Positions 1 through 64,000 of a stretch of 64,000 bases of DNA are shown one piece after another. Source of the stretch: an uncultured Algibacter sp. (GTDB taxonomy: Bacteria > Bacteroidota > Bacteroidia > Flavobacteriales > Flavobacteriaceae). A program made the position numbers and the translations under genes. Where the stretch lies: NCBI RefSeq assembly GCF_947487575.1, contig NZ_CANKXG010000006.1, positions 62,001 through 126,000 on the forward strand, in the 5' to 3' direction. Under the pieces are notes generated by a model. The model searched no databases. It saw only the letters and a list, made by a program, of their open reading frames with translations, and had not been told where the DNA came from. How positions within the stretch are numbered: the first letter of the stretch is position 1; each line of letters opens with the position of its first letter.

Positions 1-1348
1 GATCTGGATAAATGGATTCTTCAAAGGCATTAGAAATTGCTTCTGTTGGATAATTATTAAACGAATCATTTAAAACGGCATCTATTGAAGCAAAAATTTC
101 TGCTGAAGGCAATAAACGTCCTGCTTTTCTTGAAGCAGTAATTGCTTTTGCATGTCCAGGTCCATGAATGTAAGACCATATATTTGGTCTTTCCCCAGAA
201 ATTGTTTCAAAAACGGCATCTGGTGTTTTTACTTCATTCATTAATGCGGTTACCGTAGAATGCCTTAGTATTGGCATTTTTACACCTGTTTTCTTTATAA
301 TAGCATTCCATTCAGACACAATATTCCCATAATTTGCAGGTCCAGCAGCGTCGTTACTAATTAATATAGCAAAATGAGGTGGCAGATTTCGTTCTTTATA
401 ATAATCTCCCCACATTTTTACTCTTGATTGTAATTTGTGCATTGCCTCAATGGCATCTTGTTCAAAAAGTTTATAAAACATAACAGCCCAGCCATAATTC
501 CCTGGGCTATATGTTGGTATTGATGAACCGTCGGGGGAGTACCAATTATAGAAACCTTCTTTCATCCTCGAAACAAATAAGTTTTCTACACCAGATTTTG
601 CTAGTATTTGAGGAAACTGTAACGTTCTTCCTGGTACGTCTGTATTAAAAGCGGTAACCACATCGTTACCTTCAAAATTCTTTTTAAGCCAACGTCTTCC
701 AAAATACATTTCTCGAATCAATTGTTCATCGGTTTGCATCCCTTCATAAGGTTGATTGTAGGTTGCTCCCCACGTAAATCTTCCTTCGTTAGAGCGTGTC
801 ATAACCTCTTGCTTTCTATCTGGAAACTCTTCAATAAATTCTTTAAGGTTTAGCGTTTGTTCCATTCCAAAATGAAACCCTTTATCGTCATGCATGATGT
901 CTAAGGCTGGCGCAATAATATCATGTATACGTTCATGTCTACAATGGCCAGGTGTATCCATCCACGCTATATCTTGGTGTGATGAAGAAATAACATGAAA
1001 TGTACCTTCTTCAAAATACCCCCAGTCTGTTGTCACTAAAGGTGTGAATAATTGCTTTGTAGTATACTTTCTAGAAGTACCAACGAATGTCATGCTTTCT
1101 GGAGTTCCAAAAACTGGCAACCAAAGCCACGCTTTACCATCTTCATATTTAACCTCTATTGTTTTACCACTTTCTAAAACTACTTTTTTATAATGTTGAT
1201 GCTTCTCAACATCTAAACTTGCTTTAGCTAATAAATTTCCGGTAACCTCTGTATATTCATAAGGTTCTACGTAATTAATGTTGATTGTTTTTTGTCCAAA
1301 TGCAAAACTAAAAACTAGCATTAGGATTAAAATTGAGTGTTTTTTCAT
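1..1348 (-). CDS. GH38-type alpha-mannosidase, C-terminus outside window
   Basis: I translated this open frame from the ATG at 1348 down to the window edge (449 codons, no stop). It starts with a short signal peptide (KKHSILILMLVFSFAFG) and is homologous to the two GH38-type proteins at 39072-46292. Motifs seen: SSSHQDIAW near residue 122, matching the H-x-D zinc pair of GH38, and FNTDVPGRT, the equivalent of the nucleophile motif. The region before the catalytic domain is about 250 residues shorter than in the two paralogues. The motif that reads GHHDALT in the paralogues reads GHAKAIT here, so a likely zinc-ligand histidine is replaced. A LacI operator lies 26 bases upstream of the start. 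The family assignment is from motifs; substrate and the missing end are unknown. Confidence 0.8.
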   Translation of the reverse strand, partial: MKKHSILILMLVFSFAFGQKTININYVEPYEYTEVTGNLLAKASLDVEKHQHYKKVVLESGKTIEVKYEDGKAWLWLPVFGTPESMTFVGTSRKYTTKQLFTPLVTTDWGYFEEGTFHVISSSHQDIAWMDTPGHCRHERIHDIIAPALDIMHDDKGFHFGMEQTLNLKEFIEEFPDRKQEVMTRSNEGRFTWGATYNQPYEGMQTDEQLIREMYFGRRWLKKNFEGNDVVTAFNTDVPGRTLQFPQILAKSGVENLFVSRMKEGFYNWYSPDGSSIPTYSPGNYGWAVMFYKLFEQDAIEAMHKLQSRVKMWGDYYKERNLPPHFAILISNDAAGPANYGNIVSEWNAIIKKTGVKMPILRHSTVTALMNEVKTPDAVFETISGERPNIWSYIHGPGHAKAITASRKAGRLLPSAEIFASIDAVLNDSFNNYPTEAISNAFEESIYPD

Positions 1349-1373
1349 TACTATTAATTTTAATTATATTTTC

Positions 1374-1389
1374 ACTAAATCGGTTTAGT
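1374..1389 (-). promoter_or_regulatory. LacI-family operator before partial GH38 gene
   Basis: On the minus strand this reads ACTAAACCGATTTAGT, an imperfect palindrome with a central CG. Nineteen bases (ATAACTAAACCGATTTAGT) are identical to the site before the GH38 tandem at 39013. It sits in the 64-base gap between the lacI-type gene and the GH38 gene, consistent with local repression by that regulator. Confidence 0.75.
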
Positions 1390-1412
1390 TATTGATTAAA
1401 AAATTATTTTAC

Positions 1413-2438
1413 TCATAATAATTGACCACAAGATTCTCTTATTTCAAGTTTTGTTTTTAAGACAGTTGGCTTTATGTCTTGCTGAACTGTGCTTTCAATT
1501 TTATTTAATAATATTTCTATGACTGAACAACCTATTTCTTTAATAGGCTGAATTACCGCTGTAATTGGTGGCTCAACAATATCAAAAGCACTTAACTCAT
1601 CAAAACTAACAATTGCTACATCTTGCGGGACATTTATATTTAGTTTTTTAAGTACTCTTAATCCTTGTGAAGCCAAATAATGCGTTGCAAATACAATAGC
1701 ATCAACAGGTGTTGAACTTAATATTAATTTTGATACAGCCTTTTCAATTTCCTCTAAATATGCTTCGCGCTCAATTTCAATTATATACTCTTTTCTTGGT
1801 TCAATATTAAAACTTTTCAATGCATCATTATATCCCAAAAGTCTTTGCGCAATAGGTTCTAAAGCTGGTTTCAATGTTATCAACCCTATTTGTTCTCTGC
1901 CTAAATTTAAAAGGTGCTCAGTAATTTTTTTAGTGCCTAAATAATTATCAACTACCACATAATCGGTATCCTTATTAGGGTAATGTCTATCAAACAAAAC
2001 AAAAGGAAACTTCTCTTTTTTTAAAAAATCAATTTCTTTTTGATTCTTCTGCGTAGATGCTATAATTAGTCCATCCACTTGCCTATTTAACATTGACTGT
2101 ATTAGCTCTCCCTCCTTTTCAGGATCTTCATAAGAACTACTAAAAAGTACTGTGTACCCTTGTTCTTTTGCTTTCCTTTCAATTACACCCGATACTTTAG
2201 AATAAAATGTATCTGAAATATTAGGAATAATTAAACCAATAGTTTCACTCTTACCTCTACTTAACCCACGTGCTAATTGATTTGGAATATAGTTATGCTT
2301 TTTAGCATATTCTATTATTCTTTGCTGGGTATCTTGACTTATTTTATTTTCGTCTCCTTTATCATTCAAAACCAGCGAAACTGCCGTCTTGGAAACATTT
2401 AAATCATTTGCAATATCTTTCAGATATACCTTTTTCAT
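1413..2438 (-). CDS. LacI/GalR family transcriptional regulator
   Basis: 341 residues, the usual length for LacI/GalR repressors. The N-terminal helix-turn-helix is at residues 4-23 (LKDIANDLNVSKTAVSLVL), followed by the hinge helix (PNQLARGLSRGKSETIGLI) and a periplasmic-binding-type effector domain from about 60 to 335. It probably senses a sugar or sugar phosphate released by the locus. Three matching palindromes (2447-2462, 1374-1389, 39013-39030) mark its likely targets: its own promoter and the two GH38 transcription units. Its own operator ends 8 bases before the start codon, so autoregulation is likely. Family is secure; effector and targets are inference. Confidence 0.92.
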   Translation of the reverse strand: MKKVYLKDIANDLNVSKTAVSLVLNDKGDENKISQDTQQRIIEYAKKHNYIPNQLARGLSRGKSETIGLIIPNISDTFYSKVSGVIERKAKEQGYTVLFSSSYEDPEKEGELIQSMLNRQVDGLIIASTQKNQKEIDFLKKEKFPFVLFDRHYPNKDTDYVVVDNYLGTKKITEHLLNLGREQIGLITLKPALEPIAQRLLGYNDALKSFNIEPRKEYIIEIEREAYLEEIEKAVSKLILSSTPVDAIVFATHYLASQGLRVLKKLNINVPQDVAIVSFDELSAFDIVEPPITAVIQPIKEIGCSVIEILLNKIESTVQQDIKPTVLKTKLEIRESCGQLL

Positions 2439-2446
2439 TTAGTAAA

Positions 2447-2462
2447 ACTAAAACGGTTTAGT
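2447..2462 (-). promoter_or_regulatory. LacI-family operator before the regulator gene
   Basis: Minus-strand sequence ACTAAACCGTTTTAGT differs at one base from the two other sites (1374 and 39013). It lies 8 bases upstream of the regulator start, placing it over the promoter or leader, as expected for autoregulation. Confidence 0.7.
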
Positions 2463-2584
2463 CTTAGCTATACAAATAAAGTTAATTAGATTTAAATTTC
2501 CTAAATTTTTGCTTTTAAAATTTAATATACATAAATCAACTGAACAAAATTATTGTTTATTAACCTTCTTATAAATTGAAAAAG

Positions 2585-3895
2585 TTAAACTACTACCCGT
2601 TTGCAATTCACAAAATAACCGTACCATGAAATATATAAGAAACACAACAATGGTAATATAAATGAAAAGTTAACCTCTGAAACACCTAATACTTTAGTAT
2701 CAGATACGCCATTACCTCCCAAATCTATAATCATGCCTTGCAATTTTGGCATTAATGCTCCGCCAACAATAGCCATTACTAATCCTGCTGACCCAACTTT
2801 TGATTGCTCTTCAGTTAAATCTCCAAGTGCAATTCCATATATTGTTGGAAACATTAAAGACATACAAAATGACACACCCACTAGCGCATACAAACCAACA
2901 ATACCGTTAATAAAAATAGTACCTAAAACAAAACACATTGCCAATACAGCAAAAACCATTAACAAGTTACCAGAACTCATAAATCTTAACATATAAGTGC
3001 CAATAGCTCTACCAATTGTGAATAATATAAACGCAGCCATTTGATAATAGCCTGCTGTAACACTATCCATACCAATAGCCTCTGCATACTGATAAATGTA
3101 AGTCCAACACATTATTTGGGCACCAACATATAATATTTGAGCTAAAACACCTAAAGTGTACTTACTATCTTTAAACAGGTTACCAAACGTATCACTAATA
3201 CTAGGCATTGCGCCTTCCTCTTTAGATTGTGGCATTTTAGCAACCAAAAACAAAACAAAGATGCCTAGAAGAACGAGCCCAAGAATAACATAAGGATTTC
3301 TAATTACTAATAAATCTGATGTTTTTATTAAAAGTTTTGAAGCTTCATCTAAAGCACTGAAATTTTCTATATCATCAGATTTTAAATTTTTTAAAACAAA
3401 CTGTTGCGCAACAAATAATCCTACAATTAATCCTATTGGATTAAATGCTTGTGCCAAATTTAAACGTTGAGTTGCTGTTTCTTTTGGCCCCATAGCAAGT
3501 GCATAAGGGTTGGCGGCAGTTTCTAAAAAAGCTAATCCAAAAGTTAAGACATATAGCCCCAAGCAAAAAAACCAAAATTGCTCTGTTGTTGCGGCTGGAT
3601 AAAATAATAAAGCGCCAACGGCATATAAACCTAAACCTATGAGAATACCAGTTTTATAAGAATACTTCCTCATAAACATAGCAGCTGGTAAAGCCATACA
3701 AAAATACCCGCCATAGAATGCCATTTGCACCCATGCTGCTTGTGAATTTGAAAGCTCTAACACCTTTTTAAATGCTTGAACCATGGGGTCTGTAACTGCA
3801 TTTGCAAAACCCCAAAGCGCAAAAAGTGATGTTACCAAAATAAAAGGCAATAGCATCTTTTTAGGGACAACTTCAATTTTTTGTTTTGAATTCAT
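2585..3895 (-). CDS. FucP-like MFS sugar:H+ symporter
   Basis: 436 residues with about 12 hydrophobic segments, resembling the fucose/glucose-galactose permease (FHS) family: LFALWGFANAVTDPMV at the first helix and ETAANPYALAMGP in the middle are typical. In the Bacteroidota such permeases carry monosaccharides across the inner membrane; here mannose is the likely cargo, given the mannosidases around it. It has its own upstream region of 144 bases separating it from the hybrid regulator gene, and that region carries the 13-base motif also found before susC at 26352. A decayed copy of the C-terminus of a close homologue is at 47508-47705. Substrate is inferred only from context. Confidence 0.88.
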   Translation of the reverse strand: MNSKQKIEVVPKKMLLPFILVTSLFALWGFANAVTDPMVQAFKKVLELSNSQAAWVQMAFYGGYFCMALPAAMFMRKYSYKTGILIGLGLYAVGALLFYPAATTEQFWFFCLGLYVLTFGLAFLETAANPYALAMGPKETATQRLNLAQAFNPIGLIVGLFVAQQFVLKNLKSDDIENFSALDEASKLLIKTSDLLVIRNPYVILGLVLLGIFVLFLVAKMPQSKEEGAMPSISDTFGNLFKDSKYTLGVLAQILYVGAQIMCWTYIYQYAEAIGMDSVTAGYYQMAAFILFTIGRAIGTYMLRFMSSGNLLMVFAVLAMCFVLGTIFINGIVGLYALVGVSFCMSLMFPTIYGIALGDLTEEQSKVGSAGLVMAIVGGALMPKLQGMIIDLGGNGVSDTKVLGVSEVNFSFILPLLCFLYISWYGYFVNCKRVVV

Positions 3896-3976
3896 GTATT
3901 GAATTTAAATTATAGAGTTTAATTTATAAACATCAAATGTCGCATTTAAGCTATAATAGCATACAGACATTTTATT

Positions 3977-3989
3977 CAAAAACATGGAT
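3977..3989. promoter_or_regulatory. Shared promoter element upstream of permease
   Basis: TCAAAAACATGGA on the plus strand, identical to 26430-26442 and preceded in both cases by ATTTTAT. It lies 82-94 bases before the permease start; the copy before susC lies 78-90 bases before its start. This is a candidate binding site for the hybrid regulator encoded in between (4040-8071). Confidence 0.5.
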
Positions 3990-4039
3990 GTTTTCAAAAT
4001 GAAAAATTTTAGAACGCCTTAAAAGACATAAAAAACACT

Positions 4040-7000
4040 TTACTTTAATAATTTACTAGGAGCGTAACCAAATTGCTTTTTAAAAACCCTACTGAAATAT
4101 AAGGGGTCATTAAATCCAACCATATCCGATACTTCAGAGACATTGTAGTTTTTAGTTTTTAAAAGTTGAGCTGACTTTTTTAAACGAATGGTTCGAATGA
4201 ACTCGTTAGGAGACAAATCTGTTAACTGCTTTATTTTTCTGTATAATTTAGAAGAACTCATAGCCATTTCATCTGAAACGAAACTTGGCGATAAATTAGG
4301 TTCGTTTAAGTTGGTTTCAATAACTTCTTTGATTCTAGATACTAAATCAATATCAATTTGAGAATGTGCCAAGGTCATTACATCGCTTTCTGCAACCCCT
4401 GAAAAACGTTGTTTTAAATCAAAATGAATTTTTATAACGTTATCTATTCTCGATTTTAATAAGGCGGGGTCAAAAGGTTTAACTAAGTAGCCATCTACTC
4501 CAATTTTATAGCCCTTAATTCTATTTTCGTTTTCTGCCAAAGCTGTTAACAAAATAACTGCTATATGACTAATATTTTCATCATTTTTTAAGGCTTCTAC
4601 AAACTTAAAACCATCCATTACTGGCATCATAACATCTACTACGCACAATACTGGTTTTATCTTTTTACAAATTTCTAAGCCTTCTTTTCCATTTTCAGCT
4701 TCATAAACTGTAAAAAAGTCAGACAAATAGTCTACAGCATATTTTCTAAGTTCAGAATTATCTTCTATAACTAATATTTTATGCTTAACATCAATATTTA
4801 AATTTTTGGTTTTAGATTCAGTTTGATTCAACACTAAAGGAGCATCTTTAATAATTTCCTCAGTATTCTTTTGAGAATTCTCAGTATCTACTTCTTGTAT
4901 TTCTTCAGTTGTAAAAGCATTTTTATAAACTGGCAATTCAATAGTAAATACACTTCCTTTTTTAGTTTCACTTTCAACCTTTATTAAGCCTTTATGAATT
5001 TCTACCAAGGCTTTTACTAAGGAAAGTCCTATACCAGTTCCCGTTGTATTCTTCATACTATTTTTAGCTTGATAAAATCTTGAAAATATTTTTTCCTGAC
5101 TTTCTGAGGGTATACCAATACCATCATCACTAACTTCAATGATTAAGGTTTTATTTTTTTTATCTCCGATACCTATAAATAAATCAACATTACCATGATT
5201 ATCAGTAAATTTCATTGCATTTGACAACAGATTATAAAGCATCTTATTCAACTTATCAATATCTACCCAACACATAATTGCATCGTCTTCGGTATTGAAA
5301 TTAAAATTGATGTTTTTTGACTGCGCTAACTCTATAAAAGAATAGAAAACACTTTTTGTGCTTTGTATTACATCAACTTCTGAAACTTTTAGTTTTAGTT
5401 CTCCAGTTTCAGCTCTTCTAAAATCTAATATTTGATTTACTAGTCTTAAAAGTCTGTTGGCATTTTGATGAATTAAACCAATTTTATGTTTTGATTGACT
5501 TCCTCCAACTTGTGCATTTAGTAATTGTTTTGCTGGACCTAAAATTAACGTTAAAGGGGTACGCAATTCATGAGAGATATTTGTAAAAAACCGCAGCTTT
5601 TCGTTATTTAATTTTTCATCTCGTTCTCTTTTTACTTTTTCAAGTAAAAGTTCTTGCTTTAGTTGAATACGGTATTTAATCTGTTTTCTTAAAAAATAAA
5701 TAAAAACTGAAAGTAACACCAAAACCAAAATAAAGAATTGGTATGTTAACCAAAAAGGAGACGATATACTTATATTATAAGTTGATACATCACTCCAATA
5801 TCCGTTATTATTAGACGCTTTTACCCTCAAAATATAATCATCAGGATATAAGTTAGTGTATTGAACTGTTCTTGAATTACTTGTAGTTGTATTCCAGGTA
5901 TCATCAAAACCTTCTAGCTTATATTCATAGGTATTTAACCGCTCATTGGCATAAGATGGTATTGCAAACTTTATTGAAAAATTACGATTGCGATATTTTA
6001 ATTCAACTGAATTATTATAGTTTAAATCTTTATTAAGAACTATTTGATTATCAATTTCAATTCCTGGCAATACTTCCTTGTTTTGTATTTTAAAATCCGT
6101 TATTAAAGGCTTAGGCGCGTTGGTATTTTCCTTTATATCAATAGGTGAAAAATATATAATATCCTTGTCTCCACCTATATAAATTCTTGTGTTATCATAT
6201 TGCAAAAACCCACGTTTATTAATAAGATTTGAACGCACACCATTGTTTATGTGAAACGATCTGTACTCGTTTTTTTCTGGGATATACTTTACAATCTTAT
6301 TATAATTCATATTTAACCATAAACAGCCATGAATGTCAGTTGTCATATCTGTTATCCAACTATTCTTCAATTCTACAGGATTCTCTTTAAGAAAAAAGTC
6401 ATCTCTTAATGAATCATAATAATTAAGCCCTTTTCGTGTACCTGCCCAAACTGTACCCTTACCATCAATAATAATGTCTTTTATTTTATTATTAGATAAT
6501 CGTCTTTTATTTTCCTCAAATTTGTAATGCCTTGTTTCTTTATTTTCTATGTTATACTTAACTACACCTTCTTCTGTAGCCAACCATAAAACATCTTCTT
6601 TATCAGGTACAATTTTATTAATATCTTGCATAGCATCAAGCTCAGGATTAATTTTTAAAGACGTTCTCTTTTTTAAATCAAACTCAATTAACCCTTCTCC
6701 AACAGACCCTATTAATAACTTGGTATCAGAAATTTTATAAAATGTTGATATTGGAGATGATTTTACACCAACATTTAGCTCTGTTACGCTGTTAGTTTTT
6801 AAGTTATAGTTTAGAACTTTTCCGCTCCACAATCCTATAAAAAACTCAATATTATCAATGGTATAAATACTACTTATTCTCTTGTAAGATTTTAGTATTT
6901 GCTTAAATGCATTACCATATTTTATATACAATCCGTTAGAATTTGTTCCTACTAACACTTTATTATCATAGGTTTTTGCAAAGGAGCTTATAACTGGAAT

Positions 7001-8071
7001 ATTGCCACTTGAAGTAAAATTTGCCTTTATAGATTTAAATTGATTTTCGTAAGGATCTAATTTATCTAAGCCATTCTCTGTACCTATCCATAGTATGCCA
7101 GATTGATCAAAATAAAGAGATAAAATATAATTATTTACTAAAGAACTCGTGTTTCTAATATCTGGAATATACCTATTAAATGTGTTGTTTTTTATATCCT
7201 CAATACTTTCACATTCTATAATACCGTTTAATGTACCAAACCAGTATTTTCCATCAGGAGCAATGGTATAGCATCTAAAATAATCAGTAGAATTATCTTT
7301 ATGAATCAGGCTAAACTCGTTATCAATATTATTAAATTGATATAATCCATCTTTTGTTCCTACATATAACTCATGCAACTTATCTTCTAAAATAAAATAA
7401 GCGTCCGAATCATTAATTAGTTCACCTTTTTTAGGAGACAACTTATAATTTTTGAAATTAGAAATATTATTTTTTTCATCTATAGTAAGACTAAAAACAC
7501 CTTTATTAAAAGTTGTAAACCATATTTTACCATCGCTAGTTTGATATATTGACCTTATATTCTTAGCTCCATCTGCATTGACTTTATAAAAACGTTCTTC
7601 TTTTTTATTAAAATAACATATTCCATTTTGCATGGTACCCACCCAAAGTCTATCTGAGTTATCAATAAAAATAGACCTGATTTTATCTCCTACAATTGCA
7701 TTCTTCTTATTTTTATTGCTATGATACGTTTTAAATGTGTGTGTTGGAATATTGTATTTAGTTAGACCAAAGTCTGTTGCAATCCAAAGATTATCGTGCT
7801 TGTCTGCAACAATCTCTAAAATATCATCACTATTCAGAAAATTAGGATCATCAACTTTAACTTCAAAGGTTTTAAAATCGTAACCGTCAAACCTGTTTAC
7901 TCCTCCAAATGTACCAATCCACAAAAAGCCTTTACTATCTTGTACAATAGACCTTACTGAGTTGTGAGATAGTCCATTTACTTCATTATAATGTTCAAAA
8001 ACGAGCTCTTGAGCACTTGTTATGCAAGTACTGATAAAAATGAAAAATATAAACAGTCTATTCGTTTTCAA
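4040..8071 (-). CDS. Hybrid two-component system regulator (HTCS)
   Basis: 1343 residues, the usual size for an HTCS. Order: signal peptide 1-20; about 14 two-component propeller repeats (DSKGFLWIGTFGGVNRFDG-type) to about 690; Y_Y_Y domain to about 770; one membrane segment near 780-800 (WLTYQFFILVLVLLSVFIYF); HisKA with ISHELRTP, histidine near 834; HATPase with DDGIGI and GTGIGLSL; receiver domain from about 1095 with VVDVMMP; AraC-type DNA-binding domain from about 1240. The periplasmic propeller normally binds an oligosaccharide from the target glycan, and the AraC domain activates the adjacent susC/susD operon. It ends the gene run from 26352, 15 bases after the phosphoesterase gene. 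Confidence 0.96.
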   Translation of the reverse strand: MKTNRLFIFFIFISTCITSAQELVFEHYNEVNGLSHNSVRSIVQDSKGFLWIGTFGGVNRFDGYDFKTFEVKVDDPNFLNSDDILEIVADKHDNLWIATDFGLTKYNIPTHTFKTYHSNKNKKNAIVGDKIRSIFIDNSDRLWVGTMQNGICYFNKKEERFYKVNADGAKNIRSIYQTSDGKIWFTTFNKGVFSLTIDEKNNISNFKNYKLSPKKGELINDSDAYFILEDKLHELYVGTKDGLYQFNNIDNEFSLIHKDNSTDYFRCYTIAPDGKYWFGTLNGIIECESIEDIKNNTFNRYIPDIRNTSSLVNNYILSLYFDQSGILWIGTENGLDKLDPYENQFKSIKANFTSSGNIPVISSFAKTYDNKVLVGTNSNGLYIKYGNAFKQILKSYKRISSIYTIDNIEFFIGLWSGKVLNYNLKTNSVTELNVGVKSSPISTFYKISDTKLLIGSVGEGLIEFDLKKRTSLKINPELDAMQDINKIVPDKEDVLWLATEEGVVKYNIENKETRHYKFEENKRRLSNNKIKDIIIDGKGTVWAGTRKGLNYYDSLRDDFFLKENPVELKNSWITDMTTDIHGCLWLNMNYNKIVKYIPEKNEYRSFHINNGVRSNLINKRGFLQYDNTRIYIGGDKDIIYFSPIDIKENTNAPKPLITDFKIQNKEVLPGIEIDNQIVLNKDLNYNNSVELKYRNRNFSIKFAIPSYANERLNTYEYKLEGFDDTWNTTTSNSRTVQYTNLYPDDYILRVKASNNNGYWSDVSTYNISISSPFWLTYQFFILVLVLLSVFIYFLRKQIKYRIQLKQELLLEKVKRERDEKLNNEKLRFFTNISHELRTPLTLILGPAKQLLNAQVGGSQSKHKIGLIHQNANRLLRLVNQILDFRRAETGELKLKVSEVDVIQSTKSVFYSFIELAQSKNINFNFNTEDDAIMCWVDIDKLNKMLYNLLSNAMKFTDNHGNVDLFIGIGDKKNKTLIIEVSDDGIGIPSESQEKIFSRFYQAKNSMKNTTGTGIGLSLVKALVEIHKGLIKVESETKKGSVFTIELPVYKNAFTTEEIQEVDTENSQKNTEEIIKDAPLVLNQTESKTKNLNIDVKHKILVIEDNSELRKYAVDYLSDFFTVYEAENGKEGLEICKKIKPVLCVVDVMMPVMDGFKFVEALKNDENISHIAVILLTALAENENRIKGYKIGVDGYLVKPFDPALLKSRIDNVIKIHFDLKQRFSGVAESDVMTLAHSQIDIDLVSRIKEVIETNLNEPNLSPSFVSDEMAMSSSKLYRKIKQLTDLSPNEFIRTIRLKKSAQLLKTKNYNVSEVSDMVGFNDPLYFSRVFKKQFGYAPSKLLK

Positions 8072-8086
8072 ATTGGTGCTCGATAT

Positions 8087-9880
8087 TTAGTTAATTATAA
8101 TTTTGTGCTCTTCTAAATTTATCACAAAATTTTCAGATGGCTCACCATTTAAAAACTTTTTAAAGATGAAACAAAACTGATTGAAGTCTTTTTGTCTATT
8201 AGAAGGTGTTTTTAAAAGCTGGAATTTACCCTGAAACAGTTCAATGATTTGTTTGTAATTATCTAATCTTTTTTCTCCAATATCACTAAAAGCAAGAGCA
8301 TCTGCAGAACGCAGTCGATATAAATCAAAAAGCATATCAAAACCTGTCCAAGTTTTAAATTCAGTATTATTTTTAGTATCCCCTGAAGCAAATTTCAGTA
8401 AATCCTCTCCTGTTGCTTCCACTAGAAAATCGGTAAAAGAAATATTCCAATCTTCTTCTAAAAATCGTAATCGTACCAATTCCTTTAAATGAAATTGGGT
8501 GAAATCTTTATAACTCTTAGCTTTTAAAATAGTAGAATCCCATACTATTTTTGAGTTATTCTTTTTCAAATTTTGATGTTCTTGTTTGTAAAGGAAAAAT
8601 AACTCCCTAAACCTAGGAACACTATCCACTACAATAGTTTCTATTTTAAATTCTTTGGCTGATACAGTTGCTATTTTATAGGCGGGAATATATGCTGCTA
8701 ATGATGGAATTTGAACGTTTACCAAACTACCATTTATAAAGGTTGCTATGCCCGTATCATTAATATGCATATGACCGCCAAAATGGACTTTTACACCAGC
8801 ATTTACAAAAGCTTTTGCTACAGCTTCTTTAGGTACTCTGTGCAATTGCATTTTAGTTTCTCCTAATAAATTTTGAATATGTTCTGAGGCACCATCGTTA
8901 AAATCTACAGTTGGATAATGACTAAAAACGATTAGTTTTTTATTTAACTTTTCTGCACGTTGCGTAACAGTCTTTATCCAATTTAGCAAGTGTTTTTTAT
9001 GCGTTAAAACATTATTATAACCAATACTTGCACTACTGTAATTTTTTGAATTCTTTGGCACATAAACATTCGCATCAATAGCTAAAAACCAAAGTCCATC
9101 CGTGGGTTCTACTAAATAACTTACATCTGGAATTTTGTTTCCAAAAGGCGGAATTTCATAATTTCTATTTGATAAATCGGCTTGTTGTATTGCCTCATTA
9201 AATTGATAATTTGAATACGTATAATCTGAAAACGGTGTTTCCCAATACACATCTTTTTCCTTTGGAAAAAAGCCAAAATCCTTTAATTCGGAAAGAATTT
9301 CTTCATACCCTAACTTAGCAATATCTTTGGTGAAAATGGGGTTCAATTCTTGATTTTCTTGAGCTTCAAATGCTTTTTCGGAACTAAAAATAGGTTGTTG
9401 ATTGCCACCTTCTCCAAGAAAATCGTATTTACCCGACTCTTGGTAAAACGGGCGCACAGGGTCATGATTACCTGTTGTAAGTATAAACTCAATATCATGC
9501 GCTTCTGAATACTTTTTTAATATTCCTTTTAGCCCTTTTATGTTCAGCATTTGTCCATCGTCACTAAAATCGCCTGGTAAAACCACATATTTTATGTTAC
9601 GAGACGCTACATCATCTAAAGCAGCTAAAAAAGCAAAATAATTTTCGTTGAATAATCGCGTAGATTGCAATTGTGATTGCATGGTTCTTGCCAAGGTATA
9701 TTTGCCTGTTGCTGGATTTAAAACACCTTTATACTCATTATCTGAAAACGTTCCGTAAATATCTTGCAAATGCACATCTGCCATAAAAGCCACTTTAAAA
9801 CTCTTATCTGTTTTTCCTTGCTTCTCATTACAAGAAAACAATAGCAAACCAATAAAAATGACACTAAGTCTTTTGAACAT
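8087..9880 (-). CDS. Calcineurin-like metallophosphoesterase lipoprotein
   Basis: 597 residues with a lipoprotein signal (FIGLLLFSC, Cys 17). The metallophosphoesterase signatures are all present: FMADVHLQD (D-x-H), LPGDFSDDG (G-D), TGNHDP (G-N-H-D), FSHYP, and GGHMHIND (G-H-x-H). These form a two-metal phosphoesterase centre in the family. Natural substrate is not evident. It lies 7 bases after the GH115 gene in a run that also holds a PI-PLC-type enzyme, so a phosphomonoester or phosphodiester on a glycan or glycolipid is a reasonable guess. The C-terminal 170 residues are outside the catalytic motifs and I do not recognise them. Confidence 0.88.
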   Translation of the reverse strand: MFKRLSVIFIGLLLFSCNEKQGKTDKSFKVAFMADVHLQDIYGTFSDNEYKGVLNPATGKYTLARTMQSQLQSTRLFNENYFAFLAALDDVASRNIKYVVLPGDFSDDGQMLNIKGLKGILKKYSEAHDIEFILTTGNHDPVRPFYQESGKYDFLGEGGNQQPIFSSEKAFEAQENQELNPIFTKDIAKLGYEEILSELKDFGFFPKEKDVYWETPFSDYTYSNYQFNEAIQQADLSNRNYEIPPFGNKIPDVSYLVEPTDGLWFLAIDANVYVPKNSKNYSSASIGYNNVLTHKKHLLNWIKTVTQRAEKLNKKLIVFSHYPTVDFNDGASEHIQNLLGETKMQLHRVPKEAVAKAFVNAGVKVHFGGHMHINDTGIATFINGSLVNVQIPSLAAYIPAYKIATVSAKEFKIETIVVDSVPRFRELFFLYKQEHQNLKKNNSKIVWDSTILKAKSYKDFTQFHLKELVRLRFLEEDWNISFTDFLVEATGEDLLKFASGDTKNNTEFKTWTGFDMLFDLYRLRSADALAFSDIGEKRLDNYKQIIELFQGKFQLLKTPSNRQKDFNQFCFIFKKFLNGEPSENFVINLEEHKIIIN

Positions 9881-9887
9881 TTAGATA

Positions 9888-12833
9888 CTACATTTTAGTT
9901 TCTGGAGGAAATGCATACGATTTTTTCCATCCTCCAAAGTCGATTAAAATTTGGTCTATCATTACGCCAGCATCTACCATCCAAATTTTTAATTTGTGTT
10001 TTCCTGCTGTATTTACAATTTGCTTTACAGATTGTACGGATGCATTTTTTAATACATTTTGTTTCCAAGCATCACTTCTTCCAAAAGTTTGAAAATCGAC
10101 TACAACAGGTTCTGCATCATCAATAGCTATGGCACAACGCACACCTGTTTTATTGTTGGGTGCATGTGTTGGAATGGCTTGTAAAAACACATCAACCTCT
10201 CCAAAATTAAACGCATAAAAATCGTATTCTAAAATAGGGCTATTTTGTTTTATATCTTCCAATTCTGTTTCAGAATTTGCTTTTCGTGGTAAAGCCACAC
10301 TTACATTTCCTGTGTAACCAACACCATTAAAAGTAGTCCATTTTGCTTCTTTCCCATCAACTTTACGAGAAAAATTTTCTGCATTTATAGAAACAAATCC
10401 TTTGTCTTCAACAAATCCTTCATAATCTTCTAACTCCTTTAATTTTGGATTAAAAACAGATACTCCAATATGAGTCGTTTTTCCTTTTGAAATAAAATCT
10501 ATTCCAGAATTTACTTTAAAACTTGGTGGAATCAGTTGATAATCGTGCCCCAAAGGTGCTTCTTTTCTGTTTTCTCCTTTCGGGACTTTATCCCAATCTA
10601 TAGCTACCCAAATACGCTCTTCTAAATGGTTTTTATTTAGTATTCCTGATGTTTTCGATACTATAATCCAATCTGCTTTAGACACTGCTTCCCATTCCAA
10701 TTCTTCTTTTCCTTTTAAAAATAAATCGATGTAATACTTGTTTTTGGTGTAAGCATTAAAAACGGGTAAAACATCGGCATAGGAATTTATAACCGCATCA
10801 TTTACTTCCATTTGATAGCTTTCTAAAGCCATACCCAAAGTACTCGTTTTTTCTTTTAGGGGGATTGTTGCCGTTGGTTCAGCAAACACAGGCAAATGCC
10901 TTGGCGCCATAGTCATAATATGCTTCCACTTTCCGTTTTGGAGCGTATTGTTAAAATAGTCCGTTTCTTTTTGAATTGCTTTAAATGCATCAAAAGATTT
11001 TGTAGCAAAGTCGCTAGCACTTTCTCTTCCTTGAGCTGCAACAAATTTATTTTTATAACTGTAAAGCCATTTAAGATTTAAATTTGATGCGCCTGTAATG
11101 GGATAATGAATTAGTTGGTAAAAGGCATCTTTTCGGTATGCTGGAATGTTTTTTTGAATTTCATTTACATCACTAATTAAATTTTGATGTGCTTGAATGC
11201 GCTTACCAACTTCATCACCATAATGATATTGTGTCAACTCCGTTTCTCCTGATTTGGTAACCGGTTCTACGCTACTCCAAGCCATAAATTCTGGTCTGCG
11301 TTGAAAGGCCAATTGGTTATATTGAAACATCAAATTGGTAATAGCCTTTGCGTTTTCTTTTCCAAATGCATTAGCACTCCAATTTAGATGGTGTTTTCTA
11401 ACTGAATCGTCATTTTTAAAAGCATCAATATTCCAAGCCATATCTAAAAATAACTCGATATTGTACTCGTGTGGTTTGATATCCCCACAATTTAAAATCC
11501 AAATGTTTTGAGACCCAAAATCATAAGCTTTCGTCATTTCCTCCCACATTAAAACAGGGTTTGTAGAATTTAACCATAGGTAATCGTGGGGTCTTCCCCA
11601 ATACGAGGTATGGTAATAAACTCCTGCCCCTCCACTTCTTTTTTGTTCATCTTCATTACTTAATTGGCGCATGTATCCGTAATTATCATCGGTCCAAACC
11701 AAGCTAATATCTTCGGGCAAGTCTAAACCACTTTGGTAATAACGTAGCACCTCTTTATAAGGCACAAATGCCTGTGGTTTTGCAACTCCTCGCTTTGTAT
11801 TGGCTTTAAGAATCTGACGTTGGTCGGCTATCACTTTTTCTAGAAGTTTTACTTGAGAATCGGTATCGTCTTCGCCAACTATCATAGGTGAATCGTGTTC
11901 TCCACGCATTCCAACGGTATAAATACCTTCAAAATTTGCCGTTTCTTTTGCTCGTTTTTTAAATAATGATTTTATGGATTCTGAATTCGTATCGTATCTA
12001 TAATCGCCCATAGTTTCATGATGCCATTCTGCGTTTATATTACACAGCATGGGTTCTGCATGCGAACTTCCAATAACTATGGCATAATTATCGGCAACTA
12101 TTTTATTTTCTGGATAATGATAAAATGCCTTTGTGCATTTATGCATTGCAGGCCAAATGGTATTAGCTCTTAAACGTAATAAAAGTTCAAACACTTTTGC
12201 ATACGTTTTGGGGCCAATATCTCCCGTTTCAGGTTCGTAATTTAATGCAGCCCAACGTTGTAAGCCCCAATCTTCATCATTTAAAAAAATGCCTCGATAT
12301 TTTACTGATGGCGCACCATAAGTCTTGTTTTTTATGTTTAAGACTAATTCTTGTTGCTTTTCTGGTGTAACATCTGCCCACCATTCCCAAGGAGATACAC
12401 CAATCTTTCGAGATATTTCTAACAGTCCGTAGGCAGTTCCTCTTCGGTCTGAACCGATAATTACTAATGCTTTTTTTATTCCTTTTGAAGGATTATTTAT
12501 AACTTGAATGTTATATGTTTCCCATTTGCCTTTAATTTGAGAAACATCAATGTTATGTTTTGTAACCAATTGATTGATGTGTTTACTTTTTCCTAATGTA
12601 CCTGCAATAATTTGATAGGATGCCTTATTTTGATGGATTGCAACTGTTTTCCCTGAAACTTTTTTTACATCGTTTGCTAAAATTTCAGAAGCAATTCTAA
12701 CCACTTCTGCGTCTTTTTCATCAATGTGTATTGAAGCTATTTCTCCATTTTTAACCAATGGGAATTGAATCGTATTTTGCCCCCATGCGGAAAGACAAAA
12801 CATTAAAAATAAGAGTTTATATAGTTTAGTCAT
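9888..12833 (-). CDS. GH115 family glycoside hydrolase (alpha-glucuronidase type)
   Basis: Resembles GH115 enzymes over its full length: KYRGIFLNDEDWGLQRWA, LRLRANTIWPAMH, GSSHAEPMLCN, VWTDDNYGYMRQ and IWILNCGDIKPHEY are family hallmarks. Characterised GH115 enzymes remove (4-O-methyl-)glucuronic acid, usually alpha-1,2-linked, from xylan side chains. I chose the start at 12833 (MTKLYKLLFLMFCLSAWG, a clear signal peptide) rather than the longer frame from 12878, because the extra 15 residues spoil the signal. The ATG overlaps the preceding stop region (ATGACTAA), implying translational coupling with the PI-PLC-type gene. In a mannoside locus the substrate may be glucuronic acid on mannose; that is inference. 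Confidence 0.92.
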   Translation of the reverse strand: MTKLYKLLFLMFCLSAWGQNTIQFPLVKNGEIASIHIDEKDAEVVRIASEILANDVKKVSGKTVAIHQNKASYQIIAGTLGKSKHINQLVTKHNIDVSQIKGKWETYNIQVINNPSKGIKKALVIIGSDRRGTAYGLLEISRKIGVSPWEWWADVTPEKQQELVLNIKNKTYGAPSVKYRGIFLNDEDWGLQRWAALNYEPETGDIGPKTYAKVFELLLRLRANTIWPAMHKCTKAFYHYPENKIVADNYAIVIGSSHAEPMLCNINAEWHHETMGDYRYDTNSESIKSLFKKRAKETANFEGIYTVGMRGEHDSPMIVGEDDTDSQVKLLEKVIADQRQILKANTKRGVAKPQAFVPYKEVLRYYQSGLDLPEDISLVWTDDNYGYMRQLSNEDEQKRSGGAGVYYHTSYWGRPHDYLWLNSTNPVLMWEEMTKAYDFGSQNIWILNCGDIKPHEYNIELFLDMAWNIDAFKNDDSVRKHHLNWSANAFGKENAKAITNLMFQYNQLAFQRRPEFMAWSSVEPVTKSGETELTQYHYGDEVGKRIQAHQNLISDVNEIQKNIPAYRKDAFYQLIHYPITGASNLNLKWLYSYKNKFVAAQGRESASDFATKSFDAFKAIQKETDYFNNTLQNGKWKHIMTMAPRHLPVFAEPTATIPLKEKTSTLGMALESYQMEVNDAVINSYADVLPVFNAYTKNKYYIDLFLKGKEELEWEAVSKADWIIVSKTSGILNKNHLEERIWVAIDWDKVPKGENRKEAPLGHDYQLIPPSFKVNSGIDFISKGKTTHIGVSVFNPKLKELEDYEGFVEDKGFVSINAENFSRKVDGKEAKWTTFNGVGYTGNVSVALPRKANSETELEDIKQNSPILEYDFYAFNFGEVDVFLQAIPTHAPNNKTGVRCAIAIDDAEPVVVDFQTFGRSDAWKQNVLKNASVQSVKQIVNTAGKHKLKIWMVDAGVMIDQILIDFGGWKKSYAFPPETKM

Positions 12834-13902
12834 TGTATTCTGCTGCTTTTTTAATCCTTTCATAAGTGCCATCATCAAACTTCACTTTAAAATCAGATTT
12901 AAATAATGTTGATGGCTTATAATAATCGGTAGATATTACTTGCGCTCCCGATGCTTTTGCTTTTTCAAATTTGGTGTAATCGTTTGTTCTAGCTTCTTTA
13001 GTTCCTGCGTCGGCGCGCGTGCGCACCATATACCCTTTTGCAACTAACTGCTTTATATATTCAAAATCGGTAATGGGATTATTCACAATTCTAAACGCAG
13101 CTTCAGGATTTCCTTCTTTACTATTCACAAAAAACACGCGGTTTTTTAGTGTGTTATCGCCGTCGATGTAAAGTTTGTTTTTTTGTTCTTTTTCATCTAA
13201 AACGAAAAGGAATTTCCCTTTACAGTCTTCTAATTTTGGCCAGCCGTTTTTTAGGACTGCTTCTTCTAAATTATTAAAATCTTTCCGCACGTCATCTGGC
13301 ACTATCAAATCGTCTTTTGAAAAAACCGAACGTATTTCAGCATCTAATTCTTGATAGGCTTTGGCTGAAAACGGCAGTGGTTTTGTTAACTGTTGTAGTG
13401 CTTTATCTTTCGTATTCATTAAGATGATAATTGGTGTATGTTTTGGGTTTTCATCCGACCATTGCTTCATCACGCTTAAACAATCTTTGAATAGCAAATG
13501 ATGACTTCTAAAGTCGATATCTTGAATATGAAACAATTTAAATCCAGATGCTTCTAAAGTATTATCTTCATCATAAGGCATTGGAATAGCTCCAGATTGT
13601 TTTACAATTTCTAAACCTTTCGGATTGGAAAAATGACCACCTTTTGGGTCGTAAAACACATCTAATTCTAAATGTCGTAAACCTAGATTTAGTTGTTCTT
13701 TAATACTAACATGCTCATATTCTAAAGATTTTGCTTTGCTAGAATCAATAGTTCCAATATAATTTAACAATGGTTTTTCTATACCTATTTTATATGAATT
13801 ATGACTTCCAATAACCTGAATATCATTCAGTTTTAAATGTGTTTGATCTGCACACCCAAAACAGACAACAATAATCAGACATAAAAGAGCCCGTTGTTTC
13901 AT
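12826..13902 (-). CDS. PI-PLC-type (Ca2+-dependent) phosphodiesterase lipoprotein
   Basis: 358 residues with a lipoprotein signal (LCLIIVVCFGC). Resembles the calcium-dependent phosphoinositide phospholipase C-like family: VIGSHNSYK carries the first catalytic-type His, LRHLELDVFYDP the metal-binding Glu/Asp pair, and LFHIQDIDFRS a second His. The TIM-barrel phosphodiesterases of this superfamily cleave phosphodiester bonds of phosphatidylinositol or related lipids. It starts immediately after the GH125 stop and overlaps the GH115 start, so it is an integral member of the operon. The specific substrate is unknown; PI-anchored mannosides or phosphomannan are possibilities. Confidence 0.8.
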   Translation of the reverse strand: MKQRALLCLIIVVCFGCADQTHLKLNDIQVIGSHNSYKIGIEKPLLNYIGTIDSSKAKSLEYEHVSIKEQLNLGLRHLELDVFYDPKGGHFSNPKGLEIVKQSGAIPMPYDEDNTLEASGFKLFHIQDIDFRSHHLLFKDCLSVMKQWSDENPKHTPIIILMNTKDKALQQLTKPLPFSAKAYQELDAEIRSVFSKDDLIVPDDVRKDFNNLEEAVLKNGWPKLEDCKGKFLFVLDEKEQKNKLYIDGDNTLKNRVFFVNSKEGNPEAAFRIVNNPITDFEYIKQLVAKGYMVRTRADAGTKEARTNDYTKFEKAKASGAQVISTDYYKPSTLFKSDFKVKFDDGTYERIKKAAEYND

Positions 13903-15342
13903 TTAAATAGATTTTAAAAGTTTTGGTTTTTCGTTGTATAGCTTTAAAATCAACTCCCCAAATAAGGTATTCGCCCAAGCAAACCAAGACCTAGAGAATT
14001 TAGAAGCATCATCTTTATGAAAGGTTTCATGCATAAATCCTGAACCATTATGCGTATTCATCAATTGTTTGATACACCAAACAATTTCCTCATCGCTATC
14101 GCTCGTCATGGCTCTTAAAATAATGCCCATAGGCCAAATGGTATCTAAACCTGCATGTGGACCACCTTGCCCCTCGCCTGCTTTCCCTTTAAAATAATAA
14201 GGGTTATCATCACTCAACAAATACGCTCTTGTATTTTTATAGACTTCGGAATCGTAAAACGCTTCATTCATCAAATATTTCATGGCGATTAATGACGGAA
14301 TATTAGGGTCGTCTATACATACTTTATTCCCAAAACCATCTATTTCGTAGGCATATATTTTGCCATAGTGTAAATGTTCTGAAATGGCATATTTATTTAC
14401 TGCTTGTAATACTTCGCTAGAAAATGAAGCACATTCTTTAGAAAACAAATCGTCTTTAAAAACCGTTTTATAAACCTCACTTAATTGTGCTAAAGACTCT
14501 ACTGCAAACAGGTTTGATGGAATTAAAAAGGGGTACATTGTGCCGTCATCAGATGGTCTAAATGCAGAACAAATGAGTCCTGCTGGTTTTATTGGTCTGC
14601 CTTTTCCACTAAAAGGTGCTGTAACGTTTTTATTTCTTCTTACGCGTTCAAAATAATAGGGTGTTGTTCCGCTTTTGCGTTGTTCTGTTCTTAGGGTTTC
14701 TACTGCTAATCGCATGGCCTTATCCCAATCTGCATCAAAAACAGAAGTATCTCCGGTTTCTTTATAATACCCGTAAACCAAACGAACGGCATAACATAAA
14801 GAGTCTATTTCCCATTTACGTTCGTGAATACCTGACTGTGGCGTTGGTTTATCGTCTTTCCATTTTGTTGGTCTTGTAACATCTTTGTAAAATGCATTGG
14901 CATAAGGGTCTAACAGCACGCATTTGGTTTGCCTATTTATTAAGCCTTTAAATAATTTTTTTAGTTTTTTATCTTTATGAACCAAAGGTAAATATGGCCA
15001 AACTTGAGCTGTAGAATCTCGCAACCACATGGCATCAATATCGCCTGTTATAACAAATGTATCTGGTTTATCATCAATAATTTCATAATCTACTGTGGTA
15101 TCTAAAGTGTTTGGAAAACAGTTTTCAAACATCCACGCCAATTCTTTATTATTGATACCTTTTTTTACATTTTTTATAGTTTTTTCAACAGCATCACTAA
15201 CAAATGTTCTTTTAGAAGGAATAGGTCTGTTGGAAGTATACGCTTGAAAATCCTGAGCTACTCCTAAAGCAGAACAGTTTAATGCCGTAAGTCCAGCAAC
15301 ACCCAAAGCACTTTGTTTTATAAATTTTCTTCTTGTTGTCAT
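13903..15342 (-). CDS. GH125 exo-alpha-1,6-mannosidase
   Basis: 479 residues, typical GH125 (former DUF1237) length. Hallmarks: GDIDAMWLRDSTAQVWPYLPL near residues 97-117, IKPAGLICSAFRPSDDGTMYPFLIPSN, and AGLDTIWPMGIILRAMTSD near the C-terminus. The family hydrolyses non-reducing alpha-1,6-mannose by inversion. The N-terminus has a twin-arginine-like motif (RRKFIKQ) and a hydrophobic stretch ending at a Cys (LTALNC), so export is expected, perhaps by Tat. A 98-base gap separates it from the upstream GH92; the following PI-PLC-type gene starts at once. Together with GH92 it can trim both alpha-1,2/1,3 and alpha-1,6 linkages of N-glycans or fungal mannan. Confidence 0.95.
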   Translation of the reverse strand: MTTRRKFIKQSALGVAGLTALNCSALGVAQDFQAYTSNRPIPSKRTFVSDAVEKTIKNVKKGINNKELAWMFENCFPNTLDTTVDYEIIDDKPDTFVITGDIDAMWLRDSTAQVWPYLPLVHKDKKLKKLFKGLINRQTKCVLLDPYANAFYKDVTRPTKWKDDKPTPQSGIHERKWEIDSLCYAVRLVYGYYKETGDTSVFDADWDKAMRLAVETLRTEQRKSGTTPYYFERVRRNKNVTAPFSGKGRPIKPAGLICSAFRPSDDGTMYPFLIPSNLFAVESLAQLSEVYKTVFKDDLFSKECASFSSEVLQAVNKYAISEHLHYGKIYAYEIDGFGNKVCIDDPNIPSLIAMKYLMNEAFYDSEVYKNTRAYLLSDDNPYYFKGKAGEGQGGPHAGLDTIWPMGIILRAMTSDSDEEIVWCIKQLMNTHNGSGFMHETFHKDDASKFSRSWFAWANTLFGELILKLYNEKPKLLKSI

Positions 15343-15440
15343 TTATTTAAGAATTAGCATCTGAAAATGGTACGAATAAAATAAGGATTAGTGCCTCTAA
15401 GAAAATAGATATCATCCTAATACACTAAAGATAATACACT

Positions 15441-17747
15441 TTAATTATCTCTGGCTTCCATTTCCATGTTAAGCACACCACCACTTGTTATGTCTTTATG
15501 AAACAAGGTAAATTCTTTTAATGACTTACCATTAAAGGTCGCTTCTTTTACAAAAACGTTGGCTTCATTATTATCAGTAGCTAGAATTTCTAAGGTTTTT
15601 CCTGAATGATAATCGGGATGCAATTGAATGGAAATTTTATCGAAAATAGGGCTTCCAATTTGATATTCTGCATCTGCATCTGTTCCGCCATTTATTTGGA
15701 ATAAACCAATTTTCATTAACACAGCAAGACTTCCCATTAAACCTTGGTCTTCGTCTCCATTATAACCTGTTGATGGTGCTAAACCTCCAAAAACGGTAGA
15801 TGTTACTTTTCGAGACCAATACTGTGTTAAGTCTGGTCTGCCCAGTTTATGAAAAGCAAAAGCTGTTTGTATAGAGGGTTGATTACCATAGTTTATTGGA
15901 ATCTTTCTGTATTCTGGATGTAATTCTGATGCATGTGATGTACCAGAGGTAAAGTTTAAAGTCTCTGCTTCTTCAAATTGAGTCTTCAATTTATCGGCAG
16001 CCACATCTTTTCCTCCCATTAATTCTCCTAATTCTGGAATATTATGAGGTACAAACCATGTGGATTGTGCCCCATTGGCTTCTATAAAACCTTCCTCGTA
16101 ATTGTAAGGACTATAGTCAGCTTGCCATTGTCCCTTTATATTTTTGGGTTGCATCCACCCTATTTTTTTATTGAATAGGTTCTGATAGTTTTTAGAACGC
16201 TTCATAAAATAATCGTAATCTGCTTTCTTTCCTAACTTTAATGCCAATTGGGCTAACGTCCAATCTTGATACGCATATTCTAAAGTTAAACCTGCACCAT
16301 CTTGATGCCCTCCAAATTTACCTTCTGGATTTGGATGTGGCACAAAACCATTTTTTAAATAATATTTAAGACCACCTCCTTTTTGTGTTTTATGCTCATA
16401 GCCCGCCTTTTCCATAATACCATTTGGCATATGGTTTTTCTTTAAAGCTTCGTATACATATTCTAAATTATTTTTAAGAATACCTTTTTGAATGGCACTC
16501 ACAAAAAATGGTGTGGAAGAACTTCCCGTCATAACATAAGTATAATTCCCTCCTGATGGCCCTCTAGCAACTAAACCTCCATCTTTATAATATTGCAGTA
16601 AAGACCATGTAAACTCTTCATAAATTTCTGGATATACTAAGCCCCATAAAGTATTTATTGTCCATTGCGCGCCCCAAAAAGCATCTGAGTTATAATGATT
16701 AAACTTAGGCGTACCATCTTCTTTTAAAGGCAATTGCCCTATTCTAAAGCTTTTTCCTGTATTATCTGGATATGCACCATTTACATCACTTATGGTTCGT
16801 CTTCCTTGAAGCGCATGCCACAAGTCTGTATAAAATCTCTTTTGTTGCTTTTCAGTATTCCCTTCAACTTTTATTCTTCCTAAAAGACTATTCCATTCGG
16901 TTTTTGAGTCTGAAACTACAGCATTAAAATCCCAATGTGGTAATTCTGTTTTCATATTCAAACTGGCATTTTCTTCTGACGTATATGAAATAGCAACTTT
17001 CATTAAAAGCGGCGTATTCAAATCCTTAAAATGTAACATGTAATTCCCTGTTTCTTCATCTTTTTGAAGATGATTTACAGACTGATTTAAAGCTATTTTA
17101 AAAAATACTTTTAAATCTTTTGGTCTCCTATGCGTTGGCGTAGCTACTACAGAGCCAACAAATTCTTTATCGTTAATTTGTTTTAATATGCCATTTGCAT
17201 TATCGCTAGGTCCTAAAACGGTATTTAAATTTAATAGGATTCCTGCTTCAGATTTTTCAGGAAATGTATATTTATGAAAACCGACACGTTTGGTGCTTGT
17301 TAATTCTGTTTTAATATTAAAACGTTGAAGTTCTAAGCTATGATAACCTGGTTTTACCACTTCATTATCATGACTAAATTTTGAATAGAAATCGGTAAAA
17401 ATGCTATTTTTATTTTCTTCGGAAAAGGTAACTGGCATTACAGAAACACCAGATATTTGCCAACCATGAATATGGCTAAATCCTTTTATTGTATCTGTTT
17501 TATAACGATAACCACTACCCCAAGCTCCATCTATTTGATTATCTGGACTTAAATTTACCATTCCAAAAGGACGACATGCCGACGAAAAGAAAAACCATCT
17601 AGAATTTTCTGTATCTAGTTGAGGATAGACCATATTTGAAAAATCGACCTCTTTATAAACCTCATCTGTGATTATTTGTTTACTATCATTTTTACAAGCA
17701 AAAACTGATAATAGTATAAATAATATAAAAAATTTACAATATCTCAT
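15441..17747 (-). CDS. GH92 alpha-mannosidase, divergent subgroup
   Basis: 768 residues with a lipoprotein signal (LLSVFAC). Recognised as GH92 from VYPQLDTENSRWFFFSSACRP through SDAFWGAQWTINTLW and the C-terminal barrel. The region that usually reads EGNxWQYxWFVPHD reads EANGAQSTWFVPHN, keeping the Glu that aligns with the catalytic acid. The usual GNEDxGQMSxWYVF reads GDEDQGLMGSLAVL, so the carboxylates stay but the Ser/Trp/Tyr after them are lost. This marks a distinct subgroup whose linkage specificity may differ from exo-alpha-1,2-mannosidases. The stop is 5 bases after the GH28 stop-side neighbour, in the susC-susD operon. Confidence 0.92.
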   Translation of the reverse strand: MRYCKFFILFILLSVFACKNDSKQIITDEVYKEVDFSNMVYPQLDTENSRWFFFSSACRPFGMVNLSPDNQIDGAWGSGYRYKTDTIKGFSHIHGWQISGVSVMPVTFSEENKNSIFTDFYSKFSHDNEVVKPGYHSLELQRFNIKTELTSTKRVGFHKYTFPEKSEAGILLNLNTVLGPSDNANGILKQINDKEFVGSVVATPTHRRPKDLKVFFKIALNQSVNHLQKDEETGNYMLHFKDLNTPLLMKVAISYTSEENASLNMKTELPHWDFNAVVSDSKTEWNSLLGRIKVEGNTEKQQKRFYTDLWHALQGRRTISDVNGAYPDNTGKSFRIGQLPLKEDGTPKFNHYNSDAFWGAQWTINTLWGLVYPEIYEEFTWSLLQYYKDGGLVARGPSGGNYTYVMTGSSSTPFFVSAIQKGILKNNLEYVYEALKKNHMPNGIMEKAGYEHKTQKGGGLKYYLKNGFVPHPNPEGKFGGHQDGAGLTLEYAYQDWTLAQLALKLGKKADYDYFMKRSKNYQNLFNKKIGWMQPKNIKGQWQADYSPYNYEEGFIEANGAQSTWFVPHNIPELGELMGGKDVAADKLKTQFEEAETLNFTSGTSHASELHPEYRKIPINYGNQPSIQTAFAFHKLGRPDLTQYWSRKVTSTVFGGLAPSTGYNGDEDQGLMGSLAVLMKIGLFQINGGTDADAEYQIGSPIFDKISIQLHPDYHSGKTLEILATDNNEANVFVKEATFNGKSLKEFTLFHKDITSGGVLNMEMEARDN

Positions 17748-17752
17748 TGGGC

Positions 17753-19381
17753 CTATTTAATAATGGCAGTAGCCGTTTTCAATTCATCATCTTTTGTTAC
17801 CTCATGCGTTCCTTTTAATACAAATTGTTTATGATTAGTTTCTGGTAAAACCACGTTTTCTAAATTTAAAACTTTTACTTCATCAAATACAAATGCTGGT
17901 CTAAAATCTTTGTTTTCCAGTTTTAAATTTACATTTTTAAAAGTAATATCATTTGCATAGCGAACGTAAAACCCCCAAGCAGGCAGCTCTCCAAACATTG
18001 AAAACTCTGGATAATCTTTTATTTTATGAGGCACTTGTTCTAATCTACTTAAAGGCACATAAGCCATTCCTTTTGATGCTCTACCAGGATATGTAATATC
18101 TATATTTTCTATAATTACATTTTCTATATTATGCCCAGGAATACCTACAATTGAAGAAGGAAAAGGGTTGTGGAAAAAATCGACCTCTGGTCCTCTTAAA
18201 TCGTAATTTATATCTGGTCTTCCAAAAGGTATTTCAACCTTTATATCTTTTATATGTACATTTTTTATAATTCCCGGTTGCTCGCCACCTCTGTGACCTA
18301 AGCGAATAAAAATACCATTCCCTGTATTTTTAGCAACAATATTAGACACACTAATGTTTTCTATAGCACCTCCATCAACACTTTCAATAGCTATTGCAGA
18401 ACGAAATGTATCAAAAACATTAATATTTTCGATAGTCACATTTTTAAATCCACCGTAAGAAGCTGTTCCAAACTTTAATGCACTTGCACTACTTTTAATT
18501 GTACAATTTGCAATATATATACTATCGTTATAATACTTTGGAAAGTACGATTTTAAACAAATGCCATCGTCAGCAGAATCTACATCGCAATTAGTTATTT
18601 GTACATTTTTACAATCGGTAATATCTATACCATCATTATTCCAAAAGGCTCTATTAACTATTTTAAGGTTATCTAATTTTAATTTTTCACATAACTCAAA
18701 AGAAAGTCCCCAACATGCTCCATTTTGCAGGTTTAAATCCAAGACATCTACATTTTTGCACATTGAAAATCTAAATAATTTAGGTCTTGCCGTTTCATTG
18801 GGACGCATGCGCCTGTAATTATACTTTGGGTCTATACGTTCTCCTGAATGGTGTAAACTATCTATACTTAGTGCCAAAGCTCTCCCTTGTCCATCTATTT
18901 TACCTTTGCCGTAGATTTTAAAATTATTAGCTTTATAGGCTACTAAAAATGCCATATTCGAGTAATCGTCTCTCTTTGGAGATTCTGGTCGTTCTGGCAT
19001 TGGCACATCTTTATAATCGTAAGGATTTGTACTCCCTAATAAAACAGCACCTGCTTTTAAATACAAGCTTACATTAGATTTCATTACAAGACTACCAGAA
19101 AGGTATTCTCCTTTAGGAAATACTAAAGTGCCACCATGGGCTTGATGAACTCTATCTATTAATTCTTGTAAAGCAACTGTATTTAATATTTTACTGTTAC
19201 CAACTATACCATAATCTGTAACCAAATATTCTTTATTATTAGTCTTTTTTAGATACTCTTTTTTAACTTCACTTTGAGAGACATTTACAGGTGTTTCAGG
19301 TGCTTCTTTACATGACCAAAAAAATAAAATCAGTAAAAAAACATATAAAACAGAAATACTACATTTTGTCTTGTATGCCAT
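17753..19381 (-). CDS. GH28 family (polygalacturonase-like) lipoprotein
   Basis: 542 residues with lipoprotein signal (LLILFFWSC). It has the right-handed parallel beta-helix pattern of GH28: GKGKIDGQG, NNDGIDI near 247-251 (the NTD motif with its catalytic Asp) and DSADDGICLKS near 267-275 (the DD motif). The canonical GHG motif is not found at the expected place; that turn reads FGTASYGGF. Classical GH28 enzymes hydrolyse alpha-1,4-galacturonosyl links in pectin, but the family also includes rhamnogalacturonan and xylogalacturonan enzymes. Its placement between two GH92 genes, with starts and stops within 5 bases, suggests co-translation and a uronic-acid-containing substrate. Confidence 0.9.
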   Translation of the reverse strand: MAYKTKCSISVLYVFLLILFFWSCKEAPETPVNVSQSEVKKEYLKKTNNKEYLVTDYGIVGNSKILNTVALQELIDRVHQAHGGTLVFPKGEYLSGSLVMKSNVSLYLKAGAVLLGSTNPYDYKDVPMPERPESPKRDDYSNMAFLVAYKANNFKIYGKGKIDGQGRALALSIDSLHHSGERIDPKYNYRRMRPNETARPKLFRFSMCKNVDVLDLNLQNGACWGLSFELCEKLKLDNLKIVNRAFWNNDGIDITDCKNVQITNCDVDSADDGICLKSYFPKYYNDSIYIANCTIKSSASALKFGTASYGGFKNVTIENINVFDTFRSAIAIESVDGGAIENISVSNIVAKNTGNGIFIRLGHRGGEQPGIIKNVHIKDIKVEIPFGRPDINYDLRGPEVDFFHNPFPSSIVGIPGHNIENVIIENIDITYPGRASKGMAYVPLSRLEQVPHKIKDYPEFSMFGELPAWGFYVRYANDITFKNVNLKLENKDFRPAFVFDEVKVLNLENVVLPETNHKQFVLKGTHEVTKDDELKTATAIIK

Positions 19382-19383
19382 GT

Positions 19384-21459
19384 TTAATTTTGTTTACCCC
19401 AGTCTTTATTGGGTGTATCTGTTAATTCAAATTGCAAAATGCCGCCTTTAGAAATTAAATTAAAGTCTATAATACTTGAGTTAATTTCTTCTCCATTCCA
19501 TGTTACTTTTTGAATGTATATCTTTTTTGATGTTCTACCGTTTGTAATTATTTGCAACGGTTTATCATTTGTTTTTATAGTAATTTCATCAAATTGTGGT
19601 GTACTTAATGCCAACTGAGTACTTCCTGGAAAAATAGGATATAAACCCATTGTAGACCATACGTACCATGAAGACATGGTGCCTGCATCGTCATCCATTT
19701 CTTTGATATAACCATTGGGCGTATTGGTAAAAATTTTACGCGTAATGGGTTGTTCTAATTTATGGTGTGTTCCGTACCAATTATTCGTTTCCTTGTTTAA
19801 CAATTGGTCGACTAACCTTTGCGTTTTCCATGGCGAATTTGTGTAATTATACAAATACGGCACTTGAATATCGGGTTGGTTACCTATGTTAAATAATTCG
19901 TTTTCAAAGAAATAATCTAATTGATTTTCAAACTCATCTTTACCTCCTATCATGGTTTGAATTCCCTTTATATCAAAAGGTACAAACCATCGGTATTGCC
20001 ACAACGTGCCTTCGTACAATCCGTCTCCATGCATGATATCTGAATTTTCATCCATAGTTAAAAACTTGTCTTTCCAAAGAGTTTTATATTCAAAAGCTTT
20101 ATCTCTATAAAATTTAGCATCTGCATTTTCTCCTAAAGCTTTAGAAATTTCTGAAAGCGCCCATAAATCATAACTCGATTCTAGTACATTATCTGGCGAT
20201 TTAAACGGTAAATGTTCAGCTTCTGCTTTCATTTCTTCATAAATATCAGATAATGGAAATGGCAAAATTCCTTTTTGATATGCATCTAACACAATAGCTA
20301 TGGTATGCTCTGTTCTAATGGTTAAGAAAGGTTCTGTTTCTGTTGCCCAATCAGGTTTCCCTTGTTTGTACAATGCTTTTAAAGACGTTAACATGTCTTT
20401 ATATCTATTTGGATATAAAAATGAAAATAAAGGAAGTTTTGTTCTAAACGTATCCCATACAGACCAACCGTGATAATGCGATGAATTAGATTTGTATGGA
20501 TTACCATCACTACCTCTAAACACTCCATTTTCATCATTTATAATAAATGGCGATTGTGTTGCGTGGTACAAATGTGTATAGAATAATTCCTTTAGTGTAT
20601 CATTTTCTGTCTCTACATGAACAACATCCATAAGATTGTTCCATAATGTAAATGCTTGCTCTTTAACTTCAGAAAAGCTTAATTTTTCTGATAATTTTAA
20701 ATTTTGAATGGCACTGTTTTCATCAACAACCGACAAAGCACATCGTAATAAAATATCTTGATTATTTTTAGTTGAAAACTTAAAAATTAATTTAGACTTA
20801 TCTTCAGTTACTTCTGATACTTCATGATTAAACCTAATAGCGTAGTAAAATGTGTATTTACCTTTTCTACAAACATTAACGCTTGTTATTTTGCCACTAA
20901 TGATACCATTTTCTACATGATAACTATGAGATACGGGACCTGCATAACTACTTGCTAAATCTATGGTAAATCCAGCATTTTTAGATTCTGGAAATGTATA
21001 TTGATGAAATGCGACTTGCCTAGTTGCAGTAAGCTGCGTTTTTACACCGTTGTTTAAGTTCACTGAATAATATCCAGCTTTAGCTTTTTCACTTTCTTTT
21101 GAATATGTTAAACCTTTAGGAATTGAATCTCCTTTTGAAATAACAAAAGGTAATATTCTTAAATTTCCTCCTACGCCTCTACATCCAACACCAGAAAATC
21201 TGGTATTTGAAAAACCAATGATTTCTTTAGCACTATAGTCGTACCCAGAATGTGCTATTGGGTTTGTATCTGGACATGGTTTTACCATTCCGAAAGGAAC
21301 ACTGGCAGCAACATCTGTTTGCCCATGGTCGTTTTCTGTACAGATAAATGGAATTACGTAGTCAACATTTTGTTTTGATGAAACTACGTCAACATCAGTA
21401 TGCTTTTTACATCCTAAAAACGCTAAGAATAATATAACTGCAAGATGAGGTTTAATCAT
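19384..21459 (-). CDS. GH92 alpha-mannosidase
   Basis: 691 residues, slightly short for GH92. Lipoprotein signal LFLAFLGC followed by Lys residues, so periplasmic retention is likelier than surface export. Family motifs: VPFGMVKPCPDTNP, GFSNTRFSGVGCRG, WSVWDTFRTKLPLFSF, LYEGTLWQYRWFVPFD (catalytic-acid Glu kept; the usual HD is FD), and MDDDAGTMSSWYVWSTMGLYPI (base motif). GH92 enzymes are calcium-dependent inverting exo-alpha-mannosidases, mostly alpha-1,2. First hydrolase after the two hairpins downstream of susD, 2 bases before the GH28 start. Confidence 0.94.
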   Translation of the reverse strand: MIKPHLAVILFLAFLGCKKHTDVDVVSSKQNVDYVIPFICTENDHGQTDVAASVPFGMVKPCPDTNPIAHSGYDYSAKEIIGFSNTRFSGVGCRGVGGNLRILPFVISKGDSIPKGLTYSKESEKAKAGYYSVNLNNGVKTQLTATRQVAFHQYTFPESKNAGFTIDLASSYAGPVSHSYHVENGIISGKITSVNVCRKGKYTFYYAIRFNHEVSEVTEDKSKLIFKFSTKNNQDILLRCALSVVDENSAIQNLKLSEKLSFSEVKEQAFTLWNNLMDVVHVETENDTLKELFYTHLYHATQSPFIINDENGVFRGSDGNPYKSNSSHYHGWSVWDTFRTKLPLFSFLYPNRYKDMLTSLKALYKQGKPDWATETEPFLTIRTEHTIAIVLDAYQKGILPFPLSDIYEEMKAEAEHLPFKSPDNVLESSYDLWALSEISKALGENADAKFYRDKAFEYKTLWKDKFLTMDENSDIMHGDGLYEGTLWQYRWFVPFDIKGIQTMIGGKDEFENQLDYFFENELFNIGNQPDIQVPYLYNYTNSPWKTQRLVDQLLNKETNNWYGTHHKLEQPITRKIFTNTPNGYIKEMDDDAGTMSSWYVWSTMGLYPIFPGSTQLALSTPQFDEITIKTNDKPLQIITNGRTSKKIYIQKVTWNGEEINSSIIDFNLISKGGILQFELTDTPNKDWGKQN

Positions 21460-21483
21460 AAAAAAAAAAAATCAAATTATAAA

Positions 21484-21508
21484 GGCAGACAAAAAACATT
21501 CATCTGCC
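21484..21508 (-). terminator. Hairpin between susD and hydrolase genes
   Basis: GGCAGA (21484-21489) pairs with TCTGCC (21503-21508); on the minus strand it is followed by TTTATAATTTGATTTTTTTTTT-like T-rich DNA. It could be an intrinsic terminator or attenuator reducing read-through from susCD into the GH92 gene. Confidence 0.5.
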
Positions 21509-21575
21509 CTTATAAAAACTAAACTAACTCAAAATAATTACTACTCAAAAATTAAAGTTTTGATGTGAAACCACT

Positions 21576-21600
21576 CTCTTTTCTCTCTCTAAGAAAAGAG
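21576..21600 (-). other. Second hairpin after susD
   Basis: CTCTTTTCT (21576-21584) pairs with AGAAAAGAG (21592-21600), a 9-base-pair stem with a 7-base loop, directly after the susD stop at 21615. There is no T-run right behind it, so mRNA 3'-end stabilisation is likelier than termination. Confidence 0.45.
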
Positions 21601-21614
21601 AATGAATTACGCAT

Positions 21615-23276
21615 TTAATAATTTGGATTTTGTTTAATTGCCCCCTCAGACAATGCTACTTCATTACCTGGAATTGGCCTTACTAAATGTGTACTTGAAT
21701 TAAAAACACCATGATCTACATTATGTGGATTATATATATTGACACGCTCTTCTAATTTACCTGTACGTTTTAAAACCGCCCATCTGTCTTCTTCCCCTGC
21801 AAGTTCAACAGCGCGTTCATCAAGTATAGTATCTAAGTCAATTGATAAATAGTGATTTGCTACACCAGTTGCACGCTCTCTAACAATATTTAAATTAGCT
21901 AAAGCAGAAGTTGTATTACCCGCACCTAAATAAGCTTCAGCAGCTATTAAATGTGTTTCTGCAACTCTAAAAACAAAAGTATCTCTAGAACCTCCATTTT
22001 CAGCATCGAAATTTACGTCATCAAACTTTTTAAATATTGGAAAATTTGTTCTTAAAACATTAGATGAATATTGATAAAGAACACCTGGAATATTATCTGG
22101 TAGACCAAATAAATACTGATCTGGTTGATACACCCAATATCTTTCTAATTTATCTGCTAACTCTACAGCGTCTATAGCTGTTTTAGGATAATACACAATC
22201 GTATCACCTACAGCAACATTTTCTATTCCTTCAGGAGATGAAAATTCACCTGCTTCATCAGCAAATAGCACTCTATGCAAAGTAACTTCATCTCTAGCAT
22301 CATTATCTGCTAACAACTCATAAAAACGAGGCGTTGGCATTAAGTTTGTATTATTAGCTCCATAAGGATTACCTCTTCCAACACCAACATAATTATCAAC
22401 TGGATTCATAATTATCGAATGTTTTGAATTGTTTCTATCATCAAATTCACCATTTGATCCATATTGAACAGCAAAAAGAACTTCAGGATTTACTTGATTT
22501 CCATAATCAAAAACCTGAGCATAAGACTGACTCATTAAATCATAACTACCAATAGCTAGTTCTGCTAAATTAGCAGCTGTTGTAAAATCATCACTAGTAC
22601 CAAAAGACTTATAAGCTCTAGTTAGATAAACATCGGCTAGTAAATGTTGAGCTGCACGTTTAGAAATTCTACCAGTTTGTGAATCATCTAGTAAATCAGG
22701 AATGGCCGCTTCTAAATCTTTAATAATTTGAGTAAATGTTTCTTCTTCGCTAGAACGCACATAATCTGTACGAATAGAATTTGTTTCCTCTAGCTCTAAC
22801 ACAATTCCTCCAAAATGCTTTACCAAATTAAAGAAGCCTAGTGCTCTTAAAGCTTTTGCCTGAGCAATACCATAATCTCTATCTACTATCCTTTCATCAC
22901 TCCAATTAATTTGATTTTGATAGCGATTTATAACAGTGTTTGCTTCAGAGGTTAAAGCATAATTATGAGCCCAAAACTCTCCAGCACCACCATCACTTGT
23001 TGGCGTTAAGCCAAAGTAATCATTTAATGCTAAATTACTTCTTACATCATCCTGAGACGTAAACATATCCGTTCCAGAAAACATAATAGCATAATTTTTA
23101 TAAACTGATCTTAATTTTTCATACACTGAAATCACTAATTGATCAGCGTTATTTTCATCTAAAAAGTTTTCTGCAGTTACTGCACCATAATACTCTTCTT
23201 CTATAAAATCGTCGCAAGCTATAAAAACTAAAAGCAGCAATAATAACAGGTTTTTTATTTTAAAAATTGATTTCAT
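21615..23276 (-). CDS. SusD/RagB-like glycan-binding lipoprotein
   Basis: About 553 residues from the ATG at 23276, which gives the clean lipoprotein signal KSIFKIKNLLLLLLLVFIAC; the longer frame from 23309 adds an overlap with susC and no signal feature. The Cys is followed by DDFIEEE, an acidic stretch like the lipoprotein export signal used for surface display in Bacteroidota. Typical RagB/SusD pattern: N-terminal helices, ALRALGFFNLVKHFGG, TPR-type helices (AAQHLLADVYLTRA), and the C-terminal ETHLIAAEAYL and LDERAVELAGEEDRW motifs. It forms the lid on the SusC channel and binds the incoming glycan. Confidence 0.95.
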   Translation of the reverse strand: MKSIFKIKNLLLLLLLVFIACDDFIEEEYYGAVTAENFLDENNADQLVISVYEKLRSVYKNYAIMFSGTDMFTSQDDVRSNLALNDYFGLTPTSDGGAGEFWAHNYALTSEANTVINRYQNQINWSDERIVDRDYGIAQAKALRALGFFNLVKHFGGIVLELEETNSIRTDYVRSSEEETFTQIIKDLEAAIPDLLDDSQTGRISKRAAQHLLADVYLTRAYKSFGTSDDFTTAANLAELAIGSYDLMSQSYAQVFDYGNQVNPEVLFAVQYGSNGEFDDRNNSKHSIIMNPVDNYVGVGRGNPYGANNTNLMPTPRFYELLADNDARDEVTLHRVLFADEAGEFSSPEGIENVAVGDTIVYYPKTAIDAVELADKLERYWVYQPDQYLFGLPDNIPGVLYQYSSNVLRTNFPIFKKFDDVNFDAENGGSRDTFVFRVAETHLIAAEAYLGAGNTTSALANLNIVRERATGVANHYLSIDLDTILDERAVELAGEEDRWAVLKRTGKLEERVNIYNPHNVDHGVFNSSTHLVRPIPGNEVALSEGAIKQNPNY

Positions 23277-23295
23277 TTTCTTTACAATTTTAAAT

Positions 23296-26200
23296 TTATA
23301 ATGATACATTTAATCCAAACAGTACTGTTTTTGTGAGATAAGCAGCACTGTACGAGTTTTGTAATCCAGTTTCAGGATCTGGACCTTCATAATCAGTAAA
23401 AATGAATGGGTTTTGTATATCAATAGATAACCTCATAGCATCTAATTTCAACTTATCTAACACATTAGAAGGTATGGTATAAGTTAAACCTATATTACCA
23501 ATTTTCACAAAATCAAACTCCTCATAATAATACTCTCCAGGATGTGCATAAGACAATGCAGGCCTTTTTGCATCAGGATTATTAGGTGTCCAATAATCTA
23601 AGTCAATTTTATTGAATTTAGCTTGGTCATTTTGATAAGGGGCAAAATTTTGATAAAATTCTGAATGCCCTACCGAACCTTGGCGTGTATTAATTTGTAT
23701 TCTTGCTTCAAAGTTTTTATAACTAAACGTATTAGTCATACCAGCAATCCAGTCTGGGTTAACAGAACCAATTACAACCTTATCATCATTATTAATAACG
23801 TCATCACCATTTTGATCTACAAATTTATATTGACCAGGGCGAGCTCCAAAAACAGCAGCTTCAGCATACTCATCTAATTGCCAAATACCTTCATTTTCAA
23901 AAGAAAAAATAGCTGTAGGGTCTTCTCCCACTTTCAAAACACCATGACGACCCAGAACTATTTCTTCTACATCCCCATCAAGCCTTAAAATTTCTGATGT
24001 ATTTCTTGAAAAATTAAAATTAGTACGCCATCTAAAATTATTCGTTTGGATATTTGTAGTATTCAAAGCTACCTCAAAACCTCTGTTTCTTAATTTACCA
24101 AAATTACCAGTAGCATTTGCAAAACCAGATATACTTACTAAGTCTCTTTGAAAGATAGCTCCTTCTATCTCTTTATTATAATAATCCAAAGTCAAATTAA
24201 CTCTATTGCTAAAAAGCCCTAAATCTAAACCAATGTTAGTTTCTGTAGAAACTTCCCATGTTAATTCGTCATTTGACAAACCATTTACGAATTTACTATT
24301 CACAAACTCATCTCCAAACAAATAAGTATCACTTTCCAAAAAAGATTGAGATTGGTAAGGACTTACTGTATCTATATTTCCTGTTTGACCATAACTTAAA
24401 CGTAATTTCATATTATTAAGCCAGTTAATGTCTTGCATAAAGTTTTCTTCAGTTACTTTCCAAGCTAATGCCGCTGATGGAAAGAAATCCCATTTATTAT
24501 TAACTGCTAATCTAGATGCCCCATCATAACGTCCTGTTAAAGTTAACAAATACTTATCTTTATAAGAATAGTTTAACCTAGCGGCAAAAGAAGCTATATT
24601 TTCTTTTATGAAATTACTACTGTACGTACGTACATCTGTTCCATCTCCTGTATTAAAAAACAAAAATTCATCTGCACTTAAATTACGGGTCTGAATATTA
24701 CCTCCTTCAAATTCTTTATGAAAAAGAGATGTTATAATAGTTGCGCCTAAATCATTATTTTCATCTAAATCAAAGTTTATATTTGCTATATTATCCCAAG
24801 TATAAGTAACTATAGATGATGAATTATAAATCGCTCTAGTTCTACTTGGATCATTTCTTGCAGCTTTAGTTAGCAATCCTCTGTATTCTCCAAATCTATC
24901 ATAAACTAGACTAGGTGAAAATTGTGTTTTCAAGTTTAACCATTTTAATGGTTTATATTCTAAAAAGGCATTAGCAATAATATCAAAACGTTTTGTATTA
25001 ACACGCCATGCGCCATCTTGTTCATAAATTGGATTTATAAAACGTTGATCTTGCTCATCTGGTAATAAATCTAAACTTCCATTTTCCTCAAATGGATTTA
25101 CAGTTGGAGCTAAACGAAATGAACTTCTAAATAGCTCGCGACTCCCTTCTTCTCTTTCAGAAAATGCTAGATAAGTTTTTACTCCAAAAGTTAATTTATC
25201 ATTAACTTTTTTCGATAAAGAACCTGATAAATTATACCTTTCAAAACTTTCAATCCCAACAACTCCTTCATCTTTTAAATACCCTACAGATGCATTATAT
25301 AGAAGACCATCATTTCCACCAGAAGCCGAAACAGTATGACTGGTTTGAACTCCTGTTTCTTGAAACTTACCAATCCAATCCGTGTAACTTCTGTTTGCAA
25401 CATTACTCTGTTCTTCAGCCCCTATATATTCAACCGAAGTATCTAAAACAATGCTATTGTAATCAGCTACAGTTGCAGGACCTGCATTTAGTAAGTTACC
25501 AAATTCTCTGGCTCTTACTACATCATCAACAAAAGACACATACTCATCTCCATTATAAAAATCAGGTGAATTTACAACACTACGTATACCAAATGTGGCA
25601 TCATAATTAAATCGTGTCCTTCCTTCTATTCCACTTTTTGTTGTTATAATTACAACCCCATTAACACCTCTTGCTCCATAAATAGCAGTTGAAGATGCAT
25701 CTTTTAAAACATCAATTTGCTTAATATCAGCTGGATTCAAAGCATTAATATTATCAACAAAAATACCATCAACTACATACAATGGCTGTCCTAAATCCGC
25801 AAATGGACTATCATTAACTCCATCATTCCCCTGATTATTATTTCTCAGAACACTATTACCTCTAATATTTATCGATAGAGGAGCACCTGGCTTATTATTA
25901 AGCGTTCTAACATCTACACCGGCTAAACGCCCTTGTAATGCTTGTGCTACATCTGTTTTGCGTTGTTCAATAATATTGTCACTTCCAATAGATCCTACTG
26001 CTCCTGTTAAATCTTTTCGTTTAACACTTCCATACCCAATCACTACTACCTCATCAAGTTGAGCAGTGTCTTCAGAAAGCTGAATGTTCAAAGGAGATTG
26101 TCCAGTATAAGTAACCTCAAAAGTTTGGAAACCTAGGTAGGAAAACACTATAACGTCTCCATTATTTGCTTTGATTTGATAATTACCATCAAAATCTGTA

Positions 26201-26352
26201 GCAGCACCAATCGATGTGTTTTTAACAAGGATATTAACCCCTGGGATAGGTACACTCTGTTCATCAGTAACAACACCAGACACATTATCTTGTGCGAAAA
26301 CCGATAAAGCACCTATAAAAAAGGCAATCAATAATAGTTTTAGTTTTTTCAT
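23296..26352 (-). CDS. SusC/RagA-type TonB-dependent outer-membrane transporter
   Basis: 1018 residues: signal peptide 1-20, carboxypeptidase-regulatory-like domain 22-95 (VSGVVTDEQSVPIPGVNILVKN), TonB-box region and plug (LDEVVVIGYGSVKRKDLTGAVG, then YVVDGIFVDN, VLKDASSTAIYGARGVNGVV), and the beta-barrel ending in FGLNVSL. The plug motifs are diagnostic for SusC proteins. It imports oligosaccharides with the SusD partner 19 bases downstream. It opens the gene run to the hybrid regulator. A possible TAnnTTTG box (26373-26380) and the shared 13-base element (26430-26442) lie upstream. Confidence 0.97.
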   Translation of the reverse strand: MKKLKLLLIAFFIGALSVFAQDNVSGVVTDEQSVPIPGVNILVKNTSIGAATDFDGNYQIKANNGDVIVFSYLGFQTFEVTYTGQSPLNIQLSEDTAQLDEVVVIGYGSVKRKDLTGAVGSIGSDNIIEQRKTDVAQALQGRLAGVDVRTLNNKPGAPLSINIRGNSVLRNNNQGNDGVNDSPFADLGQPLYVVDGIFVDNINALNPADIKQIDVLKDASSTAIYGARGVNGVVIITTKSGIEGRTRFNYDATFGIRSVVNSPDFYNGDEYVSFVDDVVRAREFGNLLNAGPATVADYNSIVLDTSVEYIGAEEQSNVANRSYTDWIGKFQETGVQTSHTVSASGGNDGLLYNASVGYLKDEGVVGIESFERYNLSGSLSKKVNDKLTFGVKTYLAFSEREEGSRELFRSSFRLAPTVNPFEENGSLDLLPDEQDQRFINPIYEQDGAWRVNTKRFDIIANAFLEYKPLKWLNLKTQFSPSLVYDRFGEYRGLLTKAARNDPSRTRAIYNSSSIVTYTWDNIANINFDLDENNDLGATIITSLFHKEFEGGNIQTRNLSADEFLFFNTGDGTDVRTYSSNFIKENIASFAARLNYSYKDKYLLTLTGRYDGASRLAVNNKWDFFPSAALAWKVTEENFMQDINWLNNMKLRLSYGQTGNIDTVSPYQSQSFLESDTYLFGDEFVNSKFVNGLSNDELTWEVSTETNIGLDLGLFSNRVNLTLDYYNKEIEGAIFQRDLVSISGFANATGNFGKLRNRGFEVALNTTNIQTNNFRWRTNFNFSRNTSEILRLDGDVEEIVLGRHGVLKVGEDPTAIFSFENEGIWQLDEYAEAAVFGARPGQYKFVDQNGDDVINNDDKVVIGSVNPDWIAGMTNTFSYKNFEARIQINTRQGSVGHSEFYQNFAPYQNDQAKFNKIDLDYWTPNNPDAKRPALSYAHPGEYYYEEFDFVKIGNIGLTYTIPSNVLDKLKLDAMRLSIDIQNPFIFTDYEGPDPETGLQNSYSAAYLTKTVLFGLNVSL

Positions 26353-26680
26353 TTTAATAAATTTAGATTAGTCAAAATTATTTTGGTTAAAATTAAGTTA
26401 AGGCTTAAGACTTGATATGGAATTTTATATCAAAAACATGGAAATATCATTTAAAACAGATTAAATTATTAAGGTTTATCTCACATAAAAATACGTTAAA
26501 GTTTCAACTATTATTTAAGTTAACACATTCTATACATTTCTTAAATAGAAAAAATAAGGAGTATTAATGATTAAATAATCCATATAAATAAACTATTAAT
26601 CCATCTTATCAAATATTGTTGTAATTAAATTTGTTTTAGAATGAGAAATTAGGGAATAAAACTTAAAATAAGTTAGTAGT
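26353..26680. other. Divergent promoter region, susC / inositol oxygenase
   Basis: 328 bases without a gene, very AT-rich. It must hold promoters in both directions. Minus strand: TAATTTTG at 26373-26380 fits the Bacteroidota -7 consensus TAnnTTTG for susC. Plus strand: TAAATTTG at 26626-26633 fits it for the inositol oxygenase gene. I found no TTG -33 element at the right spacing for either. The motif at 26430-26442 is listed separately. Confidence 0.5.
26430..26442. promoter_or_regulatory. Shared promoter element upstream of susC
   Basis: TCAAAAACATGGA, identical to 3977-3989 before the permease gene, in the same orientation and at nearly the same distance (78-90 bases) from the start codon. 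Candidate HTCS binding site about 50 bases upstream of the possible -7 box. Confidence 0.5.
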
Positions 26681-27550
26681 ATGAAAAAATCATCCATAAA
26701 TCAACCTCTAGAAAATATAGAACATTGGGAAGAAGATTTAATTAAACGTTACCCAGACCCAGATACTAATGGTAAAGAAAAGGAAGACTTTAGAAACTAC
26801 GAAGATTCGGATAGAGCTGAAACCGTGAGGGAGTTCTATAGACTTAACCATACGTTTCAAACCTACGATTTTGTTTCAAAAAAAGAAGCTGGTTTTTTAG
26901 AGTTTAATAGAAAAGAAATGTCTATTTGGGAAGCTGTTGATTTCTTAAACACCCTTGTTGATGATAGCGATCCTGATATTGACTTAGATCAACTACAACA
27001 TTTATTACAAACGTCTGAAGCTATAAGAGCTGACGGACATCCAGACTGGTTTGTCTTAACTGGATTTTTACATGATGTTGGCAAAGTGCTTTGCTTATTT
27101 GGAGAACCTCAATGGGCTGTAGTTGGAGATACTTTTCCTGTAGGTTGTAAATTCTCTGACAAAATTGTACATGCCAATTATTTTGCTGACAATCCTGATT
27201 CAACAAACCCAAAATACAATACAAAATATGGTATCTATTCACCAAATTGTGGGTTAGATAATGTTAAAATGAGTTGGGGACATGATGAGTACCTATATCA
27301 AATCATGAAAGATTATTTACCGGAACCAGCATTATATATTATTAGATATCATTCTTTCTATGCACAACATCGAGAAAACGAATATAGCCACTTGATGAAT
27401 GAAAAAGATGTTGAAATGTTTGAATGGGTAAAGAAATTCAATCCTTACGATTTATATACAAAAGCACCTGTTAAACCAGATGTTAAATCTCTAAAACCTT
27501 ATTACCAAGAACTTGTTAAAAAATACCTACCCGACACGCTAAAATTTTAA
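26681..27550 (+). CDS. myo-Inositol oxygenase (MIOX)
   Basis: 289 residues, the size of animal and plant MIOX, which convert myo-inositol plus O2 to D-glucuronate with a mixed-valent di-iron centre. All six iron ligands of the mouse enzyme have counterparts: H107 ([11 protein letters not shown]), H131-D132 (GFLHDVGK), H201 ([10 protein letters not shown]), H224 (IIRYHSFY), D257 (NPYDLYTK). [16 protein letters not shown] and [18 protein letters not shown] are also characteristic. It is cytoplasmic (no signal). The following symporter gene starts 33 bases later, making an inositol uptake and oxidation pair plausible. Its product would enter the hexuronate route represented by uxaB/uxaA nearby. 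Confidence 0.96.
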
Positions 27551-27583
27551 GAACTAAGAAACTAACTAACCAGCCAAACAATA

Positions 27584-29161
27584 ATGTTTTATACCTATTT
27601 AGGATTTTTTGGATTTACCTTATTCGTAATACTTTATACAACATATAAACTCCGAAAAGATAAATTCACAACTTCAAAAGGTTATTTTTTAGCTGGAAAA
27701 AGTTTAACAGGCCCAATCATCGCAGGGTCTATGATACTTACCAACATTTCTACGGAACACTTAATAGGAATGAATGGAAGTTCCTATAAAAACGGTATTA
27801 TTATAATAGCTTGGGAGGTTACTTCTGCTATTGCTTTAGTTATAGCTGCCATTTATTTTATTCCGAAGTTTATAAAATTGGGGATAACTACCATCCCCGA
27901 ATTTCTAGAAAGGCGTTTTGATGGTGTAATACGCTCTGTTGTGGCCTTTTTGCTAATGTCATCATTTATTATAACGCTTTTACCAATTGTTTTATATTCT
28001 GGAGCTATTAATATTGAAAGTGTTTTTGATTTTTCTGCAATATTCAATGTATCAAAAAGTGAATCGCTTATTTATACTGTTTTAGCCATAGGTATTATTG
28101 GTTCTATGTATGCCATTTTTGGCGGTTTAAAAGCTGTAGCATACTCAGATTCTTTAAACGGTATTGGCTTAATGCTAGGAGGACTTCTTATACCCACAAT
28201 TGCCTTATATCAAATTGGTAATGGTAATATGTTTGATGGCTTAAGCACAGTGTACCATTTTGCACCAGATAAATTTGATATTATTGGTAAGCCAGATTCG
28301 GTGCTTCCTTTTTCTGTTTTGTTTACCGGGTTAATGATTAATCAGTTGTATTTCTGGGGAATGAACCAGGCTATTATTCAGCGAGCATTTGGAGCTAAAA
28401 ATTTAGTCGAAGCTCAAAAAGGACTTATTTACACTGGTGTATTGAAGCTCTTTGTTCCTGCCATAATCGTTTTACCAGGTCTAATTGCTTATTACTATTT
28501 TCAAGACACCTATTATGCAACACCAGATTTGATATATCCTATGTTGGTAAAAAAGGTATTACCTTCTTATCTTTTTGGTTTTTTTGCTGCTGTTATTCTG
28601 GGCGCTGTTTTAAGCACATTTAATAGTGTACTAAACTCAGCAAGCACCATTTTTTGTTTAGATATTTACAAAAAGATTTTTAATAAAAATGCTTCTGATG
28701 CTAAATTGGTGAAATACGGCAAAATATCATCTGTTATTCTAGCCTTAATAGCTATTGCTGTAGCACCAATGGTTGCTTATGCCCCTGATGGTTTGTACCA
28801 GTTATTACAAGAACTAAACGGCATTTTCTTTATTCCTATTTCTTCTATTATAATTGCTGGAATATTCTTTAAACAAATAAATACTAAGGGCGCAAAAGCA
28901 GGACTTTTCTTTGGATTTACATTTTACATTCTAACCACTTTTATACTTAAAGTAAATATCCATTTTGTGCATTTGTGGGGTATTGAATTTCTTCTAAATT
29001 TTGCAATCATGTTTTTAGTTTCAAAAATGTATCCTTCAGAAATTAAAACGGATTATTATAGTATGAAACAAGAAGTTGTAGAAAAGTCTTGGCCTAAGGT
29101 TAAACTTTACGGCAGTATACTTGTTGCTTTAACTGTGCTCATCTATATTTTGCTATCGTAG
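27584..29161 (+). CDS. Sodium:solute symporter (SSS family), possibly for inositol
   Basis: 525 residues with about 13-14 membrane helices. SSS hallmarks: the SMILTNISTEHLIGMNGSSY region, IYFIPKFIKLGITTIPEFLERRF, GGLKAVAYSDSLNG, and AVILGAVLSTFNSVLNSASTIF. This family includes sodium-coupled transporters of glucose, galactose and myo-inositol. It follows the inositol oxygenase gene at 33 bases and is co-transcribed with it in all likelihood, which suggests inositol as substrate; a uronate is the alternative. No terminator hairpin is visible in the 35 bases before the convergent uxaA. Confidence 0.9.
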   Translation: MFYTYLGFFGFTLFVILYTTYKLRKDKFTTSKGYFLAGKSLTGPIIAGSMILTNISTEHLIGMNGSSYKNGIIIIAWEVTSAIALVIAAIYFIPKFIKLGITTIPEFLERRFDGVIRSVVAFLLMSSFIITLLPIVLYSGAINIESVFDFSAIFNVSKSESLIYTVLAIGIIGSMYAIFGGLKAVAYSDSLNGIGLMLGGLLIPTIALYQIGNGNMFDGLSTVYHFAPDKFDIIGKPDSVLPFSVLFTGLMINQLYFWGMNQAIIQRAFGAKNLVEAQKGLIYTGVLKLFVPAIIVLPGLIAYYYFQDTYYATPDLIYPMLVKKVLPSYLFGFFAAVILGAVLSTFNSVLNSASTIFCLDIYKKIFNKNASDAKLVKYGKISSVILALIAIAVAPMVAYAPDGLYQLLQELNGIFFIPISSIIIAGIFFKQINTKGAKAGLFFGFTFYILTTFILKVNIHFVHLWGIEFLLNFAIMFLVSKMYPSEIKTDYYSMKQEVVEKSWPKVKLYGSILVALTVLIYILLS

Positions 29162-29196
29162 GTAAAAGAATGATATAATAGCTTTAAAAAATCAAC

Positions 29197-30807
29197 TTAT
29201 AAAGAAACCCCTCGCCTCCAAGGAATAAAGTCGTTTTGATTCAATATTTTGGCTTTGGTTTGTATTTCTCCGCTTGCTACTTTAATGATAAATTCTAGCA
29301 TTTCATCTGCCATTTCCTCTATTGTTTTTTCACCACGAATAACACCACCCGTTTCAATATCAATAATATCTGGCATTCTATTGGCCAAATCTGTATTAGA
29401 AGACACTTTAATTACCGGAGCTATTGGGTTTCCTGTTGGTGTTCCTAAACCTGTTGTAAATAAAACAAGATTGGCACCTGCACCAACTATAGCTGTTGTA
29501 CTTTCTACATCATTACCGGGAGTACACAATAAATTGAGTCCAGATTTACCAACATACTCTCCATAATCTAAAACATCTTGTATTGGAGACGTTCCTCCCT
29601 TTTTGGCAGCTCCTGCAGATTTCATGGCATCTGTAATTAAACCATCTTTTATATTTCCGGGAGACGGATTCATATCAAAACCAGAACCTGATTCTACTAC
29701 AGATTTCTCGTAAGCTTTCATTAGTTTTAAAAACTTTTCGCCTTTTTCATCATCTATACATCTATTAACCAACTCCTGCTCTACCCCACACAACTCCGGG
29801 AATTCGGCCAAAATAGCGGTACCATGCAACGCAGTTAAAATGTCTGAAACAGCTCCTAAAGTAGGATTTGCAGATATTCCCGAAAATCCGTCCGAGCCTC
29901 CACATTCTAAACCCACTTTAAGTTTAGATAAAGAAGCTGGTTTCCGTACTATATTATTTGCCTTTTTTATGGCTTCGAAAGATTCTTTTATAATCGTAGA
30001 CAACATATTGTCCACTGTTCCCATCTGTTGCTGTTCGTATATTAAAACTGGCTTATTTAGATTAGGATTTATACTTTTTAAAGCGTCTTTAAATATATCT
30101 ATTTGAAGATTTTGACACCCTAAACTTAACACAGTGGCACCAGCAACATTTGGATTGTTAACATAACCTGCCAATAATTTTGCTAAACTTTCTGAATCTT
30201 GACGAATGCCTCCACAACCACCAGGATGCGTTATAAATTTAACATCAATATTATCAAAAACTTTTGTAGTATTTTCAGTTATCTCTGTTGATGATTCTTC
30301 TCCTCTTACTAAAGCTCTTAACATGAGTTGATGAGTGCTTACTTGCTGATGTAAAAGCTCTTTTTCAAAAATATCTTTTAAAATTTCAACATTTCTATTT
30401 TCGCAAAATACTAGCGGGAAAAATAACCAAACATTTTCTGTACCTACTTGACCATCTGCTCTATGATAACCTAAAAAAGTCCTTTCTTTCCATTTATCAA
30501 CATTAGGGGCTTTCCAAGTAAATTGAGCTGTTCTACCAAATACCTTTTCGGTTTCATGTTTTACATTCTTCGTCGTTAATACATCTCCTTTGTTAATCAC
30601 GCCATTAGCTTTTCCCACTAGAACACCATACATAATAATACTATCGCCCAAGTTAAAATGCTCTAAGGCAATTTTATGTTTAGACTTTGTATTTGATATA
30701 ATTTTAATATCCTCTTCTTCAAAGGAAATAATCTCTCCTGCTTTTAAATTTACCAGAGTAACTGCAACATTGTCTGAGGTGTTTATTTTTATAAGCTTTT
30801 TTAACAT
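29197..30807 (-). CDS. uxaA: Altronate dehydratase
   Basis: 536 residues. N-terminal SAF domain (about 1-80: KINTSDNVAVTLVNLKAGE) followed by the UxaA dehydratase core (TFLGYHRADGQVGTENVW, THPGGCGG, LGCQNLQ, GLECGGSDGFSGISANP, LCTPGNDVESTTAIVGAGA). The full-length enzyme converts D-altronate to 2-keto-3-deoxygluconate, using iron. It follows uxaB by 30 bases, so the two steps are encoded together. The isomerase (uxaC) and KDG kinase/aldolase are not in this window. Confidence 0.95.
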   Translation of the reverse strand: MLKKLIKINTSDNVAVTLVNLKAGEIISFEEEDIKIISNTKSKHKIALEHFNLGDSIIMYGVLVGKANGVINKGDVLTTKNVKHETEKVFGRTAQFTWKAPNVDKWKERTFLGYHRADGQVGTENVWLFFPLVFCENRNVEILKDIFEKELLHQQVSTHQLMLRALVRGEESSTEITENTTKVFDNIDVKFITHPGGCGGIRQDSESLAKLLAGYVNNPNVAGATVLSLGCQNLQIDIFKDALKSINPNLNKPVLIYEQQQMGTVDNMLSTIIKESFEAIKKANNIVRKPASLSKLKVGLECGGSDGFSGISANPTLGAVSDILTALHGTAILAEFPELCGVEQELVNRCIDDEKGEKFLKLMKAYEKSVVESGSGFDMNPSPGNIKDGLITDAMKSAGAAKKGGTSPIQDVLDYGEYVGKSGLNLLCTPGNDVESTTAIVGAGANLVLFTTGLGTPTGNPIAPVIKVSSNTDLANRMPDIIDIETGGVIRGEKTIEEMADEMLEFIIKVASGEIQTKAKILNQNDFIPWRRGVSL

Positions 30808-30837
30808 CTTGTAAACTGTAATTCGTGTTGTTTAAAT

Positions 30838-32298
30838 TTAAAACTGTTGACTATAATTCGCAAAGCCTTTTTCAATACCATTGGTCTCTATTTCTTTTAA
30901 TGCAAACGCAATGGCTTCTGTTAAATTTTCAACATGCGTTAAATCTTCCCCCCAATAATCTTCAATACTTAAAACACTTTCGGCCACCAGAAAATAATCA
31001 TTAGATTTCCATATTTCAGAAAATTTTAAAACAATAGCCTCACTATCTTGAACAGGTAAAGTATTCCCTTGCCACATTCCTTTATAAAAACGTATTAAGC
31101 AAGCAAAAGCAAAGGTTAAGTTTGTTGGTACTTTATTGTGAATATTTACATATTCTAATAAACTAGGTAGTACTCTTACTTTAAATTTTGATATTGAATT
31201 TAAAGCAATACTCGATAAATTATGACTAATAAAAGGATTTCTAAAACGGTCAAAAACTTCATCAGCAAAACTATTCAATTCACTTTTATCCATATCTAAT
31301 GTATCTATAATTTCATTAAATACAGCGGTATTGATAAACGCACCAGTAAATGAATTATCTACAGATTGTTTTACTGTTTTGTTCCCATAAAGCAAAGAAA
31401 AAGGCACCATTGCGGTGTGTGCACCATTTAATATACGAACCTTTCTGGTACGGTAAGGTTGCATATCATTTACAATCTTAACATCTAATTTTGTTTTATC
31501 AAATGGTAGTTTCTCTTTTAATGTATTTCCGCCTTCTATAACCCATAATAAAAAAACTTCTGCGGCTACGATTAAATTATCTTTATAATCTAGCTTAGCG
31601 TTATATAGTTCTATTTCATCTTTTGGATAACCGGGTACAATTCTATCTACCAAAGTATTATGAAATGTATTACTTTCTAATAACCATGTTTTAAAACCGT
31701 TTTCCAACTTCCAATCGGAAACATATTTTAAAATGATTTCTTTTAATGTTTTGGCATTGTAATTAATAAGTTCGCAAGGAATAATGGTTACCCCTTTATT
31801 AGTAGCACCTTTAAAATGTTTAAATCTTTCGTACAATAGAACCGTTAGTTTTGCCGGAAATGAACTTGGTGGTTTCATGTTTGGAGAATCAGTACTTACA
31901 TAAGCAATACCTGCCTCGGTTGTGTTAGAAATGATAAATTCTAACGATTCTTCTTTTGCTAAACTTAAATACTCTTCAAAATTAAGATACGGGTTAACAC
32001 CTTTTACAATATTTTCTATGAGTTCAACCTCTTGAATTTCTTCTCCTTTCTTAACCCCTTTCATGAAAAGCGTGTATAAACCATCTTGGTTATTTAGCAT
32101 TTCTACCAAACCCTTATCAATTGGCTGAACTACAGCTATTCCTCCATTAAAAGTTGCCTTTTTGTTTAACTCCTGAAAAGCATATCCAACAAAAGCCCTT
32201 AAAAAATTACCTTCTCCAAATTGTATGATTTTTACAGGTGGATGTTCCGTTAATCCTATATTTTTTCTATGTAGTAGAGGTTTGTTGGTTTTTGTCAT
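30838..32298 (-). CDS. uxaB: Tagaturonate reductase (altronate oxidoreductase)
   Basis: 486 residues of the mannitol dehydrogenase/UxaB family. IIQFGEGNFLRAF near residue 24 is the nucleotide-binding motif and is characteristic of UxaB; ISNTTEAGIAY, IIPCELINYN, LVDRIVPGYP, RKVRILNGAHTAMVP and DRFRNPFISHNLSSIALNS match the E. coli UxaB pattern closely. It reduces D-tagaturonate to D-altronate with NADH. A fructuronate-reductase role (UxuB) is less likely on these motifs. It follows a GH92 gene by 55 bases and precedes uxaA by 30, linking mannosidases and hexuronate breakdown in one probable operon. Confidence 0.93.
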   Translation of the reverse strand: MTKTNKPLLHRKNIGLTEHPPVKIIQFGEGNFLRAFVGYAFQELNKKATFNGGIAVVQPIDKGLVEMLNNQDGLYTLFMKGVKKGEEIQEVELIENIVKGVNPYLNFEEYLSLAKEESLEFIISNTTEAGIAYVSTDSPNMKPPSSFPAKLTVLLYERFKHFKGATNKGVTIIPCELINYNAKTLKEIILKYVSDWKLENGFKTWLLESNTFHNTLVDRIVPGYPKDEIELYNAKLDYKDNLIVAAEVFLLWVIEGGNTLKEKLPFDKTKLDVKIVNDMQPYRTRKVRILNGAHTAMVPFSLLYGNKTVKQSVDNSFTGAFINTAVFNEIIDTLDMDKSELNSFADEVFDRFRNPFISHNLSSIALNSISKFKVRVLPSLLEYVNIHNKVPTNLTFAFACLIRFYKGMWQGNTLPVQDSEAIVLKFSEIWKSNDYFLVAESVLSIEDYWGEDLTHVENLTEAIAFALKEIETNGIEKGFANYSQQF

Positions 32299-32353
32299 TT
32301 CAATTTAAAATTAACCTATATATTTTTGAGTAATATAATACTTTACAGGAAAG

Positions 32354-34678
32354 TTATTGTTTAATTAAAGGGTTTTCCGCTGTCATTTTAAAAATTAATT
32401 CTCCCCCATTTATAATTTCTTCGTGAGTGATATAATTTCTATTTAATACTTCTCCATTAAGAGTAACAGATTCAACAATAAAATTATCATCACTAATATT
32501 TTTAGCTTTTATATTGAACTTATTACCATTTGGAAGCTTTATAACCACTTCTTCTACCTGTGGTGCTCCTAAAACATAGTGTCCTCCTGTTGGATTTACT
32601 GGATAAAAACCAAGTACACCAAACATATACCATGCAGACATTTGCCCACAATCGTCATTCCCCATCAAACCATCTGGTTTTGTGTAATAATATTCATCAA
32701 TTAGTGTTTTTATGATTTTATCTGTTTTATAGGGTTTATCTGAATATTTGTACAAATAAGGCAAATGGTGACAAGGTTCATTTCCATGCCAATATTGTCC
32801 GTACGTACCATGAATATTCCAAACCAAAGTTTTTACCTCTGGTTTAGATTCTGAATAAAATAGATTGTCTAGTTTTTCTCCAAATTCTGTTTTACCTCCC
32901 ATAATAGCAACCAAACCTGAGATATCGTGTAAGACATGAAATTGATAATGGTATGCATTACCTTCTGTAAAATCTGAACCTTTAAGCCATTCGCCAACCA
33001 CTTCAGATAAATCTACCTCTTTTTTAAATTTTCCTTTAGCATTTTTACCTCGCATAAAACCACTTTCTTTGTCATATACATTTTTATAATAAGCAGCTCT
33101 TTTTTTAAGGAAGTCAGCCTCTTTTTGTTTTCCTAGTTTTTCAGCAAGTAAAGCCCCTGCATAATCGTCGTATATATTCTCCAAAAGACGTGATACCGTT
33201 TCTCTACCATCATCAATACTAGACAGTTTAACATCGTAAGGAATATATCCAAAGGAATCTATCAATTCTACATGATTGCGGTAATGTGGTTTGGTTAAAG
33301 ATGTCCAAACAGCATCAAAAATTTCCTCATCACTATAACCTTTTGGTTTTATGCCTTTTAAATAAGCATCAACAATTACAGGTACAGCATGGTTACCAAC
33401 CATAGTATGCGTTTCTTGCCCCCAAAGTTGCCATCTTGGCAAGTATTTATTAGCTTCTTTGAGATTTAATGAATCAACAGTCATAAATTTATAACTATCA
33501 AGCATAGAGGTATTAATATCGCTTACTAAATCTGGACTAAGAATTGTGTACATTGGGTTTGCCGCACGATACGTATCCCAGAGAGACAATGTTGAATAGT
33601 ATTTACCGCTAGTTGCTTTTTGTACACCCGAATCGGCACTTCTAAATCTTCCATCTACATCTGCAATATTATTAGGTTGAATATAAAGATGGTACAAGCT
33701 AGTATAAAACGCTACTTTTTTATCTTCGTTTCCTTTTAAGTGAAACTTTGCTAATATGTCATTCCATTTTTTGTTGGTTGCTGCTCTAATGGAATCAAAA
33801 CTATTCCATGTATTAATTTCAGCATCTAGGTTCTTTTTAGCCTCTGCTATTCCTACTGTAGATACTCCTATTTTTACTTCAAGAACTTTAGTGCCTTCCA
33901 TTTCAAAATCTAGAATATAGCGTGGTGCCTTTTCATCCTTGTTTTCTGGTGGTGTTAGCTCTTGCTTTTTTACAATTTTCTTATTGAATTTAATTACATA
34001 ATACAAATCTCTGGGCGCCCACACCCTAGCTTTTCTATAGCCAGTTAACGTATAGTCGTCTTCAAATTGTTGATTAGCTTCTAAAATATTTAAAGGAATT
34101 TCATTGATATCCCAAGAGACACCGTATTGTAAATCAATCAATAGTTTTGCATTTTTTTCATTGTCATAAGTGTACCTATGATATGCCACTCTTTCTGTAG
34201 CCGTTAACTCTACCTGTACTTTAAAATCATCTAAATACACCTTGTAATAACCGGGTTTGGCTATTTCAGAGTCTTTAGTGTATGTAGATTTATAGTTAAA
34301 TCTAGATTCACTATTAATAGTATCTGTGTTTAAAGGTTGTAATAAAATATCGGACATAGAAGGACACCCAACTCCATTTAAATGTGTTTGAGTAAAGCCT
34401 ATTAACCAAGGATCGTTGTACTGATAACCAGCAATATGATCCATTTCATATCCTTTGTAATGAATATTATAAGATTCTGGACTTGGTTGCACCATTCCTA
34501 AGGGCGTTGTTGCTCCTGGAAATGTATGTCCTTCGTTTTGGGTTCCTATAAATGGGTTTACGTAGGAGGTATAATCCACTGCGTGAATTGGTGCTTTTTG
34601 TTTTGATTTTTTTGTGCAACTCGACACGAAAAAAACCATCAATAAAATAAGCTTTATATTTATTATTCTAGTCTTCAT
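32354..34678 (-). CDS. GH92 alpha-mannosidase
   Basis: About 774 residues from the ATG at 34678, which gives a clean lipoprotein signal (KLILLMVFFVSSC, then TKKSK); the frame is open to 34702. Full GH92 motif set: YVNPFIGTQNEGHTFPGATTP, GYQYNDPWLIGFTQTHLNGVGCP, LSLWDTYRAANPMY, FTEGNAYHYQFHVLHD (catalytic-acid Glu), GNDDCGQMSAWYMFGVLGFYPV (base motif). The basic residues after the Cys argue for the periplasmic side. It follows the PA14-containing GH92 by about 43 bases and precedes uxaB. Confidence 0.95.
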   Translation of the reverse strand: MKTRIINIKLILLMVFFVSSCTKKSKQKAPIHAVDYTSYVNPFIGTQNEGHTFPGATTPLGMVQPSPESYNIHYKGYEMDHIAGYQYNDPWLIGFTQTHLNGVGCPSMSDILLQPLNTDTINSESRFNYKSTYTKDSEIAKPGYYKVYLDDFKVQVELTATERVAYHRYTYDNEKNAKLLIDLQYGVSWDINEIPLNILEANQQFEDDYTLTGYRKARVWAPRDLYYVIKFNKKIVKKQELTPPENKDEKAPRYILDFEMEGTKVLEVKIGVSTVGIAEAKKNLDAEINTWNSFDSIRAATNKKWNDILAKFHLKGNEDKKVAFYTSLYHLYIQPNNIADVDGRFRSADSGVQKATSGKYYSTLSLWDTYRAANPMYTILSPDLVSDINTSMLDSYKFMTVDSLNLKEANKYLPRWQLWGQETHTMVGNHAVPVIVDAYLKGIKPKGYSDEEIFDAVWTSLTKPHYRNHVELIDSFGYIPYDVKLSSIDDGRETVSRLLENIYDDYAGALLAEKLGKQKEADFLKKRAAYYKNVYDKESGFMRGKNAKGKFKKEVDLSEVVGEWLKGSDFTEGNAYHYQFHVLHDISGLVAIMGGKTEFGEKLDNLFYSESKPEVKTLVWNIHGTYGQYWHGNEPCHHLPYLYKYSDKPYKTDKIIKTLIDEYYYTKPDGLMGNDDCGQMSAWYMFGVLGFYPVNPTGGHYVLGAPQVEEVVIKLPNGNKFNIKAKNISDDNFIVESVTLNGEVLNRNYITHEEIINGGELIFKMTAENPLIKQ

Positions 34679-34721
34679 AAAAGTTTTTTTAATTATAAAC
34701 AATACTATTTTTTCGCTTCAA

Positions 34722-37415
34722 TTATTCACTAATTGAAGCATGTCTATCTCCTTTCAAGGCTCCCCAATCTTTATTAGGGTTTGGTCCCATTTCAAATTCT
34801 AAAGTACTACCGTTCATAACAGCATCGTGATGTATCCATGACTTAGTGTAAGGCTTTCCATTTAATGTAGCAGATTGTATGTACACATTTTCTTTTGAAT
34901 TGTTATTCGCTATTATAGTAAAGACTTTACCATTTGCAAGATCTATACTTACCTTTTTAAATGCGGGGCTTCCTATTTGATAGGTTGGACTTCCGGGGCA
35001 GGTAGGATAAAATCCCATGGCTCCAAAAATATACCAAGACGACATTTGTCCGCAGTCTTCATTACCAGGCAAACCACCAGGAGTATCTTCAAAATTATCA
35101 TTAATTAATTCTCGGATAAGCTTTTGAGTTTTCCATGGTGCTCCAACGTAATTGTATAAATATGGGGAATGCATGGAATATTCATCGCCTACGTAATAGA
35201 AGTCGTTTTTAAAGAAATGGTCTAAGTATTCCTCTAGTTTATGATTGCCTCCCATAAAATTGGCTAATCCTTGCACATCATGCGGGGCAAAAAGTGTAAT
35301 GTTCCTAAAATAATTTTCTCTGTCCTTGTCGCTTCCATACGCCCACCCACTAATTGATGGGTCGTTAGCATCTCGCCAAGAACCATCGGCATTTCTTCCT
35401 CTAACCAATTTTGTTTCGGGGTCTAGCATATTTTTATAATATAGAGCACGTTTCATGAATTCATCATAGATATCTGTTTTACCCATAGCTTTCGCCATTT
35501 GTGCGATACAATAATCATCATAAGCAAACTCCATGGTTCTTATGGCAGACTCTCCATATTTATCAGTAGGTACATACCCTAATTTTTGATACTCTAAAAT
35601 TCCTGCACGCGCCACATAACGACCAGTACTTTTAGTAGTTGCATTTTTCATCATGGCTTCAAACGCTTTATCAACATTATAGCCTCTGATTCCTTTTACA
35701 TAGGCATCCGAAATTACAGCATCGCCATGTGTACCATGCATAATGTTTGAATAGCCTGGACTTGGCCATTTTGGAATCCAACCGCCTTCATCATAAGAGT
35801 TAAGCAACGCTTCAATCATTACTGAAACCTTCTCAGGTTCAAGAAGTATAAGCAATGGATGTTCCGAACGGAATGTATCCCATAAAGAAAAATCAGTATA
35901 CATAACTCCTGGCATTACTTTGCCATTAAACGCACTATAATGATAACCATCTTCTGTTATATTTCTTGGTAAAAGCATACAACGTTGTAAAGCGGTGTAG
36001 AAAATTTTCTTATCTGTTTCTGAGGCTTCAATCTTGATTTTACTTAATGCTTGATTCCATTTATTTTTGGTTTCTTCTGCTGTTGTTTCAAAATCCCAAT
36101 GATTAATTTCACTATTTAGATTTTTTCTTGCATGGTCTATACTTATAAAAGAAGTCCCAATTTTAACTTGTACTTTTTCGCCTTCGTTAGTTTTAAAAGA
36201 TACATGAACTGCATTAGCCTCAGCGCCTTTAGTTGCCATTAGACTAATTTGTTCTGGCGTATGTGTTACTGGAGGTGCGCAACCAAACTTTAATGTAGCA
36301 CCGCCACCACTATCAAAATATTCAATTTTAATGCTATATGTTTTAGTGGCTTCTAAAGAAATGCTATACGTATCAGTAGTTGCACCTCGATTATACCAAG
36401 AATCTATAACTAATTTTTCATCTATAAATAAGCGTACGCCATCATCACTAGTAACATAGAATTTATGAATTCCTGATTGTTTTGTTACGAGTTCACCAAT
36501 GTATTTTGCTGAAAATAGATCTGGTTTTATGCCTGCAAAAGGAGATCCGCTCCACTCGAAATCTATAATAGCATCATTTCTTGTAACACTTGGTTTTCCA
36601 GATAAGTTTAGATTGTTATAAAATTCACCTGTAAATCCTTCAGGAAATAGTAGAGATGTCTTAGTTATATCAGGTTTTGGTACTATCGTAAAACTATCAA
36701 AAGGCTTACTAAATTTTGCCACAAAATACGATGCAAATTCTCTGCCGGTATAGCCCATATTTCCAGTTCTACCCGTATTGTCTGTATAACCTTCTATCTC
36801 ATTTTTTTTTGGATTTACACGAAAATAACCATGGGCAACAGGGTTATCTATAATAATATGGGATTCTTTTGATTCTGGATACGTAAACTGTAAAAACTTA
36901 GCTTTAGTAACAGCAGTTAATTCTGCTTTAATATTGTAATCCTCTAAAGTAACAGAATAATAATGTGGTTTTGCTATTTCATTAGCATGGTTAAATGTGG
37001 ATGCGCGTTCTTCTGGTGTAATTTTTAAATCTCCAACCATAGGCATTATAGTTAGCGAACCATATTCAGACATAGAGGCTCCGTTTGGATAATGCGTACT
37101 TCTAAATCCTTGAGTTTTTTCATGCTCCCACCAATACGGAATATCTTTTTTTGTGGTTTGTGGGCTAATCTGTGTCATTGCAAAAGGTGCTCCAACACCA
37201 GGATAAACATGTCCTTGCGGTAATTCGGCTTGACTTAAGGTAGATTTACCAGACCATGGTTTTGTTCCTATTCGTGTATCAATGTAATCTATTGGAGAAT
37301 TTACTTCGGTAAGTGAATCTTGAGTTTTATTAGGATTACAACTTACTGTTAAAAGCGTACCTATTACTAATGTATATACTAATTTTGAGGATACTGTTAA
37401 GGTTACGCTTTTCAT
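34722..37415 (-). CDS. GH92 alpha-mannosidase with inserted PA14 domain
   Basis: 897 residues, about 120 longer than its neighbours. The extra length is a PA14-like domain at roughly 257-382 (GFTGEFYNNLNLSGKP, HKFYVTSDDGVRLFIDEKLVID, YSIKIEYFDSGGGATLKFG) lying inside the N-terminal beta-sandwich between FVAKFSKPFDSFTI and VSFKTNEGEKVQVKIG. Catalytic region: ENYFRNITLFAPHD keeps the Glu in register with EGNxWQY motifs of other GH92s; GNEDCGQMSSWYIFGAMGFYP is the base motif. Lipoprotein signal ends LLTVSC. PA14 domains commonly bind carbohydrate, so this may be a substrate-targeting module. It lies 28 bases after the CoA-transferase gene. Confidence 0.95.
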   Translation of the reverse strand: MKSVTLTVSSKLVYTLVIGTLLTVSCNPNKTQDSLTEVNSPIDYIDTRIGTKPWSGKSTLSQAELPQGHVYPGVGAPFAMTQISPQTTKKDIPYWWEHEKTQGFRSTHYPNGASMSEYGSLTIMPMVGDLKITPEERASTFNHANEIAKPHYYSVTLEDYNIKAELTAVTKAKFLQFTYPESKESHIIIDNPVAHGYFRVNPKKNEIEGYTDNTGRTGNMGYTGREFASYFVAKFSKPFDSFTIVPKPDITKTSLLFPEGFTGEFYNNLNLSGKPSVTRNDAIIDFEWSGSPFAGIKPDLFSAKYIGELVTKQSGIHKFYVTSDDGVRLFIDEKLVIDSWYNRGATTDTYSISLEATKTYSIKIEYFDSGGGATLKFGCAPPVTHTPEQISLMATKGAEANAVHVSFKTNEGEKVQVKIGTSFISIDHARKNLNSEINHWDFETTAEETKNKWNQALSKIKIEASETDKKIFYTALQRCMLLPRNITEDGYHYSAFNGKVMPGVMYTDFSLWDTFRSEHPLLILLEPEKVSVMIEALLNSYDEGGWIPKWPSPGYSNIMHGTHGDAVISDAYVKGIRGYNVDKAFEAMMKNATTKSTGRYVARAGILEYQKLGYVPTDKYGESAIRTMEFAYDDYCIAQMAKAMGKTDIYDEFMKRALYYKNMLDPETKLVRGRNADGSWRDANDPSISGWAYGSDKDRENYFRNITLFAPHDVQGLANFMGGNHKLEEYLDHFFKNDFYYVGDEYSMHSPYLYNYVGAPWKTQKLIRELINDNFEDTPGGLPGNEDCGQMSSWYIFGAMGFYPTCPGSPTYQIGSPAFKKVSIDLANGKVFTIIANNNSKENVYIQSATLNGKPYTKSWIHHDAVMNGSTLEFEMGPNPNKDWGALKGDRHASISE

Positions 37416-37443
37416 ATATTTCTAAAGGTTTAATAAACTGCTT

Positions 37444-38646
37444 TTAAAGCCTCTCTATTGTTATAACATTCTCATTAATTAACTCTTGAATTTCTTGTTT
37501 ACTCAGTCCTAATTCTGCCAAAATTTCTTCGCCGTGTTCGCCCAACATTGGCGATGGTCGTTTTATTTGCCCAGGAGTTTCACTCATAGAAAAGGGTATA
37601 TTAGTAACCTTTACTTTTCCTGCTTTAGGGTGCTCTACCTCTACAAATGTTTTATTGTGAATGACCTGCGGATTCTGTTCTACTTCAGACTGGTCGTGTA
37701 CTTTGGCCACCCACAAATCCATTTCCAGCATAATATCTAACCACTCATCTGCTGTTTTGGTTATTGTTACAGCTTCTATTGCAGCATGAACTTCATCACG
37801 TTTATCATAAAGTACTTGTGCATCATCATATTGCATTAGCTCAGGTTCTCCTAATGCATCAACTAACTTAACCCATGGATTCATAGCTATTGTTAAATAG
37901 CCATCGCTTGTTTTATATGTTCCAAATGGTGCTCCACTTCCTGGGTGTCCTATATTTGATTCTGGTCGTTCAAAAGGGGTATTTAAGTTCTGAATTGCAA
38001 AGAAATCCTGCATTTGAAAAGCTATAGCAGACGACAATAAATTTGTTTTTATTTCTTGCCCTTTACCCGTTTTCTCTCTAAAATATAGTGCTGCAAGAAT
38101 AGCATAAACAGAATTCAATCCGTTTACTTGGTCGCAAAGCGATGTTCCTAATACCACAGGTCCATCAGATTTTTTTCCGCTAGTCATCGCAGCACCACTA
38201 ACACTCTGCACTAACAAGTCTTGCCCTGGTCTAGTTACATAAGGGCCATCTGCACCCCAACCACTTGCTGAACAATAAATAACACTAGGGTTAATCTTTT
38301 TTAAATCTTCATATCCAAAACCCAAACGCGCCATCACTCCAGGACGAAAATTCTCAACTACTACATCTGTATCTTTAACAAGTTTATAGATAATTTCTTT
38401 CCCTTCTTCAGATTTAATATCTATAGATAATGAGCGTTTGTTTCTATTCCAAGCCATAAAACAAGGCGATTCGTCTTTGGCAATCCATTTGTTTAAAAAT
38501 GTCATACCTCTATAAATATCTCCTGAGCCGTTTCTCTCTATTTTTATAATATCTGCACCTAAATCTCCCATCATTTGGGTTGCATAAGGCCCTTGTAATA
38601 ATTGTGAAAAATCTAAAACCTTAACGCCTTCTAATGCTTCTTGCAT
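37444..38646 (-). CDS. CaiB/BaiF family (class III) CoA-transferase
   Basis: 400 residues, family length. N-terminal LEGVKVLDFSQLLQGPYATQMMGDLGADIIKIE, then VVVENFRPGVMARLGFGYEDL and RPGQDLLVQSVSGAA with Asp143 in the position of the catalytic aspartate of formyl-CoA transferase; C-terminal SPMLGEHGEEILAELG. These enzymes move CoA between carboxylic acids through enzyme-bound anhydrides. No CoA-dependent enzyme is nearby, so the acid is unknown. Position as first gene of a probable operon with two GH92 genes, uxaB and uxaA is odd and suggests an organic acid linked to uronate or glycan-substituent metabolism. No signal peptide: cytoplasmic. Confidence 0.93.
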   Translation of the reverse strand: MQEALEGVKVLDFSQLLQGPYATQMMGDLGADIIKIERNGSGDIYRGMTFLNKWIAKDESPCFMAWNRNKRSLSIDIKSEEGKEIIYKLVKDTDVVVENFRPGVMARLGFGYEDLKKINPSVIYCSASGWGADGPYVTRPGQDLLVQSVSGAAMTSGKKSDGPVVLGTSLCDQVNGLNSVYAILAALYFREKTGKGQEIKTNLLSSAIAFQMQDFFAIQNLNTPFERPESNIGHPGSGAPFGTYKTSDGYLTIAMNPWVKLVDALGEPELMQYDDAQVLYDKRDEVHAAIEAVTITKTADEWLDIMLEMDLWVAKVHDQSEVEQNPQVIHNKTFVEVEHPKAGKVKVTNIPFSMSETPGQIKRPSPMLGEHGEEILAELGLSKQEIQELINENVITIERL

Positions 38647-38861
38647 TTTTATAATTTTATATTAGTGTAAAATCTAAATTTTTAAAACTTTTTAAGCTCA
38701 TTCTAAATTTTTCATTTTTGAGATATTTCATTAGCATTTCAACTTCTTTTCTAACTAAAACAGAATGAAATAAATACTTCTAAAATTTCATTTAATACTA
38801 GTTTTTTAGAATTTTAGTTTATTATCTAAAGATAATTTTCAACTTTATAGTAAAATTATCA

Positions 38862-38875
38862 TTTCGACGAACAAC
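38862..38875 (-). promoter_or_regulatory. GTTGTTNGTCGAAA element
   Basis: Plus strand TTTCGACGAACAAC, i.e. GTTGTTCGTCGAAA on the minus strand. The same element with one variable base occurs at 48104-48117 and 56744-56757. Here it is 216-229 bases before the CoA-transferase start. Confidence 0.4.
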
Positions 38876-39002
38876 TCACAGAACTAGCTAAATAACGTTT
38901 TTAAAACCCCAAAAAGCGACAAACTTAAAAACAAGACCAAAACAGCTGTATATTAAGCAACTACTTATTGTTTCAATATTATAAAAAACTAAAATTATTT
39001 AA

Positions 39003-39010
39003 TATATTTG
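39003..39010 (+). promoter_or_regulatory. Putative -7 promoter box for GH38 tandem
   Basis: TATATTTG fits the Bacteroidota -7 consensus TAnnTTTG and lies 2 bases before the LacI operator, so a bound repressor would cover the transcription start. No TTG -33 element at standard spacing was found. Confidence 0.45.
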
Positions 39011-39012
39011 AT

Positions 39013-39030
39013 AACTAAACCGATTTAGTT
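39013..39030 (+). promoter_or_regulatory. LacI-family operator before GH38 tandem
   Basis: AACTAAACCGATTTAGTT. The 16-base core equals the site at 1374-1389 read in the direction of its gene. Position right after the -7-type box fits repression of the two GH38 genes. Confidence 0.75.
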
Positions 39031-39071
39031 TTTTGTGTAAAAACTTATTTTCAAATTTAATTAATATAATC

Positions 39072-42000
39072 TTGAATACTAAAAAACTTTCCTTTTTTAT
39101 TAAAATTCGTTTTTGTTTTGCAATACTTACCTTAAGTAATATTTATGCATTTGGAAACAAATTTAATGTAAACAAAGTAGCCCCTTTGTTTCATGACGGG
39201 AATAGTAACAGCCATATCCAAGAGCTGAACATGAATTATAAGTTATACAATATTTGTAAAAATGATATTGAAGGTTATAGTAAATCACTAAGCGGACGAG
39301 AATTTGGAGCTTATGGTTCTATTAGAGAGGGCTTGTATAATTCTTTAATAGCAAGAGCTACAACTGGCGAAATGGCTATTGAGTTTTTAACAGGAAAAAC
39401 GCCTGAAACGTTCACATATAATGCTGTTACGTTTTTTATGATAAGTGATATTGACTTAAACTTAAGACAGCCTTTTGATATTCTTGTTAACGACAAACAC
39501 TTACTTACTTATACAGCCAATGAAGATGGCTCATTACGCATCTCAAACAACCCTAATAAAGGACATGCCGAATTTATACTAGTAAAACGAAATGGTGGCG
39601 ATGGTTATGGTGCGTTTCGTTTAACCGTTCCTACGTCATTATTAGATGCTGGAGAAGAAGCTAAAATTAGAATTGTTGGTCAAAAGAAAAACTCTAACTC
39701 GTGGTTAATGATATTTACAGCAACTGATGCTGTAGAGCGTATTAAAAAGTCGGCAACCACTGAAGCTGCTTTTGATATTAAAGAAAAAAACGGAAAACTC
39801 TATGTAGATGCTCCAGCACATTTTTCTGGTAAAAAAGTATACGTTATAAGCGACGGTCTAAAAAGTAAAGTAAAAACATTTGAGGTTTTAGGAGAACAAT
39901 CAAAAGCTTCATTCACTATCCCACCTCCTAAAAACAACTTCAAAATTGTTTATGGAGACGACGCTCTGTCTTTACTTTTTGAAAACAAAAATGGCACAAC
40001 ATCAAAAACCGATATTAAAGGACATTATTTATATCATAATAAAACCAACTATAAAGATGGTTGGCGAGCTTCTTTAACAAAAATATATCGTCCAGAATAT
40101 TTTGATACGTATGACGATTTCTTTGATAAAAAATATGCAGATGGAGGTATTTCCATCATGAACTCAAGTCATCAAGACATTGCATGGGTAGACAGACCAG
40201 AGGTTTGCATTATATTAAGAGATACGATGCTTTTAACCCCTGTAATTAAAGATGCTTTTATTAGAGACGATTACGGGTTTGATATTGAAGATGGTTTAAT
40301 GCTAAGAGAATATCTTAACAGACACCCAGAATCTCAAGAAAAAATTACAACACTTTTAAATAAGAAATTAATCTCTGTTGGCGCTACATACAATTGCCCT
40401 TACGAAGATATGTATGATGCCGAAGACCAAGTACGTCAATTATATCTTGGTAAAAAATGGGTGAAAAAGACCTTTGGGGGGTACGATTCTAAAGTATACT
40501 GGAACGTAGATGTACCTGGAAAAACGTTACAATTACCACAAATACTAAAAAAAGCAGGTGTAGATTATATGGTAATTAGTAGACATTCTAGAGGGATGTT
40601 TCATTGGGAAAGTCCAGATGGAAGCTCTGTTTTCACATATTCCCCTGGGCATTATGGTGTTGATGAAACTATGCTAAGGCGAGGCGACATGAACTCTAAA
40701 ATAAAATATGGTGCTGAACAAATAAAGTTTTGGGAGAAGAACTTTGAAGATGGTAAAGTACAAACACCACTACTATCTAGCCAAGATATGTTGCCCGCTA
40801 TTGACTATTCTGATTATATAGCATCATGGAATACATTTGATACTTTAAAAGATGAAAAAGGACAACCTAAAGACGTGAATTTACCACCTATGGAATTAAT
40901 GACTGTAGATGAGTATATGCCACTTGCCGAAAAACATGCTACTAAGGTAGATACTATTTTAGGAGAACGCCCAAACGTATGGCTTTACATTCATGGGCCT
41001 GGGCATCATGATGCGCTTACGGCAAGTAGAGAAGGCTCTAAGTTACTACCAGCTGCCGAAAAATTCTTATCAATAGCTAATAAAATAGAACCTGCTAAAA
41101 TGCCTTATCCATTTGAGGAATTTGATGAAGCTTGGCAAGCTAAAATTTATCCAGACCACGGTTGGGGTGGTCATGATGGCGATGTTACCGATAATCTATT
41201 TCAAGCAAATCTTGTAAAGTCAAGAACTTTAGGGCAAAACCTTTTAGATAAAGGGGTTAACTTTTTATCAAGCTATATAAAATCTAATAAAAAATTAGGT
41301 GTACCCATCGTATTATATAATAGTTTATCCTGGAAACGGAATGACCCTGTAACCACTACGGTTCATTTTCCTAAAGGAAAAATTCAAAATATAGCTATTG
41401 TATCTGCAAATAAAAAAGAAATAGCATCACAAACTAACAACAAACAATTACATGATGATGGCAGTATTAAAAGTATAGCTATTACGTTTATTGCTGAGGT
41501 TCCTTCTATTGGTTATAGTACCTATTACATTCAAAACAAAATCAGCTCTAAACAAAACAAATATGAAAACGCAACGCTAGATACTTACGAGAATCCGTTT
41601 TACAATATCACGTTTGAAGATGGTGGTATTTCACAAGTATATGATAAAGCATTTAAGAAAAACTTATTTAAAACAGATGTGTTTAAAATAGGAGAAATAT
41701 TTACTATGGAATCTGTTGGAACAGGTGCTGGTGAGTTTGGAGATATACAGCAACCTTCTATGAAAGATTTTGACCAAGTAAGCATTCATAATCCTAAATG
41801 GAAGATTATAGAAAATGGCCCAGTTTATACCAAATATAGACTAGAGCAACAAATTTTACATAGTATAGTAAGACAAGATGTAACGCTGTATCATAACTTA
41901 AAACGCGTTTACTTTAATACCAGTTTACGCAATTGGTCTGGTAAATTGTATCGTGAATTTAGAACAGCATTTCCTATAAACATGAATAGCCCTGAGGTAG

Positions 42001-42665
42001 CTCACGAAGTACCTTTCGGAAACGTACGCGTTGGTAAAGATGAAATTGAAACTGGTGGCGAATGGTATACACCGCTTTGTAAAGATGTACGTCCAAGAGG
42101 TATTATAGATTGGATTTCTGCAACAGATGATGATGTAGCCATAACTTTAAGCTCATCTGTAGCTGCTGCCGATTGGATTGACCCAACAGGAAAAACCAAT
42201 ACAACTATGTTACAAAATTTATTACTAGCCAGTAGAAGATCTTGCCATTGGGAGGGTAATGAATATTTACAAGGTGGAGACCATCACTACCATAATGTAT
42301 TTACATCCAACAAATCAGGAAGTGTAAAGGGACAAAAAATAGCAAAACAAGAAAACGAACCTATACAAGTTGTTGTTAACCCTGTAACCACTTCAAAACC
42401 ATACTTACCAGAAAATTTGAGCTTCTTTAAAATTGATGCGGAAAATGTCATCATCACAACAATTAAAAAAGCGGAAGATTCAGAAGAGTTTATTGCGAGA
42501 ATGTACAATCTTAAAGATGGAAATGAAAGCGTAAATATGTCTTCCTATTTCAGTATAAACTCTTACAAGCACACTAATATTATAGAAGAAAATCCTAAAC
42601 CTGTAGCACCAAAACTAGAACTTGGTAAATATGCCATTGAAACTTTTAGCCTTGGTACTAAATAA
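39072..42665 (+). CDS. GH38-type alpha-mannosidase, tandem copy 1
   Basis: About 1197 residues. No ATG is available before the conserved region, so I chose the TTG at 39072: it leaves a signal peptide (KKLSFFIKIRFCFAILTLSNIYAFG) whose length matches the paralogue at 42684, and frees the promoter and operator; the frame is open to a TTG at 39033, which would begin 2 bases after the operator. An N-terminal region of about 350 residues precedes the catalytic motifs NSSHQDIAW (zinc H-x-D), YWNVDVPGKT (nucleophile Asp) and GPGHHDALTAS (third zinc His), then the long GH38-type beta C-terminal region. GH38 enzymes are zinc-dependent retaining alpha-mannosidases. Linkage is not predictable here. Secreted, probably periplasmic. 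Confidence 0.88.
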   Translation: MNTKKLSFFIKIRFCFAILTLSNIYAFGNKFNVNKVAPLFHDGNSNSHIQELNMNYKLYNICKNDIEGYSKSLSGREFGAYGSIREGLYNSLIARATTGEMAIEFLTGKTPETFTYNAVTFFMISDIDLNLRQPFDILVNDKHLLTYTANEDGSLRISNNPNKGHAEFILVKRNGGDGYGAFRLTVPTSLLDAGEEAKIRIVGQKKNSNSWLMIFTATDAVERIKKSATTEAAFDIKEKNGKLYVDAPAHFSGKKVYVISDGLKSKVKTFEVLGEQSKASFTIPPPKNNFKIVYGDDALSLLFENKNGTTSKTDIKGHYLYHNKTNYKDGWRASLTKIYRPEYFDTYDDFFDKKYADGGISIMNSSHQDIAWVDRPEVCIILRDTMLLTPVIKDAFIRDDYGFDIEDGLMLREYLNRHPESQEKITTLLNKKLISVGATYNCPYEDMYDAEDQVRQLYLGKKWVKKTFGGYDSKVYWNVDVPGKTLQLPQILKKAGVDYMVISRHSRGMFHWESPDGSSVFTYSPGHYGVDETMLRRGDMNSKIKYGAEQIKFWEKNFEDGKVQTPLLSSQDMLPAIDYSDYIASWNTFDTLKDEKGQPKDVNLPPMELMTVDEYMPLAEKHATKVDTILGERPNVWLYIHGPGHHDALTASREGSKLLPAAEKFLSIANKIEPAKMPYPFEEFDEAWQAKIYPDHGWGGHDGDVTDNLFQANLVKSRTLGQNLLDKGVNFLSSYIKSNKKLGVPIVLYNSLSWKRNDPVTTTVHFPKGKIQNIAIVSANKKEIASQTNNKQLHDDGSIKSIAITFIAEVPSIGYSTYYIQNKISSKQNKYENATLDTYENPFYNITFEDGGISQVYDKAFKKNLFKTDVFKIGEIFTMESVGTGAGEFGDIQQPSMKDFDQVSIHNPKWKIIENGPVYTKYRLEQQILHSIVRQDVTLYHNLKRVYFNTSLRNWSGKLYREFRTAFPINMNSPEVAHEVPFGNVRVGKDEIETGGEWYTPLCKDVRPRGIIDWISATDDDVAITLSSSVAAADWIDPTGKTNTTMLQNLLLASRRSCHWEGNEYLQGGDHHYHNVFTSNKSGSVKGQKIAKQENEPIQVVVNPVTTSKPYLPENLSFFKIDAENVIITTIKKAEDSEEFIARMYNLKDGNESVNMSSYFSINSYKHTNIIEENPKPVAPKLELGKYAIETFSLGTK

Positions 42666-42683
42666 AAATTAATACATTAAAAA

Positions 42684-45600
42684 ATGAAAATCAAAAATCA
42701 AAAATCAATCTTTAATCTAATTTGTAGTTTCGGTTTAGCCTTAGTTACTATTAGCGCAGCTTATGCAAACGATGGTGTTTTAAAAACCCCTAAAAGTTCC
42801 GCTTTTCATGGCGGTACCGGAAGTGTTGGACATATAGAAAGTCTTAACGTCAATTATCGTTTACATCAAATTTGTAAAAATGACATAGAAGGGTATAAAG
42901 AAATGCTTTCTGGGTCTGAATATTTCTTGTATCCATCATTAAGAGAAGATATGAATGTGGCGATGATTTCAAGAGCTACCACAGGAGAAAAAGGATTTGA
43001 GTTTTTAACTGGAGAGGTTCCTAAAAACTATGCTAAGGATAAAGTAAATTTCTTTTTTTTGAGTGATATTGATTTTAACTTAAGAGAATCCTTTGACATT
43101 TTTATTAACGACAAACCGCTATTAACCTTTAATTCTAACAAAGATGGCTCACTTTCTATAACAGAAAACCCAGGAAATGGTCATGCTGAATATATTTTAG
43201 TAAGAAGAGATTTAAACGGCGACGGTCTTGGAGCTTTTCGTTTAACCGTACCTACATCATCTCTAAAAAAAGGAGAAAGTGCAAAAATTAAAGTTGTTGG
43301 GCGTAAAAAAAGTTCCAACTGTTGGTTCATGATTTTTAAAGGTACCGATGTTGTAGAACGCATCAATAAATCTGTTACCGATGAAGCTGCTTTTAGCATT
43401 AAACAAAAAGATGGCAAACTTTATGTTGATGCACCTGCACATTTTGCTGGCAAATCGGTTTACGTTATATCTGATAGCAAAAAAAGTAAAACCAAAACGT
43501 TTACTGGTCAGGGCGAACTTGCTAAAGCATCATTTAATATAAATGCTCCAAAAAACACTTTCAAAATTGTTCACAGTAACCAAGAGATTACTGTAACTTT
43601 TGACAAAGGCAATGGGAAAATAATGAAGTCAGATATTGAAGGTAGTTTTCTATATCATCATGTTGCCAATTTTAATCCAAATTGGACAGCTTCATTAGCA
43701 AAATTATACAAGCCAGAGTTTTTTGATACCTATGATGATTTTTTTGATAAAAAATACGAAACGGGTCTGGTATCTATAATGAATTCTAGCCACCAAGATA
43801 TTGCTTGGGTAGACAGACCAGAAGTATGCATTATTTTAAGAGACACCTTACTCCTTGCACCAGTACTTAAAGATGCTTTTATAAGAGATGATTATGGTTT
43901 TGATATTGAAGATGGATTAATGCTTCGCGAGTATATTGAAAGACACCCAGGTTCTGAAGAGCAAATTACAACATTGCTGCAAAGAAAATTAATGTCTGTT
44001 GGCGCTACTTACAATTGCCCTTATGAGGATATGTATGATGCTGAAGACCAAGTGAGACAGTTGTACTTAGGAAAAAAATGGGTTAAAAAAACCTTTGGTG
44101 GTTACGACTCTAAAGTTTACTGGAATGTTGATGTACCAGGAAAAACAATGCAACTGCCACAAATATTAAAAAAAGCTGGTGTTGATTATATGGTAATTAG
44201 TAGGCATGCAAAAGGCATGTTCCATTGGGCTAGCCCTGACGGAAGCTCTGTATTTACCTATTCACCTGGGCATTACGGTAACGATTTACTGTATCTTTCT
44301 AGAGATATGAATAACAAAATGAAATATGGTGCAGAACAAGTATTGTATTGGGAAAATAGTTTTGCCGAAGGTAAGATACAAACCCCTTTACTATCTAGTC
44401 AAGACATGTTACCTGCTATTGATTATTCAGATTATATTGATACCTGGAATGCCTTTGATAAAGTAAAAGATGCTGAAGGTAAAGCTATAGACGTTAATTT
44501 ACCAAAAATGGAATTAATGACAGTTGATGAATTTTTTCCTTTAGCAGAAAAGAATGCCACTAAAGTAGATACCATAATGGGAGAACGCCCTAATGTATGG
44601 GTTTACATTCATGGTCCTGGGCATCACGATGCACTTACAGCAAGTAGAGAAGCTTCTAAATTATTACCAGCCGCTGAAAAGTTTTTATCTATAGCAAATA
44701 AAATTGAACCAGATTTATCGCCATATCCCTTTGAAGCCTTAGATGAAGCGTGGCAGGCCAAAATTTACCCAGACCATGGTTGGGGTGGTCATGATGGCGA
44801 TGTTACAGACAACCTTTTTAAAGAGAATTTTGTAAAATCTAGAACCATGGGGCAAAACCTTTTAAATGATGGTATAGAACTTATTTCATCTAAAATTAAA
44901 AAGAACGAAAAATTAGGAAAACCTATCATGCTTTTTAATAGTTTATCATGGAAAAGAACAGACCCAATAACTACAACTTTAAATTTCTCCAAAGGAGATA
45001 CAAAGTATATCACTATTGTTTCTTCTGATAAAAAGGAAGTACCATCTCAAACGTCTAATGCAAAATATTATGATGATGGTAGCATTAAAAATATTGATGT
45101 TACTTTTATCGCAAAAGATATTCCTTCCATAGGTTACGCTACTTACTACTTACAAGATAAAAATTCAACTTCAAAAGGTAAAAACAATTCAGCTACAACT
45201 AGTACGTATGAGAATTCATTTTACGCTATAAACTTTGAAAAAGGTGGTATTACTAGCGTATATGATAAAGAATTAAAGAAAGAGTTATTTGATAGTAGTA
45301 TATTTAAAGCTGGCGATGTATTTACTATGGAATCGGTTGGAAATGGTGCAGGAGAATTTGGAGATGTACAACAACCTACCATGAAAGATTACGATCAAGT
45401 AAGTGCTCACAATACCGAATGGAAAATCTTAGAAAATGGTGTGGTTTACACCAAATACAGATTAGAACAACAAATTAATCATGCTATTGTAAGACAGGAT
45501 GTAACCTTATATCACGATTTAAAACGTGTTTATTTTAATACAAGCTTACGTAATTGGTCTGGAGAATTATACAGAGAATTTAGAACCGCATTTCCATTAA

Positions 45601-46292
45601 ATATGGATAATCCAGAAATAGCGCATGAAGTACCTTTTGGAAGTGTACGTGTTGGAAAAGACGAAATTGAAACAGCAGGAGAACGTTATACGCCACTTTG
45701 CAAAGATGTACACCCAAGAGCTATTATAGATTGGATTTCGGCTACTGATGATGATATATCAGTAACCTTAAGCTCATCTGTAGCTGCAGCAGATTGGATA
45801 GATCCAACTGGTAAAACTAAAGCTGGCACACCAATATTACAAAACCTTTTATTAGCAAGTAGAACCTCTTGCCATTGGGAAGGCAATGAATATTCGCAAG
45901 GTGGCAACCACAACTTTCATAATGTATTTACGTCTACTAAAGCAGGAAGTATTGTAGGACAAAAAGTTGCTAAACAAGAAAATGAGCCTATACAAGTGGT
46001 TTTAAACACTGTAACATCAGCTAAATCGTATTTACCAGAACAATTAAGTTTCTTTTCTATAGATTCTGAAAATGTGATTGTAACTACGGTTAAAAAGGCA
46101 GAAGATTCTGAAGATTTTATTGCAAGAATGTATAATGTAAAAGATACCAACGAAACGGTAAACATATCTTCTTACTTTGATATTAAGTCTCACAACCATA
46201 CTAATATTATTGAAGAAAATCCAGTACCTGTTGCTCCTGCATTAAAAGTGGGTAAATACTCAATAGAGACTTTTAGCTTAGAAACTGATTAA
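42684..46292 (+). CDS. GH38-type alpha-mannosidase, tandem copy 2
   Basis: 1202 residues, a close paralogue of the preceding gene with long identical blocks and only 18 bases between them, so a local duplication transcribed as one unit. Signal peptide ends near SAAYAND. Catalytic motifs: NSSHQDIAW at about 368-376, YWNVDVPGKTMQLPQILKKA (nucleophile Asp), GPGHHDALTAS. They differ mainly in the N-terminal third, at a loop after SPGHYG (NDLLYLSRDMN against VDETMLRRGDMN), and in the region around 800-880, so the copies may have separated in specificity. A strong terminator follows at 46315. Confidence 0.92.
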   Translation: MKIKNQKSIFNLICSFGLALVTISAAYANDGVLKTPKSSAFHGGTGSVGHIESLNVNYRLHQICKNDIEGYKEMLSGSEYFLYPSLREDMNVAMISRATTGEKGFEFLTGEVPKNYAKDKVNFFFLSDIDFNLRESFDIFINDKPLLTFNSNKDGSLSITENPGNGHAEYILVRRDLNGDGLGAFRLTVPTSSLKKGESAKIKVVGRKKSSNCWFMIFKGTDVVERINKSVTDEAAFSIKQKDGKLYVDAPAHFAGKSVYVISDSKKSKTKTFTGQGELAKASFNINAPKNTFKIVHSNQEITVTFDKGNGKIMKSDIEGSFLYHHVANFNPNWTASLAKLYKPEFFDTYDDFFDKKYETGLVSIMNSSHQDIAWVDRPEVCIILRDTLLLAPVLKDAFIRDDYGFDIEDGLMLREYIERHPGSEEQITTLLQRKLMSVGATYNCPYEDMYDAEDQVRQLYLGKKWVKKTFGGYDSKVYWNVDVPGKTMQLPQILKKAGVDYMVISRHAKGMFHWASPDGSSVFTYSPGHYGNDLLYLSRDMNNKMKYGAEQVLYWENSFAEGKIQTPLLSSQDMLPAIDYSDYIDTWNAFDKVKDAEGKAIDVNLPKMELMTVDEFFPLAEKNATKVDTIMGERPNVWVYIHGPGHHDALTASREASKLLPAAEKFLSIANKIEPDLSPYPFEALDEAWQAKIYPDHGWGGHDGDVTDNLFKENFVKSRTMGQNLLNDGIELISSKIKKNEKLGKPIMLFNSLSWKRTDPITTTLNFSKGDTKYITIVSSDKKEVPSQTSNAKYYDDGSIKNIDVTFIAKDIPSIGYATYYLQDKNSTSKGKNNSATTSTYENSFYAINFEKGGITSVYDKELKKELFDSSIFKAGDVFTMESVGNGAGEFGDVQQPTMKDYDQVSAHNTEWKILENGVVYTKYRLEQQINHAIVRQDVTLYHDLKRVYFNTSLRNWSGELYREFRTAFPLNMDNPEIAHEVPFGSVRVGKDEIETAGERYTPLCKDVHPRAIIDWISATDDDISVTLSSSVAAADWIDPTGKTKAGTPILQNLLLASRTSCHWEGNEYSQGGNHNFHNVFTSTKAGSIVGQKVAKQENEPIQVVLNTVTSAKSYLPEQLSFFSIDSENVIVTTVKKAEDSEDFIARMYNVKDTNETVNISSYFDIKSHNHTNIIEENPVPVAPALKVGKYSIETFSLETD

Positions 46293-46314
46293 TAGCAACC
46301 ATCCTTTTTTTAAT

Positions 46315-46348
46315 AAAAATGGCTATCCGAATCTAGATAGCCATTTTT
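46315..46348. terminator. Bidirectional intrinsic terminator
   Basis: AAAAATGGCTATC (46315-46327) pairs with GATAGCCATTTTT (46336-46348) around an 8-base loop; 13 base pairs flanked by A-run and T-run. It lies 22 bases after the GH38 stop and 46 bases beyond the convergent PNGase F stop, so it can serve both. Confidence 0.9.
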
Positions 46349-46394
46349 ATTTATTGGAATCAACATAACTTCCAAAAAACATCAAAATTGTACT

Positions 46395-47480
46395 TTAATC
46401 GTTCACTACAGGAGCTTCTATTGGCGTTTTGCTTTTAACTACAACATAAGTTGAAATAGCATAATAAGCTCCAGTTTGGCTTGATTGTGTTCCTCCATCT
46501 GACACCCAATCTTCAAAATCATACTCAAAATCGAAAGTTACATTTGAGTTAGATTTATCAAACATATCAACTCTTGGTGGTACAGCCATACCAGGACACC
46601 AACCTGCTCTATCGGGTGCCCAATTACCGCGTTGTGGGTTTATTTTATTACTTCCACATCCAATAGGTTTTAATTCGTGTGTAAATTTGGGGTCATTATT
46701 AATTAAAATTTGGTGTGTTCTAAAGCACCATTCTGCACAACCTCTGCCATCGCTATCTGCAGGAGTGGCATGCCCCCAACCAGATATAACTGTTCGTAAA
46801 TGTGTACTAAAGGCATTACTTGGTATTGCTATGGTTTTGGTTAAATCAAATCCTGCAGTACTACTTCCGTAAGGTACACCAGCTAAAGATAAAGCGTTAT
46901 ATGCTATAACTTCTGAAACGGCATAATAAGGATAATCAGGAATACCTTCTTCAAAATCAAATTCAACAGATAAATTCCAGCCATCGTCGCCCCAAGTTTC
47001 AATAAATGCTCTTAGCTCAACTTGACCTTCGAGCAAAGACTTAAAATCGGTAACATCTATTTCTATACCTCTAGTAAGCTGTGATGTATCAACGCCATAG
47101 GGTGTAATATAACGACCTAGTTCAAACCACTTTTTCGTTTTTTTGTCCTTAACACTTATGTTAGCATATACGTCCCATATATTACAACCAACAGATGGGC
47201 AATCCAAATTGATAAACATTTTAACGGATTTAACGTTGGTATTATCCTCATTTAAGGTGAATGTACTAATTTTACTTTGGCTTAAGCCTGCTCCAAACGC
47301 AATTCTTGTTTGACTAAATGTTTTATAATTTAAGATTTCAAAATTTTCTGGCGGGGTTTTGTCTCCAGATTTAGTTTCTTCATTTCCAGTATCATTACTA
47401 CTACTGCAAAAACTAAATCCTAAAATAAATATTAAACAAAATGATAACTTTACGGTTGTTTTTAAAAAATTATTTTTCAT
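46395..47480 (-). CDS. PNGase F-like peptide:N-glycosidase lipoprotein
   Basis: 361 residues, similar along its whole mature length to Elizabethkingia PNGase F, which releases N-glycans by hydrolysing the Asn side-chain amide. The three active-site acids of PNGase F (D60, E118, E206) have counterparts at D103 (WDVYANISV), E161 (FIETWGDDG) and E250 (GCAEWCFRTH), with spacings 58 and 89 against 58 and 88. SGWGHA, GNWAPDRAGWCPGMAVPPR and the C-terminal TPIEAPVVND are also shared. A lipoprotein signal (FILGFSFC) replaces the secretion signal of the Elizabethkingia enzyme, so it should be membrane-anchored. It strongly ties this locus to N-glycoproteins. A weak LacI-type operator lies at 47494. 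Confidence 0.95.
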   Translation of the reverse strand: MKNNFLKTTVKLSFCLIFILGFSFCSSSNDTGNEETKSGDKTPPENFEILNYKTFSQTRIAFGAGLSQSKISTFTLNEDNTNVKSVKMFINLDCPSVGCNIWDVYANISVKDKKTKKWFELGRYITPYGVDTSQLTRGIEIDVTDFKSLLEGQVELRAFIETWGDDGWNLSVEFDFEEGIPDYPYYAVSEVIAYNALSLAGVPYGSSTAGFDLTKTIAIPSNAFSTHLRTVISGWGHATPADSDGRGCAEWCFRTHQILINNDPKFTHELKPIGCGSNKINPQRGNWAPDRAGWCPGMAVPPRVDMFDKSNSNVTFDFEYDFEDWVSDGGTQSSQTGAYYAISTYVVVKSKTPIEAPVVND

Positions 47481-47493
47481 AGCTTTCTTTTTA

Positions 47494-47509
47494 AGAAACT
47501 CGGTTTATT
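47494..47509 (-). promoter_or_regulatory. Degenerate LacI-type operator before PNGase F
   Basis: Minus strand AATAAACCGAGTTTCT matches the ACTAAACCGATTTAGT operator at 12 of 16 positions including the central TAAACCGA, 13 bases before the PNGase F start. It overlaps the stop of the permease remnant by chance or by rearrangement. Tentative. Confidence 0.3.
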
Positions 47510-47705
47510 AATTGTCAATATAATTTTCATAATTAGAAAACACCTTTTTGCCAGACCAAGCAATGTAGGTAAAACATAATAGCGGTAGTGCAAATGATAT
47601 ATTTACTTCTGGCACTGATAAAATACTCACATCGGCAACCCCGTTACCAACAATATCTATAATTTATCCTTACAATTTAGGCATTAAAGCACCAGCTACT
47701 TATAA
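47508..47705 (-). pseudogene. Remnant of FucP-like permease C-terminus
   Basis: Minus-strand translation gives VAGALMPKL, two in-frame stops around one Gly, then IIDIVGNGVADVSILSV and PEVNISFALPLLCFTYIAWSG and a stop at 47508. This aligns residue by residue with the last 60 residues of the intact permease at 2585-3895 (VGGALMPKLQGMIID to CFLYISWYG). The other 370 or so residues are gone. It is a decayed second permease copy next to PNGase F and the GH38 genes. Confidence 0.85.
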
Positions 47706-47941
47706 ACACACTTATAGTTCTACCTTTTCAAGAGCTTTTTCTTATAAAAATAATAACCATAAAATACTATTTACAGATAAGTATTTTGAAAGTTAGATAG
47801 TTCTAGAACTTTTTCAAAAGCCTATACCTTGTATTAGTTAAAGCATTAAAAAACTTCATAATCTAAATAACTAAAATAAAGTGGAGCTACCCCTTTTAAA
47901 ATTAACTTTTGATTTATCTCAATTTTAATTTTCGAAAAAAA

Positions 47942-47965
47942 AGAAGAACCTTTAACAGTTCTTCT
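47942..47965 (-). terminator. Intrinsic terminator, minus strand
   Basis: AGAAGAAC and GTTCTTCT pair around CTTTAACA; on the minus strand the stem is followed by a run of eight T. It may end transcripts from the LytS/LytTR operon (stop at 48248) or a short transcript starting between 48000 and 48100. Confidence 0.65.
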
Positions 47966-48103
47966 CTTAAAACTAAAATATAACTAACTGAAAACTTTTG
48001 TAATTTCTATCGTATTCATCAAACAGACTAATAATAAGTTCATTTTAACCAATAAAAAAACTACTATATAAACTTAAAATTTCTAGAATATAATGTAGAT
48101 TTA

Positions 48104-48117
48104 TTTCGACCAACAAC
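48104..48117 (-). promoter_or_regulatory. GTTGTTNGTCGAAA element, orphan copy
   Basis: Minus strand GTTGTTGGTCGAAA. It has no intact gene at promoter distance on that strand; it may be what remains of the promoter of the lost permease. Confidence 0.35.
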
Positions 48118-48247
48118 AGCTCTGGTGTGATAAATAAAATATATTAGTTTAATATATTAAGAATTTAAGTTCACATGAGACATTTGAGAAAACAATTCGA
48201 GTATAAAAGAGTAAGACTTAGTAAGTAATTATTTAGTAAAAAACATC

Positions 48248-48961
48248 TTACATTACCATACCAGACCTGAGAATTTTGTCTTTAACTTTTTCTACATAAG
48301 TCCTTCCAATAGTGTACCTTATACCATCAATTTCCAAACTATTGGCCTCCAAGGAGTCTATTTTATTTATTGCTATTGTGAAAGACCTATGTATTCTAAT
48401 AAAGTTATCAGGTAGTAAATCAGTAAAAGCACTAAGAGTTTGGTGTATTATAAAACGCCCAGATTCTGTTTTTATTTTCAGGTAATCTTTAAGGCTCTCA
48501 ACAACCAATATTTCGTCAATGTAAATTTTCTGAAGTTTCTTTTTATCTATTTTTATAAAAATGTATGGTCGTTTGGTTAAATTGAGGTCTGTGTTAGATT
48601 TTGACTCAAATACATTTGTTATTTTATTTACAGTTTTTACAAACCTAGAAAACTCTATTGGTTTCATCAAATAATCAAAAACTTCCAAGTCATAAGATTC
48701 CACTGCATATTCTTTGTAGGCGCTAGTAATGACAATAAGAGGCTTTTTAGATAAGTTTTTAATAAAACTTAACCCATCTAGTAAAGGCATATTAATATCC
48801 AAAAAAATAACATCTACAGAGTTATCTTTTAAATAAGCTAATCCATCTATAGCATTACTAAAAGTAGCGCATAATTCAAAAGTTGGAAACTCTTTTAAGT
48901 AACTTTTTATAACTTCAATTGCCAAAGGTTCGTCTTCAATTATAATACTTCGTATTTTCAT
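48248..48961 (-). CDS. LytTR-family response regulator
   Basis: 237 residues: receiver domain 1-115 with IIIEDEPLA and phospho-acceptor Asp55 in VIFLDINMP, then a LytTR DNA-binding domain from about 135 (YIFIKIDKKKLQKIYIDEILVVES, FIRIHRSFTIAINKIDSLE). The gene overlaps the kinase stop by 4 bases (ATGA), so both are made together. It lies next to the second susC-susD set, which has no hybrid regulator of its own, and may control it. Target sites are not known; the GTTGTTNGTCGAAA element is a candidate. Confidence 0.95.
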   Translation of the reverse strand: MKIRSIIIEDEPLAIEVIKSYLKEFPTFELCATFSNAIDGLAYLKDNSVDVIFLDINMPLLDGLSFIKNLSKKPLIVITSAYKEYAVESYDLEVFDYLMKPIEFSRFVKTVNKITNVFESKSNTDLNLTKRPYIFIKIDKKKLQKIYIDEILVVESLKDYLKIKTESGRFIIHQTLSAFTDLLPDNFIRIHRSFTIAINKIDSLEANSLEIDGIRYTIGRTYVEKVKDKILRSGMVM

Positions 48962-50037
48962 TCTACCTTAATTTTCAATTTAACATTAAAATTTTTACCA
49001 GCATCGTCAATTTTGAGAACGTAATCATCTTGCTTATATCCCAAAGTTAATCTTTTTTTAACGTTTTTCAAACCAATACCTCCTTCGTACTCTACAGTGT
49101 TTGTATATTCCGTCTCTTGCAACTGTTGAGGTTTTGGATTAGAAATAAAGAAGTAAAGATCTTTTTTAATAATCTTAAAGTTAAGACTTATCTTAACCTT
49201 ATCTATATTTTTATTAACTCCATGTTTAAATGCATTTTCAATAAATGATATTAATAGCATAGGTGCGATGGTTTTATTATGTATATCTCCCATAATATTC
49301 ATATCAATTTCTAACTTGTCTCCATGCCGTATTCTCTCAATCTCTAAATAGTTCTCTATAAAATGTAATTCCTTTTCTAATGTTTGTCGCTTTTTCTTGA
49401 CTTCGTAGAGCAAATACTTGAGTAACTCGGCAAGTTTAATGATTACTTTTGATGTTTTATTTGAATTAGTAATGGAAAGCGCATAAATATTATTGAGCGT
49501 ATTTAGAAAAAAATGTGGAGATACTTGAGCCCTTAAAAACTGAAGTTCTGTTTCTAACTGAATCTTTTCTAAATCGGTTGAACGTTTATTCTCTTCTAAC
49601 CAATCAAAAGTTATTTTTATAGCAGCAACAAATGCTATAACATATAATTCCCCAATCATCATATCAATCACATAATTCATTGTAAGATGATTAATAACTT
49701 CGGGGCCTTCTGGCCAAACATCTGTACTTACTAAAAAATAGGTTAAATTGAATTTTAGCAATACCATAAGGAAAATAGCTAGTAGAACAGAAAGAATATA
49801 GATTGGTATACGGCGTTTAAAAAGAAGCACTGGCATTAAAACATACAAGTTAAGATAGCACAGTGCCATGTGTATCGGGAAACCAATTAAATTGGTTTGT
49901 AGTGAATACCAATAATCATTAAAATAGCTGCCCCAACGAAACGTATTAAATGAGAAATAAATTAGCCAAAACATAACATGATGCCTTAAAGTTATCTTGT
50001 ATATCCTAGCGGACTTTAGTTTAGTAATGTAAGGCAT
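48958..50037 (-). CDS. LytS/YehU-type sensor histidine kinase
   Basis: 359 residues. Four membrane segments in the first 145 residues (for example FWLIYFSF, PIYILSVLLAIFLMVLL, LYVIAFVAAIKI), then the His_kinase domain with SPHFFLNTLNNIYAL, phospho-acceptor His175, and a C-terminal ATPase with PMLLISFIENAFKHGVN and GGIGLKNVKKRL. Partner of the LytTR regulator. No sensing domain outside the membrane, so the signal is unknown. Confidence 0.94.
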   Translation of the reverse strand: MPYITKLKSARIYKITLRHHVMFWLIYFSFNTFRWGSYFNDYWYSLQTNLIGFPIHMALCYLNLYVLMPVLLFKRRIPIYILSVLLAIFLMVLLKFNLTYFLVSTDVWPEGPEVINHLTMNYVIDMMIGELYVIAFVAAIKITFDWLEENKRSTDLEKIQLETELQFLRAQVSPHFFLNTLNNIYALSITNSNKTSKVIIKLAELLKYLLYEVKKKRQTLEKELHFIENYLEIERIRHGDKLEIDMNIMGDIHNKTIAPMLLISFIENAFKHGVNKNIDKVKISLNFKIIKKDLYFFISNPKPQQLQETEYTNTVEYEGGIGLKNVKKRLTLGYKQDDYVLKIDDAGKNFNVKLKIKVE

Positions 50038-50097
50038 AAAGATTTATTTTTTTGTAAAACAGATATTATTATAGTATTACTAACCAGTAATATAAAA

Positions 50098-50131
50098 AAA
50101 AGCGCTAACATATTTAATATCTAGCGCTTTT
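50098..50131 (-). terminator. Intrinsic terminator after second susCD operon
   Basis: AAAAGCGCTA (50098-50107) and TAGCGCTTTT (50122-50131) form a perfect 10-base-pair stem; on the minus strand it is followed by TTTT from the A-run at 50094. It lies 22 bases after the LamG lipoprotein stop. Confidence 0.88.
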
Positions 50132-50152
50132 AATAAATTTAATTTTATACTA

Positions 50153-52015
50153 CTAATTCCAAACAATTCCTCTCATTTCTCCAGCATAATTTCCTGTTTC
50201 GTCTGCAAACTGAATACCTTTAACTCTATCAAGAGGGAAATAGATTTGAAGATTTGCTTCAGTACCATCTATATCAGCATCAAATTGTCCTACTGAACGT
50301 ACTTCGTCCCAAATCCTAAAGTCTTTGATATCTCCATTCATTTTGAAACCAAAAGAGTTTCCTAACCAAATTTCACCCCATGTAGATACCGCTGGAACAT
50401 CTATATCTATAGATTCTCCTACAATAATATTATCAACATAAATAGCTGTTGTTTTTGCTGTGTTATCATGTACTATAGCTACATGGTGCCAAGTTCCAGA
50501 TTTTAATGTTCCCGCAGGATACATTGGACCAATGTAACCAAACCCTGCAACGTTAGTCCAGTTCCATCCTCCACCAGAATTAAGTACATTTTCTTCTGTT
50601 AATTCAGCGTAACCATTTACACGGAAACCAATATTACCATTACCCATGATATCCCCTATTGGAGGGTTAGTTGTAAAGTTTAAAGTTTTTAACTTTACTT
50701 CAAATTCATAAGTATAATCACCCTGTGGTGTATAATTTGGTGTAATTCTTAAACCTACAGCACTTGGGTCTTCGCTATCAATATAAACTCCGTCTGCAGG
50801 CCCTACTAAATTAGCATTTATCAGCGCTATTGAATCAATTAATGCACTCGCAGTATCATCTAAGGCTATTTGTCTTCCATCATTAGCTAATACATCATTA
50901 GCATTAGCTAATAAAGCATCTATATAGTCAATTGTACCTATTGGATAATCACCATCCATATCGCCTTCTACTACAGTAGCTTTAAAATCTGTCATTTGCT
51001 GAATAGCAGCATTTAAATTTGTATAGTCTAAAACTATAACTGGCGGCTCTGTTACCCACTCAAAATTTCCTTTTAAAGTGGCTGTAGAGTTACCAATGAC
51101 ATCAGAAAAACTATCACCTAAATTAGAACTAAATGGGAAATAGGCCACTAAACCAGATTCAGTTCCATCAACTGTTACTCCAATATTTGCTTGTATTGTT
51201 CCTTGGTCAAATACAGAATCCCATACCTTAAATTCTTTAAATAAAGTATTACATGAACGATCATTAAAAGAAGGGCTGTTTCCTAAATACATTGCAACGT
51301 CTGTCATTTCTGGAACTGAACTAAGAGTTGTTACCAGTTGTCCGTTTACATAAAGTTTTTGTTCGTTACCAGTATTAGTATAAGCAACATTCATCCACTC
51401 ACCAGATTTCATAGTTCCATCTGGAGCCCAAGGAGACTCAGGCCAACCTTCAGCAGTACCAGCTTGAACCTGTATGCGACCACTACCTTGGTATCTAGAC
51501 CCCAATCCTCTAGATGGTTCATCTTCAGTACTAAATAGATTATTAGCATACCCTAATTGGTTTAGGTCTACTATATATATTTCCATTTCAATAGTAGAAG
51601 GCTTATACATTGCTTGTTTAATATTGTCTGAAAGTTCTATTCCAGAACCAATACCATGTTGTACCCATGGGAAAGCTTCAGAAACTAAACTTGTTGAAAA
51701 CTTTTCTATTGCAGCGTTTAGCTTAATTACTGCATCATCAATATCTGCCTGCTCTTGAGAACTTTCAATACGTTTATAAATCCAATTTATAACATCTTGA
51801 AGAGCATCTTTAGATCCTGGTTGATAATCTCCAGCATTAGTACCCTCAATTCCCGTAGCTATTAAATTTTCAGCTTCAGCAAGCCTAGATTCTAATTGAG
51901 CAATATCAAAATTCTGTGCCTTTACTTCATCGTCGTCAGCACATGATATGGTAAATAATACCAATATCATGGGTAACACTAGTGCTACTTTCTTTAAATT
52001 ATTAAATATCTTCAT
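50153..52015 (-). CDS. FIVAR/LamG-repeat surface lipoprotein
   Basis: About 620 residues. Lipoprotein signal (MILVLFTISC) followed by ADDDE, an acidic surface-export signal. Then two repeats of the same plan: a FIVAR-like helical segment (about 38-110, LESRLAEAENLIATG) plus a LamG/concanavalin-like domain (about 115-320, with GEWMNVAYTNTGNEQKLYVNG), and again FIVAR-like (about 328-400) plus LamG (about 405-620, GTWHHVAIVHDNTAKTTAIYVD). It occupies the SusE/SusF place after susC-susD, 9 bases behind susD, so it is probably a surface glycan-binding protein. No catalytic motif is visible. The two adjacent ATGs make the start uncertain by one codon. Confidence 0.85.
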   Translation of the reverse strand: MKIFNNLKKVALVLPMILVLFTISCADDDEVKAQNFDIAQLESRLAEAENLIATGIEGTNAGDYQPGSKDALQDVINWIYKRIESSQEQADIDDAVIKLNAAIEKFSTSLVSEAFPWVQHGIGSGIELSDNIKQAMYKPSTIEMEIYIVDLNQLGYANNLFSTEDEPSRGLGSRYQGSGRIQVQAGTAEGWPESPWAPDGTMKSGEWMNVAYTNTGNEQKLYVNGQLVTTLSSVPEMTDVAMYLGNSPSFNDRSCNTLFKEFKVWDSVFDQGTIQANIGVTVDGTESGLVAYFPFSSNLGDSFSDVIGNSTATLKGNFEWVTEPPVIVLDYTNLNAAIQQMTDFKATVVEGDMDGDYPIGTIDYIDALLANANDVLANDGRQIALDDTASALIDSIALINANLVGPADGVYIDSEDPSAVGLRITPNYTPQGDYTYEFEVKLKTLNFTTNPPIGDIMGNGNIGFRVNGYAELTEENVLNSGGGWNWTNVAGFGYIGPMYPAGTLKSGTWHHVAIVHDNTAKTTAIYVDNIIVGESIDIDVPAVSTWGEIWLGNSFGFKMNGDIKDFRIWDEVRSVGQFDADIDGTEANLQIYFPLDRVKGIQFADETGNYAGEMRGIVWN

Positions 52016-52026
52016 CATATTTTTTT

Positions 52027-53580
52027 TTAAAAATTACTATTCATTAAACCATCAGACTTTGTCTTAGTATCTGCAGTATCCCACCATAATCTTATATCCA
52101 TTCTATCAGAATCAATTGTGTTTTGTCCAGCTGGCATATTTTGTTGCTCCAATTCATGAGCATTATCTGGATATCTAATTCTTTTTACCCATGTTCCAGA
52201 AGCTACAGAAGCTGCACTACTTACACCATCAAGAGGCAGAGTAAGATCTGGATAATCTGTTCTTCTAAAATCTGCCCATGCTTCTTTTCCATTAGGGAAA
52301 TTAGAAATATATTTTTGAGTAATTAACTGTTTTAATTTTGCTTCATTAGAACCAGACAGAGCTGGCAACTCGTTTATGTATGCCGTAGCATCTGCAGGAT
52401 CTACACCAACAAACTCCATAGAAGCCCTTACACCCTCTAACATTAAAGCATTGGCATCTCCAGCTCCCCAACCTCGTAAAGCAGCTTCAGCCTGTAAGAA
52501 TAACACCTCTGTATAAAGCATAATTGGTTGATAGTGATCAATCTCCCCACCATCTCCTGAAAAGCCTACGTAATTCGTATCTGCATTCATGGTAGCGTGG
52601 TCATTAGCATCTACAGGTAAAATATTATAACCATTGGCAACACCTTCTAAACGATCAGCACCAAACATAGAAGAGCTTTCTTTATAAGCAAACCATATTT
52701 TGGCTCTTGGATCTTCCATTGAAGTTTCAGAATACATAAAATCCAAAAATGTTTTTGAACATCTTATATTATCCCAAGCTACCGCCATATTTCTTAAATA
52801 GTCATAAAACCCTCTATTCCAAGCTGGTATCTGTGCCACATCTGCATTACTCTGCATGACACCGGCATTAATAGCTGCTATAGCTTCTGTTTGAGCCTTT
52901 CCAGGATCTATATTAGAAATTCTCATTGCCATACGCAATCTTAAAGAATTTCCAAAACGTTTCCATTTCTCTAAATCCCAACGGAAAATTAAATCTGGAC
53001 TTATGGATTGACTCTCGTTTTTTTCTAATCCAATCTGGCTTGAATCATTTGAATCAATAGCATTAACTGCTGCTGTAATTCTATCAAACAAATCATAATA
53101 TATTTCTTGTTGTGAATTATAGGGTACTACTTCACCAACTCCAGCTCCAAAGTACGGAATGTCTCCATATTGGTCTGTCATTCTTGTCCATTCAGAGGCT
53201 TCCCAAATTTCCAGAACTTGCATTAGGTTATTATAAGTAGGGTCTTCTCTATATATTCTCTGTAATGATCGGATGTCTGAAAGGCCTATTGTATACCATT
53301 CACGCCACATATTACCTATCCAACCATCAACATATTCATAACGACCAGATTCGAAACCAGATACTGTATTTGCCCAGTATTGCGAATAAAAATCTGCAAA
53401 CAAATTCACATTTCTTTGGTAGTTATATACAGGAACTGTTACTATTGTAGTAAATAACTGTCCTGCTTCTGGAGTAACAATAGCATCTTTACGCGTATTT
53501 ATCTCCTCAAAGTCATCTGTACAACTAACTAGTGTAATGAATACACTTAACATTAGGGTTATTGCTTTTTTCATATTCAT
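52027..53580 (-). CDS. SusD-like glycan-binding lipoprotein (SusD-like_2 type)
   Basis: 517 residues. Signal MLSVFITLVSC with the acidic TDDFEE behind the Cys, an export signal. Pattern of the second SusD subfamily: DFYSQYWANTVSGFESGRY, LMQVLEIWEASEWTRMTDQYGDIPY, LRLRMAMRISNIDP, and the C-terminal QKYISNFPNGKEAWADFRRTDYP. Partner of the SusC 5 bases upstream. It differs in type from the SusD at 21615, so the two SusCD pairs probably take different glycans. Confidence 0.94.
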   Translation of the reverse strand: MNMKKAITLMLSVFITLVSCTDDFEEINTRKDAIVTPEAGQLFTTIVTVPVYNYQRNVNLFADFYSQYWANTVSGFESGRYEYVDGWIGNMWREWYTIGLSDIRSLQRIYREDPTYNNLMQVLEIWEASEWTRMTDQYGDIPYFGAGVGEVVPYNSQQEIYYDLFDRITAAVNAIDSNDSSQIGLEKNESQSISPDLIFRWDLEKWKRFGNSLRLRMAMRISNIDPGKAQTEAIAAINAGVMQSNADVAQIPAWNRGFYDYLRNMAVAWDNIRCSKTFLDFMYSETSMEDPRAKIWFAYKESSSMFGADRLEGVANGYNILPVDANDHATMNADTNYVGFSGDGGEIDHYQPIMLYTEVLFLQAEAALRGWGAGDANALMLEGVRASMEFVGVDPADATAYINELPALSGSNEAKLKQLITQKYISNFPNGKEAWADFRRTDYPDLTLPLDGVSSAASVASGTWVKRIRYPDNAHELEQQNMPAGQNTIDSDRMDIRLWWDTADTKTKSDGLMNSNF

Positions 53581-53585
53581 TTTTT

Positions 53586-56500
53586 TTATAATTTAACGTT
53601 AAGAGAAAAACCATAGGTTCTTTCACCAGGTACTGGTGAGAAATCAACAGCCTTTGATCCAAAATCTGAGTTATAAACATTATCTGGTACTGTACCAGGC
53701 GTATTTCTATAAAGATAGAATAAATTTCTACCAACTACAGAGAATCTAACCTCATTTAAAAATCCATTTCCTATAGATTTTAAAACCGTTTTAGGTAGTG
53801 AATATCCAAGAGAAATTTCTCCTAACTTCATAAACGAAGCATCATATATAAATTCCTCATCAATATTAGTAACAGCTTGCCAATAAGCTTGAGGGCTAAC
53901 AATAGTTGTATTAGTACTACCGTCTGCTAAAACACCAGTAGGCACAAAGAAAGGATCTCTACCTAAACTTAACGTTTTAGGCGTATTTCCACTTCCTGTT
54001 GCTGAGCGCTCTGTTAATGATAAAATATCACCACCTTCTTGCATTATTAAAAGGGCATTTAAAGAAAAGTTTTTGTAAGATGCATTTAGACCTATAGAAC
54101 CTGTAAAATCTGCTTGCACATTACCTAGTTTGACATCTAATGGACTAGTAGTAGGTAAACCATCTGCTCCAACTATAATATTTCCGTTATCATCTTTTTG
54201 GTAAGATGTTCCATAAATATCACCATATCGCTCTCCTGGAATACCACGAACTGTTGCCCCGAAAAAACGATGAAAACTTTCTGGTTCTTCTTTTATAAAC
54301 TCTTCAATTGTCCCTATATTTTTAGCAAAATTAAACGTTAAGCCTAAATTAAAATCTTCTGTCTTAACAGGAACTACATTGGCATATATTTCAATACCTT
54401 CATTTCTTACTAAACCTAAATTATCAATTCTAGTAGTAAAACCACCAGATCGAGGCACAACAACTGGAATAATTTGGTTTCGAGTATCTTCTCGATATAA
54501 TGAGATATCAAATCCTACGCGATTATTAAGTAGTCTAAATTCAAGTCCAAGTTCCGTTGTAGTTGAAATCTCTGGTTGTAAATCTGGACTTACCGTAGCA
54601 TCAGGCGTAGTAGTTGCTAAAAGCAGAAAATTACTTGGAGCTAATGTAAATACAGGGTTTGTTTGGTAAGGGTCTGTATCCTTTCCTACCTCTGCCCAAG
54701 ACGCTCTAACTTTTAAATAATTTAACCAATCTGGCATATCTGTCATTTCTGAAATAAGAGCACTTAATCCTACCGAAGAATAGAAAAATGAATTTGCATC
54801 TATTGGTAATGCTGAAGACCAGTCATTTCTTGCAGTGGCGTTTAAGTATAGATAATTTTTGTATGAAACATCTGCAAACGCATATAAAGAATGAATTTCT
54901 CGATCATTAAAAGTTTCGTTTACTCCAAAATTTGTAGCTGCATTTAAAAACAGGTTATTTTCAGAAGATAACTTACCTGATGCCGCATTTAAATTTTGAA
55001 TACCACGACTCATTAGGTTACCTCCACCACTAACACTAATAGTAAAATCATCATTCAATTCTTTATTATAACTCAATAGGAACTCAGCATTTTCTTCCTT
55101 AAAGAAAGATTCTGATGTGTTAATTGACGGTGTATTATTTGTAAATATAAGGTCTTCATAACGATTTCCATTTATCGCTTCATAACGATAAACATCTAGT
55201 CCGTATTTTAATTTTAACTGAAGGTTATCAGTAAACTTGAATGTGGTACCCAAATACCCAAATACTCTGTTACGTTCATCACTATTAAAACTAGAAGCTC
55301 TTAAGAAATAAGGATTTCTGTTATCAGCATTCGGATTTTCAGTTAAAACTGTACTAGGTCCAAATAAATATTCCCTAGTCTGATTATCTTCAAACACAAA
55401 ACCAGGAGCCAGATCTTGGGTTCTAATATTTGCTGGCATACCATTCCAGTAAGACACACTACTATAAACACCTATAGTAGGTCTGCCTTCCCCTGTAGTA
55501 TTAATATAAGACATTTTAGCATCTATATTCATCCAAGGGTTGATATCATAACTTGCTTTTAAATCAAAATTCAATCTATCTATATTAAAACCATCATAAA
55601 TACCCTCTGACTTATCTTTACCAATAGACACTTTAAAATGACCATCTTCTCCTGAGTTAGTAAATATCAAGTTATGTGAAGTACTAACACCTGTTCTGGT
55701 AAAATCCTCCAATAAATTTGATTCTGATTGATAAGGCAAAGTCTCTCCAGTCCAAGCAACTCGATCTTCGCCGTCAAAACGTGGACCCCAAGAAACTCTA
55801 GATTGAGGATCATAAACTCCGTTAGTTCCTTGCCCATATTCTTTTTGCAAATCAAGAAAATAAGCAGCCTCTGAAAATGTAGTTGCCCCCGTATAAGACA
55901 CACCTAATCCTTTAGAGTTTTTTCCGCTTTTTGTTGTAACAAGAACAACACCGTTAGCACCACGCGAACCATATAATGCGGCAGCAGGACCTCCTTTTAA
56001 AATAGACATAGTTTCTATGTCATTAGGGTTAATATCTAAATAGCCTCCACCGTTTGAAGTACCTCCAAATAATCCTTGAGCATCTGTAGCTGTATCTTCC
56101 GTAGAAAACGGCACACCATCTATTACCCAAAGCAAATCGTCATTTCCACTTAGCGAACTCGCGCCTCTAAGTTCAATTCTGGGTTTACCACCAATACCTC
56201 CAGAAGATGTAATATTTACACCTGCCGATTTTCCTTGAAGTGCAGATGTAACACTCGGGTTAGCTCCTGCGTTAATAGTTTCAGAATCCACTTCTTGAAT
56301 TGAATAAGACAGCGCTTTCTTTTCCTTTTTAATACCTAAAGCGGTAACTACCACCTCACCAAGAGCCTCAAGGCTTTCATTTAAGGTAACATTAATTGTT
56401 GTCTGGCTTCCTACTGCAATTTCTTGTGTTACAAAACCCACATAAGAAAATACAAGTATAGAAGAAGAACTTGTGTTGATGGAATAATTCCCATCAAAAT

Positions 56501-56666
56501 CTGTAGAAGCACCATTGTTAGTTGTTCCTTTTTCTGTAATATTTACCCCAGGTAGAGGAATACCGCTAGGATCAACCACAGAACCACTTACTGCAGTCTG
56601 TGCCTGCATACTGTAACAAAACAGCATACTTACAGCAAACAGAAGTTTTAGTACATTTTTTGTCAT
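53586..56666 (-). CDS. SusC/RagA-type TonB-dependent transporter, second pair
   Basis: 1026 residues: signal peptide, carboxypeptidase-regulatory-like domain (about 25-100, VSGSVVDPSGIPLPGVNITEKG), plug with LGEVVVTALGIKKEKKALSYSIQEV, WVIDGVPFSTE, ILKGGPAAALYGSRGANGVV, then barrel ending FSLNVKL. It starts a three-gene unit with susD and the LamG lipoprotein, closed by the terminator at 50098. The element at 56744-56757 lies 78-91 bases before its start. Confidence 0.97.
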   Translation of the reverse strand: MTKNVLKLLFAVSMLFCYSMQAQTAVSGSVVDPSGIPLPGVNITEKGTTNNGASTDFDGNYSINTSSSSILVFSYVGFVTQEIAVGSQTTINVTLNESLEALGEVVVTALGIKKEKKALSYSIQEVDSETINAGANPSVTSALQGKSAGVNITSSGGIGGKPRIELRGASSLSGNDDLLWVIDGVPFSTEDTATDAQGLFGGTSNGGGYLDINPNDIETMSILKGGPAAALYGSRGANGVVLVTTKSGKNSKGLGVSYTGATTFSEAAYFLDLQKEYGQGTNGVYDPQSRVSWGPRFDGEDRVAWTGETLPYQSESNLLEDFTRTGVSTSHNLIFTNSGEDGHFKVSIGKDKSEGIYDGFNIDRLNFDLKASYDINPWMNIDAKMSYINTTGEGRPTIGVYSSVSYWNGMPANIRTQDLAPGFVFEDNQTREYLFGPSTVLTENPNADNRNPYFLRASSFNSDERNRVFGYLGTTFKFTDNLQLKLKYGLDVYRYEAINGNRYEDLIFTNNTPSINTSESFFKEENAEFLLSYNKELNDDFTISVSGGGNLMSRGIQNLNAASGKLSSENNLFLNAATNFGVNETFNDREIHSLYAFADVSYKNYLYLNATARNDWSSALPIDANSFFYSSVGLSALISEMTDMPDWLNYLKVRASWAEVGKDTDPYQTNPVFTLAPSNFLLLATTTPDATVSPDLQPEISTTTELGLEFRLLNNRVGFDISLYREDTRNQIIPVVVPRSGGFTTRIDNLGLVRNEGIEIYANVVPVKTEDFNLGLTFNFAKNIGTIEEFIKEEPESFHRFFGATVRGIPGERYGDIYGTSYQKDDNGNIIVGADGLPTTSPLDVKLGNVQADFTGSIGLNASYKNFSLNALLIMQEGGDILSLTERSATGSGNTPKTLSLGRDPFFVPTGVLADGSTNTTIVSPQAYWQAVTNIDEEFIYDASFMKLGEISLGYSLPKTVLKSIGNGFLNEVRFSVVGRNLFYLYRNTPGTVPDNVYNSDFGSKAVDFSPVPGERTYGFSLNVKL

Positions 56667-56743
56667 AATTTGATTAGTTTAATGTTTAGTTAATTCATTG
56701 TTAATTATAAAAAAACAAAAAAGTTGTTAGTAAAGAATTAGTT

Positions 56744-56757
56744 TTTCGACAAACAAC
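56744..56757 (-). promoter_or_regulatory. GTTGTTNGTCGAAA element before second susC
   Basis: Minus strand GTTGTTTGTCGAAA, 78-91 bases before the susC start, the same distance at which the other element (26430) lies before the first susC. Candidate activator site for this operon. Confidence 0.45.
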
Positions 56758-56883
56758 GGTTTTGAAAAGGAGTTTGTGACTATAGTATACACAAACCTCT
56801 ATTAATCCTACATATTATTAGGTATCACAAATAACTATTAATCTGTCAATATATTAGAAGTTATTTAATGGAAATTAAGGTTA

Positions 56884-59139
56884 TCATTGACTGATAATTA
56901 AAGTTCCTGATTTTATTAAATCAGTATGATTTACGAAATACCCATCAACATCTTTATTTCCTAATTTAATATGTTGATTTTTATTATTTATTCGTTGTAT
57001 AACTAACTCCTTATTTTCATAATACTTACTATTCAACTTTATTGTAATCTTATCAAAAACAGGAGTAGTAATAGCATATTTAGGTTCTGCTGGGGTTACA
57101 GGATAAATGCCCATCATTGAGAAAACTGCCCAAGCACTCATAGTTCCTGTATCGTCATTTCCTGGAAGTCCGTCGGGTGTATTTTTAAAATGTTTTTTTA
57201 ATAATTCATTTACTTTTTGCCCCGTTTTATATTCTTGCCCTTTTATATGATTAAACAAAAATGGATAATTTATATCTGGCTCATTAGCCATATCAAACTG
57301 GTTTTTCTTAAAAACATCTTCCAGTCTATTTACAAAAGGTGTATCGCCTCCCATTAATTCTATAAGCCCTTTGGTATCATGAGAAACCATAAAAGTGTAC
57401 TGCCATGCATTACCTTCTATAAAACCTAAGTTTTTCTCAAAATTGGCCCCTGCTTCAGGATTGTATGGTGCCACCCAACTGCTATCGTCATTTTTAGGTC
57501 GTAACAAATTTAATTCTTTATCAAAGAGTTTTCTATATGAAATAGCACGTTCTGAAAAGGTGTTATAATCATCTTTTTTATCTAATGCTTTTGCTAATTG
57601 TGCAATGGCAAAATCTGAAATATTATACTCTTGAGTGGTTGACACAGAACCACTATGAACAGTCTTTGTGGTTAAATAGCCTTTTTCAATATAATCTTTA
57701 ATACCTGGGCGCAACGGGTTATTTTCTAATTGTGTTGCACTCTTTTTCATGGCCTCATAAGCTTTTTCAACATCAAAATCTTGAATACCTTTTAAATAAG
57801 TATCTGCTATAATAATACCTGCTGGGTCTCCTACCATGGTTGTGGTTTCAGTTGCATTTAGCTCCCATTTTGGTAACCAACCTGATTCATCATAAATCTG
57901 CAACATACTTTTTACCATATTCGATTGTTGTTCTGGATATACCAAACTCATCAATTGGTGCAAATTCCTGTAAGTATCCCATAACGAAAACACAGTGTAA
58001 CGCGTACCATCGGTTTTTAAAGTTTCCCTAGTTTTCATTTTTGGATACTCGCCGTTAAAATCGTTTAAGGTATTTGGATGAATTAGCGTGTGATACAAAG
58101 CAGTGTAAAAAATAGTTTTATCATCGGCTGTACCGCCTTCAACTTCTATTCGCGATAAATACGTGTTCCATTCTTTTTTAGCATCAGCAAGAATATCGTC
58201 AAAACTTTTATCTGCTGTTTCTTTTTCTAAATTTTCACGTGCATTTTCTATGCTCACGTAGGAGACGCCTATTTTCATTTCAACCGTTGATGGTTTATCA
58301 AATTTATAACGCATAAACGCACCAATACTATCGCCAACCACTTCTTTTGTATAGTTTTCTTTAATTCGTGTTTCGGCATTATACGTCATCCAGTCTGCTT
58401 CCACACCTGTGTAGTTTCTTGGTTTTTTCCAAATACCAAATTCATCAGCAGGTTTTGAAAAGCGCGCTACAAAATAAACAGGATAAGCTTCTTCTGGTTT
58501 GTAATAACAAAATGACCCTACGCTACGCATTCCTTCAATTTCAGTAGACGATACCACTTTTACCATGGCACCTTCTTCATTCGTTAATCCTAAACCTAGA
58601 TTTAAAAGAATATTAGCATCTCCAGCAGGAAAATGATATTTACTTACACCTACTCGTGTTGTAGCCGTAGCTTCAACTTTCACATTGTATTTATCAATTT
58701 TATTGCTGTAATAACCTATAGTTGCGTTTTCTTCTGAATAAGTTGAACCATATTTTAAATGATTTGTTTCTAAACTCCCTATTGTTGGCATTGCTAAAAT
58801 TACGCCAAGCTCTGGGCAACCCACACCACTTAAATTAACATGACTAAAGCCCGTTAAAAAAGGGTTTTCATTGATATACGGTGTTGATAACCAACGGCTA
58901 TCTTTTTCTAAAGGTAAGTTTTGAAAGCCTGCTACATTAAACGGCGATACATTAGCCATACCACGAACCGCAATAGGACCAGGATTGGTGGTTCCAAAAT
59001 TGGAAGTTCCTATAAACGGATTTACATATTGCGTGAAATCTTTTAAAACTTCAACTTTATTTACTTCTTCTTTACAAGAAAACAGCATCAAAACAACACT
59101 TATAAAAAGTAATAATTCTTTATTAAAAATATTTCTCAT
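56884..59139 (-). CDS. GH92 alpha-mannosidase
   Basis: 751 residues with lipoprotein signal (FISVVLMLFSC, then KEE). Motifs: YVNPFIGTSNFGTTNPGP, FLTGFSHVNLSGVGCPELG, FSLWDTYRNLHQLMSL, LGFIEGNAWQYTFMVSHD (catalytic-acid Glu), GNDDTGTMSAWAVFSMMGIYPV (base motif, with Ala in place of the usual Tyr). Last gene of the run that begins at the right edge, 19 bases after the DUF418 gene. Confidence 0.95.
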   Translation of the reverse strand: MRNIFNKELLLFISVVLMLFSCKEEVNKVEVLKDFTQYVNPFIGTSNFGTTNPGPIAVRGMANVSPFNVAGFQNLPLEKDSRWLSTPYINENPFLTGFSHVNLSGVGCPELGVILAMPTIGSLETNHLKYGSTYSEENATIGYYSNKIDKYNVKVEATATTRVGVSKYHFPAGDANILLNLGLGLTNEEGAMVKVVSSTEIEGMRSVGSFCYYKPEEAYPVYFVARFSKPADEFGIWKKPRNYTGVEADWMTYNAETRIKENYTKEVVGDSIGAFMRYKFDKPSTVEMKIGVSYVSIENARENLEKETADKSFDDILADAKKEWNTYLSRIEVEGGTADDKTIFYTALYHTLIHPNTLNDFNGEYPKMKTRETLKTDGTRYTVFSLWDTYRNLHQLMSLVYPEQQSNMVKSMLQIYDESGWLPKWELNATETTTMVGDPAGIIIADTYLKGIQDFDVEKAYEAMKKSATQLENNPLRPGIKDYIEKGYLTTKTVHSGSVSTTQEYNISDFAIAQLAKALDKKDDYNTFSERAISYRKLFDKELNLLRPKNDDSSWVAPYNPEAGANFEKNLGFIEGNAWQYTFMVSHDTKGLIELMGGDTPFVNRLEDVFKKNQFDMANEPDINYPFLFNHIKGQEYKTGQKVNELLKKHFKNTPDGLPGNDDTGTMSAWAVFSMMGIYPVTPAEPKYAITTPVFDKITIKLNSKYYENKELVIQRINNKNQHIKLGNKDVDGYFVNHTDLIKSGTLIISQ

Positions 59140-59158
59140 TTTTTAGTAATGTGTTATG

Positions 59159-60328
59159 TTAATTTATTTTTCTAAATTTTAATTTAAAATCCATTAATGT
59201 AAAAGCTCTCCATACCCACTCTAGCGGACCATAATAAAAATGTTTTAACCAAAACTTACAAAAGAACCCTTGTAAAACAAAAAATGTAATCCCGTATAAA
59301 AAGCACATAGTAGCGCCAAAATATTTATACATGGCAAAACCATATCCGTAAAAGAATATAGTTCCAAAAAGAGCTTGAACAACATAATTTGTTAAACTCA
59401 TTCTACCATAGTTTATTAAAATAGAACTCTTTGCTTTTTGAAAAATAGACGTGTATATGACTATAAAAAGTGCTATAATAAAAAATGTGAATACAAAATT
59501 AAAATAGGATGAAAACAATTGATTTAATAAATCTATTTGTACCTTAGAAAAGGTACTTTCTTGGAAACTTAAAGGCACATAATGAAACACTAAAGCCAAT
59601 AGCCCACAAACCATTAAAACCTTAAGGGTTATTTTTTTGTGTTTATCAATATTTTTAAAATATTTAAATCTTCCTAATAATAAACCTACAATGAATAAGC
59701 CTATCATTTGTATATATCGGTTTGTGTTAATCATAAATTGCCATTTGGCAAGATGACCATTTATAGAGTTAAAGTTAACGACATCAAAAAACGAACCTTC
59801 CATAAAAGTTTTGGATACTAAAGCCCAATGATGCCAACTGTTTTTATGCACAAATGCATTATCCGTAAAGGAAATAAACAAGTTATAGAGTGTAGGTATC
59901 TGTATAGTAAATAACACTCCCAAAATAATTAAAAAGGGTGTTTTTAATTTGTACATAGGAACAAGAATTAACCCTAACAAAGCAAAAATGGTAAGTATTT
60001 CCCCTATATAAAACAACGAAAAAATATACCCTATGATAAATAAAATTACAAGGCGCCAAACGAATCTTAATCTAAAATCCTCTCCCTTAACTTCTCTATT
60101 ATTTAGTTGAATAAAAAAACTAAAACCAAACATTATTGAAAAAATTGAATAGGCTTTACTTGCGAATATGAAAAAGACAACTTTTCTAATAATGATATTT
60201 AATTCTGCTAAAACACCCGTTGCTTCAGGATAATTTGCTAAATCGAATTGCTCAAGAGCATGAACTAATAATATTCCAAAAAGTGCAAAACCTCTAATAG
60301 CATCTACTAATTCAATTCTTTTAGTCAT
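59159..60328 (-). CDS. DUF418 family membrane protein (YeiB-like)
   Basis: 389 residues with about 9-10 membrane helices. IELVDAIRGFALFGILLVHA at the start and YGPLEWVWRAFT near the end are the DUF418 signature; the fold is related to membrane acyltransferases. Function of the family is not established. Placement between two GH92 genes with gaps of 14 and 19 bases indicates co-transcription, so it may modify or transport something linked to glycan use, but this is only positional. Confidence 0.85.
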   Translation of the reverse strand: MTKRIELVDAIRGFALFGILLVHALEQFDLANYPEATGVLAELNIIIRKVVFFIFASKAYSIFSIMFGFSFFIQLNNREVKGEDFRLRFVWRLVILFIIGYIFSLFYIGEILTIFALLGLILVPMYKLKTPFLIILGVLFTIQIPTLYNLFISFTDNAFVHKNSWHHWALVSKTFMEGSFFDVVNFNSINGHLAKWQFMINTNRYIQMIGLFIVGLLLGRFKYFKNIDKHKKITLKVLMVCGLLALVFHYVPLSFQESTFSKVQIDLLNQLFSSYFNFVFTFFIIALFIVIYTSIFQKAKSSILINYGRMSLTNYVVQALFGTIFFYGYGFAMYKYFGATMCFLYGITFFVLQGFFCKFWLKHFYYGPLEWVWRAFTLMDFKLKFRKIN

Positions 60329-60342
60329 ATCCTAAATCCATA

Positions 60343-62703
60343 TTAATTATTTTTTTCACTTAAACTCAACGAATACGGCACAGCATCAGCATCACTAGAC
60401 CAATTCTTATTTGGTGTGTTATCCATTTCAAAATACAATTCACCACCATTTTGAATAGCATCAAACGTAATAAATGATTTGTTATGAGCTTCAGAATTTA
60501 AAGTAGCTGATTGAATATAAAAGTTCTCTTTCGAGTTATTAGGTGCCGAAATTTGAAACGTTTTTCCATTTTCTAAATGTATGGTTGCTTTTTTAAATAA
60601 AGGACTGCCAATAACATATTGATTTACGGCTGGCGTAACAGGATAAAAACCTAAAGCACTAAATACGTACCAAGCTGATGTTTGTCCGTTATCCTCATCA
60701 CCACAATACCCATCTGGTGTTGGCGTGTATAATTTTGTTAATACCTCTCTAATTTTTTCTTGCGTTTTATAACTTGTATTTGCATAATTATACAGATAAA
60801 TCATGTGTTGAATGGGCTGATTTCCATGTGCATAGTTCCCCATATTCATAATTTGCATTTCTCTTATTTCGTGAATGGTAAAGCCGTAATACGAATTATC
60901 AAAATCTGGCGGCATGTTAAACACAGCATCTAATTGGTTTACAAAAGCTTCTTTCCCTCCCATTAAATCAATTAAACCATTGACATCATGAAAAACGGAC
61001 CATGTGTAGTGTAGACTGTTACCTTCGGTAAACGCATCGCCCCATTTTAAAGGATTAAAAGGCGATTGAAACGAACCGTCTTCATTTTTACCACGCATCC
61101 AACCTGTTTCAGAATCAAATAAATTCTTGTAATTTAAAGAACGTTTGTAAAATGTATTTGCCATATCTTCTTTACCAAGTTTTTTTGCCATTTGCGCAAT
61201 TGTAAAATCGGCATAAGCATATTCAAGCGTTCGGGCAGCGTTTTCTTTTATTCCAACATTGTATGGCACATAACCTAATTTGTTATAATAATCAATCCCT
61301 TCTCGTCCTACTGACTTAATCACTTTTCCGCCTCTAGAAAGCGGTCTGTTTTCTGCTGTAGTTGCATTTTTAATCATGGCTTCTAAAAGCAAATCAACAT
61401 TATCTACAGTAACACCTTTTAAAAATGCATCTGAAATAATTGGTGACGAATTAGAACCTATCATACAATCGCGATGTCCAGGACTAGCCCATTCTGGTAA
61501 CCAACCAGATTCTTTGTAGGTATTTGCCAATCCTTCCATAATTTGGCTATTTAGCTCTGGGTAGACCATATTGAAAAAAGGAAAAACAGCTCTAAACGTA
61601 TCCCAAAATCCGTTATCGGTAAACATATAACCTGGTAAAACTTCGCCGTTATATGGGCTGTAATGCACTATGTTATTGTCTTTATCTAATTCGTGTAATT
61701 TTCTTGGGAATAATAACACACGATATAAACAGGAATAAAAGGTTCTGATGTTATCTATATTATCATCTTCAACTGTAATTTTGTTTAACTCTGTTTCCCA
61801 TGATGCCTTTGCTTTTTCTAACGTATCATCAAAAGTATCGGCTCCTATTTCTCGGTTTAAATTGAGTTCTGCTTGCTCTAAACTTATAAATGACGATGCT
61901 ACTTTTACATGGACTTCCTCGCCTCGTTTTGTTTTAAAACCCACAATGGCTCCAACATGTTCTCCCTCGCTTTCTTTAGAGTTTTCTAATAGTTTCCAAT
62001 TATCGTCCCAAGTGTGCGTTACTTCAAAATCTTTATCAAATTCTGCCACAAAATAGTTATGAAAATTTTCTGGAACACCCCCTTTATTATTTCTACAGTA
62101 GCCTATAATTTTTCGTTCTTCGGGTATAATTTTAACCATAGATCCTTTAAAAAAGGCATCTAATAAAATATACGATTGATTATCTGGAAAGGTAAATTTA
62201 AAATGAGCTGCTCGCTCTGTTGGTGTAACCTCAGCAGTAACATCATAATCTGCTAAATACACACTATAATGGTGTGGTTTTACAGTTTCTGCTTTATGAG
62301 AAAACCAAGATTGACGTTCGTCTTCTTGATATTTTAAATCGCCCGTTACCGCCATTAATGAAAATGCGGCATAATCGTTTATCCACGGACTTGGTTGGTG
62401 GGTTTGTTTAATACCTCGTATTTTATTTTCGTCGTACTTGTATGTCCAACCATCTCCCATTTTGGAAGTCATTGGTGTCCAGAAATTCATTCCCCAAGGT
62501 GTTGCAATTGCAGGATATGTATTTCCGTTTGATAAATCGAAAGAAGAATCTGTTCCCATTAAAGGGTTTACAAAATCTACTAAACTTTTTCCTTTCGAAA
62601 TTATATTCGAAGTATTTTCTTTTTCCGCTTCTTGATTACAAGAAAGCATACTTAAAAATAATACACAAAATAAATATTTAACTGTCTTCATACATCTTTT
62701 CAT
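60343..62703 (-). CDS. GH92 alpha-mannosidase
   Basis: 786 residues, lipoprotein signal LFLSMLSC followed by NQEAEKE. Motifs: FVNPLMGTDSSFDLSNGNTYPA, RGIKQTHQPSPWINDYAAF, DNGFWDTFRAVFPFF, DAFTEGNSLHYTWSVFHD (catalytic-acid Glu), GDEDNGQTSAWYVFSALGFYPV, which carries both carboxylates implicated as base in characterised GH92. Its ATG shares one base with the manA stop (TAATG), so translation is coupled; an internal Met at 62691 is an alternative start. Confidence 0.95.
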   Translation of the reverse strand: MKRCMKTVKYLFCVLFLSMLSCNQEAEKENTSNIISKGKSLVDFVNPLMGTDSSFDLSNGNTYPAIATPWGMNFWTPMTSKMGDGWTYKYDENKIRGIKQTHQPSPWINDYAAFSLMAVTGDLKYQEDERQSWFSHKAETVKPHHYSVYLADYDVTAEVTPTERAAHFKFTFPDNQSYILLDAFFKGSMVKIIPEERKIIGYCRNNKGGVPENFHNYFVAEFDKDFEVTHTWDDNWKLLENSKESEGEHVGAIVGFKTKRGEEVHVKVASSFISLEQAELNLNREIGADTFDDTLEKAKASWETELNKITVEDDNIDNIRTFYSCLYRVLLFPRKLHELDKDNNIVHYSPYNGEVLPGYMFTDNGFWDTFRAVFPFFNMVYPELNSQIMEGLANTYKESGWLPEWASPGHRDCMIGSNSSPIISDAFLKGVTVDNVDLLLEAMIKNATTAENRPLSRGGKVIKSVGREGIDYYNKLGYVPYNVGIKENAARTLEYAYADFTIAQMAKKLGKEDMANTFYKRSLNYKNLFDSETGWMRGKNEDGSFQSPFNPLKWGDAFTEGNSLHYTWSVFHDVNGLIDLMGGKEAFVNQLDAVFNMPPDFDNSYYGFTIHEIREMQIMNMGNYAHGNQPIQHMIYLYNYANTSYKTQEKIREVLTKLYTPTPDGYCGDEDNGQTSAWYVFSALGFYPVTPAVNQYVIGSPLFKKATIHLENGKTFQISAPNNSKENFYIQSATLNSEAHNKSFITFDAIQNGGELYFEMDNTPNKNWSSDADAVPYSLSLSEKNN

Positions 62704-63674
62704 TAATAATACGCTTCTAAAATTTTAACTCCTGTTGATTCTAATTGTATTTCGCTTAAACTTGCGGGGATTAAAAGTGTTTCCCCTTTTTTAATATCGT
62801 AGCGTTCACCATTACAACTTAAATTAGCTGCACCTTCAACACACACATAAATAACAAAAGAATCTAGATTTGAATAATCTTTTTTCATCGTACCATCTAA
62901 CGCAATAATATTGGTTTTAAAATATGGCGAATGCACTAGTGTATTTGATTTATTTGTCTCTAGTTTGTAATCTGTTTTATAAGCATCGTGCACTTCGTAG
63001 TCTATAACATCAATCGCTAAATCGTTATGCAACTCGCGCTTTTCCCCCGTTTTAGCATCTACTCTATCGTAATCATAAATTCTATAGGTAATGTCTGATG
63101 TTTGCTGAATTTCTGCCAATAAAACACCTGCACCAATAGCATGGACTCTACCCGTTGGAATATAAAATGTATCCCCTTTTTCTACAATTTCATGATGCAT
63201 TACATTTAAAATCGTATTATTTTCTAAATGCGTTTTATAGTCTTCTTGATTTATTTTTTCATCAAAACCAACAATTAATTCTGCATCTTTATCGGCGCCC
63301 ATAACATACCACATTTCATTTTTACCAAACGAATTATGACGCTCTTTTGCTATCTCGTTACTTGGATGCACTTGAATGGATAATGGTGTTTTAGCATCAA
63401 TAAATTTAATGAGTAACGGAAATTTATCGCCAAAGGTTTCGTAGACATTATTACCTGCAAAATCGCCTTTAAACTCATTTATTAATGCTTTTAAACTTTT
63501 ACCTTTAAGAGGCCCTTCTGCAACCAAGGTTTCATCGTTTTCAACTCCTGAAATCTCCCAAGATTCTCCTATGCTTTCTTCTGTATAATCTTTATTTAAA
63601 ACTGTTTTTAATTTTTCGCCTCCCCAAATTCTATATTTATAAAGGGGCGTAAATTTTAAAGGGTATAAATTCAT
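62703..63674 (-). CDS. manA: Mannose-6-phosphate isomerase (class I)
   Basis: About 323 residues from the ATG at 63674 (MNLYPLKFTPLYKYRIWGG); the longer frame to 63725 overlaps the preceding gene and begins with low-complexity residues. Zinc-site motifs of the family: SIQVHPSN, KNEMWYVM and YIPTGRVHAIGAG, followed by YRIYDYDR. The enzyme interconverts mannose 6-phosphate and fructose 6-phosphate in the cytoplasm, the entry of mannose into glycolysis. A locus-specific copy beside GH92 genes supports mannose as main product. A mannose kinase is not visible in the window. Confidence 0.93.
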   Translation of the reverse strand: MNLYPLKFTPLYKYRIWGGEKLKTVLNKDYTEESIGESWEISGVENDETLVAEGPLKGKSLKALINEFKGDFAGNNVYETFGDKFPLLIKFIDAKTPLSIQVHPSNEIAKERHNSFGKNEMWYVMGADKDAELIVGFDEKINQEDYKTHLENNTILNVMHHEIVEKGDTFYIPTGRVHAIGAGVLLAEIQQTSDITYRIYDYDRVDAKTGEKRELHNDLAIDVIDYEVHDAYKTDYKLETNKSNTLVHSPYFKTNIIALDGTMKKDYSNLDSFVIYVCVEGAANLSCNGERYDIKKGETLLIPASLSEIQLESTGVKILEAYY

Positions 63675-63708
63675 TTTATGTTTATAATTAAAGTTACTAT
63701 TTATGTTA

Positions 63709-64000
63709 TTAAAAAAATATTTCATCTACAAATATCCAAGAAGCATTTCCCGCTCCTTCATGCCATTTAGGTAGTACTTTTGGGTTATGCACTATAATCT
63801 TTAAATATCGCTTTTTTACTTCAGGAAAAACAACATTGTATCGTTTTATTACAGCACTAGTATTTATGTTATTCTCGTTTAATTTTAAACGACCTGCTTT
63901 TTTAAAATCTTTGTTGTTCGAACTGGAATACACCGTGATATGGGTTGGAAATAAAATCCAGTCTTGGGCTTTTCCCAAACAACTGACCGTAATATTATTA
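63709..64000 (-). CDS. C-terminal fragment, probable GH20-type beta-hexosaminidase
   Basis: The open frame continues past the right edge; 96 residues plus stop are visible. It resembles the discoidin-like tail of Bacteroidota GH20 hexosaminidases: QDWILFPTHITVYSS, RYLKIIVHNPKVLPKWHEGAG, SWIFVDEIF. The GH20 domain itself is outside, so this rests on the tail alone; similar tails exist on other hydrolases. A hexosaminidase would fit removal of GlcNAc from N-glycans. It is probably the upstream gene of manA in the same unit. Confidence 0.5.
   Translation of the reverse strand, partial: NNITVSCLGKAQDWILFPTHITVYSSSNNKDFKKAGRLKLNENNINTSAVIKRYNVVFPEVKKRYLKIIVHNPKVLPKWHEGAGNASWIFVDEIFF

Follow-up and report, generated by a model that had tools for sequence, protein, structure and literature searches.

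Among the described systems that come close to the locus analysed here, PUSI of Flavobacterium johnsoniae (Fjoh_4168–4173) is co-localised with phosphodiesterases, unlike CAZyme loci, and is induced by phosphate depletion, as described in PMC8115612. PUSI shares with our locus a SusCD-type pair, a PI-PLC of family PF16670, and a phosphoesterase of family PF00149; the PI-PLC of F. johnsoniae CI04 (L227) and its adjacent phosphoesterase are 50% and 49% identical, respectively, to those of the window (the whole stretch of DNA analysed, 64,000 nt). Unlike PUSI, the window locus has five glycosidases including a GH115 enzyme, a hybrid two-component system (HTCS) regulator, and a pair of genes for myo-inositol oxygenase (MIOX) and a symporter. 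A phosphate utilisation system is free of carbohydrate-active enzymes, whereas the window operon encodes two GH92 enzymes, GH125, GH28, and GH115.

Glycosyl inositol phosphoryl ceramides (GIPCs), sugar-headed membrane lipids and the principal sphingolipids of plants, have the general structure sugars-(Man or GlcN(Ac))-GlcA-α1,2-inositol-P-ceramide. Published texts term them the major sphingolipids on earth and describe their head structures as largely unknown. A GIPC phospholipase C from Botrytis (BCIN07g04350) cuts plant GIPC and frees the inositol phosphate glycan, as stated in PMC11496612. It thus acts on the substrate that we propose for the window locus, but it is a secreted fungal enzyme annotated as a sphingomyelinase and not named PF16670, and it comes without the glycan-uptake and inositol genes of the window. 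A bacterial route for the sugar head groups of GIPC was not found among the matches listed in searches of a literature collection without preprints and with few subscription journals. BtGH115A (PDB entry ID, 5by3), the nearest characterised relative of the window GH115, is active on arabinogalactan, a point against the proposal made below. This enzyme and the xylan enzyme BoAgu115A (4c90) have the GH115 domain and six key active-site residues in common with the window GH115, which, unlike them, is located together with PI-PLC and MIOX.

We propose, with a probability of roughly 0.6, that positions 4040–29161 of the window serve the utilisation of glycosylated inositol-phosphate lipids carrying α-GlcA on the inositol, namely GIPC or a close algal equivalent. 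If this is true, the locus would represent a new kind of substrate for SusCD-type gene clusters and a candidate bacterial pathway for the sugar head groups of GIPC, in which a subgroup of GH115 would gain a candidate activity on GlcA-inositol; PF16670 PI-PLCs would then serve carbon instead of phosphate acquisition, and the enzymes might be useful for sequencing GIPC heads.

Organization of the locus

The window derives from an uncultured Algibacter sp., probably a marine bacterium (assembly GCF_947487575.1; contig NZ_CANKXG010000006.1, positions 62,001–126,000, forward strand). A single operon on the minus strand (4040–26352) encodes SusC/SusD, two GH92 enzymes, GH28, GH125, PI-PLC, GH115, the phosphoesterase, and HTCS, and the genes for MIOX and the symporter are transcribed divergently from it (Table 1). 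Adjacent susC and susD, co-directional glycosidase and HTCS genes, and short gaps or overlaps between the genes characterize it as a SusCD polysaccharide utilisation locus. Pfam scans of 30 of the 31 window ORFs, with an NCBIfam scan of the remaining one, recovered all the families named in an earlier note on this DNA, and the Pfam domain scan found no endo-mannanase family in the operon. As that note had also read from the sequence, the PI-PLC gene is embedded in the susCD operon, and a complete MIOX is encoded beside an SSS transporter. The PI-PLC gene is flanked by the GH125 and GH115 genes. The phosphoesterase gene lies just before the first position (9888) of the stretch covered by the note. 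The reading frames of GH115 and PI-PLC overlap, and the true start of GH115 is probably an internal ATG near 12833. MIOX and PF16670 are each present in a single copy in the host genome. At the family level, putative enzymes for outer sugars, for α-GlcA on inositol, for the lipid phosphodiester, for phosphate, and for inositol are all present. The FucP-type permease is possibly accessory to the operon.

Table 1. Coordinates and profile matches of the window features discussed in the text
Feature	Position	Strand	Domains and remarks
FucP-type MFS sugar permease beside operon	2585–3895	−	TIGR00885, 512 bits (cut-off, 280)
HTCS regulator, last operon gene	4040–8071	−	Reg_prop, Y_Y_Y, HisKA, HATPase_c, Response_reg, HTH_18
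Calcineurin-type metallophosphoesterase	8087–9880	−	PF00149; lipoprotein by eye
GH115 α-glucuronidase (predicted)	9888–12878	−	PF15979, 435 bits; signal peptide by eye
Ca-dependent-type PI-PLC (PI-PLC-C1)	12826–13902	−	PF16670, 428 bits; lipoprotein by eye
GH125 exo-α-mannosidase	13903–15342	−	PF06824, 527 bits; twin-arginine type N-terminus by eye
GH92 α-mannosidase	15441–17747	−	PF07971; lipoprotein by eye
GH28-fold enzyme	17753–19381	−	PF00295; lipoprotein by eye
GH92 α-mannosidase	19384–21459	−	PF07971; lipoprotein by eye
SusD-like glycan-binding lipoprotein	21615–23309	−	PF07980, PF14322
SusC-like TonB-dependent transporter, first operon gene	23296–26352	−	CarbopepD_reg_2, Plug
Myo-inositol oxygenase (MIOX; predicted)	26681–27550	+	PF05153, 372 bits; no export signal seen
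Sodium:solute symporter (SSS)	27584–29161	+	PF00474; NF007790 above cut-off
Altronate/galactarate dehydratase family, UxaA-like, accessory	29197–30807	−	PF20629/PF04295
Tagaturonate reductase (UxaB), accessory	30838–32298	−	NF002969, 653 bits (cut-off, 359)
GH38 genes	39033–46292		Right of conserved unit
PNGase F	46395–47480		Right of conserved unit

Catalytic features of the encoded enzymes

The window PI-PLC shows a domain score over the cut-off, the PI-PLC fold, and the conserved motifs of Ca-dependent PI-PLCs. SHNSY, Glu79, Asp81, and His125 are invariant across 45 aligned sequences, of which SHN, ELD, and His are presumably catalytic by comparison with PLC-δ1, and the predicted structure (AF2 pLDDT, 92.6) gave the PI-PLCs 5fyr and 3h4w as top Foldseek matches. 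In a quick tree with SH-aLRT support only, the PI-PLC sequences of the glycan type (that is, with GH115, its divergent paralogue GH115B, or GH92a in the locus) form one clade of 27 rows with 98% support, beside the phosphate-scavenging type. Strong PF16670 matches occurred in 20 of the 296 genomes of a phylum-wide search. In G207, PI-PLC carries a fused esterase domain of the BD-FAE type, with similar frame lengths in G323 and G335.

The window GH115 has the domains and key active-site residues expected of a GH115 α-glucuronidase, and is thus predicted to be one. Read off the alignment by hand, Asp201, Arg325, Asp329, Glu376, Tyr421, and His423 correspond to Asp206, Arg328, Asp332, Glu375, Tyr420, and His422 of BoAgu115A, whereas Trp249, Asp424, and Val426 of the latter are replaced by the residues of BtGH115A, the best relative in the PDB. 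The phosphoesterase contains the motifs DVH, GDF, GNHD, and GHMH, and its predicted structure (AF2 pLDDT, 88.3) is nearest to Lmo2642, followed by acid-sphingomyelinase-like phosphodiesterases; sequence searches against the PDB gave noise with the single sequence and one weak match with a profile. We propose that its substrate is the inositol phosphate set free by PI-PLC, on which it would act as a phosphatase or cyclic phosphodiesterase. The GH28-fold enzyme lacks the GHG and RIK motifs in a motif scan, and its NCBIfam matches are all below the cut-offs.

The putative MIOX has a full-length PF05153 domain with a conserved active-site region and aligns to the inositol oxygenase 2huo over residues 25–288 (E-value, 8.8e-91). 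The SSS symporter is proposed to be the inositol importer. The earlier note had taken uxaB and uxaA as partners of the oxygenase; UxaB, however, scores as a tagaturonate reductase, with 653 bits as against 106 bits for the fructuronate reductase profile (cut-off, 603), so that UxaB/UxaA indicate galacturonate rather than the glucuronate made by MIOX. A continuation of the MIOX reaction by UxaA/UxaB was rejected on these profile scores. The sole NCBIfam match of the UxaA-like protein, to galactarate dehydratase, is below the cut-off. UxaC and a full UxuA are encoded on another contig of the host.

Conservation and linkage in other genomes

The earlier note had proposed looking for the same gene set in other Flavobacteriaceae, and it recurs there: in 397 genomes of the family, with kinship uncorrected, 16 of the 30 strong PI-PLC loci (window included) had a high-scoring MIOX within 25 kb, as compared with about 1.2% expected for a random position. 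The clustering of MIOX with PI-PLC is therefore not due to chance, being far above the random expectation. GH115 was found at 12 of the 30 loci; the count kept the strong matches, namely 30 of 33 PI-PLC loci and 75 of 82 GH115 loci (the seven dropped having ≤249 bits). When MIOX matches were grouped by bit score rather than by a tree (high, >360; low, 313–327; matches <300 dropped), 20 of the 31 high-scoring loci adjoined PI-PLC or GH115, as opposed to 1/33 in the lower-scoring group. Both genes were absent near the other 11 high-scoring loci. Four genomes (G153, G308, G164, and G115) have MIOX and GH115 with PI-PLC not near, and G317 has MIOX, the phosphoesterase, the regulator, and GH92 without PI-PLC or GH115; hence, the parts of the locus are not inseparable.

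Gene content around the best 80 of 585 PI-PLC relatives was assigned from the top BLAST matches to proteins of the window plus a few added ones, so that the absence of glycosidases in a relative means that of the query proteins. The 26 closest loci (L151–L176, the top entries among the 80), several of which (L168, L169, L171) are cut by contig ends, contain GH115 or GH115B in 25, GH92 in 24, the phosphoesterase in 25, HTCS in 25, and GH29 in 11 cases, whereas the other 54 contain GH115 in none, GH115B in 1, GH92 in 3, the phosphoesterase in 21, and HTCS in none; the boundary between the two sets was placed where the gene content changes and is not independent of it. A genome search that took in 49 of the 80 loci, L163 being left out, found a high-scoring MIOX in 24/25 genomes of the former set versus 6/24 of the latter.

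Among 15 relatives, homologues were found for the symporter in 15 (>60% identity), HTCS in 14 (>45%), the phosphoesterase in 14, the GH92 enzyme at 15441–17747, a glycosidase retained by most relatives, in 13 (>55%), and the canonical GH115 in 11 (>50%); one of the four without it (G369) also lacks the paralogue GH115B. Less frequent are those of the GH28-fold enzyme and the FucP-type permease (7/15 each), UxaA-like and UxaB (5/15 each), and GH125 (4/15). In the fetched stretches, which extend about 1.5–24 kb to the right and 10–20 kb to the left beyond the outer of PI-PLC and symporter, close GH38 homologues occurred in 1/15 and GH92c/d homologues (>60%) in 3/15. PNGase F, which the earlier note had joined to the locus as a partner for a glycoprotein diet, was within 35 kb of PI-PLC in only one relative (G152), the distances being read by hand. 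It was encoded anywhere in the genome in 5/15 and not found genome-wide in 10/15; in the remaining four it is about 50 kb (G339) or 89 kb (G374) from PI-PLC on the same contig, about 1.8 Mb away (G335), or on another contig (G203). The single locus of the note accordingly holds for the operon with MIOX as a conserved unit, and does not for GH38 and PNGase F, which lie beyond 9888–32298 and outside that unit. PNGase F, GH38, and the GH92 genes at 32354–37415 are neighbouring material, mostly non-conserved. Reading 9888–47480 as one system was rejected, since in the relatives PNGase F is rarely near PI-PLC, and GH38 and GH92c/d homologues are rare in the fetched stretches.

Three Flavobacterium loci have two additional, adjacent genes, one for GH89 and one whose product is homologous to a protein matching human HGSNAT (E-value, 7.6e-19). 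Loci with this pair also have GH115 (5/5 among the best 80 of 585, plus G115 and G228); the GH89-like protein of G164 is only 36% identical. In lysosomes, HGSNAT and NAGLU act in heparan sulfate breakdown, likewise pairing the acetyltransferase-like protein with a GH89 enzyme, whereas the Flavobacterium pair is located with GH115 and PI-PLC and is absent from the window. The F. glycines locus further contains two GH43 enzymes and one NagB/PIG-L protein, with no galactosidase typed in it. We propose that the relatives change their outer enzymes as GIPC heads vary, with GH89 and the glucosaminide N-acetyltransferase homologue meeting the requirements of GIPC from tobacco or rice. It is somewhat more probable than the opposite that the set of outer enzymes follows the GIPC series present in the source, with GH89 and the HGSNAT-like protein in Flavobacterium, and GH29 and GH115B in seaweed-type genera.

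Proposed pathway

From the genes and their families, the kept catalytic motifs, the operon layout, the cross-genus conservation, and the glycan-linked PI-PLC clade, we infer a substrate and, with it, a reaction order, cell location, import, and regulation. SusD/SusC would bind and import the glycan or the glycolipid head, and the exo-acting GH92/GH125 (and GH28) enzymes would strip the outer sugars. GH115 may then take the α-1,2-linked GlcA off the inositol, after which PI-PLC would free inositol phosphate from the lipid, using the exposed inositol 2-OH. The metallophosphoesterase would remove the phosphate, the SSS symporter would import the inositol, and MIOX would convert it to D-glucuronate, which, together with the GlcA released by GH115, could enter UxaC/UxuA catabolism encoded elsewhere. 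The classical PI-PLC mechanism requires a free inositol 2-OH; GlcA on O-2 should block it, and GH115 must therefore act before PI-PLC. GH115 itself seems to be periplasmic, and this requirement speaks against the proposal. A ceramidase search gave no match, and none in the controls.

Alternative explanations

The earlier note had suggested GPI anchors of glycoproteins as the substrate, with mannosidases trimming the glycan, PI-PLC cutting the anchor, and MIOX using the inositol. The part that the cross-genus conservation supports is a single pathway for a glycan joined to a lipid through inositol phosphate. The α-mannosidases, PI-PLC, and MIOX are compatible with GPI, whose free inositol 2-OH suits a classical PI-PLC. 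The product of a trypanosome GPI-PLC is a 1,2-cyclic phosphate, as given in PMC10051276. By family, no enzyme cutting GlcN from inositol was found among the window ORFs (30 of the 31 by Pfam, the last by NCBIfam), nor GH89 in the host genome, where the same search found it in 2/14 controls; GH89 with the HGSNAT-like protein occurs only in other loci, together with GH115. In GPI, GlcN is attached to inositol, without GlcA, leaving no role for a GH115 (or paralogue) kept in nearly all of the closest loci. Because of the missing GlcN-inositol step and the unexplained GH115, to which the rarity of PNGase F near PI-PLC can be added, GPI was rejected as the main substrate and is quite improbable. 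Mannose-bearing inositol phospholipids free of GlcA, such as fungal MIPC or phosphatidylinositol mannosides, would need no more than GH92/GH125, PI-PLC, and MIOX, in line with the four relatives lacking canonical GH115. We consider them highly improbable: of the 26 closest loci (best 80 of 585), 25 retain GH115 or its paralogue, and the GH89, HGSNAT-like, GH43, and NagB proteins of Flavobacterium have no place on a mannosyl inositol. GIPC-type lipids fit better than GPI, accounting jointly for GH115, PI-PLC, phosphoesterase, MIOX, and mannosidases.

The locus might also merge two functions, a polysaccharide utilisation locus for a GlcA/GalA-bearing mannan (glucuronomannan or gum-type), which would suit GH115, GH28, GH92, GH125, and UxaA/UxaB, and an unrelated pair scavenging phosphate and inositol. 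Consistent with such a merger, PI-PLC and the phosphoesterase stand alone in PUSI and similar loci, and MIOX occurs with GH115 away from PI-PLC in the four loci mentioned above. It is nevertheless unlikely, as many genera retain the combination with PI-PLCs of one clade, the PI-PLC gene lies between GH125 and GH115 and overlaps the latter, the Pfam scan gave no endo-mannanase family in the operon, and PI-PLC is fused to an esterase domain in G207. A doubtful candidate for the substrate in the marine lineage is an inositol-phosphate glycolipid or phosphoglycan of algae, as yet undescribed, that contains a different uronic acid (e.g., galacturonic); the Flavobacterium loci would then be the version for plant GIPC. 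No such glycolipid was among the literature matches listed, and the core enzymes are identical in kind to those of the Flavobacterium loci. A GIPC structure from a marine alga was likewise not found in the literature searched, which gave mentions only; GlcA-IPC is termed plant-specific in one review (PMC9113257), which speaks against our proposal, and two texts, apparently on a single survey, state that it covered the GIPC heads of organisms ranging from algae to monocots. GH28 and UxaA/UxaB, located in or near the window operon, are unexplained by GIPC and suggest a galacturonic acid part, which is absent from the published descriptions of plant GIPC examined. These genes and the GH29 found in 11 of the 26 closest loci (best 80 of 585) favour the algal substrate, as do published reports of inositol phosphoceramide from red algae.

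Gene organization of the locus

Thirty of the 31 window ORFs (≥120 aa) were scanned with Pfam and the remaining one with NCBIfam. Within the operon under study, the intergenic gaps are short, and the frames of the PI-PLC and GH115 genes overlap. Across a 328-bp gap, the genes for myo-inositol oxygenase (MIOX) and a sodium:solute symporter run divergently from the operon; UxaA and UxaB follow beyond the symporter in convergent orientation, past these lie two more GH92 genes, a CoA-transferase, two GH38 genes, and then PNGase F with a second SusCD cluster, apparently an independent locus for N-glycan or mannan. The CoA-transferase was seen in the fetched stretches of two of 15 relatives. The 3.5-Mb source genome, in which the window occupies positions 62001-126000 of contig C6, has a single copy each of MIOX and PF16670.

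Positions of the features described in the window and in related genomes
Feature	Sequence	Position	Strand	Content or remark
SusCD operon	window	26352 to 4040	minus	SusC, SusD, GH92, GH28, GH92, GH125, PI-PLC (PF16670), GH115, calcineurin-type phosphoesterase, hybrid two-component regulator
Conserved unit	window	4040-29161		operon, MIOX, and symporter
First GH92	window	15441-17747	minus
Class III CoA-transferase	window	37444-38646		between GH92 and GH38 genes
Second SusCD cluster	window	46395-63725		PNGase F, LytTR/histidine kinase pair, LamG protein, SusCD, two GH92, DUF418, mannose-6-phosphate isomerase
UxuA pieces	source genome (G000), contig C6	51797-52618		~9.4 kb before window start
Lower-scoring MIOX	G006:C3 (in locus L126)	86117-86866		near PI-PLC gene; two TGA stops
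GH115B	locus L103 (genome G207)	4130-6187		683-687 aa in G207 and relatives; PF15979, 52.6 bits
NagB/PIG-L protein	locus L235 (F. glycines)	1824-3752		two domains; directly adjoins inositol symporter

Linkage in related genomes

MIOX, PF16670, and GH115 were searched for in 397 family genomes, and the distances between the genes were tallied. With the window counted, high-scoring MIOX (>360 bits; a lower-scoring group has 313-327 bits) lies within 25 kb of 16 of the 30 strong PI-PLC loci, and GH115 within 25 kb of 12, the chance of a random position falling within that distance being ~1.2%. Among high-scoring MIOX loci, 20 of 31 are near PI-PLC or GH115 and 11 near neither; among the 33 lower-scoring loci, one is near PI-PLC and none near GH115. 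The lower-scoring gene near PI-PLC is apparently a decaying copy. At the genome level, 20 of the 397 have both PI-PLC, present in 28, and high-scoring MIOX, present in 31 (Fisher p ~9e-20, counting genomes as independent despite their kinship).

In 15 relatives with a linked PI-PLC and MIOX pair, the symporter and some GH92 are always present, accompanied by the phosphoesterase (14), the regulator (14), the first GH92 (13), GH115 (11), the GH115-like paralogue GH115B (7), GH28 (7), UxaA (5), UxaB (5), and GH125 (4). PNGase F, searched for in the whole genomes of these relatives, occurs in five and lies within 35 kb of PI-PLC in only one. Given this gene retention and the rarity of PNGase F, the conserved unit ends with the symporter, and PNGase F lies outside it. 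The unit is separable: four genomes (G153, G308, G164, and G115) carry MIOX and GH115 with no PI-PLC near, and another (G317) has MIOX with the phosphoesterase, regulator, and GH92, with neither PI-PLC nor GH115 near.

We also scanned genome contigs with the PI-PLC alignment and kept the best 80 of at least 585 relatives. Among these matches, the 26 closest named loci belong to Algibacter, Seonamhaeicola, Maribacter, Cellulophaga, Aureibaculum, Croceivirga, Mariniflexile, Wenyingzhuangia, Ancylomarina, Muricauda, several Flavobacterium, and a Prolixibacteraceae MAG, and contain GH115 (21), GH115 or GH115B (25; the exception, L168, is cut by a contig end), GH92 (24), the phosphoesterase (25), the regulator (25), and MIOX within the 21-kb locus (11). 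The corresponding numbers for the other 54 listed loci are GH115 0, GH115B 1, GH92 3, phosphoesterase 21, regulator 0, and MIOX 1. Genome-wide, high-scoring MIOX was found in 24 of the 25 searched genomes of the first set versus six of 24 of the second, in which 13 others have lower-scoring MIOX and five none (matches listed). Of the 25, only the Prolixibacteraceae MAG has no MIOX; since the enzyme requires oxygen, an anaerobic lineage could well have lost it. The locus of this MAG (L174) groups PI-PLC, GH115, GH125, GH92, and the phosphoesterase.

Structural features of the enzymes

The AF2 model of PI-PLC (pLDDT, 92.6) gave as best Foldseek matches Ca-dependent bacterial PI-PLCs (5fyr/5fyo/5fyp and 3h4w), followed by PLC-delta, all with TM ~0.5 over the query, and SHNSY, E79, D81, and H125 are invariant across 45 sequences. 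In genome G207, PI-PLC is fused to a BD-FAE esterase-like domain; G323 and G335 have frames about as long. In alignments read by hand, D201, R325, D329, E376, Y421, and H423 of GH115, invariant in 13 sequences, correspond to D206, R328, D332, E375, Y420, and H422 of BoAgu115A, whereas at the positions of W249, D424, and V426 of the latter the window enzyme shares the His, Ser, and Trp of BtGH115A. In the profile alignment of GH115B, the Asp201- and His423-type positions align; because the Arg325/Asp329/Glu376 motifs do not, this protein may be a distinct subfamily with other specificity. The phosphoesterase has complete metal-site motifs, and its AF2 model (pLDDT, 88.3) is nearest to Lmo2642 (TM 0.46 over the query) and then to acid-sphingomyelinase-like phosphodiesterases (TM ~0.33-0.36). 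Residues 25-288 of the 289 of MIOX were aligned with inositol oxygenase 2huo. Both the GHG and the RIK motif are missing from GH28, so that it is probably not a polygalacturonase. The N-termini, inspected by eye, suggest that PI-PLC, the phosphoesterase, the operon GH92s, and GH28 are lipoproteins, that GH115 has a signal peptide and GH125 a twin-arginine signal, and that MIOX has none.

Probable substrate

A substrate for the locus has to combine α-mannose, inositol, an inositol phosphodiester, and an α-linked uronic acid on which GH115 can act. We propose glycosyl inositol phosphoryl ceramide (GIPC): Man-GlcA-IPC is described as predominant in Arabidopsis leaves, and GlcNAc-α1,4-GlcA-α1,2-inositol as the best described core (PMC6151786, PMC9113257), while reference titles in PMC11496612 record free Man-α1,4-GlcA-α1,2-inositol in rose cells. 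The domain scan found no endo-mannanase family in the operon, and its glycosidases belong mainly to exo-acting families, a set better matched to a short head group than to a polysaccharide. GPI anchors, favored in the earlier note, fit less well, since they carry GlcN instead of GlcA on inositol, leaving GH115 idle, and PNGase F is outside the conserved unit. Moreover, no enzyme family for removing GlcN from inositol is represented in the window, and GH89 was not found in the source genome by a search that matched two of 14 controls; the organism would thus be limited to mannose-type, not GlcN(Ac)-type, GIPC heads. A glucuronomannan locus, one of the alternatives raised in that note, would give no role to PI-PLC and MIOX, whose recurrent linkage speaks against coincidence.

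If the GIPC reading is right, enzymes for GlcN(Ac) and arabinose are expected in some loci. The Flavobacterium glycines locus has GH92-type genes, GH28, two GH43, GH89, PI-PLC, GH115, a GH29-family protein, the phosphoesterase, the regulator, a 597-aa protein without Pfam match, and a membrane protein similar to human heparan-α-glucosaminide N-acetyltransferase (E 7.6e-19), with no galactosidase among the typed genes; MIOX, the symporter, and a NagB/PIG-L protein lie across SusC from these. F. pokkalii and F. daejeonense likewise have GH89 and the acetyltransferase homologue, with a 642-aa ORF at the NagB/PIG-L position. F. glycines and F. pokkalii come from soybean and rice, respectively. GH89, the acetyltransferase homologue, and GH115 co-occur in all five named GH89 loci among the matches listed; genomes G115 and G228 have these three and a GH2 β-galactosidase-type protein. 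The G164 GH89-like protein has only 36% identity, and PI-PLC is not near in G115 or G164. In lysosomes, the acetyltransferase converts terminal GlcN to GlcNAc, the substrate of the α-N-acetylglucosaminidase GH89; by analogy, the Flavobacterium homologue may do so before cleavage by GH89. Of the 26 closest named loci among the matches listed, 11 have GH29, mostly in marine genera. One review calls GlcA-IPC plant-specific (PMC9113257), two others state that a GIPC survey took in algae, and inositol phosphoceramide is reported from red algae; Man-GlcA-IPC may occur in marine algae.

A full-text literature search, with preprints and most subscription journals outside it, returned a single off-topic paper, on obesity, for GIPC with polysaccharide utilization and, among the matches listed for other combinations, nothing relevant. 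A fungal GIPC phospholipase is described, annotated as sphingomyelinase (PMC11496612). In our reading, a SusCD locus has here been adapted to a glycolipid head group.

Origin of PI-PLC and proposed order of reactions

In a quick tree of 81 PI-PLCs, the 26 closest and the window form one clade (98% SH-aLRT). Loci of the sister clade (32 rows) all lack GH115, GH115B, and the first GH92, and frequently have a SusCD pair and the phosphoesterase. These glycosidase-free loci resemble the phosphate utilization system PUSI of F. johnsoniae, described as having one PF16670 and one PF00149 protein and as induced by phosphate depletion (PMC8115612). Most simply, a carbohydrate locus would have taken in a phosphate-scavenging pair. 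A Flammeovirgaceae MAG locus (L206) with GH115B and GH92 has its PI-PLC outside the glycan clade, a possible second origin of glycosidase-linked PI-PLC.

The inositol 2-hydroxyl, on which the mechanism of such PI-PLCs depends, is occupied by GlcA in plant GIPC, so that the glycosidases and GH115 would act first on the head, and PI-PLC would then meet plain inositol phosphoryl ceramide. This order agrees with the PI-PLC/GH115 gene overlap and with descent from phosphodiester scavengers; it requires the apparently periplasmic GH115 to reach a lipid-bound head, which is a difficulty. Glucuronate would enter the UxaC and UxuA route, encoded on contig C3. UxaB, listed together with MIOX in the earlier note, is a tagaturonate reductase by its NCBIfam profile; hence UxaB/UxaA and GH28 suggest that the substrate has a galacturonic acid component. 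In addition to the complete UxuA of C3, matches to the UxuA family were found on contig C6, split into two pieces that are each listed with a 358-aa open frame.
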